Shown here piece by piece: positions 1 through 64,000 of a stretch of DNA of 64,000 nucleotides (its first letter is position 1; the number at the start of each line of letters is the position of its first letter). Under the pieces are notes generated by a model. It did not search any database. It was not told the DNA's origin and saw nothing but the letters and a program-made list of their open reading frames with translations. The stretch covers positions 6,510,001 to 6,574,000 of the forward strand of contig CAUWAG010000003.1 of NCBI GenBank assembly GCA_963556695.1, written 5' to 3'. This stretch comes from Anthostomella pinea (Eukaryota; Ascomycota; Sordariomycetes; Xylariales; Xylariaceae). The translations under genes were made by a program, and so were the position numbers.

Positions 1-2596
1 GAGCCAATAGATTTACGCCTACTAGTAAACACCATCATGCATTCGATGCTGTTTGTGACATGTCCATCAAGACGCCAAACGGCAAAACGTCCGAGACAAA
101 AGTCATGCCAGGAATATGCCTGCAAGACTCATGTCGTCCGCATGGCTCGTGAGTCGCAACTTGCAAGGGTACGGTGAGGCCACGGTGAGGCCACGGTGAG
201 GCCAGTTTTAGTGCGAACCCGAGACAATGGGTTCGCGCCTCGGCTGGCGATGACGGTGCTTCTCAGACGCTTGTAAAACTGCTTGTTGTTGTTTGGCTTC
301 GGCTTGCCTCCCTTGCCTTGTCAGCCTCAATCTGGAGTCATACAGATTCGCGCAACCCAAACGCCAAACCCCTACAAAGAGCGGACCGACGAATCGTCCG
401 AATATATGACTCTGTTTACACCGCTGCACGTCTCAGTTATTAGTACACGAGAAGGGTCTCTCACGGCATCTGGTGGCAGGCAGGGTCCTCACCTGGGGTT
501 TCGGATCACGAGGAAGCGCCTTGGTGCGCATTGTAACGAAACCAGGCAGTCCCAGGCAGTCCCAGGACCATGCAACACCCAACGATGAACCGTGGCGATC
601 GACCGTGGAAGCCTTCCTTCCACTGCTGTGATTTGTTGAGCAGAGATTACTCCTGAAAGATCGCCAGCCGCTCATGGGTGATCCCCATCAACTGCTAGGG
701 ATATGGCTTTGGTGTGTTCCGGCCGATACCATCTGACAGCACATCCTTCTCCACCAGGATGCCGTGGCTGCCATGCTACGATGCGTCATGTGGTCCATGT
801 TGTACACGTCGGCGCTCGTAATCACTAGTAGATGGTCGCCTCGGTAGGGATGGAGTCTGATAAACACAATTAAACACATGTACTGTGTTGTATTGTGTTA
901 TATTGTACTTTTCAATATTAACACGTGTGATTCCTGGTAGTGACGTAGTGGAAGGTACCTGGTAGTACTACGGACTACTACAGATTTCGCTCAGAAATTG
1001 TCCGCCGCCCAGGGTTGACCCCTAGGGATGGCTATATGTGGGTTACCGGGGCTTTAGAGGTCGTTCCGGAGGTTATTCCGGCCGAATAACACAACACGAT
1101 ACAACACGTGTTGTATGCTTGTGTTGTACTTTTGGATAGAACACGGTGTTTTTCCATCCCTACGCTTCGGCCCTCTAACTGAGCCCTATGACACATAATG
1201 CTAGCGAAGATGTGGTCTAGCCCGTCCATCTTCAAGGGTGCTGTGCAATTGGAACCGCTTTGTCGGAAACGGTCCGTCGTTTGACGTTGATCCTTCTGGC
1301 GTCGTTTTCATCACCACACCTGCCCCTCCTGTTCTCCGGAGACGATCGCCCAGATTGACGAGTAGACGGTCTTCCGTACGACCGATCATATCGACGTTAA
1401 ATCTAGCCAGATCTCAGCTACAACGGCCTCGTCGTGGTAGCTCGACACTATTCTCGAGCTGGCCCTTTCAACTCTGTCGTATCTTGAAGACCGGTGTATC
1501 CACAAACCCGGCACATCGCCTCCACGGCGTAGATGCTCCTCGAGCCAGTGCATTCGAGGCATGCGCCATTGAGAAACGCGGTAGGGAAGGATTCGCTTCG
1601 GTATCAGCGCTCACCACGTGTGGCTCAGCTGTACTACACACTACACAGTCTACCGAAGCAAGCCTTCTGGGCCAAGTGTTTTTCTAATGGCATGTCGTGC
1701 CGCAATATGGGAGTTGATATCACACATATTAGCGCTTCGTCAGCGTCGGCATATCTGATGAGACCTATGAGCAGAAGCGCAGGCAACCACCAGCCCCAAA
1801 CTTGTAATGCAGGGTCCTACGTAGCTACGTACTGATCACGATCGCGGGGGTCATCTGCAAAGCCTCTCTCACAGCGAAGGCCGTGATACGTCAAGAGCTC
1901 ATAAACACACGGGCGACGAGATGGCATGCTGACCGCAGATCGGACGACAAAGTTGTGGCACACACACAGTCGGCAATCAAACACGGGCGTCGCATGACGT
2001 TGATCCCTCAGAATAGACCTACCATCGATGTAGAACTTCCCACTACCGATTCGACGGGATCTGCTCTACGATGTGACGATCGTGTTGCGTTGTAAAACCG
2101 CCAATCTATGAGCCGTGGCTTTGGCGACCTCCCATTGAAGCGATACTCATCATCTTTCGGGTTGATGAGTCGCCCATCTGCTAAGCTGTTGGTTTCAGCC
2201 TTCAATACCTACGTTTGCACTTCCTTTCCGAAGCCAGGAAGGGCCAGGCGAGCGCGTACAAGGCTACTATTCTCGTCTCGATAACTACCTACATCAATCT
2301 ACACAAGGTGACGTCCAATTACAAGCGCATATGGATACCCAGAATATGCAGCCAACCACCCGAGCGCTACTTATGGCATGCAGGACCTGGCCTTCAGGCC
2401 CTCCGCCAGCCAGCCAGCCGGCGCGAGATCTGACCTCTTACTCCGCGGCTGCCTGCGCAGGCCATCGGGTCCAGCTACCTATCCTTCGCTCAGCTCATCA
2501 GTGGCGGGGACAGGAAGGTTGGCTGGCGCACGGCTAGCCGCCAACTGCCGTTCAACGTCCACGTCCGCGTCCCTATCCCCACAGACAGCAGGCCGT

Positions 2597-2627
<31 letters not shown>

Positions 2628-5600
2628 AATGTCGCTTGGCGGATCAGGCTACCACCTGGCTAGGAGGAAGGCGACGACTCAGCTCAAGCCTCAAGCCTCA
2701 CTGCTTGCGTGTCTCTCAACCGCGCCTCTTACATGTGAGTGCGTGTCTCTCCTGCTCAGGGCGCCGATAAGGCCGAGACCTTCATCCGCTTGTCCACTGG
2801 TGATGGATGGGCTTGGTCAAACGCCTACCCGCCCAGACTTACTAATCATGGGTTCATATTTTCGGGCAAGTGCTCTAGGAGTCTGAAACAAGGCGCTCGC
2901 CGTACATCATCCGTACGCCCAGCGCGAGGAAACGTGGGACGGGACAGGGCAGCACAGGGGAGAGATCATATCGACGACGGGTGCTGTCGTTGGTGGTGAC
3001 TGGCTGGGTAATAAGTATGGACTGACGCCTTTTGGTACAACTCACTCCCGCCGCCTTGCTTAACCTTACATGGCTCTATTGGATTTCGATTTAGATTCCC
3101 GTGGTTGTGGCTGTGGTTGTCTGTGCCGTTGTCGTCGTTGTTTGCGCGGTCAGTAGCCGGGGGCTGGCTGTGCTGCGCTGCGACAATTGGGTCGTCGTGC
3201 TTGTGTGGCACTGCAGGCAACCAACCTCATTCCCTGCGTCCATTGGTATTCCTGGACGATCGATGCTTCATCCGATTTGCGAGCATGAACCCGTCCTACG
3301 ACAGGCCATGTTGTTTGTTGCCTCTCCCTGCCGAGCGACCCTCGAACTGCCCGGTCGAGGGTGATAGACCAGACACACATATACATGAACATCGCGAAAT
3401 AGACACTTAATAGATCTACGTCCCTGCTGAACTCAACACGTCAAGTAATGGGAGACTATCTTGAAACCGCCTTGCGGAAAGCACAGCACTGCACAGACTT
3501 CTGAATCCGGTTCCACAGCCGTTCCGGGCGAATACATGTCTTCCTGTGCCTTCCCGCGTGGTGTCCTACATCTTGTCTAGGCCCCCTATGTCTTGGCCTG
3601 GTGCCGCGCGATCCCGCGTCACCAATGTGCCCAGCCGTCTGCACTAGACCGAGCTCGGGTGGTGCTGTATCGCCTCCAGGAGCCGCCAGGCATCTCGTCG
3701 ATGAATGGGACTTACATGTCAGCCTTGTCTCATCGCACAAGCAGGTCGCGGCGTCGTTTGGCGTTGTGTACGGCAATGGTTTACTTGATTTACCTGGTCT
3801 TACGAACCAATCAAGGGCCCTGCGTTGGATCCTCCTCCTGCTTCCTTCCTTCGGCTACGAGACAGCAGCGGCGGGACAGGCAGACAGATAGACAGCCATG
3901 AGATCTCAAAAGGGTGTGTACTTGGAATAGTGACAGGTCGCCTACGGTATCTGCGGGTTCTATTTCTGCAAGGAAGCGAAACTTTTCCCCTAGGGTCGAA
4001 ATGGTAGTCGGGGACAGGGTCAAAGTGGAATAGTTTAGCAGTGAATATCATATCATGCGCTACGAAATCCTTCTCTACGCCGCATCTATTCCCTGGGAGC
4101 GAGTCAGAAGATAAGACTTTGCGGCACGAAATGCAGGCGTTGACCCATTTGGGCGGTGGTGTCTGCTGATGGTGGTGGTCAGAAATAACCCTCTCCCACT
4201 GCCAAAATAGGAGAAGGATTGAGAGTGCCTTCCACATCTGACACCGGCACCTATGTCGTGTACAAGCCCCCTCGTCTGTAACTCCACTGCCCGTTACCGA
4301 CCTGCAGGTAATAATAGTCCAGATGCCTGCAGCTGAATTCCATCCCCGGATTCTCAGGAATCGCCGAGACGGCGCGGACAAGCAGTCATGCGTTCAGGAA
4401 TCCGCTGAGCTCCGCAGCGCAGGATGCGATACCATCGCGGAGCTCTCTATCGTTGACGGAACATTGCCACGGCTATGGGTTTCCAAATGGGTCTCTACGA
4501 TAGGCCCTGGTCTATTGACTGTAGGCAACGAACGTTCCTCTTGGCTAACCAGACTCCAGTGAACGGGATGGCCGGGTTATTGATCCTCGCGGTGAGCACG
4601 ATGTGGAGGATGCCGTGGCAGCTGACTATTGAGCCTTCTGCATCCATCCAAGATCCATCTCACCACTCCGGAGCCGAGGAAATGGGGTATGTTCGTACTT
4701 ATACCTAGCTGAAGGCATAGGTGGAGCAGGCGTAGACGGACCCGAGGTTGGAGTTTTGAGTTATTCCTAGTGTACTGCCACGGGAGGATTGCCACTTTAT
4801 TGGGATACCCCAGGCATCTGGAACGGCGTCCTGATGGCTGCTCCTCTATCAACATCGGTGTTTCCGACTAATAAGCCTGTAGGCTGTAACTGTGGTGTTT
4901 GTACATTGGCCCAGTACGGTTCTTCGCCGCGTTATGAACTGAAAGGGGGTGTTGCTTCCCAATTTTAGGCTTAGGCAAGATCATATGCTTGTCATGAAGA
5001 TAGAGAACACGTATCGAGCGTAGGTTGTCAGGACCCTTGTCACACTCCCATGGGATAACATACGGAGTGCCACAGGCCGCGGCATATCCCAAGAGTCATT
5101 CACCCAGTGTGACGGTAAGCCCCTCAGGTGATGTCCGCATAGTTTGACGGATGAGCTTGCGATCGTGTAGAAACATTACTCAGCGACGCAAGCTACCGGA
5201 GGAAGCAACACAGCCGTAAGAGCACGCAAGAACTTCTGCCCGGCCAACAAAGGGACGTGGAATCCCAGGTAATTGTCTGAAAGAGGGCGCACAGGCGAGC
5301 AGAGGAAGTATTCGACGATCCAGAAGCAGTGAACGTTACGCATCCAAAACAAGCAACACGAACCCTTCCACAGAAGAATTGGTGAAAAGGGGCACTGTAC
5401 GACCCATTGCTAGTACATAGGCAACTCCGCCTATCTCACCAAAAAGGCAGCATCACCAAATACGTACAACTCACGCCCACAATCTGCAGTGGAGTTTCCA
5501 CAAGGCGTCACAAGCACCAGATGGGGGCGGCCCTCATGTCGCGAGCGGGAAGGAAAATGTAACATACAGCACGACCAAACCACCCGTGGCTCGCAAACCG

Positions 5601-6628
5601 GCACGACCTGGCATGTGTACTTAGTCAGTCATTCAATCACTCAATCAATCACCCATCTGCTGCAACACCAGTACGAAGCGAGCCCAAGACACGGTGTCAG
5701 GTTCCTCCGATACGGCTGCTACATACAACCTGACCACCGCTGCGCCCAGTGGGACCCCGATCGTGAGACGTCGACGTCCCTCCCGTAAGTCGCGCAATGG
5801 AAATAGAGCAGCCAACAAGATGGACGGACGTAACGAAGGAGGCGTCTACGATAGGGGCGCAGCAGTCAAACAACAAGGCGTGGGGCGAGGCGTGGACAAG
5901 CGAAGGGATCGCGTTGGCTTCCTTCCCGTACCATGATAGTGCTCCTGGCCATGATTAGGACTGCTGTTGGGCGAGCTGCTTCGAAGGACCCGAGCAGGCT
6001 ATGGAGCGCAAGGGACCAAGAGAACGCACAGCATTCCAGGCAGAAGTTCCTCGTCTAAATTAGCCAGGTCCTATTTGTGAAGTCCCGCGATAACTTGACC
6101 TTGGGTAAGGAGGTTCCTGACTCCATGAGGACTTTCCAGGAGCTCCGCTGTCCGACTCCCAATCCTCGAACGCTCACTCGAGACATGCTAAGCCTGAATG
6201 TGGATGCAGTTGAGGGCTACGCTTTGTCATAGTCATGGCACATATAGAGACCTCTTGGGATGAAGCTGCCGAACATGTTCATTGCCTGCCTCACATACCA
6301 TCTATGCAACGCCGTGGCTGTGAAGCTAGCTTATTTGAATGAGAAAGCTAATGAATGTAGTGTATCTCCATGGACGAGTATTGAAACGGCTGATTCTCAA
6401 ACCCATTGAAGTTATAGACGCACCTAATCGAGCAGGAAGGCGGACTGGGCCATCTTTTTCTGGGGACCGCCACAGCCAATGCCATTGCACTATTCCAACT
6501 CAACCACGCAAGTAATCTAATACTGTCCATGGCCATCTGCAAGGGATTCGTCCATTCAACGACCCTGTCGCTGTGCATCCAGATCACTCCCCATGTCCAC
6601 GCAGTCCTCTCGGGAGACCCCCGTGGCT
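1..6628. other. gene-poor stretch, no gene recognised
   Basis: I see no protein family in either strand; open frames here are short and overlap one another. Small structures present: a roughly 11-12 bp unit (ccacggtgagg) repeated three times at about 171-204, a (CAGC)n run at 2597-2628, and two related segments rich in CACA/TGTTGT at about 880-950 and 1085-1150 that could be remnants of one repeat. The 3' untranslated end of the PRP4 gene probably lies near 6400-6628. Confidence 0.5.
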
Positions 6629-9702
<3,074 letters not shown>

Positions 9703-10445
9703 TTTGTATTCAAAAAGACACGAAAGTGCAATTCACTTCCGGCCTTTGGGATGGAAAAAGGGAGTGTCAGCTTGGAGAACTTCAGCACGCGGAGGCGCAA
9801 AATTGGGTCGAACCGGGAAGTGTAATCTGAACTCTGTCGCATCACCGCGCGGCGAGGGGGTAAGTGTCTTGGAGAATAATGGCGGGTTCAGAAGGCACCT
9901 GAGGTGTCTGTCGGTCTTCGAGTGCTAGGAGTAGACACAGAGGCAATACATGCAGATCCCGTCGAGGTACCGAGCTCGGGTTCACGCGAGGGTAGCAGCT
10001 GGAGGTGATCAAACGACGAAAGGATTCACGGTCGCGATTCAGCCAGGAGGCTATGACCTAATGAACTTTTCGAGTCGCTGATGCCCGCTCATTGGCTTCA
10101 GCCATAAGGTGTCTACAGAGTGGAGGTACCTTAGTTCAACGGCCCACAACGGACATACGATCATCCGTGCACCACCACCGTTCCATCGATAAGCCTTATC
10201 GCGACGGTTGACGCTAATCGGTTTAAGCACTTGACCCCTCGGATCCATCATGGGCTGCCTGGGGTGCCCCGCGGTCGCGTAGTGGAAATCTGCGACGCCA
10301 ACCAACCGACAATTCCAGACTCGAGATCTCCCTTTTCTTCGCCACCGATCTCTTTCAACCACCAGCAAAACCAGACAACTACCACTCTGGCAGCTGTCTA
10401 CAGCCAAGCCAGTTCAGGTCAACATCAGCGAACCGACAACTCAAA
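9703..10445. promoter_or_regulatory. shared upstream region of PRP4 and TMA7
   Basis: The 743 bp between the start codons of the divergent PRP4 (-) and TMA7 (+) genes holds no gene I can recognise and must contain both 5' untranslated regions and promoters. A CT/AC-rich stretch at about 10310-10445 just before the TMA7 ATG fits a fungal leader. No factor site is assigned. Confidence 0.5.
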
Positions 10446-10801
10446 ATGGGTGGCCAGAGCAGAGAAGGTGCGTACCAAGAGCCTTACGCATACTCCGCTG
10501 TAGTCTAGGTACGTAAGCAGTAAGCAGCAACTAACGCCTCGAAACCAGGCGGCAAAGCCAAGCCCCTGAAGGCCGCGAAGAGGGGCCCGAAGGAGGAGCT
10601 GGACGAGGAAGACAAGGCCTTCATGGAGAAGAAGCGAGCCGGTACGACTTCCCACCCACGCGCAACGGCAGCAAACCGCCAGCCCATGACTGACATGCAT
10701 GCGTTGCAGACGAGAAGGCACGCGCCGAGATGGCCAAGAAGGCTGGTGGCAAGGGCCCGCTGGGCAGCGGTGGGGGTATCAAGAAGAGTGGCAAGAAATA
10801 G
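10446..10801 (+). CDS. TMA7: translation machinery-associated protein 7
   Basis: Small, highly charged protein that associates with ribosomes. Three exons, 10446-10467, 10549-10641 and 10710-10801, encode 68 residues. The first intron has a CTAAC branch site near its 3' end. The family signatures are the N-terminal REGGK, the central DEEDKAF and the C-terminal IKKSGKK; the length is normal for TMA7. Each exon is too short to stand out alone; the call rests on correct splice sites at both introns joining the known motifs in frame. Confidence 0.95.
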
Positions 10802-11510
10802 AGAGTTGCCCGACACCAGGAACGAACGAGGACACAACGTCGGGCGAATACGGCCTTGCGCATAGGGAGCTTTAGGGCGCTGGAGGACAAGACATTTTCT
10901 GTCGTGGGTTGATTTCATGGGGTACTTTCACGATAGCAATCAAGATCGTTGATCTGGGCACCTTCTTCGGTCATTAGATTGCGCGTAGACTCGCCATCAT
11001 CTGTTGCACTGCCGACTGCTGGACTTGTCTTGTTCAAGGCCTGCACAGGAAGACAATGGGGGTGAGTCCCTCATGCTTCACCATACGGGCTACTTCCTGC
11101 GCCATGCTATCATTTTAGCTCTTGTCTGTATTCTTGCGCTGGATATACACCATTATTCAAGTTGATGTCGACGGTGCGGGAAAGGAGATCCTCGACTAGT
11201 ATCTTGATGTGTCGTACATCCCGACGTGACGCAGGCAAACTCTTCCTGTTAAAGCGTGTGGGTGGGATATTCAACGCTATGAGAGACGTACCACAGTCTT
11301 GCCCCTTAGATCCTATGGACATTCTAGTGCAATAAATACGCCGTAGTGGAGGATGGGTCTCAGCACCACTTGCCACTACCAGTATCTTGAGTACTCCAGG
11401 CATCCTAACCCTCATATTGATCGACCCATAGGGATTCCTTTATACATTGGCCAGTCCATACCTCCTGATAGCGTAAGATTGTATCCTTGAGTCTGTCCTT
11501 GTCTCCCCCA
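10802..11510. other. intergenic, TMA7 to GST 3' ends
   Basis: The two flanking genes converge here, so this should hold both 3' untranslated regions. Nothing else is recognised. Confidence 0.4.
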
Positions 11511-12493
11511 CTACTCAGCAACCACATCCAGCTCCTCGTAGTAACGATAGAGACCATTTGCATACTTCAGTCGTCTGTCGCTGGCCATGTATTCTGCAAT
11601 TCTCGGCCGAGCCTTGACAGCCTCGTAAAGCTGGAACACGCGGGTGTACCTGCCAGATTCCTTCGCTGCCTTCATAGCCTTACGGAACATGTATTCGAGA
11701 CCGTGGATGGACTGTTGCAGGTTAGTCTTGTACGAACAACACCCTCACAGGCTACCCATCGCCTTCCAAATGTCTGGTGAGTTCCAAGGTGCCGGTGTGA
11801 AACTGGCTTATCGACTATCTCTTTCTGTGAAATAGGAGGTGGTCCCCACATATGACAACTGAAAACTGAGAGCTTGGACAGGCAAAAGAAAGCAGAGGAA
11901 CACACCTGGAACAACACCAAGTCCGCCCAAGTCAACACGCCCCCATACAGCCAAGGTCCCTCGCCACTAGCCTCGCCGGCGAGTACCTTCTCGAAATACC
12001 CCAGGTACTTGGGCAGTCGGTTCTTGACCCAGTTCTTGGAGGCCCGGACGCTCTCGTCCCGCTGCTCCTCGTAGTAGAAGTCTGTGGCGATGGGGTGGTG
12101 GCAGTTGTGCACCTCGGTGCCGAAGCCATCATGGGCGGTCATGGCCAGTGCATTGATCTTGTAGGCGTCATTTTCTCGGCTGGGCGTCGATGACGCGGCC
12201 GCGAGCCCGAGCCTGGGCCCCAGGTACATCAGGATGTTGCATGTCTGCGAGATGACCAGTTCGCCGTGCTTGAGGATTGGGGAGGCGAAAGGGGGAGGGT
12301 TGGATGCGTCCCCCGCGTTTTCGTCGCTCGTGTAGGCTGCTAAGGTGTCCATGCAGCTTTCGGTGAAGGCTGTGTCTGTGTAGGGCACGCCGGCCTCTAT
12401 GAAAGCGAGGCGAATGTATTCTCCCCTTCCCGGGATCCCGGGTACGTAGATGAATTCGTAAGGGGCCTCCTGGGTAGAGCCGGCTGAAGACAT
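11511..12493 (-). CDS. glutathione S-transferase
   Basis: Cytosolic GST: conjugates glutathione to electrophiles. Two exons, 12493-11906 and 11711-11511, joined in phase 0 across a 194-nt intron (donor GTGTGT, branch GACTAAC, acceptor CAG), give about 262 residues. The N-terminal thioredoxin-like domain contains PGRGEYIRLAF and a hydrophobic beta-strand/helix pattern; the motif VISQTCNILMYLG matches the glutathione-binding 'S-N/C-I' region. The C-terminal helical domain includes TWADLVLF and PRIAEYMASDR, both typical of fungal GSTs. The start is the ATG at 12493; an in-frame GTG at 12508 is not used as a start. It neighbours a SAT4 membrane protein and a UstYa-like gene, but nothing shows that they work together. 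Confidence 0.88.
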
Positions 12494-13088
12494 GGCGATC
12501 GTAAACACACCTTCGTTGTTTGCTAGGAAAGTCCCCTGGCGTCGACAGCATTAGGTTAGCATTCTCGAAGATATATCGTTGTCAGCCTCTGGAAATGGAG
12601 AGGGGTAGTCATCGTTACACTGCTTGCGGCTGACCGCTCATGAACACAAATCATCCATCCTCGCAGCCTCGAAGCTGACTCCTTCCTTGCCTGAGTATCG
12701 GGCGGGGTAAATGTTTGCCCAGTCTCCTTCGCAAGGGAGACTTCATTTAGCAGTAACATGCGTTGCGTCCTGTCGCCTACTCAATACCTCGTGTAGACCA
12801 AAAAGCACAATGATTCCAGGGGTAATTTGGAGTAGACCCCGAGATCACCGTTGGAAATCCCACCTCACCTCCCCACGGGGCCGTGGAGTGGGAGAAAACC
12901 ACACCCACTGAAGCTCATGGGGGCTTCAGCGCACTGCAGTTACTCCGTGACGCGAGGCCCTCACTGGGCTTCATACCGGCAATGAGGTATTGATTTGCAC
13001 AGGTGTGTCGCGGAGTCCTATGTATTCTACCTAAGGTAGCATTCACGTCAGCTAGCATTCGTTCACCATCTGCCTTGGTATATCATCG
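12494..13088. other. intergenic, upstream of GST and SAT4-like gene
   Basis: Divergent upstream region; no additional gene recognised. Coding sequence of the SAT4-like gene may begin upstream of 13089, since a hydrophobic frame reads back to about 13053, just after a TAG that could be a splice acceptor. Confidence 0.4.
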
Positions 13089-14380
13089 ATGTTCCTCATC
13101 ATCCGCGCGTTGGCAAAAGGGGTATATCTCAAGAAGTTTCATTTCGAAGATGGTAAGAACTTCTCTCGGGACACTCATAGGTGCTGCGATGACCAGCTGA
13201 CAGAAAATAGCTGTGATATTTCCGGCATTTGTACGACATACCCTATATGCACCCACCACAATGTCATCCGTTTAGTTATTGACGTGGCCGTATTAGGCGA
13301 CTTATCTCGCGTTCTGTGTGTACATCTACCGGATAACAGCCACGACAGGCTTCTTTGTCCATCAGTGGGATATTCGAGTCGGGGATCTGGCCAAGTTCTA
13401 CCACGCCAGTCTCCCTCATTAGTTGCAAATCAACGGCCCAAATAACTATGCTCAGAACTTCTTCTTCGTGACCATTTTCTATCTTGCCACCATGATCTCC
13501 TTAAAGGCGGCCATCCTGTTGGAGTGGGTGCGACTCTTCGTGCCGGGAAAGAACCGCAATGTGTTCTACTTGACTTGCTATACCGTGGCAGCACTCAATA
13601 CGATATACTATACGATCAACATCATCGTGGAGAACGTTTCATGTACGCCAAAGGCGTATTGGTGGGATAAGACTCTGACGGGCCACTGTCTAGATGGTAC
13701 CCTTTTGGCTCTGACCTCAGCTACCTTCAACCTCGTTTTCGACATCATCATCTTGATCCTTCCGCAAAAGGTCATCTGGCGGTTCAACATGTCCACCACC
13801 CGAAGACTTGGCGTCTCCCTTGTCTTCATTATCGGTCTCCTGTAACGTACCATTTGCACAGTTAACATACTTCCGCTGATACGTAACAAACAGGGCCATC
13901 GCCCTAGCAGCTGTCCGACTAGCCGCCGCTGTGGCATACATCCAAGGAACAGACTTCACCTACAATCTCGCCCCGCAAGCACTGCTTCAGGCAGCTGAGA
14001 TGACTGCCGGTATCCTGGTCTTCACCATACCAGCCACGCCCAAGCCTCTGGCTTGCGTCGCGCACCAGGCCACGTCTTCTTTGGAAAAACTCATGGGATC
14101 CAGAGGCAGTGGTGGTAGCACGCGTTTCATCACGAGCCGCAAGAAGTCGAAGACGAGCTTTGAACAACCGATTGAGGAACAAGGTCTGGTGAAACTTGCG
14201 AGGCTCAAGTCTGCAAAAAGCAGAGACTCTGTCGGAGTCAAACCGCAGCACGGACGCGATGCTGATGCCGAAGCGGCGATCACCCGCACGACGCATTTCA
14301 AGGCATCTCAGGTCTTCGTCAAAGACAATCGGACGGAAGGCTTTGATAAACAGCATCCATGGAACAATAAGCCCAACTAG
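13089..14380 (+). pseudogene. SAT4/rhodopsin-domain integral membrane protein, 5' half probably broken
   Basis: Fungal seven-transmembrane protein of the SAT4/PTH11-like rhodopsin-domain family. The last two exons are clean: a frame ending at 13841, a 52-nt intron (13842-13893), then 13894-14380. They encode transmembrane helices containing KAAILLEWVRLFVPGKNRN, TSATFNLVFDIIILILPQ and the usual STTRRLGVS loop, followed by a basic cytoplasmic tail. The N-terminal part is visible in pieces: FLIIRALAKGVYLKKFHFED at 13089-13149, then YLAFCVYIYRITATTGFFVH and QWDIRVGDLAKFYH at about 13300-13408. These pieces do not join in one frame with sensible splice sites, and an in-frame TAG lies at about 13419. 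Either the gene is decaying or it uses splice sites I cannot resolve. Confidence 0.7.
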
Positions 14381-15461
14381 TTTCACGGAAATGAGGCGAG
14401 AGAGATTTGTGCGGTGGACGGCACATACGCAATACGATTCTGGGAAGACATGCGGGCCGGCAAGCAAGTGGAACAGGCAATCTCTTGTGCATGAGTATAA
14501 GTTGACTGTATGTATTCAGAACGAGAAAAACAGCGGTCGATAGAACGACCCATTGTTCTCTGCCCTGTGGCTTTCTTCCAGAGCAAGTGTGCACCCGGAA
14601 ATGCGTACGTATTGACCGTTCGGGAGGGGCGCGTGGCCCATTTTAAGGGGCCCGTACCCCTATTTCGAAATGCCAGTGAACTTCAGGGCCTGTACTGCGC
14701 CAACTCTTTTCGCTGACCTCATCTGAATCGAAACTGACGGTAGTGTATACGGACGCATAGACACTGCTTCACCCGCTGTTCCCTAACTTCTTCCTTAACG
14801 CGATTGCGGATAGCTTAGGAGGGAGGAAAGATATACGACCGCACTCGGCCGTTGATCTCAGCTGGAGGCTTTGTCAATGCAACCCAGAAAGCAGTCCTAG
14901 CACCTGCAAGGACCATTTGAGGGTGGACCTCGGCATCTCTACGACGATGGGCGGTCTCAAGCGGCAGTGCTGGCATGCAGGACTACATCCAAGCGAGCGG
15001 CTCGGGACTCTCCCCATGCGCCATATCTGTAGGTACTCCAACGCAAGTAGCTTGATTGGATCTCGCAAACGAAGTGTGTGACGACACCCAGTTTTTCATT
15101 GGAGCTCTCATGCAAGGTGTATAAAGACACCAGTTCTCATTCCCTCTATCAACAGCATTGCATGCGTTCGACTGCTCTGCCACCATGGCTTTCATCGTTT
15201 AATGGGTGGGTGATGTCGGACTAAGTGCAATACTACAGTCAGCCCCGGATATGTATGTGACGCGAAGAAACCTGTTTTAATGCTCATCTTTGCCGATACT
15301 CCCTTATCAGATGCACGTGAACTACGCACGCGACGACCAGTGCCCCCTCGCCTACCTTGCCAAGATGCACGAACACCATCGATACCTCACAGTTACCCCA
15401 TCCAGTAGCGAGACTGATTCCAACTACACGCCATGTTGCGCCATGCTACGACACAGCCTGA
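14381..15461. other. intergenic, nothing recognised
   Basis: About 1.1 kb between the convergent SAT4-like and UstYa-like loci. Short open frames only (for example 14983-15195 on the minus strand), none with a recognisable family. Confidence 0.4.
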
Positions 15462-16516
15462 CTATCTGTCCGTCTGCCATCGGATAGGAGGAACGGTCGA
15501 GATCATCCGAGAGTAACTCCATTCCTCGACGGCACTCCAGTTCACGCAGAGTAATCTGGAGTTGGACTTCGTAGCCGGCTTATCGGCCTCCTTGTCATCC
15601 ATCCGTATGAGTTCAGTGCAGTATTGCCGTGACACATGACACTCAATCGCAGGACCTCGAGGCAATGGTCTATGTTTTCAATGTTGTCAGCAGTCTGTCC
15701 CCCTCGTAGGGGAAAAATACGGGATACTGACCTAGATGCCCGTGAAGATAACGGTCTTGTGCCTCTGTGTGGTTTGGGTAGTACCGTTCCTGGTAGAGGT
15801 AGAGCCGCAGGTTCCGCTACGCCATGTCAGCTAGACACTTCTGGCTTCGGAATCTCACTCATAGTGTTATACGCACCAGACAGTGGAGCTCGTGATACAC
15901 ACTGATGGAAGCGGGATATCCTCCGTCGACCAGCTCAACGATATTGTCCAACGACTCCCCTGCTGCCTCCAGTTCCTCGCGGCTGATGTTGAAGTAGACA
16001 GCTGGAAATCATTAGCGATCAAGCTCGGCTTAGGGTTTGACTGCTTACGTCTTATCAAATCGTCCCATGCGTCGTCTTGTTCGTCCGTGGGAGGACCGGC
16101 ATACTTGCTGTAGTGGTCGTGATCTGTGGCGTGCTCACTGTGTACTTCGTAATCAACGAACTCCTGAACTGGGGCTATAAGATGTAATTAGTACCGACTT
16201 CTGTACCCCTATCTCACCGGTCTTACTCACACCATGAACGTCCCTCAGTAGATCCTCGAGCATTATGGAATATGTCGCTAGTCGATAGCAGCCCTGCTAG
16301 CACAAAGATTGTGATGTGAAGGGCCAGGATATATACTCGCGTCCAAGTAACTATCCTGGCAACGTGATTCCTCGGGAGTGCTACTCTGCCAGTGTCGAGC
16401 TTTTCTGCGAGACTTGGTGATTCCTCATCTCCTGACAGATCATTCCGGTCTGTCGAGTCCCAAGAGCGTGCCGTTGAGTAAGATACTCAGGCAGACACCC
16501 TCTTGCTAACTAGCAT
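15462..16516 (-). pseudogene. UstYa-like (DUF3328) oxidase gene, probably broken
   Basis: Family of membrane-anchored oxidases that act in cyclic-peptide (ustiloxin-type) and other secondary metabolite pathways. Exons on the minus strand: about 16516-16231, 16174-16049, 16001-15877, 15816-15732 and 15669-15462, with introns of 56, 47, 60 and 62 nt and good splice sites. A cytoplasmic N-terminus is followed by a transmembrane helix (VYILALHITIFVLAGLL), then AWDDL, YFNISREEL and both family motifs: HELHC (before the 15876 intron) and HLDHC (formed across the 15731-15670 intron). Two lesions are seen. In-frame TGA at 16489-16487 follows the only in-frame ATG. After CHGNTALNSYG the reading frame must shift by one base near 15600 to continue into KPATKSNS...VNWSAVEEW. 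The first could reflect a missed start; the second looks like a real frameshift. Confidence 0.75.
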
Positions 16517-16940
16517 GGACGTGATCGAGTTGAAGTAAATGGAGAGTGTGTCTGGTGTAGCAGGCGTATAGTTCCTAGACATTCAATCGCGAATGCCTAC
16601 CAGGTTGGCAAGCTATACCCCGTACAGATTGTGTCAACTCCATAACGCCTCGTAAGGGGTGGCACCGGTCCCATGGTCAATATTACAGGCTGTACTTACT
16701 GCATGTAGGCTTTTTCGAGAAATAGATGCATGTGTCAAATGAGTTGCATTGCATACAGACCAATGATGGTTGCGTGACTCCAAGAGCCAAGACTCAAGAG
16801 TCCATAACCGAGACACGGCGATTGGAGTGACGACTGGTGTACTGGAAGGGGCCCGGGTCTTCACCCCCGTGCCATCAAACGGGAGCATCCCGTATCATTT
16901 TTTGCATCCTGTAGCTCAGGGTCATCCCTCCCTCGAGCAC
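16517..16940. other. left flank of the 25-kb element
   Basis: No gene recognised. The base composition is normal until about 16950, where the AT-rich region begins abruptly at the inverted repeat. Confidence 0.4.
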
Positions 16941-16946
16941 AAGTAA

Positions 16947-16972
16947 AGAGTCTTCCTATTTGCACCTTACCG
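16947..16972 (+). repeat. left terminal inverted repeat
   Basis: Exact reverse complement of 42069-42094. Preceded by the direct repeat AAGTAA (16941-16946). The motif TGCACCTTACC occurs within it and again at 16985-16995 as a subterminal repeat. Confidence 0.85.
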
Positions 16973-17769
16973 AAATTCCTTCCTTGCACCTTACCTTAGT
17001 CAGCCACCTAACAACTACCTAATAGCCGGCCGTTTAACCTACCCACTATATTTATAGCGCTTATTTTACTATAATAACAGGGCATTCGTTGCAACTATCT
17101 TTTGATCGGTTAATATCTACATGTTGATAATAATAGTATTAGATTATTACGAAGATATATTTATTACGTAATTAATATTATGTATAGTTCGTTAAAGCGA
17201 ATTAATTAATATCACTTTCGTATTATTTTATTGTTTTTCACACGTTACGTTAATTAAAACATCAGAATATAATACATTTAATATTACATCTTATTAACAT
17301 TATAAAGCTATTTCGTTATAATATAAAGTATTTAACGTTATAATTACAAGGTATTTTACGATTATCTTATTAATATTATGATTTTTAATATGAAATTAGG
17401 TAAAATTATTATAAACATTTTTATATTACTTTTGATAGTAATTTTTATTAGAAGAATTAATTTCAACCGTTGAGTTTATCGATTTAAGTGTAAAAAAAAT
17501 TAAATTTTTTTATATACTTAATACGGTTTTATTTATCAGGTATATATAGCTTAAGTCGTTACCGCTCCCGGAGTTTTAACTTTATATACCGACTTTTTTT
17601 ATTAATATATTCTATATTTGTATAGAGTTTTTGATTTAAAATTTAAAATATTTTTATTTGAACTAATTGTTTTATAGTCGTTTTTAATTGCAGAATAGGG
17701 GTTTCAAGGCTTTTAGCTAGCTAGTACTAGATGTATTAATTTTACCGCTTTATATATAAAGGTATTTTT

Positions 17770-17971
17770 TGTAGGAACAGGCTTGAACGATCAAACATAA
17801 TACTCGAGTATTGGGTCAAGGTCATGATGTTGCTGATGGTTGGATTGGGAAGTCTAGCTGGACCTGCAGGTCTGACTAAATGACCTCACAATCTGGTATC
17901 TAATATCTTATCTAATCATACATGTGGGTCCTGTATAGATGGTGTGACTGTGGAATCACATGGATCCAGCA
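17770..17971 (-). mobile_element. solo LTR, family 1 copy A
   Basis: About 200 bp of normal composition inside AT-rich DNA, reverse orientation, near-identical in layout to the copies at 22184-22385 and 41721-41924. The ends are slightly mutated (TGTAGGA...TCCAGCA instead of TGTTGGA...TCCAACA). Flanking 5-mers do not match, so no target duplication is claimed for this copy. Confidence 0.65.
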
Positions 17972-18058
17972 ATTTAAGTGTATTATCTAATTAGATTATA
18001 TTTAAATAAATATATCATTTCTTACCCTTTCGTTTTGAAAGTTTTAACAGCTTTTAAG

Positions 18059-18301
18059 TGTCACGGCGCTGGACCCTGCCTATGGGCAGGAAGTGGAGGG
18101 ACCCCGGGCGCCAGCTGTCGGCGGCCCGGGTGGACCAATGTGGACCTGAGAACTGACGATATCTTCACTGTTCCCGCCCGAACCTGAATTGTAGCTCTTC
18201 GAGCTACATCCTGTCAATAGAGTTACTTGTAACCCTGCCAGAACCGTAGAGAATAGACTGTCATACGATCGCCTATACTGCCCGTACCGGAGCCCGTGAC
18301 A
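18059..18301. mobile_element. solo LTR-like element, TSD TTAAG
   Basis: 243 bp, GC-rich against its surroundings, ends TGTCACGG...CCGTGACA, flanked by exact 5-bp direct repeats TTAAG (18054-18058 and 18302-18306). TG...CA ends with a 5-bp duplication are the signature of an LTR retroelement. Confidence 0.75.
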
Positions 18302-18683
18302 TTAAGTTAATCATATGATAGTTATAAGTTTAAAAGCGGCGTAATAACCCGTTACCGATTAATTATTTATTTATTTGCTAATTTAAATGTTATTATGTAG
18401 TGTTATTTGGTTTTTAAAATTATTAATACTACGATACCGACCTATTCAAAAAGCTTATATATAAGCTTAATTCATATCTTTTAATAATATTAATAACGCT
18501 TAAATTTGGAGTGCTAGTAATATTTTAAAAAAGCTTTTACATCTTAGTTTTAAAGCATGCGGCTTTTAGATATATAAATAAATAGTTCCTTCAAAAGAAA
18601 TAATGCTTATAATAACGATATATTTGAAAGATAAGCAGTTATAAGTTTTTAATACAATATTGTCATATAGTCATACGAGCGAC

Positions 18684-18818
<135 letters not shown>

Positions 18819-18985
18819 AGTAAAGTTTTCTCGTTTAAGTTGTTTTTATAAGTGTAATATCTTACAGTAAATAAGGTCGACGTGCTTAACTATTCGAGTT
18901 AAAAGAGTATTAACGAGATATTATATATATAATAACAATAAGTAAACGATTTATATCGTTTAAATTTAAGAAATAACTACAAAAC

Positions 18986-19188
18986 TGTGAGATTCTAGAA
19001 GGGTCACAAGCCTTGATGGTGTGAGTGGTCACTACAAATGTTGTTGTCATTCTCAAGTATGCTCGGCAGGGCTAATCTACAGCTAAATACCATACTGCAC
19101 TATGCCAGGGTGGATCCACTGGTCTCATAGCAGCCCCCTAGCATATACTGCACCTAAGGGTACTATATCTGGGATCCAACATCTGACA
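18986..19188. mobile_element. probable solo LTR, TSD AAAAC/GAAAC
   Basis: 203 bp of normal composition, starts TGTGAGATTC and ends ATCTGACA. Flanking 5-mers AAAAC (18981-18985) and GAAAC (19189-19193) differ at one G/A position, which is what RIP would cause in one copy. Confidence 0.5.
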
Positions 19189-19422
19189 GAAACCTAATAT
19201 TTTAAGTGATATCTACTAACATTAAAAAATAGCTACGCGAAAAAAAAGTAACGTATATTATTTAATTGAGTAATAAAATCTCGTTATAAAGTAACGAAAA
19301 TAACATGATTTGCTTTTAAAGGTACGGTAAATCTAATTAAATACAGTATAGTTTAAAGCAAACCGAAGTATCTTTACGAGAAAAATGATATGTAAATCAT
19401 AATATTAATAAAATTTCGTTGC

Positions 19423-19638
19423 TGTCACGATGCCTGCGGCGGTGTGTTGCAATATAGGATTAATTACACAAATAATAAGGTGAGGAAGGAAATGGAAGCC
19501 AGCAAAGTGGTGTGCGCAGCACACACCTTAAATAGTGGTTCTGTTCCTTCCTTATCTAATCTACACGTGACCTGATGACTAAGCATACATCTACTAAGCA
19601 TCTATCCATCCAGGTAGATACGGCTGTACACCATCACA
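19423..19638. mobile_element. solo LTR-like element, TSD GTTGC
   Basis: 216 bp, ends TGTCACGATG...CCATCACA, exact 5-bp direct repeats GTTGC at 19418-19422 and 19639-19643. Confidence 0.75.
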
Positions 19639-20467
19639 GTTGCTTAAAAACCAGAATAATGTTTTTAAACTTAAAAAGAGCTAATAACGGCTACTAAATA
19701 CCTATTAAGTAATTCTTATCGAAATATTATAAAGTATTTATTAAATAAATCTTGTCAAAATATAAACTATTAAGTTATTAATACAGTATAAAGTTACTTA
19801 TTAAAGATTTAAACCTTAAAAAAATACGTATCAAGTACTTATTAAAACAATTTGCATTATTTGAATTATAAAATTCGCGTAAAATATACCAAGAACGGCG
19901 TTATTAAGTACTTATCAAAAAAAACCTGCCGAAGTATTTTTTACGTAATATTTACCGAATAAAGTGTTATTAAAATACTAGCTGTTATTAAATACGATAC
20001 AAAACTACATATTGAAATACGCGGTAATACTTACCGGGATAAATTTAACTCTTAGTAAAAGGTTGATTGTAACAATGTTAATATCTTCTAAATCGTATTG
20101 CTCTTTTTAAAAAACTCGCGATTAAAATAATATAACAATATCTATAAAGCTTAATTGAAAATATCATTCTAAACTTTACAATCTTTACATCGTTAATCGC
20201 ATGAACATATTAGTATATAAAGCGAATAATTAAGAGGTTGACTATATTATTATACGTAAATTAACTATTTAACTAACTAAGTAAACGCTATTATTATATA
20301 TAGTAGCAAACCTTTTTTATCTTACTTATTTAACTGCCACTTGATTAGTTAAAGCACTTACTTGATAGGTCTTTTTAATAAGATATGTCACTGTTTTCTA
20401 ACTAAATATTATCGTATAAATTCAATTATACTAAAATTACCTTTATTATATTTAAAGATCTTTATAT

Positions 20468-20679
20468 TGTCACGGCGAGCGTACTAAGGACCTAGGACAT
20501 GGCCGACAGCAAGCAGCTATTACTCTATTGACGAGGATATCAAGAGTAGAGAGGAAAGAAAGAGAGAGAGAGATAGGTACAACGGGAGGTTGCCCCTTCA
20601 AGGAGATCCTCCGGTCAGATTCTTTCCTTATTGGGAAGTATCGGCTTGTCATGTAGGAAGGTCCTTGCAGGCCGTCACA
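20468..20679. mobile_element. solo LTR-like element, TSD TATAT
   Basis: 212 bp, ends TGTCACGGC...GCCGTCACA, direct repeats TATAT at 20463-20467 and 20680-20684. The repeat is simple sequence in AT-rich DNA, so it is weaker evidence than in the other copies. The ends resemble the 18059-18301 element. Confidence 0.65.
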
Positions 20680-21118
20680 TATATTTAATTAATTTGATAA
20701 CTAACGATTTATAAAGAGGATAAAAGTAAAGCGCGTTTAATATAATCGCGTATAATATTTAAAGCCAAACAATTAAATTAATCACATTATAAAGTATGAA
20801 GTACTATTATAAGTTATTCAGATATTTAAATATCATATAATACTTTAAATATAATAGCAAGTTTAAAATATGTTAAAAGCTTATGAAAGACTTAAAATTA
20901 GCTTTTAAAGAAACGAAAGTAACTTTAATTTTAAAAATTATTATAAGAGATTTCAAAAGCCGGATTTTTCCAGCCTTTAAAGGCTTTTATCTAGTTAAAT
21001 AAGACTTTAAAGATAAAAAACGAGTTTTAAAAAATCGAAGGTATATTATAAAGTGGTGGTTTTAAGGCGTTCAACTAGCTAGTATTAAATATACCGGATT
21101 TACCGCTTTATATATACA

Positions 21119-21543
21119 TGTGATGGTTGCTACATCGCTACTATTGGTGATGGTCCTGGGATCACGTGACAGCACGTGACCTTTTGAACGACTGGTTGTC
21201 CCAGACCCACTAGGGCTCTGAATTATAGGGCGGACACACTAGTCTAGTTGCCCACCAGATTTGGCTGTGCCGCTCAATCTTCTTTTTTGTCAGATACCAG
21301 CGCACCATTTGGGCCATGCACTGACTATGTCACGTGGATGATATTGCACTAGACTGCAACCAGCCACCAGGGCAGAACTAGTACTGAAAACTCGTACACA
21401 GATAGACAGTGCTCATCACAACATTATAATACACTCATCAATTGACCCTCGTATTCAACATTTTTCCTCTTCAGCCGGAGATAGTTATACGTACAAAGTA
21501 AACAAGGGCTTCTATGTCCTATTTACATATACAAAACGTCACA
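21119..21543. mobile_element. probable solo LTR, TSD ATACA/ATGCA
   Basis: 425 bp of normal composition with ends TGTGATGG...ACGTCACA. The flanking 5-mers ATACA (21114-21118) and ATGCA (21544-21548) differ at one G/A position. Confidence 0.5.
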
Positions 21544-22183
21544 ATGCAGTGATTTCGGTAAATTATTTAATTAAATTATATTTAAATGAATAAATCACTT
21601 TTCACCATTTTGTTTTTTAAGCTTTAACAACCTTTAAGTTAATAAATACAATATTTTTTTATTAAAATTAATATTACTACTAGTAATTTCGCCTTTATAT
21701 TACGTGTTTATAATAATATAATTATCATTATTACTTTTGTTATATCTTTGATCTTTAACCTCGTTACTACTTTTATTTATATATATAAAACTCGAATAAA
21801 ATCTTATTATCGTCTTTTCCACTAGCGCTTTTCAATAATTAGCTAGCTTATGGTTATGTTATCTTATTAGCACTTTAGAAAAATATAGCGATCTTTTCAA
21901 CTTCTTTTTAATATAATTTATTATGCCGTTAATAAAAAGCAAGGCTATTATTATGTTTATTTATAAATTTAAAATTAAAATCTTCGTGAAATTTTTAACT
22001 GCTTTTTTATTTTTATTTTTCTTTATAGATTGGTTTAAGATGATTGTATCCTTTAGAATGACACCTTTTTAATTTAAAAATATAAAGGTTAGATAAATTG
22101 AGTTAAGCTTATTATTTAATCCTTTTTAAATATTAAAATAGATTTACGTCTTTTTAAAAAAGGATTAACGTAAATTTCTCCTT

Positions 22184-22385
22184 TGTTGGATCCATGTGAT
22201 TCCACAGTCAAACCATCCATACAGAACCCACATGTATGATTAGATAAGAGATTAGATACCAGATTATGAGGTCACTTAGCCAGACCTTCAGGTCCAGCTA
22301 GACTTCCCAATCCAACCATCAGCAACATCATAACCTTGACCCCATACTCGAGTATTTTAACTGATCGTTCAAGCCTGTTTCAACA
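22184..22385 (+). mobile_element. solo LTR, family 1 copy B, TSD TCCTT
   Basis: 202 bp, ends TGTTGGATCC...GTTTCAACA, exact direct repeats TCCTT at 22179-22183 and 22386-22390. Same family as 17770-17971 (opposite strand) and 41721-41924. The TGTTGGA end resembles the LTR of the complete Copia element at 30562, so a Copia origin is likely. Confidence 0.8.
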
Positions 22386-24609
22386 TCCTTTATGATATTG
22401 ATCTTTAAAGAGTCTTATACTAATAATAAAATCTTATATAATATTCATTTGTTAACGAGTATATAAATATATTTATTAATTTATAAAGGCTTCAACTTGT
22501 TTTTACATAATAAAAAGAACGTTATTAGTTTATACTAGTAGTAGATCAACAAAAAGGAATTATTGAAACATTCTTTTAAAAACCCTATCTCGTATTATTA
22601 TAATATATTTAAATCTTTCTTCGGTATTTTTCTTTCTAAAATATCTTAAAGTTTTAAAGTTAATTGAACACTTTAAAATGTGAGCGCGAGTATTGAAGAT
22701 ATAGTCTTTTAAAACTTCCCAAATCGTTTTCATTGATAATATAACTTATATATTAAAGTTATAATATATTTACGTATAATATATCGCTTACTTTTTAGAA
22801 ATTAAAAGGTTTATAATTAATGGTATAGTATTACTTTTAATTACATATATTAAAATAATTACAAACCCATCCTTTAAGCTTATATAAATTAGTCCGGAGC
22901 TATATATATAAGATAGAAGAAGAAAAAGTTCTATTTATCTTATAAAAAGAAAATTTTATTAAAAAGCGGCATTCATATATCTTTATTACTTTAATTAATA
23001 GTTTATAATATTTTATACAAATTCTTTTAAGGTTAAAAATAAGCTTAATAACTTTATTAGGGTTGATTTTTCTTATCTTCCTTACTTTTGTTTTTATACT
23101 TATTTGTAAGCCAGTTACATTATTAATAACGTTTCTACTAAATTGGAAATATAGGTTTATAGCTTAAAAAAATGTTTTTATCCCTTCTTATAACTTTGTA
23201 TTTTTATCTATAATATTTATATTAACAAACCGATCTTTACATAAAATCTAATAAGTTAACAAATTTTTAATAGTAATAATTATTATTTTTATTATTAATA
23301 AAGGTAAAAGTGCGGTTAAATAGAAAGCCCGTAATAATTTACCTCATATTGTTAAATAATATCATTTTTTATATATTAATACTTTATGTATTATTTATAT
23401 TGATTATTTAAAAATATTACTTTTGAAGCTATATGTAATAATAAAATGTTTGAAAAATAACTATAAGTTATTTTATAAATAAATCATTATACTTAGTCGA
23501 TTTTTACCTACGTTTTTTAAAAACGTTTAATAAAGGCTTATATATTAATGAAGTATTTTTAAAGCGCTAACGGACATTATTCCAAATATTATTAATATTG
23601 TTTATAAATAGTTTTAAGTTACTTTTAAACAATTAATAATATTACGGCAAAGTTTTTATAATTAAAAGGCTTATTAGTTATTAAGTTTTAAAGCAAGTAA
23701 ATATAAAGATTAAATATACTATTGTACCTAGGTTAGTCATCCTAATAAACAAAAAGGCTCTATTTATTGTATAGTTATAACTCTTTTATCGTATTTAATT
23801 AACTGCTATTTAACTAGTTGAAACCTCTTTTATCAATAAGTTTTTCTTAGGTAACTTATATTAAAATACCGTTGGTTTAAAAGACTTAATTACTTTTAAT
23901 CATAATGATAAAGCTTTAAAAGTTCAGACTAATTAAAAGGCGTTATTTCTAATATAGTTTTATAATATCTGACGACGTATATATCTTGTTAAAAGCGTTA
24001 AAAAGATGATAGAAGCTTTTAAAACGCTCAAAACGCTCAAAACTACGATGAAGATTAAACGAACGAAAAAAGCCTGCTTTTTATGTGCTAGTTCAAATTG
24101 AGTGCTTTATAACTCGTAAAAAATGGTTCTTTATACTTCGTATCTTTTTTAACGTGTTATAATATCTATTTATACTACTTTAAACAAAGAGACAGCGAGT
24201 ATGCTGCCTATTTTGGCATGTTCTGCCTCCAAGTCTGGCAGTGCATTTGCCAGCGATCCGTCGCCGCTTTAAGCTGCATATCGCACCATGTGCCACCATG
24301 CACATGGGCCTTGTACTTTGATGTATCGTTCAGAGTACTCATGTCCACGATCACGACGCAAATCCTGGACTCTTAGTCAGTTTGGTATCTGGCACCCATG
24401 CTGTGTCCTTCCCTTCCCTTGTTTGCTCAGCCTGTCAGCAGCATAACCAGAGATGGCTCTTATATTCCTTTTAAATACCAGTTTCTTGCTTCATTTGGGC
24501 AATAATGTTTTTTGGTTTTCTTTTCCTCATTACCTCCAGTTGAATGAGCGCAACGTTTTCTAATGAACTGCATTTATTATGATCTATTATTCCTTATAGC
24601 ATTAATACC

Positions 24610-26045
24610 ATGGCCCGCCAACGTGTCAGTGATGACCCATACGGCTCACAAGTTACTGACGACTTGTACAACACAGACGCATCTTTCTCCGCAGTAGAGG
24701 ATGCAGATGCTGACGACCTCCTTGACGTAGACGAGGATGTATCAAGCCAAGAGAGCAACGCAACGGACGTAGAGGACTTCAGTAATGACAATTCCAATAT
24801 TGCAGATCAAGTCCACCTCTTTGTAAGGAATCTTCATCCGCTGGAGTACTACAAGAGGGCGCTATTAGAGTTCAAGAAGAGTGCTTTTAACAGTGGAGAT
24901 TACAGTTCTGAAAGCACTATACAATTTGATGCAATTAAGAAGCAGTGACAGACGTAAGTCATTCTAGTGCTTATGTCTTCTCATGCTAACGATATTTTTC
25001 TGGCAGGTTCTGTACTGACGTTGTGGGACGGGATCCCCAGACTTGCTTCGAGTCTATTGATATCCGTCTCCTCTACAACTTTTCCGATTGGTCCTTGAAC
25101 CAAATGGCTGGTAAGAATACACAGAAAAAAAGGGGAACAAAGAAAAGCAGTTCACTAGACACAAATTGGAAGGTCTTTCGTCTTGTGTATGAGACGGCCA
25201 TGGGTGCGAAGCTTGATCCAAAATTGAATCACAACATGCATAAGGTAAGTAGGAATTTAATGACCTACCGAAGACCTATTTCTAATATTTTCTTTCAGGT
25301 CTTGAGATCACTGGGAAAGAAACACAAACTGAGCGACCAAAAGAGGGACAATCGCTGTATGACCATTGACGACCTCAAAGCAGAGATTGAGACAACACTG
25401 AGCACGACAAGGAAGTCGTTTGACCTCAGGGAGCTCCGGATTCTTACCGTTTTATTTCTTCTCTTCCTGGCTTCTTTTGGCTTGCGCCCGAAATCTATCT
25501 TGTGGCTCCAATTTCGAGATATTCGGGTTGTATTAGCAAGAGATCCTGATGGTGGGCCGGCCACACAAGCTTTTGATCAAGTTTACTCTCGAGTTTACTA
25601 AGACGTATCTTGGAACAAAAGACGTGTAAGTGTTCTATCCTGGCAACTTAAGGCTTTTTTATATTGATATCATGGGTGCTTTAGTAAGACGTTTACGATT
25701 CCTGAGACCATGTTTGATCCATCTTTGTTTCTCAGTCCTCATATCTTCTTCCTTGGCATCTTGTTCTATAATCAAGCTTTCCGGGCTCCTAGTCTTGTCT
25801 CTTCTCGCCATTTAGACGATCTTGATATCTACGCCGGCAAAAAAGAGTTGCCTTTGCCACTCAGAGACGACCTCAAAGGCGTATGTATATTCCGCCAAGT
25901 TATTACAACTGCTACCGGCCTGCAGATATCACAGGCGGAACCTATCACCTATGGCATGATGAGGGGTTGAATTAAGAGGTTTGGAAAGATTCTAGGCCTT
26001 CAATACCCAACTATCGCATATTTATTGCGGTATAATGCAGGCAAT
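24610..26045 (+). pseudogene. DUF3435 tyrosine recombinase (Starship captain family), broken and truncated
   Basis: Fungal tyrosine-recombinase-like protein with the DUF3435 domain, the domain of Starship captain integrases. The start is the ATG at 24610 after a normal leader. Three introns with intact splice sites are visible: 24954-25006, 25245-25298 and 25626-25684. Family motifs: GLRPKSILWLQFRDI (the RP-containing first catalytic-arginine box), RDPDGGP, EFTKTYLGTKD, FDPSLFLSPH and ELPLPLRDDL. Lesions: TGA at 24946-24948, a one-base frameshift between 25550 and 25580, and a TGA replacing what is normally Trp near 25967. The 3' end, including the part that normally holds the last catalytic residues, is lost where a SINE tail begins at about 26046. 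Intact splice sites with broken frames indicate a gene that worked until fairly recently. Confidence 0.8.
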
Positions 26046-26616
26046 GATTGATTGATTGATTGATTGTATTTATCATGAGTACAGCCCCTCAACAAGGCAA
26101 ACCATGCCTCCTAGAGCCATTGCATCGCAAGTTCGTAGAGGTGTTAGTTTAGATACATTCAGATCTGCGCACGAGCCTATCCTCGCTGTAGCGGTACAAA
26201 TCTGGAGTGTCTAGATGGTTTTAGTCAATATCCAAGCACGATTCTGTCAGAAAAACCTCCTGTCCAGTGACAAAACGACCCAGTGAACCTCAGTCCTCTG
26301 GTGTACACATCGTTCTAATAGCCGTTCAATATATGTCGTATTGGTAGGTGAAATAGGTGTTTGTTATCTGCTGGCGAGGGAAACCACAAGGGGAGAAACC
26401 TCATAAGAGTGGGTGTTGCGGAGACAAACTGCTTGGCTATCGGGCTTTGTGATAATTGGGCCTCTCCACTGTCGTGTGCTGGTTGTTGACTCGTACAAGC
26501 CGGGTCAGAAGGGGGCCAGAAGGGGGCCATAGCAGGATTCAAACCCACTTGTTCTCGTCGCCCACCGCACAAACAAGAACACAACCAGGCGCATTTGACC
26601 ATTGCGCCATACGGCC
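26046..26616 (-). mobile_element. tRNA-derived SINE with (AATC)n tail
   Basis: On the minus strand this starts with a tRNA-like head. An A box (TGGCGCAATGG, plus positions 26599-26609) is followed about 50 nt later by a B box (GGGTTTGAATCC, plus 26535-26546). These are internal promoter elements for RNA polymerase III. A body of about 450 bp follows and ends in TAAATACAATCAATCAATC (plus 26046-26076). The same TAAATACAATC junction ends the LINE 3' copy at 30090-30138, so the SINE probably borrows that LINE's machinery. It sits in the DUF3435 pseudogene. I could not define a target duplication. Confidence 0.65.
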
Positions 26617-26617
26617 A

Positions 26618-29600
26618 GACATTACGAATAATTGTCCCAATTTAGGGACACCTGGACTGTGTCCACAAGGCTGATCGGTGGATAGTCCCGGACGATAAAC
26701 TACAAGAGCTGGTGGACAATGTCCAAAACAGGATTCATGAGCTTCCCCGGCTGGGTGCATCCCTGGCCAGGTAGATGCTTTTACGCAGAACTTGATCAAC
26801 ATAATCCAAGGCTGTGTAAGGACAGTGGACAAGAAGCACCGACAATCTAGGCCCACTGCTTGGTGGAATGATGAATGCAAAGCAGCTGTTCAGACATACA
26901 GGGCCTTGTCCAAATAGACTGCAAGCCAAGAAAGGCGGAATTCAGCCCGACGGGACATTTGCCGCGTGGTTTGGAAAGCTAGGAGAGAGTACTGGCAGAC
27001 TCTTCTTGATTCAGCGACTGAACCAAAGGATCTGTACAGAATCATTTCCTGGCACAAGCTGTCAGCAGGATTACGTTCCCCTCTAATCATCATAAGAGAC
27101 CAAATATTCAAGCCACAAGAGAGCAAGGCAAATGCACTACGCTCAGCCATGTTTGAACAAAGTACCTCATATAACGATATCATTGACCCCTGGTCCACTC
27201 AGATCATACAACCCAAGCCATATATCCCCCTTGAATACCATGTCGGACTGGAAGAGGCTGAAGGGTGCACTTTAGGGACCAAGAGCAACTCCCCAGGAAT
27301 AGATACCCTCACAGTACGGATTCTGAAAGCTTGCTGGCCAGTCATTGGGGAACATATCAGAGCCCTTTTCCAGACCTGCCTACAGATTGGACACCACCCT
27401 AAACCATTCAAAGTAGCTGAAGTAGTGATGATCCCAAAACCTGGCAAGAAAGACTACTCCAATCTAAGGGCCTATAGACTAATATCGCTATTATCGTGTC
27501 TTGGCAAAGGCCTAGAACGACTCATTGCAAAAAGAATTACCTGGTTTGTCATTAAACTTGGAATTCTAGCTCCATAACATTTTGGAGCTCTGTCAAAGCG
27601 CTCTGCCGCCGACTTGGTAGCTGCACTCATACACGATATTGAGCAGGCTCTTGACCAAGGCCTTGTTGCAACGGTAGTCACAGCAGATGTGACAGGGGCC
27701 TTCGACGCTGCCCTAATGGGACGGCTGGTGGTTCGCATGAGAGAACAGGGCTGGCCAGACTTTCTCATAAGATGGGTCCAGTCATTCATATCTGAACGGT
27801 CCGCAAGAGTTCGGTTTGAAGGTATTGTGACTGATATTAAAGCTCTCACTTGTGGGCTACCACAAGGCTCACCAGCCTCTTTAATCCTTTACATACTGTA
27901 TATAGAGCCAATTATGCCCGACTTGGTATGAAAAGGAGACGCTTTGGATATACAGACAACCTAATGACTCTCTATATTAGAAAGGACCTTAAAAAAATAG
28001 CCAAAGAGGCTTTTGAAAATCTTTACCTGCTTAACTAATAGGGACATAATAATGCTATTGAATTTGACCCCGACAAAACCGAGATCATGCACTTCTCACA
28101 GAAAAAGAACTCAGACAATCCTCCGGTCCGCCACGGGACAATAAACAGAACAGCAAAGAACTCCATGCGATGGCTGGGTGTCTTCCTGGATAGAAAACTG
28201 AACTTCAAAGATCACGTTTCCTACTGGGCCAAGAAAGCTAGTAGGGTAGCAAACCACTTTCGAGGACTATGCAACACAGTCAAAGGACTTCCAGTAAAGT
28301 TAACCAAGAGGGCTGTGAAAACTTGTGTTATTCCTATTCTTACACATGGCCTGGAGGCCTGGTACCCAGGAATGGAAAAAATTGGGAGCTTAGGTGGGAC
28401 ATCAGCATATTGCATTAAAGGGCTTCTTAGAACGATAGATGCTGTACTACGAACGGCAATCAGAGCTATCTTATCAGTCTGGAAAACACACCCTGGACAT
28501 ATCCTACACTTTGAATCACAGATTCCTCCAGCAGGAATTCTTGCAGAGTCAATAAGAAGACGTCACGCCCTCCAACTCAGACGAGTAGACCAGAGACACC
28601 CTCTTGTTGGCAGGCTCCAAATACAAGCTCGCAAAGAACCAATAAGGCTACAAAGGAGCTTCCAACTAGTCCCTGACTTCCAGAGACCAATACTCACCAA
28701 GCCATTATGAAAGAAGCCCCCAGTCCATAAAGACAAAGACAAAGAAATAGAGCTCTTTAAGCAATGGTTACAGGAAAGAAATGTGAACACTGACCTTGTC
28801 ATCTACTCAGATGGATCACAATTGGACGACCAAGGCACAACCCGCACTGGATGGGGCTATACCATCAGGAAAGGCGGCACTACACAAGAAGTATACCGGG
28901 GAAGGGGCAGACTTCTACAAGCAGAAATAGTGGATACTGAAGTCCATGGTGCTCTCCAAGGTCTTGCAACAGCCAGGGCAATTGGACACGGAAAACAGCT
29001 ATATGTCTGCCTGGACAACACATCAGTTGTGGATAGGCTCAATGGGACTCCACCCGAGATATCACAGAAAAATTTTCTGCGATTCCAAGAACTCGCCACA
29101 GCACACATTCCTGGAGTGACCATCAAGTGGATTGCTGGACACAGAGATATTGATGGTAACGAAGCTGCCAATATATTAACAAAAAAGGGTGCTATGCTAG
29201 AAACAGACACGACAAACCTTCCTATAATCTCTTGGGTCAAGAGAGATCTCAAGAGAAAGGGCAAGAAAGAGTTCAACCAATGGTAAAAAGACCAATCAGA
29301 ACCTAGGTATCAAGAAGTATACTCACATGCAGTAACTGAAAGAGGCCTTATATCCTTTAAGAGGAGCACTCTACACAGACTTCTAGCGGCCAGATCTGGA
29401 CATGGCGACTTTGCCAGATATTACGAACTCTTTGGGCATACAGACTCGAACAACCACTGCAACTATGGTGAAAAAAAACACCACAACATATTTTCTTTTG
29501 TAAGAGGCTAGGAAAAAATCGGTTATTGTCTAGGTACTCGCCTAGGACAGCCTGTTTACAATACTTAGGGGAGAGGAGCACAAAATGGGCAAAATTCGTG

Positions 29601-29842
29601 GAGAAGAGCAAGTTCTTTTTAATAATCTGTCTCCGATAGATAGCTGTTCTTGAAGGACCAGATGGATGACCCCAAGGTCATACCGCCACAACAACGGGGA
29701 TGGGCCCGTGAGCGGGACTGACTGTACTTATTTTCTTGAGACCTCCACAACCCTGCGATGCAGAGGCTCTGGGAGGCGTGGTCTGCACTACTGAGGAGCT
29801 ACCCCCCACGTTAAATACAAAACAAAACAAAACAAAACAAAA
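26618..29842 (+). mobile_element. non-LTR retrotransposon (LINE), RT and RNase H, broken
   Basis: ORF2 of a LINE in several broken frames, 5' truncated. Order: a region ending AWWNDECKAAV (about 26855-26890), the thumb/finger region from 26966, then reverse transcriptase with PGIDTLTVRILKACW, VTADVTGAFDAAL and the GLPQGSPAS box (27850-27880). The catalytic YADD box is replaced by YTDN (about 27945). The C-terminal part runs to 28710, and an RNase H domain follows (IYSDGSQLDD...GWGY, TEVHGAL, DNTSVVDRLNG; 28783-29286). The end carries a zinc-finger-like stretch (about 29400-29500) and a 3' UTR with an (AAAAC)n tail at 29816-29843. Stops include TAA near 27577, TGA near 27929 and TAA near 28037. 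Presence of RNase H fits the Tad1/I-like groups common in fungi; the clade is inferred. Confidence 0.85.
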
Positions 29843-29843
29843 C

Positions 29844-30097
29844 ACTTAGGGGAGAGGAGCACAGAATGGACAAAATTCATTGAGAAGAGCAAGTTCTTTT
29901 TAACAATCTGCCCCCAATAGATAGCTTTTCTTGAAGGACCAGATGAATGACCCCAAGGTCATACCGCCACAACAACGGGGATGGGCCCGTGAGCGGGACT
30001 GACTGTACTTATTATCTTGAGACCTCCACAACCCTGCGATACAGAGGCTCTGGGAGGCGTGGTTTGCACTACTGAGGAGCTACCCCCCACGTTAAAT

Positions 30098-30138
<41 letters not shown>
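29844..30138 (+). mobile_element. second, 5'-truncated LINE 3' end with (AATC)n tail
   Basis: A near-identical copy of 29563-29842 (both start acttaggggagaggagcac and run through the 'ccccccacgttaaataca' end) directly follows the first LINE's tail. The first copy ends in (AAAAC)n, this one in (AATC)n at 30100-30138. It is most simply a short truncated LINE inserted into, or read through from, the tail of the first. Confidence 0.8.
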
Positions 30139-30372
30139 TAGTACCACCCAAATTTATACGAACGGCCTTTAGCTACCGTTAATTAGCATTCTATGGTCTG
30201 CGGTAAAACCCGAATCGCAAAGGCCAAGCCGGATTGAATGGTTTCTTTAACTGCCTGGTTACTCGAACCAAAACTTGCCAGGCCCGATTCCGTTCTGGTG
30301 ACGCTCGTGAAGGTCGCGGGCCAAGATGACTAGGGTGAATAAGGCCTTGACCGCATTATCATCCCGCATGTA

Positions 30373-30561
30373 AGCGCAGGCCCAACCCCTGATAGGATCG
30401 GGACATAGGGGTACTAACAATAGGATACTGGAAGGCGTCGTAACGAGAGGTGGTTTACCAAAAGCCGATACCGCTCGGAATAAGTTCTACTTGGCATTGA
30501 TATACCAACGTGCGGCTGACCTTGATGCGCTGGGTGACGGGAGCCGCCTGCGTGGAGGTGT
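30373..30561 (+). pseudogene. 5' part of an open frame split by the Copia element
   Basis: A frame open from 30373 reads up to the Copia insertion point. If the Copia element and one copy of its GGTGT duplication are taken out, it continues without a stop into 35924-36065. A possible 3' splice site (CTAAC...AATAG) ends at 30423. Motifs such as NKFYLALIYQRAADLDALG are not from a family I recognise. No start codon is found here, so it is an internal exon or a fragment. It is one of the few non-transposon pieces inside the 25-kb element. Confidence 0.5.
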
Positions 30562-30759
30562 TGTTGGATTCTGGGCTACGTTAGCCCATCCATAGTCATC
30601 CTTCAGGATCACCATCCCCATTTGTGACTCTGTCACATACGTGGCCAATATAAGGCCACGTATCCTTTCCTTTAGTATCTTGGATATATATAGGGCCATT
30701 CTGGCCGCTCCAGAGTAGCTGGAATTCCTCTCCTTAATAGAACACTTTGAAATCTAACA
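30562..30759 (+). repeat. Copia 5' LTR
   Basis: 198 bp, TGTTGGATTC...AATCTAACA. Contains a TATATATA stretch that could act as the promoter TATA element. The 3' LTR appears identical by eye. Confidence 0.95.
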
Positions 30760-31006
30760 TGGTAGCATCTCTGATCGATCACGACCTCCAGCAGCCCTTA
30801 CCTTTTAAGCTTTTTTTACTGGTCTGATTCATTCTGATTACCCTCTTTCTGCTTGCGCGCCTCCAGGACTAGTTACCCTTATTGCCACAAGCCTTTAAGT
30901 GTTTCTCCGTCGTAACTGTTCTTTTTATACAGAAAGAGGTCGCTCCTTGGCTTATATTTTGCCTTATTTGTAGGCTAGTCTTACGACGTATTATCCTTCT
31001 TATATT

Positions 31007-34000
31007 ATGTCCGAATCCACCCCAGAGACGGCCCTCGCCTTTACATCCACCTCTATCCCTCGCCTCCAAGACCATCAGAAGCTCGTCGGCGAGGAGAACT
31101 GGGAGGTCTGGGCCCAAACGATGGAGCATTTGCTCACTACTCTCGGGCTCTGGTCTCTTATCCTTGAAGCCATCAAGGCGGACGAGAAGGAACCATATAA
31201 GGCCACAACTGGAGCTGTCGACGCCCCAGCCACACCTTCCGCAGGAGCCTCTTCCAAGCCCCCTGAATTGGATGCTAGTCTGAGCATCAAGAGGTCAAAA
31301 TTATACCTCGCTATCACCCAGAACATCAAGTCTGACCCTGATTCTCGTATCACGGGTTTATTTGACCCTGGTCAGATCTGGATAGCCTTGCGACAGGCAT
31401 ATTCAGGCATGAGAATTGACGCAGTTTTATCCGTTGTAGATAAACTGGCTGCCATTCGATTCCCTGACCATGGAGACAAGTTCGTGGGCAACTACCGCAG
31501 ACTAATGGACAAGGTCCTGCGGCAAAATATCACATATCCTCCGAATATTCGCATTGCCAATTTCCTGGCTGCTATTCGGACGGCTTTTCCAACCCTTCAC
31601 CGCGAAATCTCGAAAGATTATAACCGTGGAATCTTCCCTACGACCGAGAATCTCTTGTACCGGCTCCAGGAGGAGATACAGATTCGCAAGGCTCAAGATG
31701 AGACCTTTGCCACCAACTTTGGCAAGCCTGCTACGCCTAGTAAAGGCAAGAGCAAGTAGAAGAACAAGGGGAAAGGCAGTAATCACCCATCTCTTGATGG
31801 CCCCAGAACCCCTGGAGTCAACCAGGGCTCTTCCAACAGCAATACCACGGATCCTATCTGGTGCTATGAGTGCGGAGAGCTTGACAAGAAGAAGGGCCAC
31901 CTTGGATGCAACAAACGCATCCTCAGCCAGATCATCCAGGCCTCTGAGAAGGCTAGGAAAGATGGAAGGCCTTCAAGCAGCGCTCCCACTCACCAGAGTG
32001 GACGCACTGGCGCTTCTGACGCCGCTCAATGGTGCAATTATGCCGATAAAGCCATCTCCAGTCAATCTGTCCTCACTCAAGGACCACATAGCGCCAACCA
32101 GGGAGCGAGTACCAATCTGATCGACATCGTTCATGCCACGACAAGCACAGACTCATAGCTATTTGACACAGGCTCTACCGTTCCTATTTGCAATAGCAAG
32201 AAGTGGTTTACTCGCCTTCGAATAGACCCTGACCTGGTCCCCTTTAACACTGGAGGAGGCCCTGTTACTCCTCAAGGTGTTGGCGATGTGGAGATACCAT
32301 TCATTACCTCCAACGGTGATACCGTCACTCGGACAATCTCTGGAGTACTATTTGTGCCTTCCTTTCCAATCAACATTCTCTCGGGAGACCAGATGTATCG
32401 CCAAGGATGGTATTTGATGATCCGCGATCTGTTTGACCCCTATGGTACATGGGTGGCATCATTCCACCAAGGAATGTACGTTCAGACAGAGATCCCTAGT
32501 GTCCAGAAGGACGTATACGGGATCAATCAAGCCCCGGACGTGTTCACCAATATGGTATCCGAGGATTCTTCCCAGGAACTGACCTCTCAAGCCAAATCTG
32601 TGGCGCTGAGACTACTCCACCGCTGGCATACAAGACTTGGCCACCGATCTATTGGTGACCTGATCAAGACAGCCAGTATCACCAAAGGGATTGAATTGCC
32701 GCCGAATGTACGAGAGCTGGCAAAAGAATTCACCTGTCTGGAATGTCTGGAGTCCAATCTACGTCGCCTAGTCTCTCGAGTTGAGCAGGAACATCCAGAT
32801 CATGCTTTAGACCTGGTCCATATGGATACAGCCAAGCACTCTGTCCAAGGCTATGATGGTTCTCTCTATGCCACCGTATTTGTGGATGGCAAGTCTCGTT
32901 TGAGGGAGTACTGCCCTCACGAGAAGAAAGGGGAAGCTTCCGACCAAGCCATTCGCTACTGTGAATGCGCTCATACCCAGTACGGGCGTTATCCGAAGCA
33001 ATTCCGAATGGATGGTGGTTCTGAATACGCGAGATTCAAGCAATGGGGAGCTGAACGTGGTATCCTGTTCGAAGTCAGCGCTCCATACACTCCCGAGCAG
33101 AACGGAGTGGCTGAGAGATCCTTTGGCGTTATACACGCTCTCATTCGCAGTATTATGAAGGATTCCGGGCTACCTGAAGCCCTTTGGCCGGTTGTTGGAC
33201 CTGCCGTATGTGATAGGCTCAATGTGAGCTATACATCTTTCCTCCAGGGCGTTAAGAAGACTCCCTTTAAAGTTTTCTTTGACGATCTGAACCCTGGAAA
33301 GGATAACAAGCCTGATTTGACGAATTTACTGTCAATCGGGCAGGCCGCTGTGGTCCATTTGCCGCAGCAGCGCTGCCCTAAGGGAGACAAGACCACTCCA
33401 CACGCAAGGAGAGGTCGTATTCTTCGTTCCCTTGGTTCCAACCAGTACCAGGTGTATCTTACACACCTGAGAAAGGTTGTAGTTACTGCCCATCTTGAGA
33501 TTTTAGATGGGTATGTACTTTCAAGGGATTTGATCCACATCTTTCCAAACTTCCGTGGTACACTCGATGACTATGAGACAACCAGACCCGATGCTGAAGA
33601 TCTGCCAGTGCCGTCTTCACCAGAGGGCGCTCACGATCCTCAGCATATATATATCGAGTCAGATAACGGAAGGGATGGTAGAGATGATTCACCCCAACCA
33701 GTTGTCACGTTAGGGACCCCTCTTGGGTCCCCTGACGCTTCTGATAATGATGATAGTCATCATTCTGACTCTGGATATAGCAACCCTGAGCCTAGTACTG
33801 CTCTAGCTGACTCGATTCTTCTATCATCTGAACCACCTCGTCAAGAAGTAGCCCCAACGGCTGCTCCGAGGTCAAGAATCCAATCAGGGCTCAACCCAGA
33901 GAATGTACTCTCCGGAGGACGCACTCGGAGGACTCACAACCACTACGTGGCCGAGTCTTCCACCCCTGGCATATCTCCACATGTTACGATCGAGGCATCT

Positions 34001-35682
34001 TATGCCAATTGGCCGTCTTCTGACCCTGATCAGGCACTTCCCCGTAATGACGAGCCTTTTAGCTACAAGGAAGCCATGGAGTCTGCCGAGGCACCTCAAT
34101 GGCTGGATGGCACTCACACAGAGATACGGGCATTGCTGCGCAATAATACCTTCATTCCTTTGTGGAGGTCTGATCTGCCTGCTGGGCGTAAAACTCTCTC
34201 TAGCCGCAATGTCTATAAGCGGAAGAGGGACTCTGACGGCAACACCTCTCGGTACAAGGCTAGGGTGGTTGTACGAGGCTTCATGCAACGCCATGGCCTC
34301 GACTATTTTGAAACCCAGGCCTCAGGCGCTCGTACTACCACCTGGAGGCTCCTTCTAGCCATTGCTGCCGTTCTGGACTGGGAAATTGACCAGATGGATG
34401 CTGTATCTGCCTTCCTGATGGGAGAACTGGATAAAGAGATCTTCATGGAGACGCCTGATGGTCTCTCTGACTTCTTTGAGATGTATCCAGATGAGAATAC
34501 CATCAACTGGAGACCTGGCATGATTATGAAGCTTGCGAAACCGCTATATGGGCTTAAGCAGAGCCCCAGGCAGTGGCAGAAGCGCATTCGTAGCGCTCTG
34601 AAGGACCTCGGATTCAACCCTCTGGTCTCTGACAACGCAGTCTATGTCAACATCAGCCGTGGCATTATAGTGATCAGCTATGTCAACGATTTCCTCATTT
34701 TGGGGGCTAATCGTGACGGGATCGCTGCCTTCAAGAAGGAACTAGGTTCTACATTTGAGATGAAGGACATGGGAGCTGCTAAACACTTCCTAGGAGTCCA
34801 CATTGTCAGAAACCGAGCTGAGAGGACGTTATATCTCTCTCAACAGACGTATGTGAGAAGGACTGTGGAGGCGTTCGACCAGCAGAACACTGGCAAGATG
34901 AACGTGCCGATATCTCCTCAAGCAGTGGAACAGATGGAGTCCCTGGACAACGACCTTGAGGTCGATACACGTCCTATTCAGACATACCAGTCCCTGATCG
35001 GTTCTGAGAACTTCCCTGCGTCGTATACGAGACCAGATATTGCATACTCTATGGGTGTTCTCTCGCGATACCTTCACAACCCTGGCTCAGCCCAATATAA
35101 GGCCGCTCTGGGCCTACTTCGCTACTTGTGGCACTCTCAAGATCTTGGGATCAAATTTGGAGGTCCCGAATATGTCAGGAAGACCCCCCAGGAGGTCCTT
35201 GAGATGATTCCGGATCTGCTGGTTGGTTACTGTGATGCCAGCTATGCTGGAAGCATCAAGACCAGCGCCAAATCCACCTCAGGCTACCTGTTCACGTTTG
35301 CTGGGGGCGCTGTCTCCTGGGCATCCAAGCTGCAGACTGTTGTGGCTCAGTCTACTGTGGAATCGGAGTACTACGCACTCTCTGAAGCCGTCAAAGAGGC
35401 TGCCTGGTGATGCTGGAACTTGGTTTCACTCTGAATGCTATCAACATCCATTCAGACAGTGCTGGAGCTATTAATTTGGCTCAGAACGCTGAATTCCATC
35501 GTCGAACTAAGCACATTCGAGTCAGGGAACACTACATTCGTCAGGAGATCTTGGAAGGCCATATACGGCTCTCTTTCCTTGGAACCAATGAAATGCCTGC
35601 AGACGGTCTCACCAAAGCTTTGATAAAGGCAAGGTTCTTCAAGTTTCTGGAGTTGCTAGGACTGGTTCATGTAGAGGGGTGA
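31007..35682 (+). pseudogene. Copia gag-pol polyprotein, interrupted
   Basis: Single gag-pol frame from ATG 31007. Gag domain to about 31760. A CX2C zinc-knuckle-like CYECGELDKKKGHLGC follows (about 31861). The protease motif LFDTGS is at about 32159. Integrase has WHTRLGHRS...CLEC and the acidic triad in DTAKHS, MDGGSEYA and EQNGVAERS. Reverse transcriptase has AVSAFLMGELD and YGLKQSPRQW, but YVND in place of the catalytic YVDD (about 34679-34690). RNase H has CDASYAG, STVESEYYAL and DSAGAI. Lesions: TAG at 31757-31759, TAG at 32156-32158 and a frameshift with TGA at 35408, after which the frame resumes to 35682. The two TAGs are in the same frame as the rest. The element cannot encode a full active polyprotein as it stands. 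Confidence 0.92.
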
Positions 35683-35720
35683 TATTCTGGTTATGTTAAT
35701 TCCCTCAGTCTGAGAGGGCG

Positions 35721-35918
35721 TGTTGGATTCTGGGCTACGTTAGCCCATCCATAGTCATCCTTCAGGATCACCATCCCCATTTGTGACTCTGTCACATACG
35801 TGGCCAATATAAGGCCACGTATCCTTTCCTTTAGTATCTTGGATATATATAGGGCCATTCTGGCCGCTCCAGAGTAGCTGGAATTCCTCTCCTTAATAGA
35901 ACACTTTGAAATCTAACA
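35721..35918 (+). repeat. Copia 3' LTR
   Basis: 198 bp, same sequence as 30562-30759 as far as I can read, followed by target duplication GGTGT. Confidence 0.95.
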
Positions 35919-35923
35919 GGTGT

Positions 35924-36065
35924 ACGTGTGTTCAATGAGGAGCACGTTACGCAGGTACCGGACTGGGTGAAAGCAATTAGGAAGACGGTGGTGTTGCTGG
36001 ACCACATGTGTGGCCTTGAAACCCGGTTGACTGGTAGATTATCGTGCCTTTCTTCGCAAGGTTGA
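35924..36065 (+). pseudogene. 3' part of the open frame split by the Copia element
   Basis: Continues the frame of 30373-30561 across the target site (GGA GGT GTA CGT), then VFNEEHVTQVPDWVKAIRKT and ends at TGA 36063-36065. Uninterrupted reading across the insertion point supports a real coding exon before Copia arrived. Confidence 0.5.
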
Positions 36066-36228
36066 TACGGATATCTGATCTTGATAACGATGCGGTTAAT
36101 ATACGGATGTGAGTTACAATGACAATATGTAAACCACCCCCCCGCCCCCCTCTCCCTTTCTCTCTCTCTCTTTCTAGGTGCCAGTCCTGCATATACTAGG
36201 AGCTTTCCAAGCTAATCTAGATGATAAG

Positions 36229-36816
36229 TTATGCCCACCATTCTCTTAACACCGCAACCTCCCTTTCCATCTCAGCTTCCGTTTCCTCCTTCGATTGATC
36301 TTTCCCGGGTGGGTGTGCCCACTCGTAGTCGATGAGCCAGAAGTTCCCATGCTTCTTGAGGAACTGAGAGCTTGCAAGGTCATCTCCATACAGGACGCCC
36401 TGTTTGTGGAGAGCTTTCAGCTTGTTCACACAGCTTTCCAAATCGCCTTCACCTAGCGCATCGGCGTCATCGATCAGTTCAAGGAGGATACCAACAGGCC
36501 TGCCGTCTTTCTCGACTATGGCCAGAAACTTCGGACCGATAGATTTGCCTTCAATCGCCCTGTAGGCCTCCACCTCGGCCCCCACCAATCTATATGCCAA
36601 ATCTTTACTGAGCCCCGTGTTCCAGTGCTTATACGCCACTGTGCCGAACCCCTCGACCTCAGCTTTATATACTGGGTGGCCCAAATGGATGTCCTTCATG
36701 TTCTTGATGTCCTTCAATTGGACTGTGGGCTTCTGGGGCCATTCCACCATCCCGTCTTCCCAGAAGGTCCTCTTGGACAGAATGTGGGCCTGGGTACGCG
36801 AGGTCAGCCATATCAT
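36229..36816 (-). CDS. small protein-kinase-fold protein
   Basis: 195 residues as one exon. The region VLYGDDLASSQFLKKHGNFW followed by LIDYEWAHP resembles the catalytic (H/Y-G-D-x-x-x-x-N/Q-F) and metal-binding (I-D-Y/F-E) loops of kinase-like phosphotransferase folds (fungal kinase-like/APH type). A preceding PVGILLELIDDAD looks like the hinge. The N-lobe ATP lysine region may be YKAEVEGFGTVAYKHW. Start at ATG 36816 is uncertain: CCCAG at about 36791 could be a 3' splice site, with an exon further upstream. It is the only apparently intact non-transposon gene inside the 25-kb element and could be cargo. The substrate is unknown. Confidence 0.65.
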   Translation of the reverse strand: MIWLTSRTQAHILSKRTFWEDGMVEWPQKPTVQLKDIKNMKDIHLGHPVYKAEVEGFGTVAYKHWNTGLSKDLAYRLVGAEVEAYRAIEGKSIGPKFLAIVEKDGRPVGILLELIDDADALGEGDLESCVNKLKALHKQGVLYGDDLASSQFLKKHGNFWLIDYEWAHPPGKDQSKEETEAEMEREVAVLREWWA

Positions 36817-39019
36817 TCATCAAAGGTCATAGGTTGCGATATCGAATGTAGGTTGTGCCTGTGCCGGACCCTCGTACTTACCAGTACATGACCTTGGCTT
36901 AGGAAGCCAAGTAGCCCAAGGCAAAGGGCACGCTGGAAACGCATTTCAACCCGGTCTTGATTGATGTCTCTTTGGAGTTGTAAGACTGCGACGTGGCTTC
37001 TAACTGGACGCAGCTGTTGACTGGATATGGCTGGTGGTTGGCTGTGGCTATAAGTCGTGGGACCTGGCTGGAAATTTGATCATGTCGATTACTAATTATA
37101 GACCAACGCATAGCTCGGTCTCCATGAGTCCACGTGTGACGTATCTGAAGGCAGAGAGTGTGACAAGGAGCTCGGTGTGCGTTGAAATCATACCGAAGGT
37201 CTGACAAGGCCCCAGTTCCACAACGCTGTTTCTCTTTAATAATAGTCCTAACAAAGCAGTAGGACTAGCATGAAAGGCCTACAGGGGACCAGGATGGTAA
37301 ATAGTAGCGTCCTCCACCACCCCAGTTATATAGATATGTACAAGATGTACAGCCCCGAAAGATGCTAGTAGGTGGCGACGACGATGACATAAATCTCTAA
37401 GCATATATGTTGGGTGTGTCTACACTTCTACATCTAAATGTGGGTATGGAGCGCGTTCCTAATTCCATCCTGGACACTTATAAAACAAGCCTGGTGGGGC
37501 GCTGAGTCCATACTGAGCAGTCAGTCTCTGATTAGGTATAGATACGTGAAGGCCTGAATCCGGAATCCTACATCCAACTCCATCGTTGCGATCCGTCCTG
37601 TAAGTGTGGGCAACCCGAGCATGACCAAGACGAAAGAGCAATGTTTGAGCGACGTTCCCTGGTTCCCCACATGCGTCAGGAGGATCGCTTTCCGGCGCTG
37701 ATCTTTCTTGTGTCTTTTTCCGGCGATCGTCCCATCCTTCATGTATTTTTGTTGTGCCGTGTTCTAGATATAGCGCGACTTGTTGCTAATTTTACCCACC
37801 CGCTCACGGTTGGCGTCAAGGACACGGCTCCAGAGGACGTATGGACTCATACCGGATTTCCCAAGACCGATCCTAACGGAACCAAGGTATACAAAAAACG
37901 CTGGCAAAGCTGTTGTAACAAGAAGCAAAACCGAGGAAGCCAAAGTCTTCACAGACTGGCCGAAATCGCTATCACCCTCACACGTAGTTGCCTATTATTG
38001 CATAGCAAGAAGGCCAAAAGGTTGCAAATCTGCTGTATTGGTGTTGTTATTATAGAAGGTCAGGAGGTGGTACGCAGGTGCAGTAGATGTGGGCAATATG
38101 CCAACTCAAGTGGGTCACGTGACCACGCAACACACCCCCATTGGCCATTACCTGTTGGATTAAAGGTGAGCCCAGAGGGCACCTTGATAGGTAGACAACG
38201 GAACCTAGTTGTTCCGTCCCGATCCAGCCCCCTCTGGCACAAAGCTGCCACGGTCGCACAGGGACACTCCAGAGACACAGAATACACACAGACACACTTC
38301 AACCTCACGATTGGCTCAAATTTGACACAAGGTTACTGGCACGCGCGAGAGTGGCGATACGCGGGAGGATAATGGCACGCAACGCAAGTTTACGCACGTA
38401 CTAAATGAAGGAAGCGTGGACCCCGGACCCCCTACCTACACGATTGGAGTAGCAGAGCTACGGGATGATGATGCTATAAGAGTGGGACATGGCTTTGAAA
38501 CTTATCGATAAGCTCACGCTAGTTTGAGCTCACTTAGGTATTGGATACAGTCACCGCCTTGGAGCGTCTCGATTTTGTACTCTGCCTATCGTGCGTAGTA
38601 ACATGGACATTCGACGACTGATACGATGCGCCAGGTGATACAGAGCTGACAAGTATTGTCAGATGATAGATAAACACCTGACTGTTGGAATGAAAGAGGC
38701 GATTGAATGCCTTGGACGTCTTTGCTGCTTTCGCTAGTACGTACGGCCCAACCAACACCGTGTAAGTTTCTGCATAGATACTGTTGAATACACGGATAAT
38801 GATTGATTCTATTGATTGTTGTGCTCTGTGTGCAGAGATTGATTATCTGTCTTCTTGGTGGGTCAGATGCCCTGTGCGTCTCTGCCCCACTGGAGATCTT
38901 CCGGTGTCTATCTCCGGCTCCTATTCAGCATCTATTGCGCCAGGTCACCTGATGCAGCGCACTGACCACTACAGATGGGATGTCAGACCTGGTGGGAGGT
39001 CAGACCATCACAGTAATAA
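36817..39019. other. inner non-AT-rich stretch without a confident gene
   Basis: Normal base composition. The only notable frame is 37641-38372 on the plus strand (243 residues, ATG start). It is longer than expected by chance but has no recognisable domain and odd composition. I leave it as an orphan frame. Confidence 0.3.
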
Positions 39020-42000
39020 CCGTTAACCTAGCTTTTAAAAGCTTGTAAAAACTAAATACGCGGTTATTTTGACTTAACGTTATCCTCGATTACCTAGCGG
39101 TACTTATACTTAAAGGCTTAATAAACGAATAATATTTCAACGAAGTATTAAAGTCGGTAAAATCGGGGGTTTTATAATTATATACCCGCGGTAAAAAAGA
39201 GTTACTTTTAATATTATTATTAACGTTTAAAATAATGTTAATAAGGCTTAAAGACGTATTAAATATACCGTTTATAAGGCTTGAAAAGATATTAACATAT
39301 ATATTAATAAAACTTTAAAAGAGTATTACCGTATATATTAACAAGACTCGAACTTAAAGTATTATTATATATATTAGTAAGGCTCGAATAACTAGGCGTT
39401 TAAGGTTTCATTTTAAAGCAGCCTAGTTTTAAGTATATAAATAAATAAATAATTATTAAAAAGGAAATAATGCTTATAACAACGGCAAACTTATAAAACA
39501 CATAGTTTAAAGAGCTATAATTTTATTCCCGAAATAAAATACCTTTAATTCAATTAATTCTTTAATATATTAATCGGTAATATCTACCGGCGTTTTATTT
39601 TACCGCAAATCGAAATTATAAAAAAGGCTAAAAGTTTCAGAAAAAGCAAACGAGATTTTTTAATATGTATAAAATAATAATACTATTAATAGTTTCAAAA
39701 GCCGCTTTTATTATAATAAACCTTATTATATCTTTAACACGTATATAATATATATATCGGCACGACTGTCGTTTTAAATACGGCCGGCTTCATAATAACA
39801 AAAATATATAATTATTAAATATAATACCTTATATTATATACTGCTTCATCAAAACAACTTTTCGAAAAAAATCTTTTATTATCTTACGCGTTTTAAGGCT
39901 TAAAACCTCGGTAAATAAGTAGCGGTAGCAGTATAATTATAAACAGTCGTAAAAAATATAACTTCGTATTTATTCTCGTTTAACTTATAATTATAACACT
40001 CTATTATAATAAAGTAAGGCTGATGTGTTCTAATAGCTGGAATCTTAGAAGGTAACAAAATCATATATATATATATATATATAAACTGTTATTAATAAAT
40101 AACTTGTACTATAATCGTTTAATTCTAAAAAATAACTATAAAATTTGATAAAATTTGTAAAATACGAAGCTTTTGAAGAAGTTTAATATAAATTAAAGTA
40201 TTCAAATGTATTAAATAAGGGGGTTACAAGAGTTGTTATCGCTTAAAAACGAAATTAAAACCGATCGGCTCGTAAAAACGAAGGATTTATTAAGGGAATC
40301 ATTCGTTATATATCACCGTGCTTTTTAAAGTACTTTGAACGTGGTAAAAATCACTGTAAATATAATTATTATTATTATTATTAGAGCAAAATAACTCCGC
40401 GGGTAATAGAACAAAAGAAAAGTATGTTATGATTTAATAAATTAAAGGTTTAATAAGTTAAGATTTCGGCGTAAAGCAGCGAAAATATCGTTTAACTTTA
40501 ATAAATATAGCAATTTTAAGTGAATCTAATATAAATTAAAACAAAGCGAGGTAACTTTACAAAAAAGATAATAATAACGGCGTTATTAAGCCTTGAAAAC
40601 CCTAATAAAGCTATTAATAATTTCAATATCGTTCGAATCGTTCATTTAGCGTAATAAACGCTAGTAAGGTAATATTAAAGCCTTTAAAAAAACGAACTAT
40701 TAATATGGTAAATTAAAACGCGAGTCTTAAAAGCAAGGTTACGAGCTATTGATACGGCGTGGTAAAACGGCTTTAAAAGTCACGTTATAACGCTATATCA
40801 TTTAAATCGCGTCGATCGGCTTGAAGGCTCGCGATTAAAAATATATAGTAATATATACAAAGCTTAATTAATAAAAAAGTTACTTTAAACCTACTATCCT
40901 TTTACGGTTGTTAAAAAAATATTGTTATATGAAGCGAATAAATATAAAGGTTGAATATACTATTATACCTAGGTTAATTATCTAGCTAAGTAAAAGAACT
41001 ACATTTATTATATAATTATAACTCTTTTATTTTATTTACCTAGTAACTACTTGATTGATTAAAACACATCTTATAAGTAAGGTCTTTTAAATAAATTATA
41101 TTAATATTTTAACTTTATAAAATGTATTTTGATTTAAATACCAATACTATAAATAAGTTTTTAATAGTAAAATAAAGCTAAATTTATATAAAAGGGTTTT
41201 TTTGTATTTTTTTGATTATTACTACTAGTTATTTATAACAGTATAATAAGATTTAGCTTTTTAAATGTGGTTAATAATTTCATTACTATAATAATATAAA
41301 ACCTTAAACGTTTAAACATACCACGGCCGCTTTAATTGTATATAGAATTGATATGAGTAAATAATTTATTACCGTTTTTATTATTCTTTTTGAAGTTCAT
41401 ACTATGCTTTTTTATGATATTAAAACTATAAGTTTTTATATAAATATACAAAATAACCTTAAAATTATTAAAAAGAACCTTATAGCCGTAATAATAATTA
41501 AGTAAAAGTAAAATGGTTGTCGCGGTTAAGAATAAAAATAATAAGCTGCGTATATTATTGATATTGAATTTAACGATTCTTTAATCGCTATCAAAGTTAA
41601 TAGTAATAATATTAAGTATAACGATCGTAGGAATAAAAGTCATAAAAGTAAAACATTTTATTTAAAGTATATAAAAAGCAAAGATAAATTACACAACGTA
41701 AATATAATAATACTATTAAATGTTGGATCCATGCGATTCCAGACTGCAAACCATCTATACCAGGACCCACATGTATGATTAGATAAGATAAGATAGTGGA
41801 TTGAGAGGGCACTTAGCCAGACCTTCGAGTCCAGCTAGATTCCTCTCAATCCAACCATCAGCAACATCATGACCTTGACCCCATACTCGAGTATTATGAT
41901 TGATCGTTCAAGCCTGTTCCAACATTAAAAGAATTTAATAAATTATAGCAATATAAAAGAACTAATTGCTAATTATAACTATAAAATGTAATATAAATAA

Positions 42001-42060
42001 GGTTTAATGCTAAGCGGTAGTAAGTAATAGCAGCTGGCTGATTAAGTTAAGGTGCAAATA
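39020..42060. repeat. AT-rich right arm of RIP-like decayed repeats
   Basis: Same composition as the left arm, without coding potential. It shares diverged segments in direct orientation with it: 'aaataatgcttataacaac' at about 39465 (left 18598) and a segment at about 40930-41100 related to 20220-20390 and 23700-23870. It also holds an (AT)n run at about 40064-40084. Confidence 0.7.
41721..41924 (+). mobile_element. solo LTR, family 1 copy C, TSD TTAAA
   Basis: 204 bp, ends TGTTGGATCC...TGTTCCAACA, exact direct repeats TTAAA at 41716-41720 and 41925-41929. Confidence 0.82.
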
Positions 42061-42068
42061 AGGCTGCG

Positions 42069-42094
42069 CGGTAAGGTGCAAATAGGAAGACTCT
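42069..42094 (-). repeat. right terminal inverted repeat
   Basis: Exact reverse complement of 16947-16972, followed by the direct repeat AAGTAA (42095-42100). Confidence 0.85.
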
Positions 42095-42174
42095 AAGTAA
42101 ACCCTAGACGACTAATCCGCGGAACCTTATTACCTAGTCGTCCACCTTTAGTCTGTACCATACCTGACATCAAT

Positions 42175-42450
42175 ATGCAGATTCCCGAAAGCTTGATCGC
42201 GGTTCTGGCTCTCGCGTTGCGACTGGCGATGGCGACGCCAATAGCCAAAGGTGAGATATCTTCGCGAACCCGAAACAGCCCCTGTCTGACAGCAATAAGA
42301 TATCCCAGCCGGACAGGCCGTCTCGACCACGGACGAGCCATACCCTCAGCACATCAAAGTGGTTCCCGATTTCTTCAAACGCTCGCCCCGGGCCGACGAG
42401 CCAACCGTCTAGATCGACATGGGAGATCCCATGTATACCGAAGTCACGTA
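42175..42450 (+). pseudogene. decayed small secreted protein gene
   Basis: ATG 42175 opens with a signal-peptide-like hydrophobic stretch (IAVLALALRLAMATPIA). Past about 42265 a protein-like run continues in another frame: EPYPQHIKVVPDFFKR, then SPRADEPTV, a TAG at 42410, then IDMGDPMYTEVT and a possible splice donor near 42448. Stops TGA, TAA and TAG in that frame all sit where CGA, CAA or CAG would restore sense, i.e. C-to-T changes. A Lys-Arg site is visible. It lies about 80 bp outside the right end of the 25-kb element. Confidence 0.4.
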
Positions 42451-42944
42451 AGTAATCCCGTGCAACGTGGCTCGGGACGCAGGCTAAGAGAGCCTAGAGG
42501 AAGGGACGAGTCGACTAATACGTGTGTGTATAGGAGGGAGCGTAGTCACCCTGATTCAGATGAAGGGGTCACAGGAGGACGAGACACTCGGTTCCGCCCC
42601 AGTTAGCAGACGTGACATGCTAGCCTCCAGCAGTCTAAGTGGTTGGGAGAAAGATTATTGTCTGAAACTGCGTTTGCCAACGCCGGAGATACCATACCAA
42701 GAATCAGTTACTTTCATAGAGTGGGGGTTCCTACTGCGGATTGTCAATCAAGCTAGTCTACGACCTACTAGAGTTCTACCGAGAGGCGACATGTGCTTGT
42801 CTTATTTCATTCGGGTGCAAGGCCGCCATCTGGGACACGTTGCAAAAACGCTGCTCCATATACGTGATTTGCTTGCATGAATAGATCCCAGGCGCCGCCG
42901 ATCTGCTTGCCCTCACCCGACTCGACTACATCGTAAAAAATCTT

Positions 42945-44225
42945 TTACGCCTTCCCCCATTTGCTTCCAGCCACTACGGGATCGAACATATCTATCAGAT
43001 ACGACTTAGACTTCACCATCCGGACGAACCAGCTGGGCACCTGCCACCCCATCACCATGCCCACGCCACCGCCCGTGCCCATTGGAACGAGCATCGTATC
43101 CCTCATGGGGCTAAACTCCTTCTCCGCCGGCACGCCCGAAGCAGAACCGCCGCCCCCGAAGAATATGCCCAAGAGACCCGGTCGGGAAGCTGGTTGCGCC
43201 CCCGGGCTCAGCAGCGCCGCCAGGTCTACGGCAACCGCCGAGCAGACGGTCGGCACCATGGCGTCGAGGTCGAAGAGCGTGTTGTTGCTCCCCGCGACGA
43301 TGTCGCCCAGCACGTAGACGCCATCGCCAGCGTCACCCTGAACGCGGAAGTGGGCGTCCCGCGTGTTGATTCGACCCGTGACATCCAGCCAGCCCGGAGG
43401 CAGGAACTGCGAGTTCGGCACGCCGCCCGTGGCGTCGATATAAAGGTCTACGGGCCGTGTCGTGCCGTCGCTCAGGGTGACTTCTGTGGGGCCCGTGCCT
43501 GGGCCTCCGGCAGATGTGCTCGACACCCGCAAGTCATGAACCACGTTGACCCCGAAATGATCTTGCAGATAGCTCTGCGCCCTCGCGCCGATCTTGCTTC
43601 TCACGCGCGGGAGCAAGCCGGACCCACCGGACAGGAGGGTGATTTCTGCTGAAGGGTAGGCGGAGGCCAGTTCGCCAGCGGTCTCGATGCCTACGGGTCC
43701 TCCTCCAGCTACCAGTATGGTCTTGGCCGTGGGGAGTGCCTTCTGCACCGCCTCGAATTCCCGCGACGTGAGCGACTCGTCCTCGTGCAGAGTCCACAGC
43801 GGACTTGGCGCGGTGGTGCCGGTAGCAATTAGGAGCGCGTCGTAAGGGATCATGCTCTCTGACGCCACCGACGCGTCCGGCCCTCTGTGCGTAACAGTGA
43901 CGGTTCGTTCATGGGAAGACAAGCCGGTGGCCACGGCTTGCACGACTGTGACTTGGTCCGATGGGTACTGCGCGAAGGCCTCGGATAGTGGCTTCCAGAG
44001 CCTGGCCTCCGGTAGCAGGTTGGGCTGGACCAGCGTACGCGGGCTACCAATTTTGAAGTAGGCCTGCCTGTTTGGTGATACAAGCGTGATATGAAAGAGA
44101 CTGCCTTTGTTGGTCCTTTGAAGGCTTGGGATAGTATGGCGAAGAAGATAATGTGTGGCGCCAAGGCCGCCAAAGTTGCCGCCTAGCACTACTATCTCGT
44201 ACACTTTTGTCGCTGTATCAGCCAT
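42945..44225 (-). CDS. FAD-dependent oxidoreductase, AIF/AMID-like
   Basis: 426 residues in one exon. Pyridine-nucleotide-disulphide oxidoreductase fold of the apoptosis-inducing-factor 2 (AMID/FSP1) type, which passes electrons from NAD(P)H through FAD to quinones or related acceptors. An N-terminal FAD-binding motif VVLGGNFGGLG, LIATGT, a second dinucleotide motif ILVAGGGPVGIETAGELA at about residue 170, and the C-terminal FAD motif YVLGDI are all present. No clear targeting peptide. Start at ATG 44225, directly ahead of the first beta-strand. It lies downstream of the GNAT gene on the same strand, separated by 361 bp, so they are probably separate units. Confidence 0.9.
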   Translation of the reverse strand: MADTATKVYEIVVLGGNFGGLGATHYLLRHTIPSLQRTNKGSLFHITLVSPNRQAYFKIGSPRTLVQPNLLPEARLWKPLSEAFAQYPSDQVTVVQAVATGLSSHERTVTVTHRGPDASVASESMIPYDALLIATGTTAPSPLWTLHEDESLTSREFEAVQKALPTAKTILVAGGGPVGIETAGELASAYPSAEITLLSGGSGLLPRVRSKIGARAQSYLQDHFGVNVVHDLRVSSTSAGGPGTGPTEVTLSDGTTRPVDLYIDATGGVPNSQFLPPGWLDVTGRINTRDAHFRVQGDAGDGVYVLGDIVAGSNNTLFDLDAMVPTVCSAVAVDLAALLSPGAQPASRPGLLGIFFGGGGSASGVPAEKEFSPMRDTMLVPMGTGGGVGMVMGWQVPSWFVRMVKSKSYLIDMFDPVVAGSKWGKA

Positions 44226-44586
44226 GGTAAGCGCTGTCCAGCTTCACGAAGCTGGCCTACCACGGGTCTGAAAATTGCAAGGGAGTCAGAAGCCTCGAGG
44301 CAGACAAGAAGAACGTCGCGCAATGGACGCGCTGACTGTCCCATTTGAAACGGTGAGTTGGGGCCCCACTCCACGGTGTGACCTGCAGCCAACAACCATT
44401 TGGGACGTGACGGCGGCAAGGGGGTGGTTGGCAGTTGCATAAATATTGATAAGTAGATCCTAAGATCCGTAACCTTTCCGTCGACACGTGTTCCGCATGT
44501 ACAGTACTTGTGCAGTACCGCATAGATTGTGCATCAATGGGTTCTTGACAGACGTTGATTGCCTCAGCCTAGAAGACCCGCCAACA
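44226..44586. promoter_or_regulatory. upstream region of the FAD oxidoreductase
   Basis: 361 bp between the GNAT stop and the oxidoreductase start. It should contain the oxidoreductase promoter; no specific site assigned. Confidence 0.35.
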
Positions 44587-45303
44587 TCAAGACGATCGTC
44601 TTACCATGGCGTACTGCCTGTAAATTCCATAACCACGACAGCGATCCCTGTCCCACGAATTCAAGTCGAAGTCTTGGTGATCCACATCAGTGAACCCTTC
44701 ACGCAAATACAAGGTATGCGACCCAGGAAGCGCGGTAAGCCAGGTGGGGAGCGACGCCTTGTCAGCGAGCTGGAGACAGTGCTTGAGGAGTTGTGTGCCG
44801 ATGCCCTGCCCCTGATGCAGAGGCGTTACTGCGAAACCTGATAGGTCTGCATGGTGTCAGGACACGTCGTTCTCTTCTGACAAGACCATAGCCGGTCTTG
44901 GTGATAAGTACTCACAGTAGTGCTCTTCTCCTTTCCTATACTTGTTCAGCTTTTCCGCTATGACCCCAGCAGCCATAACGAAATCGAGGTTCATGCAGGA
45001 CATATCCACGTTCTGAATCACTTTTCCAGTTGGCGGCTCTTTGGCTTTGCCGAGTGGTTCAAGGGTCCAGCAAGCGTAACCTGCGATTTCGCCGGTGGAG
45101 TCATCGACAGCCTTGAAGATCTCGGTGAGGGGGTCATCGAAGCGGCTGGCGATTCTCACTTCGAAGAACCCGACCAAGGTTTGCCTATCCGCCCCGTCTT
45201 TGAACGCGAACCGAAACACTGGCTCTTGGGAGGACGTTCTCTGGTTGATTTCCGCCAAGGCTCGCAGATCAGCCAGGCCGGCTCGAGCAATCGCAATGAC
45301 CAT
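44587..45303 (-). CDS. GNAT-family N-acetyltransferase
   Basis: Acetyl-CoA-dependent acetyltransferase of unknown substrate. Two exons, 45303-44916 and 44846-44587, with a 69-nt intron (GTGAGT...GCAG) joined in frame, give 215 residues. The acetyl-CoA pyrophosphate loop HQGQGIGTQLL and the preceding strand LSGFAVTP are clear, followed by LYLREGF, the usual C-terminal GNAT signature. The N-terminal half matches fungal proteins of this type (IARAGLADLRALAEI, GYACWTLEP). The intron lies just before the acetyl-CoA motif, so reading only the first exon would miss the active site. Confidence 0.88.
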
Positions 45304-46286
45304 GGCTACGGAATGGGACTGATGTCGGGGCGCAGGATGAGAGTATTGTGTATTGAAGTCGCATGCGCCAGGAAGGCAAGCTCGTCGATGGCTGGAGCTT
45401 GATTATTCGGGAAGGGAGAGTGACAACAGAGAGACCTGTAGTTGCCATCAGCAAGGAAAAGCACTTCCATGCCGGGGTCGATGCAGGTAATGTCAGGTGT
45501 GGCCAACTGTGGGGTCACAACCCTTACCTGGTCTCGGGTCGACAGGCTCCAAACTGTTCCCAACTGCATCACCTAAGGGATAAACAATAGGCAAACCAGA
45601 TAGACCGCCGCACCACAGCCATCGACAGAGTGAACTGCAGTTGGTTGAGCAGGCATTTGGTGCTCATACCTGTCAATCACCCCCAACGTCGCATGTATCA
45701 GGTCCAAGGCCTCGTGACAACGAGACAGTTCTCAATAACTTATTACACACTCTCTACATGAATCTCCTATGACCCAGCTCTGGTTATGAATAATACTGGG
45801 TCCCAGCCGAAGTGTAACCGGCATCGCGTCCTGACTTTGATTTGATTGTGACTCCAGCAGCTGACAGGGCAGAATCCAAAGTCATGCCATCGGTAGGTGG
45901 GATATAGCTGAGCTCGATCTTCGTTGCCGCACATTTGGTTCAAGATGGCTGCATGTTGATTGCGGATTGCGATTATCGTCGGTGCGTGGGATAATGCCCC
46001 CAGTAGCTTAACTGAGTACTGAACGGTATCACCAGAGGTGATGCCACAGTCCTTGGCGACAGACTCTTGTCTTGTTCTCAGCGGTCCACTGGTCCTTCAT
46101 TCCGACAGCGACGGTGAGTAGGCGCACGAGGTTCATGCGAATGGTAGTGTCATTGTCCTGCTGATCCCGGTGTATATATCTGCCTGGTCAGTCTTCTGTT
46201 TTCTCCTCGATGTGTGGTTTCCCATGTGTGTCGTCGGTCCTCTCCACAATTACCCCAGGGCTTTGTTGCACGCTATTTGTCGTCTT
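45304..46286. other. intergenic, nothing recognised
   Basis: About 1 kb upstream of the GNAT gene. No gene family seen; presumably holds its promoter. Confidence 0.35.
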
Positions 46287-46766
46287 CTAATGTAGGTGGT
46301 TCCAACTCATGGGAAGACTTTTGCGAGCGGCGTCTTGGTCAGCACTGATCGTCACTGAAGGAGACGGAGCACAACAAACAACCTCCAGCTCCTCGAGTAT
46401 TTTGCATCGCAGTTCGTTGGACATGGCATGGTCCAAAGGTTGGAGCTCCGAGTTCAACTCCGCGAGCAATCCATTCAGGAACTCTGTCTCTGTGTCGTTT
46501 TCGGGACCTGGTTGAAATAACGCTTGCTAGACTCTCTCCCGAATCAGGCCCACGTCGATGATATCTTTCATAGTAGAGAAAAATGCAGGACCAAGCCGGA
46601 CTCGCTCCTCAGCTTTTGGAGGCTTCGTCCACTGACCTACGGCTCCAATGAATGCTTTAGCCGAAGCGCCGTCTTGAAGTTGCGCGTCGAAGGAAATCAT
46701 CCTTCGCTGCGCCTGTATTTGTTCTATACTTCCAACTGATTGACATCTTGCTTGAAACATGACCAC
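46287..46766 (-). pseudogene. hypothetical protein fragment with one in-frame stop
   Basis: On the minus strand a frame from 46766 to a TAA/TAG end at 46287 is broken only by one TAG near 46530 (context GTC TAG CAA, where CAG would read on). The two halves (KAFIGAVGQWTKPPKAEER; FLNGLLAELNSELQPLDHAM) look like ordinary protein. A TATAG splice-acceptor-like site near 46722 suggests it is a 3' exon. No family recognised. Confidence 0.3.
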
Positions 46767-47084
46767 TCCCTGTTTTTGTGAGGACTGTTCGAAATTTTCT
46801 TCGACTAGTAGTTAAAATGGTAAACCTTGCTGGATATCTCGGATATCCGAGGCGTGCTTCTCTGACAGGGCGTCAAGAAGTCGATGGAGCACCGCACAAT
46901 GTGTCTGGCATGAGCGTCTTTGAATGCCGACCATCTTTGGGCGCAACGGAGTAAGGTGAATGCGGTCTATGTTCGTATCGTATGCAAGATTGAGTTCCCT
47001 AGCAACCAGACCCCCTGCCCATATGTACCGTAAAATAAGCCCAATTTTTCACCGACGCCCTGTGCTAACGACAACCCTTAAGTC

Positions 47085-47620
47085 CTCTTGGTATAGTGGT
47101 TGTGACGAGCCGTCTAACCTATAAGGCTAAAGGGTTCTATAGGGTTTATGTTCTAAGGTAAGTCAACACAAAAGACGATAGAGGCTTCTGTCAACTAGAA
47201 GACACTCAGATGCTGGGGCTTGGTCTGAACTGGGTTCACTGAATAGTCGAGTCGTCAGGAGATTTCTCCCACCTTAGGGTTGGCTAAGATGCTTAGATTG
47301 ATCACTGAGGTAGAGACTGTCTATCTATCTAGCTGGGAAATGTCCGCCCTTATATATCCAATCTCTCCCTCACTGATGGAGTAGGATCACCTTGTCCCAG
47401 AGTGATGCTCACTGGCTCACTCCCTGATCCAGTGATCCGTCACATGACCTATGTTATGTAATCCGTAATACCCATTGTTCCGTTCCTGGCTTCTGATTCC
47501 ATTGGTTCTTGGTGTACTCCCCTTGGCCCTCCAACAGGCCATGGTATTTGTTGGTTCGTAACAGTGGTATGAGACAAAATCCTTTCCGGGGGTTTTTCGT
47601 AAGTCTAGGATTCGATCCAG
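47085..47620 (+). pseudogene. tRNA-like sequence split by a solo LTR
   Basis: An A-box-like TGGTATAGTGG ends at 47099. After removing the LTR and one GTGGT duplication, a B-box-like GGATTCGATCC (about 47609-47619) follows about 50 nt later. Spacing and motifs fit a tRNA gene or tRNA-derived repeat, but stems do not pair well, so it is a relic. Confidence 0.4.
47101..47563 (+). mobile_element. solo LTR inside a tRNA-like sequence, TSD GTGGT
   Basis: 463 bp, ends TGTGACGAGCC...GGTTCGTAACA (inverted at 9 of 11 positions), flanked by exact 5-bp direct repeats GTGGT (47096-47100 and 47564-47568). No internal retroelement sequence remains. Confidence 0.75.
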
Positions 47621-48381
47621 GACGTGCTGGCAAGCAAGTGGATAGGGTTTCGCTCAGGACAAAGCACGTTCAATAGGGTCAGACTCTAGACTGAGCTTTT
47701 CGCAGTAATCCATGATGAATTTTTTGATTTGGTCCTGTGGTGTGTGTGGTCGAGAGGTAGCCCAAGATGATCGAAGTTTAATAGGTGGTGGAGTGATTTC
47801 TTGGTGAAGCGATGTAGGCACATATTTTTACTGCCTGGGGTACTGACCGTTCAATGTTCAATGCCTTGGGATGCGTGGCTGTTAAGCGTAGGGTGGGTGG
47901 GGTGTTGCCGAAGTGACGATACGACGATCCGTTGTTTCACTGCTATCAGTTTGTCACATACGTAGATTTCGATGACTCGTTGAGCGACATTCCTTTGCCA
48001 TAGGTTTCTTAGTCATGATGTTACCGCTGTTATATGCTTGCGTAGTCATATCGTGCATGGAAGAGGCCGTTTACTTGGAGCAGAAATCGCTACAGTCAAC
48101 AGACTCAGGGGGAAAGTCTGCAGCTGGCAGCAGCTGCGAGCGATCCACCGCCTCTGGCACATGAAAGCTCGGCCTGCAAATCCTATGGATAGAATAACAC
48201 TAGATCGACTCGACAGCTCATCCTACCACGTCTGAATTGGGAATCGCATACCCTAGATAACCTAATCTGATGAAATAGACATGACATAAAGCTAGACGGC
48301 CAGCCTCTCATCACCACACTCTCTCACCAAGCGCCGCAAACAGCCCTCCCTCTCACCCTGCCAGCCCCACCAAACCCCATC
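47621..48381. other. intergenic, upstream of PAQR gene
   Basis: No gene recognised; a CT-rich leader at about 48300-48381 precedes the next start codon. Confidence 0.35.
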
Positions 48382-49514
48382 ATGGCCTCAACAAACACGC
48401 ACCCCCCCTCCGGTCCGCGACAGCGGCCGCGCCGGCGCTCTTCGGCCTCCAACGCCCTCAGCGCCGCCGCCTCGTCGCTGTCGGCAACGGCCAAGCAAGT
48501 CGAGTCCAAGCTCACATCCACACTGCTAGTCCTCTGGGACGACCTGCCAGCCTGGCGGCGCGACAACGCGTACCTCCTCTCAGGCTACCGGCGCCACAGC
48601 AACAGCTACCTCGCCTCACTCAAATCGCTGTTCTACCTGCACAACGAGACCGTCAACATCTGGACGCACGTGCTCGGCGCGCTGGCTTTTCCGTCAATCG
48701 GCATCTGGCTGCACGGCGTCGTGGCGCCGCGGTATGCGTCGGCGAGCGAGGTGGACGTGCTGGTGTTCGCGTGCTTCTTCGCCGGCGCCGTGGCGTGTCT
48801 GGGCATGAGCGCGACGTACCATGCGGTCATGAACCACTCAGAGGGCGTCGCAAAGTGGGGAAACAAGCTAGATTATTCGGGCATTGTGGCCTTGATTGTG
48901 GGGAGCTATGTGCCGGCGCTGTATTATGCGCTGGTCTGTGAGCCGCGGCTTCTGACAGTGTATCTGTACGGGGTAAGTTGTACATACTTCTTCCTCCTGC
49001 GGCTTGGGAATACAGTAGCTTTTCCCGTTGGAAGTGAGGTATGCTGACGGGATCCAAGATCTTCCTCCTTGGCCTAGGATGCGGCGTCGTGTCATGGGTC
49101 GAGAAGTTCCGGACTCCCAACTGGAGGGTCTACCGCACGTCCATGTTCGTCGGGCTCGGCGTCTCCGGCGTCGTCCCGATATGCCACGGGCTCGTGATCT
49201 ACGGATACGAGTCACTAAATGAGCAGATGGGTCTGAACTGGGTTCTTCTTGAAGGGTTCCTCTACATATTCGGGGCCTTCCTATATGCAGTAAGCCTTAA
49301 AACTTACCCGTGGTCTTTCTTGCGTCTAGTAGTACGATATTGATTCCTTCTACAGTTTCGGTGGCCTGAGCGGAGCTTTCCGGAGACCTTTGACATCTGG
49401 GGCAGTTCGCATCAGCTCTTCCACGTTCTCATCCTTTTCGCCGCTGCGTCGCATCTGATTGGCATGGCGAAGGCGTTTGATTACCACCATAGTATCATGG
49501 GAGCGCAATGCTAA
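48382..49514 (+). CDS. PAQR / haemolysin-III family membrane receptor
   Basis: Seven-transmembrane protein of the progestin and adipoQ receptor family (yeast Izh proteins, linked to lipid and zinc metabolism). Three exons, 48382-48972, 49059-49289 and 49356-49514, all phase 0, give 326 residues. A basic, Ser-rich N-terminus precedes the family motif SLFYLHNETVNIWTHVLGA. The metal-binding and core residues are visible: SATYHAVMNHSE in helix 2-3 and the C-terminal SHQLFHVLILFAAASH. The third exon is needed for the last HxxxH site. Confidence 0.95.
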
Positions 49515-50282
49515 TCGTGTGACGCACATGGTTATGACGCGACATCCGGTACATTGAATGGTGCCTATTGATGAGGTGTGTATAACCGCCAAGCCGCTCG
49601 TCTCGTGGCTTGTTCATGGAGAGTATTAGAGGAGTCGATGGTACGATGACGAGAAATGACAAGACTGTCCGTATAGAAAGTTCCGTTTTGTAACCCATAG
49701 AAAGAATTAGACATGCATGATAGAGTCATCCACTGAAGTGTTACTGTCTACCTTTACCGAAAAAATGGGGTGGCCCTGAACGATCACATATTGGCGGAGA
49801 TAGAGCGAGCCGAGGACGATGAACAGGAGGTACTTCGAACACATAGATAGTCTTCAGAATTTAGCTGCGCTCGGTGTATCTGATCAGATCAACAGCCCAC
49901 ACGTCACAACACCGAACACCCAGATAGGCTAAAGCGGCATAGCGTGCGCAGATATGAAGAGAAAGGGGTAATCCTCTCTTCATCCTCTGGCCTCCGACTC
50001 GCCTCCTGACCAGGTCGAATTTTCCCAAAAGGCAGATTCATCGTAGCTGCTCCATGAGTATGGTTTGATCATCTCTAGTAAGCTGTAAGACAGCGTGTCG
50101 GATCAGGTCTGTTGCGATGGAAGTCTTGACACTTGTCTGATCTCATGACACTTCTAAGTCATAGCAGAGGGTTGCAACACGCCTTGCCCAACTAGTAACT
50201 CTGAGACCACCAGCAATCACGATTCGAAAACCTGCAAGTTCACAGACAGAGGCCCTGCTTAGACTAGAAGCTAGTCCATCCA
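49515..50282. other. intergenic, 3' ends of PAQR and TFIIIC genes
   Basis: Convergent genes on both sides; only 3' untranslated sequence is expected. Nothing else seen. Confidence 0.4.
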
Positions 50283-52678
50283 TCAACCCATCTCCCCGTC
50301 AACCTCCATTATATCATCATCCTCGTCCATCATGAAGCCGTCGCCTACGACAGACGGCTCAGGCGTCTCATTTTCTACCGGGTCCCCGTCCCGCTCGAAT
50401 CCGAGATCCATCACGCGTATCAACCCGGAGCCCATCGCCGCCGCCGCCCACCAGCTGTACTCGACGTTCGGATTCCAGGACAGACTCGTGATCCGGGTCA
50501 GCGGATCGTGGATTGTGATGGGACCCGCCATCGCTCTGCTCCTCCCCACGCCTTGCTCCATCATCTCATCCAGGTCGATAACGGCTTCCTCTGCTTGCTT
50601 TGAGGACTTGCTGGCCCGGCCTTTTCCTTTGCCTTGCTTGTCCTTCTTGTTCTTGCTCTTGCTGTTATTGACCAGTGTGTTGCCCGGATGGGTGTTCGGC
50701 TCGGGTAGGAAACCATGTAGTATGCGAGATGCGCCACGGAGCGTTTCTTGGTCGTCCTCATAGGCACCGGAAGATTGTTGGGTAGGCGGTCGGTACTCGT
50801 GCTGGAATAACTTCAACTTGTAAACCGGCTTTCTGTCCGCTGAGAGCTTTCGTAGCACGTTGAAGACCGTCACGCTGCCGTCATTGGATCCAATAAGGAC
50901 GTATGGATGACAGCTCCCGAAAGCAATACACGTAGGTTGACCAGTTAACGTGCATATATGGCGGGAAAGGGGGAACACACGGGCCGGTAGAAAAGTGACA
51001 TTAGGGTTGCCGGGGAAGGCGGACGGCCATATCGCTGCGAAACCTCGCACATGGTGGCTCCATGCCAGGAGATTTGGTTGAAGAGAGATGAGCATGTTTG
51101 GGTGGTATGTCATCTCCGCGTTGGGTCGGCTAAGGTCGGTGACGGTCAGAAGACCACCCACAGGTATCGTGCCAACAATGAAAGGGTCAGAAGGGTACCC
51201 CGACACAATGTCCATAACCGCGCTTGAGTGGACAGGGTGCCGTTGGAGGAACCGACAAGGGGAGATGGACCACACCCCTATAGACCCATCTGAGAGACCA
51301 GCTGCTATGCGGTTCGTATTGATCCATGTGAATGAAGTGATCTGGACGGTGTACTCCTTTGGTGGTTCAATGGTGACCATGGGTTCCTGCACCTCCTCTG
51401 TTTCACCATTAGTCTTGTCCTAGAATGACCGTGTGCGCACTGACCAAATATTCCCTTGCTGCTCTCCTCTGAAGCTCTCTGGACCCCTAATACCCTTAGT
51501 ATCCCGTCATTGCATAGAACCCCCAAGAGGCCTAGTTGGTCGTCGACTGCGAGCGTCACGGGACACCATTGCATTCGCGTCACTCTACCCCAACTGAAGC
51601 ATATAGCATGCACCAATTGTGGCGAACGTCGAGCTGGCCGAAGTATGCCTCGAGGATCCTTGTCTGCTTCAAATTTCCAGATCTGGACTGTCCCCTCTTT
51701 CTTCTCTGACTCTGTCGGTTCATCCCTTAAGTCCTCATAGTACGCCGAGTCGGAAAATGGCACGACTGCTAGAGCTAGGAGTTGATGACTTTGACCCCTA
51801 GCTGGTGCCCAGCCCATAGACACAATAACACCTCCAACGTCCAGAAGCCAACCACCGGTTTTGATATCGTCGCTGTCCGTCTTGTCGATCGGAACCCCTG
51901 CGTCGGAAAAGGATATGCTCTCGCCTTGCCTGATCTGATAATCCTTCTGACTCGAGACGTGACCCAGCCGTATGGTCCAGTCCCCTTCGGCCTGTGGTAG
52001 GAACCAACGGAAAGCTCTGGCCCTGTCGATCAGAATGGACTTTTGCCGGCGCCCGTGTGCAACCAGAACATTGTGGTACCATTGCCCAAACGCGGCCTCC
52101 TGATTTTCGACAAAGTCGGCAGGCATCCATCCAGCCTGCACCTTCAGGAGTGCGGGGTTTGACGTGAGCTTGGGTGGAAGAATGGGCTGATCCCACCAGA
52201 GTCGTAGAAACCCATTGAAGACGGTTCGGTAGTTCGCTCTGTCGCTGAACCAATAGGTTACCATCTCGTGGATTCGAGTCCATCTCTTGACCGGGCCAAG
52301 GTAGGTCCTGGTCCACCGCTGGCCCGGATCCGACGGGTAAGGTGGAACCTCGCCTAGGTTATTGTCCGGGGGCGGCGGAGGTGCACGCTTCATGGGCTTT
52401 CCGCCAGGGCCCGGCTGCTTCCTGACGGGCGACCCGACGTGTGACAATGCTTCCTCGAAATCGCCGCCATCGTCATCGTCCTCGCTGTCGTTGAAATCCG
52501 CAAGGATATCATCGTCGTCCCCTTCATCTACCCCAGGCTCGTTGACGACATATTCCTCCTCAGATGATTCGTTGGCCTGCCGAGCGAGCGCTGCTTGCCC
52601 GTCATCCGAGAGGTCAAGGCTCAGTGCAAAGTCGGAAGGGCCGAATCGCTTTCCCTTATTTGATTGGCGGAGCCTCAT
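50283..52678 (-). CDS. TFIIIC WD-repeat subunit (Tfc6/Sfc6-like)
   Basis: Probable subunit of RNA polymerase III transcription factor TFIIIC, which binds the B box of tRNA genes. Two exons, 52678-51445 and 51397-50283, with a 47-nt intron containing GACTAAT as branch, give about 782 residues. A long acidic N-terminus (residues 30-85, runs of Asp/Glu) and a proline run precede a WD40-like propeller; WD-type strands include TVQIWKF, GILRVLGV, GSIGVWSI, GSVTVFNV and LIRVMDLGF. A Lys-rich insert (KSKNKKDKQGKGKGR) sits in the C-terminal half. Family assignment is by architecture (acidic N-terminus, the RTVFNGFLRLWWDQPILPP region, divergent WD repeats); another nuclear WD protein is possible. Confidence 0.75.
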
Positions 52679-53575
52679 GTTCGAGGCGGTGGTGATAAGA
52701 GTGCAGCTGAGGTGTTGGGCGCTTACGCAAAAGTTTCAGGCATGTCGTGCATTCGCCAATACTTACGGTCATTCGTTATGTTACGACGGCATTGATGACA
52801 GCATGGAGAATGGCGGAATCGATTGAATTAGGGCACAGGGAGCGGATGAGGGAGTCCTGGTCGCTGCCGAATGTCATGAAGTTGGGTCGTCCATTACGTT
52901 GTGTTTTGTCAACGACCTCACATGCATTGGTAGATGAAGTTGAGGTGGTGACAGTGGAAAAGTCTTGGTGGGGTGAACCTGTAACGATCAGCCCAGGGCA
53001 CCTCAAGTGAAAATACCCTAATCTTCAGCGCTCGTTTGCGGGGTCTAGCGGGCTATACAGTACAGTGTCGCTTCCGTGTGGCCATATGCACCAACATTGA
53101 ATGCATACCTCTCTACATTACATCGTACCTTGGCCTCTCAAATTCATCCCATGTCTCATTCAGGCGTATACCTCGAATGGCTGACTTGGATGTCCTCCCC
53201 TCGACTAGCAGACATCTGACAGTGGTGCCGCATACGTAGCTGATCGCGTGCTACCGAAGTACCGTGCATAAGTTTTCCATTTCGAACCTTTGGAACATTT
53301 CGAACGTTCCGAGACAGGGGAGCATCTGCTCGCGTCCATGTCTTACCCCGTCAGCATGCAGGTTACATTGTCCCCGCGCCACGCCGCCAGGCTCGAGTCC
53401 TTCGAATGTAACATGGGTCAGTTCAAGTTGATAGACGCTGACGGCATGATGCCCTTTGCGGCCTTGCGGCTTTGTCCTGCCCTCGCCGCAGTTACCGCAG
53501 CCCTTTTACCCCTCCGGCACATGTGACTCCTCTATCCCCAGAAGAGTCAAGACCTGATGGAAAAGGATTCACGCC
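52679..53575. promoter_or_regulatory. divergent upstream region, TFIIIC subunit and ankyrin gene
   Basis: About 0.9 kb between two divergent start codons; should hold both promoters. No other gene recognised. Confidence 0.4.
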
Positions 53576-54498
53576 ATGGAAGAAGCTGCAGAAGCCGGCA
53601 ACCTCGACGCCGTCAAGAGGTTCCTGCCTAGCTTGCTACTGAGCCACGATCGTACCATTCCTCTCAATGAGAGAGCTGTTGCCGGAGCCAGCGCCGTCCT
53701 CGAACGCTCCATACGCGCCGCCGCCGCCCACGGTCGCATCGACGTCACCCGCTTTTTCATCGCGAACGGGGCAGTCGTCGACGACGAGCTCGTCTGCGCC
53801 GTGCTCACCTCGGGCTCCGTCGAGCTATGCGAGCTCCTCTTCGAACACAAGTGGGACGTCAATCGGAGCTATATAGCTCAGGGAGGTGGCTGGAGGTTCT
53901 CGACACCTCTGCGGTAAGGCCCTGGTAATCCACCCAACCCGCGATCTACAGCTCACAACGTAACAGTGCAGCTCTCGGAAACCCACCCGTCTGTCGCTGG
54001 CTTCTAGAACACGGCGCAAACCCCAACCTCTCCGAGGATGGGTTCACGCCCATCATGGTTGCGGTCCGGCTCCACACGCCCGAGGTGGTCAAGGCTCTGA
54101 TAGAATTCGATGCAGACCCGCGGACGCCGTTGCTGCTACACGCCACAGCCGATGCCTCGAGCACTGCGATAGCCAACCAGAATCCGAATCGCGGCGACCA
54201 GGATAGGATAGAAGTGATGGGCATCTTGCTCCAACACGGCGCCGACGTGAATGAGATGGAGCCGGACCCCAAGTCGAGACCGCGAGATGATCAGCGACGG
54301 AGAAGAACCATGGACACCGGCACGCCGCTGCATTATGCCGTGGCTGCTGGTAATCCTGTTGCTGTGAGCTTTCTGCTGGCACACGGGGCAAATCCCAACC
54401 TACCTAGTTGGTCTGGTCATACACCGCTGCAGGCAGCAGAGGCCCTGGAGTTGAAGTACATCGCAAACATATTGAGAGTCTACGGTCAGATGAAATAG
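53576..54498 (+). CDS. ankyrin-repeat protein
   Basis: Two exons, 53576-53913 and 53967-54498, joined across a 53-nt intron that splits an Arg codon, give 289 residues. About six ankyrin-type repeats cover the whole protein: EAAEAGNLDAVKRFL, RAAAAHGRIDVTRFFIANGA, LVCAVLTSGSVELCELL, AALGNPPVCRWLLEHGANPN, GFTPIMVAVRLHTPEVVKAL and the strong TPLHYAVAAGNPVAVSFLL followed by HGANPNLPSWSGHTPLQAA. No other domain, signal or membrane segment, so a cytosolic binding protein with an unknown partner. Confidence 0.9.
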
Positions 54499-57400
54499 TA
54501 ATGGACATGGGGATTAGAGCATTGGTGGAATTTCGGGGGCTTTTCTGTATTACCACTTACCTCCTCGGGGCTTTCTTAGGATGGAAAGGCTGGAGATTGT
54601 ACGGTCCCGCAGCTCGTCTTTGTTGCTGTCGACTCCTTCCTGGCCTGCCCAGGGCAGCTGTATATATTAAACCATATTCGGAGTCGATAAGCCGTATAGT
54701 CTGGACTCAAGCGACGAGAGTCAAGGGCCTCCTGTTCGACGTAGTGAATGCGTCGCCGTTCACTTTAGCATGCATGAACGAGTGACGTTCTATGTATCAG
54801 TCATATGTACCTAGCCAGTTACCCAACACCACCACGACCGTGGCCCGAGTCTTGTGACAGTCTGTACACGTTGTTCAGGTCCTGATCGCTGGAGAGCCTT
54901 GCTGGAACTGTGCCGCTGCTCGTCAGGTCTGGTCGTACATGCAAATGCAGAAAGAGTCGCGATACTTGAAAATTAATGCGAAGGAGATAGAATTCGCCAA
55001 AGGAACAAATGTCGAGAAGGATCGAACCTTAACCTTAAGTCAACAATACGATACGTCATTAGAACCAGAGCTCCTGGCGTCTGGTCGGTCCTTCCTTCGT
55101 GGACAAGGACAAGGGCAAGGGATCTGTGGTCCGTGTAAAAGTGCACTGGCCCGAGGTGCTCACACCTGTGAGCAGCTGTCGCGACCTGCTCTCGAAGGAT
55201 TCTGTGGACTTGCCCAGCCCTCGTCGCTAGCGCTGTCTACTTCCGGAAGGATTGCTTCTTCCCATTCTGTCCACGAGGGCGTCGAACAATGCGACAGACT
55301 ATTCGCCACATATCATACAAGACTGCGCGCTGAGTACCGGTATTCTCAGCTTCTTGTAAAGCACCTCCTCCCGGTTTCTTGCTGGCTTGCCCTCGCCTCG
55401 AGATGATGGAGCTGAGCTCCCTCGGCTCCATAAATTGGCAGCTGAATGAACCGTTTCCATCCAATTCCTCAATATACCTGTTTGAGGCTCATGTCAACTG
55501 ATCATCCATGCAGTGTGCTTCGGGCATCTGGGATGCCTCAGCGCCATATGGCGAGTGGCGGAAGCTGGATTCTTCACGGCCATGATGCGCAAAGGGGTGT
55601 CCTTCGTCACGTCTTGAAAGCTGAGCAGCAGGTCTGCCTTGGATATTTGAGAACATGTGGAACATACGACCTGATTCTCCCTCCCAACCCCTGAGTCCAG
55701 CAGCACGATCCGTATCTACCATGCCACACGGGTTCGTGAGGCCGCATGCCTGGACAGCCCTTCCGGCAACAGCAAAATACTCAAAGTTGAGCACGACGAG
55801 CACTAGGGTACTTCTGAGATCCAGCCTCGCCAGTTTCTTGCCTGCATCATTTCATGGCAGCATCGAAGCCCATGTCCTCAAATGTTCGAGGCCGCGGTAC
55901 GTACGAAGACGTGGCAGGTGGTATAATCATACCACCACCTAAGTCGTGAACATGCGACACCACAGCATACCATGAACACGCCCCCGTTTCGCGGTGATCC
56001 CACACTGAGCTGATGGGTCAACCTGAATGAGTTCATTGTTAGAATTTCGTAATAGCCTATCAAAGGACGTCCCTGCCAAGCCATAGGACTTGCTCACTTT
56101 CCTATAACTTGCTTCCGTATCAATATGGACTGCGGTCACTTCCGAAGGCCGTGTAGGGAAAAGGGGTGCGGGGAAGCACGGTTCTTATCCCTTTGCCTTC
56201 TGCCAGTCTCCGGTTTCGGTGCCAGCCTTGTTCTCTTGGCCGCTCATCTACTCTATTCTAGGCAGCAGCAAGGCTCGGATTATCTAGTGGGGCAATGCAT
56301 AGCTATGATGATATATTCCGCGTTGACGACAACCTTCAGTTTGCGCACTTCATACTCATCTCAACCCTTGCAGCTCAACGACGCTTTCCCGATGCAAAGT
56401 CTTTAGCAGGAATTTAGCATTCTAGCGTCTTATTCTAAGCCATTTCTCCTCTGACCTCTTCCTTATATATTTCTGCATCTCCATCAGGCTGTCGTAGTGG
56501 CAACATGTCGCCACGACTGGGTTACTTTTCGTCCGCCACGCGCGTCAATCTTTGGTCTCAGCTAAGATCCGCCATAGAATCGCCCTTGGCCTGGATGATG
56601 ATTTACGCTCTCATTAACTCGGTCGTCAGACCATATCTTCTTTTGCATACCTTGTAGGAATATCCACTTGCCAGATCCTTGGTAACTAGGCTGACTATAG
56701 GTAGATTACTGGCATTGTTTCGTGTATCGTGCCTCGTTCTTTTGCGCAGGACCTGGAAGGACTTGAAGCTGTAAGCATCTACGCGACTACCAGACGACAT
56801 CGGATTTAATTCCCAATAGCGAACTAATGATCGCTTCGGTGATGGTCTTACTCCCGACAGCTTTGATATTGTTGCTTTCTGATCCTGCTCCTACACAAAT
56901 TATTCAACATTTCCCCATGCTTATGATATTTATGTACATGATGGCTGATCAGCTAGCGCTGTGCTTTCGTGTCATGAGTCGGTTTGCCCAAAAAAGAAGT
57001 CCATATTGTGACAATCAGGCCTGCACTGCGCTGGTCAGGGCTGATGGGTTGAAATATCTAGATTCAACGATATCTAAGGAAGAAGAGGCAAGGTCGGAAG
57101 AGAACGGGGAAGCTAGGGGTATATATGTACATAAATATGTGGAGGTATTATGTAATACCGTAACACATATTGATTCCCGCCGGGGTTTCCCTTTCCTGAT
57201 CTGGAGAGAAAGAGACTGGGTTCGGCCCTTTGAATACACGCAAGAGGATATCATGGTGAGAAGGTTCCACGCATGCATGGAGAAGCAGACGAAGATCCGG
57301 CTTCGTCAAGTGAGGTACACGCCCGAAACAGGTACAACATATCGATCCCGACAGGACAGACTTCCGACATAGTGCAAAACGACCAGAAACCTGCTTTGAT

Positions 57401-57576
57401 GACCTTGCAAGGGTCGCACTCCCTTTCCCACATGCTGCCGGCCCTCAAACTACGACTCTCGAGGGCTAGGAGAAGCTTCGTATTCTCTAGAATACCTACG
57501 GGTGCAATAAGAGTCTCATGGAGCTGCGCATGTTTTGTCATCATTCCCTGCACCTCTTGCTGACTGATCTTCGCAG
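54499..57576. other. long stretch without a confident gene
   Basis: Several medium open frames (54939-55406 +, 55489-55803 -, 56827-57372 +) have no recognisable domain. Upstream exons of the next gene must lie at the right end. The stretch at about 55825-55905 is related to 58845-58925 (minus strand); both encode FLPASF(R/H)GSIEAH in one frame. Confidence 0.4.
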
Positions 57577-58563
57577 AGATGTGGTAAAAGTGTTCATTTG
57601 GACGTACCCGAAGGGCGGAATGAAGCTGCAATAGCATTCGCTCAAGAAGCTCCAGGATCGCCAGGCTCTATCTCTGTGACTTCCAGTACCTCAGACAGCG
57701 GATCTGATGACTCTCCTGCAAACCCAAGATCGTGGTCAAGCACAGCCGCTTCAAGCAATTCGCCCGAAGAAACTACATCTGCCGTCCAGCCCTCTCAGCC
57801 AGTCGGTATCCCGAACATAGCACCAGGGACCAAGAAACACCTTTTGCTGTGCGTCAACACAGGACTGCACCAGATCAAGCTCGCCCATATTGACCTGACA
57901 TATATCGGAAGCGACGGAGTGATGTATAGGCGCATCAGAGCTACTTACGATGACATGCGAGGTACCTTCAGGAAAAATCTCTTCGTCGTACCCAAAAGCG
58001 TCGAATACGTCAAGGTGAGCTAGCCCCTGTCTTCCCTTCCCAACATTGGCGTCGCGTGAAACTGAACTCCACAGTTCGATCTTATCAACAGACGGAAAAC
58101 AGGGGCCGGTGTAGGAAACTACGAGAAGATCTCTATCCCTTCCATCAAAGATGTTATGGCAGGAGAATATGCCTTCTCTCCATGTCCTCCGTCTATAGGC
58201 AGTGTCCCCATACAATCCCACCTCTTTATGCACTCCTTCATCGATCCTGGAGATCACATAGGACAGAAATCGGTCATGCGACTGCCCAAGAAGGTTGGGA
58301 AGAAGCTGATTTGTCGAGGGCCACTCGATCATGACACCGCTCTGCTATATGGCTGGGGCATCTACATAGTCGAAGAGTTGAACGAGGAGGCGGTGGCGTA
58401 CTTTCTGACTGTTGTTATGGTCATCATCTTGGCCGTAACTATGCCCTGGAGTTCTGTCAAGCAGGATACACAAGGGGGCATGGGAATTGGACAGTTTGCT
58501 CTGGCTTTTACCGCCTTATTTCTGACTATGGGGCTCATTTCGATGAAAATCATGATGGCATGA
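57577..58563 (+). CDS. conserved fungal membrane protein, 5' end unresolved
   Basis: Two exons are clear: 57577 (after acceptor TTCGCAG)-58014 and 58075-58563, joined in phase 0. There is no ATG in the first of these, so at least one upstream exon is missing from this model. The protein has a Ser/Thr-rich low-complexity segment, then a globular part (KKHLLLCVNTGLHQIKLAHI; DDMRGTFRKNLFVVPKSVEY) and ends with GWGIYIVEELNEEA and two hydrophobic helices (VAYFLTVVMVIILAVTMPW; FALAFTALFLTMGLISMKI) separated by VKQDTQGGMGIG. The GWGIY(F/I)VEGLN plus two-helix ending is shared by many fungal hypothetical proteins; function unknown. Confidence 0.7.
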
Positions 58564-58945
58564 GGAGCCTCAGCTGTATATAACTATGGCATCATATCTT
58601 TCATCCCATTCCCGCATGTACTGACGTTGTATTCAGTCTGCGAGTCAACATCAGAGCGCTACCCTAGCACGCTCCCTTGACGGTGCCGAAGAACCCATGG
58701 AACAGCCTAGAGCGGGGCCCGGACCTGAGTACTTTCCGCACTAGCTCGCTGGCCAGACCGAGACGAAGATACAGAGCGGCATAGGTTCGATGCGTATGCC
58801 GTGCCTGACTCTGGCGTTCTCGCATGTGCTGAGGGGCTATCTTGGCGAGATTCGGCCTCGAACTTTGAGGCATGGGCCTCGATACTGCCACGAAACGATG
58901 CAGGCAAGAAGGTGGCGATGTAGGATCTCCGAGTCTGTGGGAGTT

Positions 58946-59240
58946 CAGTATGGTCTGTATTGGAAGGGAAGAAGGATAGCTGGTGGGGATAAGTGGGAAA
59001 GTGAAGGTGATCCCACAGGATGACACATATATGTGCTCACGCTGGATAAGCCACTGAGCAGGTATTCTGACACGCCCTCTCAAACTGAGGTCATCACCAA
59101 GTTTAAACCTGAGTGATTCTTCCAACATCTGATGGTTGCCACGCCCTCTGACCTCAACAGTGCCACCACACCTTGATAACCCTCCTGTGCCACGCCCCCC
59201 GAGATAGTGGGGTCACGCCCTGTAGATAGGGGCGCCTCTG
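58946..59240 (-). mobile_element. LTR retroelement remnant (3' end and LTR)
   Basis: On the minus strand a GAGAGGGCG polypurine stretch (plus about 59073-59085) stands directly before TGTCAGAATACCTGC, as GAGAGGGCG stands before the LTR in the complete Copia element. The LTR would run from 59072 down to about 58950. Upstream internal sequence repeats the CTCAG...AGAGGGCG motif several times (59085-59240). About 55 bp of this LTR recur at 60056-60111. Confidence 0.55.
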
Positions 59241-59243
59241 ACC

Positions 59244-59669
59244 TCAGGACTCTGCCGTGAGCTCATCCGTCGAGTTGTTCGCCGCGGCAACAGGCTCGTC
59301 CCACGGATTGTACTTGAAATAGCATCGAGCCATACGTTCGTGCTTCTCGCAGTTGGCCACTGCATAGCCGTTGTCGACGGCATCATGAAGGCATGGCGCG
59401 CAGGCCTGCCAGCAGTGTTTAGAATTCCTCCAGGCGTAGCCGGTCAACAAAAAGCCGTAGTAGACGCATTGCCACCAGTCCTCCTTCCACCCTTTATCAG
59501 TTCCGGTACCTATTTTCATGCGGTCAATGCAGGTGTGCATCTCGCGCTTCACTGCCTCGATACTCGGGGGGTATGGGAAGGAGTCGATTTGTCTGGGTTG
59601 GCAATGCAACCCCCCTAGAACTGTAGGGATGACTGCAAGCAGAGCAGCTGCGATGATGGTGGAGCGCAT
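59244..59669 (-). CDS. small secreted cysteine-rich protein
   Basis: 141 residues in one exon. Start chosen at ATG 59669, where an ideal signal peptide begins (RSTIIAAALLAVIPTVLGG); the longer in-frame start at 59780 would bury it. The mature part has eight cysteines (HC, TC, QC, HC, AC, PC, NC, RC), consistent with four disulphides, and a potential N-glycosylation site (NNST). No known domain recognised. Size, signal peptide and cysteines resemble secreted effector-like proteins of fungi, but that role is only a possibility. The gene sits between LTR remnants, and about 29 bp of its upstream region (59744-59773) match an LTR segment at 58953-58982. Confidence 0.75.
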   Translation of the reverse strand: MRSTIIAAALLAVIPTVLGGLHCQPRQIDSFPYPPSIEAVKREMHTCIDRMKIGTGTDKGWKEDWWQCVYYGFLLTGYAWRNSKHCWQACAPCLHDAVDNGYAVANCEKHERMARCYFKYNPWDEPVAAANNSTDELTAES

Positions 59670-59963
59670 GGTGAAGTTTTGGTCTCGAAGCTGGGTTGTG
59701 TGGGGTTTGGTGTGGGATTGGGTGCAAATCTTGATTTCGGAATTGTCTATATTGGAAGGGAAGAAAGATAGCTGATCCATGGGTGAACCATCCTACTTAA
59801 ATAGGCGCGAAAGCGACCTCTGGCGCTGCGAAGCAGACGAAGGTTTCACTGGCACCATTGGCGTTGAGGTTTGGGGAGAAGGCGAACAGTGTTCAGCCAT
59901 GAGCCACCAAAAGATAAACCAAAAAAACCGATCACATGCTCAAGGTTGCGGCAGAGCCTGAAT

Positions 59964-60111
59964 TGGTTCCACAACATCGACACCGTCTCCCACTCTGCTG
60001 GGTTGGGAACACGAAGCTACTGACAGCTACCCAGTCAAGTGATCCCATAAGATAAATCATAACACATACACGTGCTCAAGCTAGACAAGCCACTGGGCAG
60101 GTATTCTGACA
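59964..60111 (-). mobile_element. short solo LTR, possible 4-bp TSD
   Basis: Minus strand starts TGTCAGAATACCTGCCCAGTGG and ends GGAACCA. GAAT flanks both sides on the plus strand (59960-59963, 60112-60115). The first 55 bp match the LTR remnant ending at 59072. Confidence 0.5.
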
Positions 60112-60115
60112 GAAT

Positions 60116-61857
60116 GACCCTAGTGCTCGTCGTGCTCAACCTTGACTTTTAGCTGTTGCCGGAAGAGCTGTCTAGGCGTAGGGCCCCGCCGTCTTTGAGA
60201 ACCCGAATGCCGGTACAGTCGAGTTGCGGGCACTTTCTGTCAGACGACTACACGAGTCTCATCTTTATCTTTATTTTTCTCAGATGTATAACGATCTTGA
60301 CATCGAGCTTAAACAATTTGATGTTGGTTGTGTAAGGTTAATTCTGGCCCATATTCATCAGGATGCGTAATCGTCATGCTCGAGGACTCGAACTGGCTTC
60401 TTGAGTTGGTAGGGTCGAGTGTCCAGTGGTTGGATGGCCTAGACCATTCAAGTCGGAATTAGAGAGGGACGGTGAAAAGAGCCAAACTTCTCATGAGCTA
60501 CTCATCTTCCTAGGATGTAAGTATGGTAAAATGGCACAGAGCGGGTCATATAGTTCCAGTTTGAAGCAGATTTCTTCAGGAAATCCTTGTCTCCTGCACA
60601 TATATCGACGACACGAGCTGAAGATTGCTCTCTGGCTGCGAAGGGGAGGTCAGGGATGTATCCAAAACGCGACTGACGTAGGTCCAGAAGCTGGGAACCT
60701 CGAGGAATAAGTGTGCTTTGCTGGTATTCTTAAAGATCGGCGTCATGGAATACAAAGTGCAGGTTCCGTTCTTTACGAAGCTCCGCCACGATTCTGCATG
60801 TCGTGAAGTCAAGGAGTACAAGTATTCAACATGCTTGGCTGAGGTGCTTTTCAAGGCAAGATACTTATGAGATACTATAGTAGGTAGGAAAGGGGTAAAT
60901 TGCAATACTTGGTGTCTTATGCCTGGGTTAAAAATTTAATTTTTTTTGAGCAGTGTCCCACTCCATGCCGTTAGGTACGCATGTCTTGTGCCAGGTTAGA
61001 CTGTGCCAGACAATGGAGCCGTCATGATCATGATCAAAACGGCTGAGCCCAGTGAGGAAGGCCTCTCGTGGATAACATGTATTTTGCTCATCCTTATTTA
61101 AGGAGGAAGACCGCCCACCTTGTTTTATTGCTTCAATTTGTGATCAAGCTGGTCTTTGTCAGATGGTTAGGGACACGAAGGTGGGTTCCCGTCTTTCGGT
61201 GTATTTGGGTTTGGCTCCTCCCTTCCGGTCGAAGAGCTTAATAATAAAATAAATCGTTTCCGGCTAAAGTACTCATCAATGATCCAAAAGAACGATCTGG
61301 GTTATATGTATCTACCCCACCACCGCATTTGCACATATCTTGGACCCCGCAAAATGCGAAAATAGGGGTCCTGCCAATGCGGAGACAGAGCCTTGTGATT
61401 GGGCCAACCAGCCGGAGTTGCCCGTTTGGGATTCTGTTCAGCATGCGATGACGATGATGACTTTGGGGAAGGAAGATTGCCTATGCGCTCATAATGCGAG
61501 TCGGCTTGCTTCATATTGAAGGTTGAGATCGTTGACTGGAGTCTGGAGTGTGTGTCGTGGTCTTCAAAGCCTGTCCTACTGGGAGTCAGTTGGACTATAA
61601 GCAGCGCCGGCTTCATCGGCCAAGCCCTGACCACAGCCCTCATCCCTTCTTGCCAACACTGCAGCTCACCATAACCGACATGGTCGAGCCGCCCGCGCCC
61701 GCCTCCGCCTCCCCAGATACCGTCGTGGTGTTCCCCAGCAGCATGGCCGTGTACTGGCCCGCGAATCCGGCGCGATCACGAGCGAGACCACGTGTCTCGT
61801 GAGTCGTGCCGCAGTCGAGCTACAGGACTCAGAAGCTGATCCCGAGATGTACGTTAA
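60116..61857. other. intergenic, nothing recognised
   Basis: About 1.7 kb with only short overlapping frames on both strands. Confidence 0.35.
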
Positions 61858-62385
61858 AGATTCTCACAGCGCAGGCTGGGGCGAGTAGTGACGCGCTCGT
61901 GGGCTATTTCAGGGATGTGGCGGATGTGAGCCCAATTCCGTTATGATGAGAGTTGCTAGAATCTGGTTGAGCATATGTAAAACTTCCAAAAGTATTGATC
62001 TTGCGTTTAGTCTAGTTCCTTGGTGTAACATCGGGTATCGACCTCAATTTAGACCAGCTCTTAGCTCTAGTTGCGTACCCGAATCGTGAACACGAAACTG
62101 ACATGTGGTAACGTGGTGAAGCTCATGCTGCTTACTTCCAAGTTCGAGCCGCAATATTTCTACGTATATGGCGGTAGCAGGGACTTTTTACTGCCGACAA
62201 GGCACGCAGGCAGCATCGGCTGCGTTACCGGCATGGTAACGTATTTCTCAAGTCAACGTCCCGGGTTTACGATCTGTTTAGAGAGGCTGTTCAATATGCG
62301 AAAGTCGTATACGGCACTCAAGGATGATATGAAGAAGTGCATGTTGGACACGCTGAAGAGACTGGAGGAGTTGAGAGGGCGTTGA
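61858..62385 (+). pseudogene. dihydrodipicolinate synthase / HOGA-family aldolase remnant
   Basis: Three pieces of one protein in different frames: ALVGYFRDVADVSPIPL (61890-61945, then stop), IDLNLDQLLALVAYPN (about 62038-62085) and, after a one-base shift, VNTKLTCGNVVKL followed by FYVYGGSRDFLLPTRHAG and SIGCVTGMV to the stop at 62385. The order matches the second half of the DHDPS/4-hydroxy-2-oxoglutarate aldolase barrel, where K in 'TKLTCGN' is the usual Schiff-base lysine region. The N-terminal half is absent or unrecognisable. Confidence 0.6.
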
Positions 62386-63747
62386 TGGGGAGAAAGGGGG
62401 CTCCTGGTCTGAATGGGACGCCACATCAGTCTCTTGCTGAGTACTGAAGCAGCTGTCATTGCTGAGATGTTCAAACAGGGGCTGCATGTGACCAAGATCT
62501 GTATACCTTCAACTTGATGGTGCGGACGCGTTGCTATGATGTGTATCGGAGTGAGGCCCATTGCTCACCGCTCTTGAATGATGGCTGAACATCTTTGAAA
62601 TTGGTCTCGATTATCACGAGGCATACTCGAGCTCGGCACCAATTGCCAAAAACCTCCCCTGTAACAAGTTTGATGGCCTGTAAGAGGCAGATGTTCGACG
62701 TTCATTCGTTGTTGCAATGCCAGTCACCACCGAAGTGCGAAACACGTCGGTGGACACAACATGCTGTAGAGACACCAAGCTAGGATGAATATCGGTGCGC
62801 TTGCAGAAGAAACTCGCACAAAATGCTCTGGCCGGTGCAATGCTCTGAGCATAAGGCGATATTTCTGTTCCAACTGTCAACTTTATTCCGTAGATGTTGG
62901 CACCTCATCCTCGGCACCTTGCTTGCGTCCGGACCGGTCAGTCCGTCCAAGTGGCAAATTCGCCTCAAGACGTTGGATACTCTGAAAAGACGGCGACCTT
63001 GTTAGCTTCGACCAGTATGCCTCACGCCATGTATAATCCGATCTGTTGTGCTGGTTGTCTCACTGGCCGGGGTTTTGCATATTTTTCAAAGGATGTTCTA
63101 GAAAACTCAAACAAATCTTCGGACCGCTTGAACTGTATCACGGGCTGAGAATAGGATGGGACGAAGATGAGGTGGACGAGAGCCATCATGTACGAGCTGA
63201 GCCCTACAGGGGTTGTGGATGAGACAACTAGCGCCCAATAGGTAACCAGCCGAAGAATTTTCGGTCCCACGCCGGTCGGGCGTGCAATCCAATTGGAAAT
63301 GGTCTGAGCTTCAGCGAGCGAGTCACTGGCCGACTGGATCACAGGGAAACATGCCGTTAACGTTACTGTAGAATGCAGTGAGATAGCTGCACGGGCCAGA
63401 ACCTCGGCGGCAGGTGCCAGGGGGGTGCGCCCCAATTGACCAACCACGACAACCCCACAATCCTTTCGCGGCCGTGACCGTTTTTTGCCTTCCGTTGTCG
63501 CTCTCTTTTCCAGTTCCTCTCTCGACACACCTCCGTGTCACAACTTCGACTGCAACTATCGTGGCACAATTAACCGATACTCGACCGCTCGCCAGACTCG
63601 CTGGAAGGTCGTACTTGGAGGAGGACTGAACCCGCAAGGAGTATAAGCTGCGAACAGCTCCCTATTGTCGCCTTTCCCTGATTCACTTTGGCGCTTCAAC
63701 TCTGCTCTTTCACTGCTTCTCGGAAATCTCCCCTCACTTTGTCCACC
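62386..63747. other. intergenic, nothing recognised
   Basis: No convincing gene. The minus-strand frame 63022-63528 (168 residues) has no recognisable domain and covers the promoter of the next gene. CT-rich leader at 63440-63747. Confidence 0.35.
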
Positions 63748-64000
63748 ATGCTCCGAACCAGACAAGCAACCAAGGCCGTAAGGGCCTTGGCCCAGACGTC
63801 GCGACAGCAGCAACGCTCCTTTACTGCTTCGCCCGCACCCACTGCCATACAGACCACCAAGAAAGGCCCGGCAACCGTGAGGAATCAGACCACTGCCGCC
63901 CAGTCGACACCGTACGTCCACCACCCACATATAGGTCGCGTGATATGGGGGATTGGCTGCTAACATGTCGAACTATGCAGTCAGATCAGAGCTGCGCCTG
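63748..64000 (+). CDS. mitochondrial precursor protein, 5' part only
   Basis: First exon 63748-63911, intron 63912-63980 (GTACGT...CTAAC...GCAG), second exon from 63981 running off the window. The first 35 residues are rich in Arg, Ala, Thr and Gln with no acidic residue (LRTRQATKAVRALAQTSRQ), a typical mitochondrial targeting peptide; the likely cleavage region is QQRSFTASP. What follows is too short to identify. Confidence 0.75.

Follow-up and report, generated by a model that had tools for sequence, protein, structure and literature searches.

The 25.1-kb structure found in the genome of Anthostomella pinea F5 is in all likelihood a Mutator-like element (MULE) killed by repeat-induced point mutation (RIP) and enlarged by nested insertions, an ordinary nest of transposons rather than a Starship. 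In the window, the whole analyzed stretch of 64,000 nucleotides, a MULE, a DNA transposon some few kilobases in length, would have been inserted by cut-and-paste with formation of an 8-bp target duplication; the MULE, together with at least one LTR-like element that had landed inside it, would then have been heavily mutated by RIP, leaving AT-rich arms without usable genes. Later arrivals in and between the arms, namely MITEs, a DUF3435 tyrosine-recombinase element, LINE-like elements, a Copia element and other DNA, would have spread the outer ends to their present distance, and the 25-kb unit as such probably never moved.

The sequences at 16947–16972 and 42069–42094 are exact reverse complements, with AAGTAA outside both in the same, direct, orientation, as described in the earlier note. 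The inverted repeat greatly exceeds chance expectation: its 23-base terminal motif was found at 32 places in the genome with at most three mismatches, versus none for the backward control, and the same termini delimit many small elements across the A. pinea genome; the 16 other end pairs of this family are 218–967 bp long. Duplication lengths of 5–11 bp were compared in 17 end pairs (the window and the 16 others), and only the 8-bp duplication was enriched, with no more than one mismatch in 12 of 17 true pairs versus 5 of 272 cross-pairs; the pair C16:3217082, read by hand, also has one mismatch, which brings the count at 8 bp to 13 of 17. Since the family uses an 8-bp duplication, the outer element is placed at 16948–42093 (25,146 bp), with 25-bp perfect ends at 16948–16972 (plus strand) and 42069–42093 (minus strand), the left end showing a weaker inverted match to about 17075. 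The duplications are CAAGTAAA on the left (16940–16947) and TAAGTAAA on the right (42094–42101), both read on the plus strand and identical at seven of eight positions. The present flanks read ...CCTCGAGCA on the left and CCCTAGACG... on the right, and near the end of the element TATTTGCACCTTAC is present twice as subterminal direct repeats.

The frame of 26 bp with a 6-bp duplication, proposed in the earlier note, accordingly has to be corrected: the outermost A/T of the claimed repeat is part of the duplications and not of the element. The proposal of a TTAC target site falls with it, resting as it does on a 6-bp frame not used by this family. The note had named as its own refutation a repeat that ends a small element containing AAGTAA as part of its sequence; the repeat does end small elements, but AAGTAA is duplicated flank and not element sequence.

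In view of the 25-bp perfect ends and the 7/8 flanks in the 8-bp frame, both ends in the window very probably derive from one insertion, and the note's view of them as the two ends of a single transposon flanked by its target duplication is supported. The chance level of a flank match is about 2%, as given by the cross-pairs, and the match is therefore good, not absolute, evidence of one insertion. Because the centre is rearranged, the remainder of the DUF3435 element being absent, an origin of the two ends from different insertions is conceivable. Rearrangement at the LINE-like junction and the AT-rich flanks of the family, which match equally well in the few random pairings counted above, are consistent with two separate MULE-family ends joined secondarily, with a fortuitous flank match; considering the frequency of equally good matches among true pairs, such an origin is very unlikely.

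The left arm of the outer element is represented by three pieces (16948–17680, 21692–22180 and, on the minus strand, 22389–23614), and its right end by 41930–42093. The first piece is colinear with a copy on contig C7 (72%) and, from 17314, with a copy on contig C4 (67%); the third aligns with the C7 copy where the latter has its MULE domain, on the minus strand. Both copies follow the left arm and continue past the site of the 17.68–21.69 kb block with only 40–45 bases between. This block, a later AT-rich insertion of about 4 kb (17681–21691, borders approximate) absent from both copies and split by MITEs, contains LTR-like direct repeats near its ends (17687–17763 with 21045–21121, and 17964–18059 with 21544–21639) and presumably represents an LTR-like element.

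PF10551, the MULE domain, was detected in the C7 copy at 29.5 and 31.4 bits (cut-off 27.6), and the genome has one other match to it. The profile search detected it in neither the window copy nor the C4 copy; the weak matches obtained for the window copy fell short of the curated cut-offs, and so did a Globin match in the C4 copy, which was disregarded. In the frame comparison, the MULE frame was best between C7 and the window (291, next 277) and between C7 and C4 (406, next 369), whereas between the window and C4 a plus-strand frame was best (237 versus 208 for the MULE frame). The window copy would once have coded for a MULE transposase, as its C7 relative does. Target duplications of MULEs are 8–11 bp (PMC6446971), and the outer element has 8 bp, the length seen in 12 of the 17 family pairs. 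MULEs also have terminal inverted repeats, often of considerable length; those of the outer element are perfect over 25 bp and are retained at 84% over 63 bp and at 71% over 130 bp. A search of 20 kb did not reveal the other terminus of the C7 copy, and nine of the 32 listed termini had no partner on the expected side (within 20 kb for six places and 10 kb for three), so that a long member of the family is possible. The 8-bp duplication at first suggested a hAT transposon, a reading that was later dropped: the genome has 17 matches to the hAT dimerisation domain, all more than 10 kb from any listed terminus (the nearest at about 13.8 kb), and the C7 copy has a MULE domain, which makes a hAT origin of the outer element extremely improbable.

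The AT-rich arms carry a RIP signature, with a composite RIP index of +0.3 to +1.0, whereas the central block of about 14.8 kb is without it (−0.3 to −0.6 in 24180–39020); the border is sharp on both sides of the block. A point against the proposed history is the small transition excess between copies (ts/tv 0.9–2.9). A RIPed repeat at 23631–23968 occurs again at 40866–41207 (65%) and partly at 20208–20359. The right AT-rich arm (39020–41720) is also RIPed, and its part 40795–41172 repeats 20081–20456 of the left 4-kb insertion (68%), so that a second LTR-like relic in this arm has weaker support; matches of this arm to the C7 and C4 copies, at about 58–68%, were no better than or close to those of reversed-sequence controls and were not used. 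MITE copies, none of them RIPed, were found at 17770–17972 (minus strand), 22183–22385 and 41721–41925 (both plus strand). The entry of 25 kb as one element, as the earlier note supposed, is not supported: the 16 other paired copies are all below 1 kb, the C7 and C4 relatives are without the 4-kb insertion, and the centre is without the RIP signature of the arms.

Nested insertions, which the earlier note had also expected, are present in the centre. A Copia LTR retrotransposon (30562–35918, plus strand) with a 1083-aa open frame and LTRs identical at 198 of 198 positions is flanked by its own 5-bp duplication GGTGT (30557–30561 and 35919–35923), and from its sequence is a fresh insertion. LINE-like remnants are represented by a first piece at 26045 to about 26616 (minus strand) and a second at about 26918 to 30142 (plus strand) in which RNase H and, weakly, RVT_1 were matched; each piece terminates in a TGAT/ATCA-type tail. 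A gene segment at 35956–37770 (minus strand) has a paralogue on C7 near 4.652 Mb, in three pieces of 71–78% identity, and contains the orphan ORF 36229–36816, annotated as Uu.00g043260, in which no Pfam domain was detected at E 0.01 and for which the protein search returned a match only to the A. pinea protein itself. In a Pack-MULE, a piece of a host gene would be carried between the MULE ends at transposition; this segment shows no RIP and is situated past the LINE-like junction, and for these reasons looks later. Short dispersed repeats, at least the second of them multi-copy, follow at 37817–37996, 38152–38329 and 38776–38930.

The DUF3435 remnant reported earlier is indeed inside the unit, as the 5′ part of a multi-copy element (24174–26044, plus strand). 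It has its own conserved 5′ terminus, ACTACCTTAAAC, 7.2 kb inside the outer left end, and is cut on the right by the LINE-like remnant. The first ATG of the open frame is at 24610 on the plus strand, and the DUF3435 match covers profile positions 1–206 with three stops. In all 13 copies read, the 5′ border adjoins AT-rich DNA with an upstream GC content of 10–28%; TTAC lies across this border in three of the 13 (L056, L057 and C16b), from which no claim is drawn. A multi-copy 5′ end at 24174 speaks against the Starship reading of the earlier note and removes the puzzle of the distance and orientation of the recombinase relative to the outer ends.

Movement of the 25 kb as one unit bounded by the 26-bp repeats, whether as a Starship or as some other large DUF3435-driven element, would agree with the remnant inside, with the non-transposon ORF as possible cargo and with the account in PMC12134995, where Starships often sit in AT-rich DNA and among other transposons. 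In such an element the captain gene would stand first, and here the DUF3435 part is deep within; the outer termini delimit small elements with 8-bp duplications and a MULE relative. It is refuted in the main by the own 5′ end of the DUF3435 element and by the differing RIP state of arms and centre, and its probability is accordingly minimal. More can be said for a damaged Starship or DUF3435 element of lesser size, at most 14.8 kb (24174–39013), that would have entered the RIPed MULE carrying the orphan ORF as cargo and would later have received the LINE-like and Copia elements: the gene comes first at its own 5′ end and reads inward, the RIP border is sharp at both sides, and the orphan ORF is within the block. 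However, the window lacks the 3′ portion of the DUF3435 element, neither a partner end at 39013 nor direct repeats were seen, and the right part of the block is not common to copy L056 over 6 kb. Moreover, most other copies match L056 only over 0.56–0.96 kb beyond base 2700, which suggests a compact element, although three C5 copies share more. This smaller element is unlikely, if less so than the readings rejected above.

Returning to a nest within a dead MULE, A. pinea may possess, at somewhat less than an even chance, a compact DUF3435 element (perhaps about 3.5 kb, with little or no cargo) that inserts into DNA whose AT content RIP has already raised. It would then use decayed MULEs and LTR elements as landing pads, and this would account for a recombinase 5′ end within a dead transposon. 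A multi-copy DUF3435 family with 13 read 5′ ends at AT-rich DNA bears on target choice, as well as on the relation of cargo-free captain genes to Starships. Perfect terminal repeats between flanks that match can thus give the appearance of a giant cargo transposon and yet frame no more than a nest; the two are told apart by the family-wide duplication length, relatives without the insertions and RIP layering.

Among known systems, the outer element resembles Hop of Fusarium oxysporum and VdMULE1-3 of Verticillium dahliae, as far as these are described in PMC3441728, in the MULE transposase domain (here carried by the C7 relative), in ends some tens of bp long, in an AT-rich 8-bp duplication and in subterminal direct repeats. 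According to the same description, VdMULE1 has 3,613 bp, 86-bp ends and the AT-rich 8-bp duplication ATTGAAAA, and the complete elements published are 3.4–3.6 kb (PMC3441728); in contrast, the ends in the window are 25.1 kb apart because of the insertions, and the transposase of the window copy is unreadable. With Starships having a DUF3435 captain, the window shares an inward-reading DUF3435 gene near a conserved 5′ end and a setting in AT-rich DNA, but this gene is a nested 1.9-kb fragment for which neither direct repeats nor a 3′ end were seen, and whose copies look compact. RIP-decayed islands of nested transposons occur in ascomycete genomes and, like the window, consist of an AT-rich RIPed matrix with younger non-RIPed insertions; nothing in the window is clearly different from them except its well preserved outermost ends.

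The exact inverted match between positions 16947-16972 and 42069-42094 and its AAGTAA flanks, described in the earlier note, were confirmed in the sequence, and the pair represents well-spotted, genuine transposon ends. The inverted repeat stands, but the proposed frame of 26-bp ends and a 6-bp duplication gives way to 25-bp perfect ends and an 8-bp duplication. All genome searches were made in one A. pinea genome; the genome of A. pinea F5 is reported at 53.7 Mb with a GC content of 51.85% (PMC10763133), and a protein from the left flank of the window is 96% identical to A. pinea Uu.00g043200 over 69% of the query. The left 120 bases of the unit gave 22 matches. The 23-base terminal motif, with up to three mismatches, was found at 32 places, 16 per strand, while its backward control yielded 0 and 0; 23 of the 32 places belong to 17 close or window pairs, and for nine termini a partner was found neither within 1.5 kb nor in the 10 or 20 kb examined on the side where one was expected. 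The 16 pairs other than that of the window bound 218-967 bp rather than large units.

Flanks of the 17 pairs (the window and the 16 others) were compared at duplication lengths from 5 to 11 bp. No length but 8 bp is distinctive: its mean mismatch is 0.21 in pairs versus 0.58 in cross-pairs, and 12 of 17 true pairs have one mismatch at most versus 5 of 272 cross-pairs; one further pair also fits by hand reading. Because 8 bp alone is enriched over the 17 pairs, the element is taken to start with GAGTC and to make an 8-bp duplication. In this frame, the window duplication reads CAAGTAAA (left) and TAAGTAAA (right), and the unit (16948-42093) totals 25,146 bp. Origin of the window ends from one insertion appears much the likelier reading, not a proved one, since random family flanks match equally well in about 2% of pairings.

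Two copies on other contigs are colinear with the left arm. The copy at C7:2199959 matches from the terminus (16948-17677, 72%), in two pieces at 21694-22167 (67-69%) and at 22392-23482 (62%); the C4 copy matches 17314-17680, 21692-22168, 22404-22540 and 22590-23610 (62-71%). E values are 1e-19 to 1e-131, compared with about 1e-8 for the best backward-subject controls of these segments; weaker matches near 60%, which arise by composition alone, were left out. Translated through stops, the C7 copy contains a minus-strand MULE domain, PF10551 (29.5 bits against a cut-off of 27.6, E 1e-6), which is one of two matches in the whole-genome PF10551 search (31.4 bits, five TAA inside). The second, C9:1225404-1225694, lies in a stop-free open frame of 329 aa. 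The domain was not matched in the window or C4 copies; the MULE frame is top-scoring when the C7 copy is compared with the window or the C4 copy, but another frame leads between the latter two. A hAT as the outer element was rejected: all 17 hAT places in the genome are more than 10 kb from every terminus listed.

The first two colinear pieces are separated by 45 bases in the C7 copy and 40 in the C4 copy versus 4 kb in the window; therefore, the 4-kb block (17681-21691) is a later insertion. Composite RIP indices range from +0.3 to +1.0, and the GC content from 19 to 31%, in the arms (segments 16947-17680, 17680-21690, 21690-22180, 22386-23600, 23600-24180, 39020-41700 and 41930-42094); the indices of four segments of 24180-39020 are -0.3 to -0.6 (GC 44-50%), those of three copies of one MITE within the arms -0.8 to -1.1, and that of another short insert, 18055-18303, +0.26. 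Copies differ from each other by little excess of transitions (ts/tv 0.9-2.9), and the case for RIP therefore rests mainly on the dinucleotide signature. The right arm is at least partly a RIPed repeat, since 40795-41172 repeats 20081-20456 of the 4-kb block (68%) and 23631-23968 repeats 40866-41207 (65%); its other resemblances are near control level. Within the centre lies a Copia element (30562-35918) with LTRs identical at 198 of 198 bases, GGTGT on either side and an open frame of 1083 aa that contains RVT_2 and integrase. Later nested insertions are thus borne out by the 4-kb block and the Copia element, and RIP layering together with the identical LTRs indicates that most of the 25 kb arrived after decay of the outer element. 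For the MITE at 41721-41925 (about 205 bp), at least 36 of the 45 other matches listed (best 40 of 591 candidates) are about 200 bp or longer with 95-100% identity, which indicates a recent burst.

Two LINE-like remnants lie head to head at 26045-30142, where the rest of the interrupted DUF3435 gene is missing; there is a rearrangement or deletion between them at about 26.6-26.9 kb. The ORF annotated as Uu.00g043260 (36229-36816) has no Pfam domain, and the protein search found only itself (1 of 129 candidates). The DNA of 35956-37770, with a paralogue in three pieces (71-78%) near 4.652 Mb of C7, could be part of a gene that was captured or duplicated; that the MULE carried it is made less likely by its freedom from RIP and by its location past the rearranged LINE-like junction. 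Elsewhere in the window, GC-rich DNA at 55740-60185 contains inverted repeats of 38-68 bp (75-84%), about 3-4.4 kb apart, and four ORFs tested inside it have no Pfam match above cut-off.

A Starship bounded by the ends at 16947-42094, suggested by the presence of a DUF3435 recombinase, is not borne out, because the DUF3435 piece (24174-26044) has its own 5' terminus at 24174. At the DNA level, 24150-26050 matches 24 places other than its own, and 15 of these matches start at query base 17-25; near full-length matches have 85-88% identity. Thirteen 5' borders were read (the window and 12 of these 15): all start with ACT, nine with exact ACTACCTTAAAC or its -T form. All 13 (24174; L056, L057, L066-L075) adjoin unrelated AT-rich DNA, with an upstream GC content of 10-28% (101-141 bases each), which suggests that the family targets, or survives in, RIP-decayed DNA. 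As a yardstick, GC is below 30% in none of the 1,937 segments of 115 bases taken from the window on either side of the unit, and in 360 of 6,917 such segments (5.2%) from 14 roughly 10-kb stretches elsewhere; the measure is rough because these stretches were picked for MULE-type termini and two stretches of the AT-rich C7 copy were omitted. A LINE-like remnant cuts the window element at 26044, and the rest of this element was not found in 24000-42100. Copies L056 and L057 have 2.7 kb in common, the L057 match stopping, by eye, at a MITE. Because ten other captain copies match just 0.56-0.96 kb past base 2700 of L056 (best 40 of 55 candidates), the alignments point to a compact DUF3435 element of perhaps 3.5 kb. 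Three C5 copies (near 3.57, 3.70 and 3.89 Mb) have up to 1.6 kb more in common beyond the captain at 94%, which may reflect a local duplication or an element of greater length.

The proposal that the 25 kb entered as one mobile element finds no support in the copies lacking the 4-kb block or in the RIP layering. The unit is very probably a nest, neither a single mobile element nor a Starship bounded by these ends; the remaining doubt stems from the original MULE length, the nine termini that lack a partner, the rearrangement in the centre and the use of a single strain.

The outer element agrees in form with published fungal MULEs: VdMULE1 of Verticillium is described as a 3,613-bp element that has subterminal direct repeats, ends of 86 bp and a duplication of 8 bp, ATTGAAAA (PMC3441728), and a duplication of 8-11 bp is given as the rule for MULEs (PMC6446971). 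None of the papers searched joins Anthostomella to Starship or DUF3435. Starships are reported from 15 kb upward, many of them in AT-rich DNA, and DUF3435 genes more usually without cargo (PMC12134995); one family reportedly targets AT-rich sites (PMC11623301). As in a Starship captain, the ATG of the window DUF3435 piece is near the 5' terminus, the first of the open frame lying 436 bp inside it.
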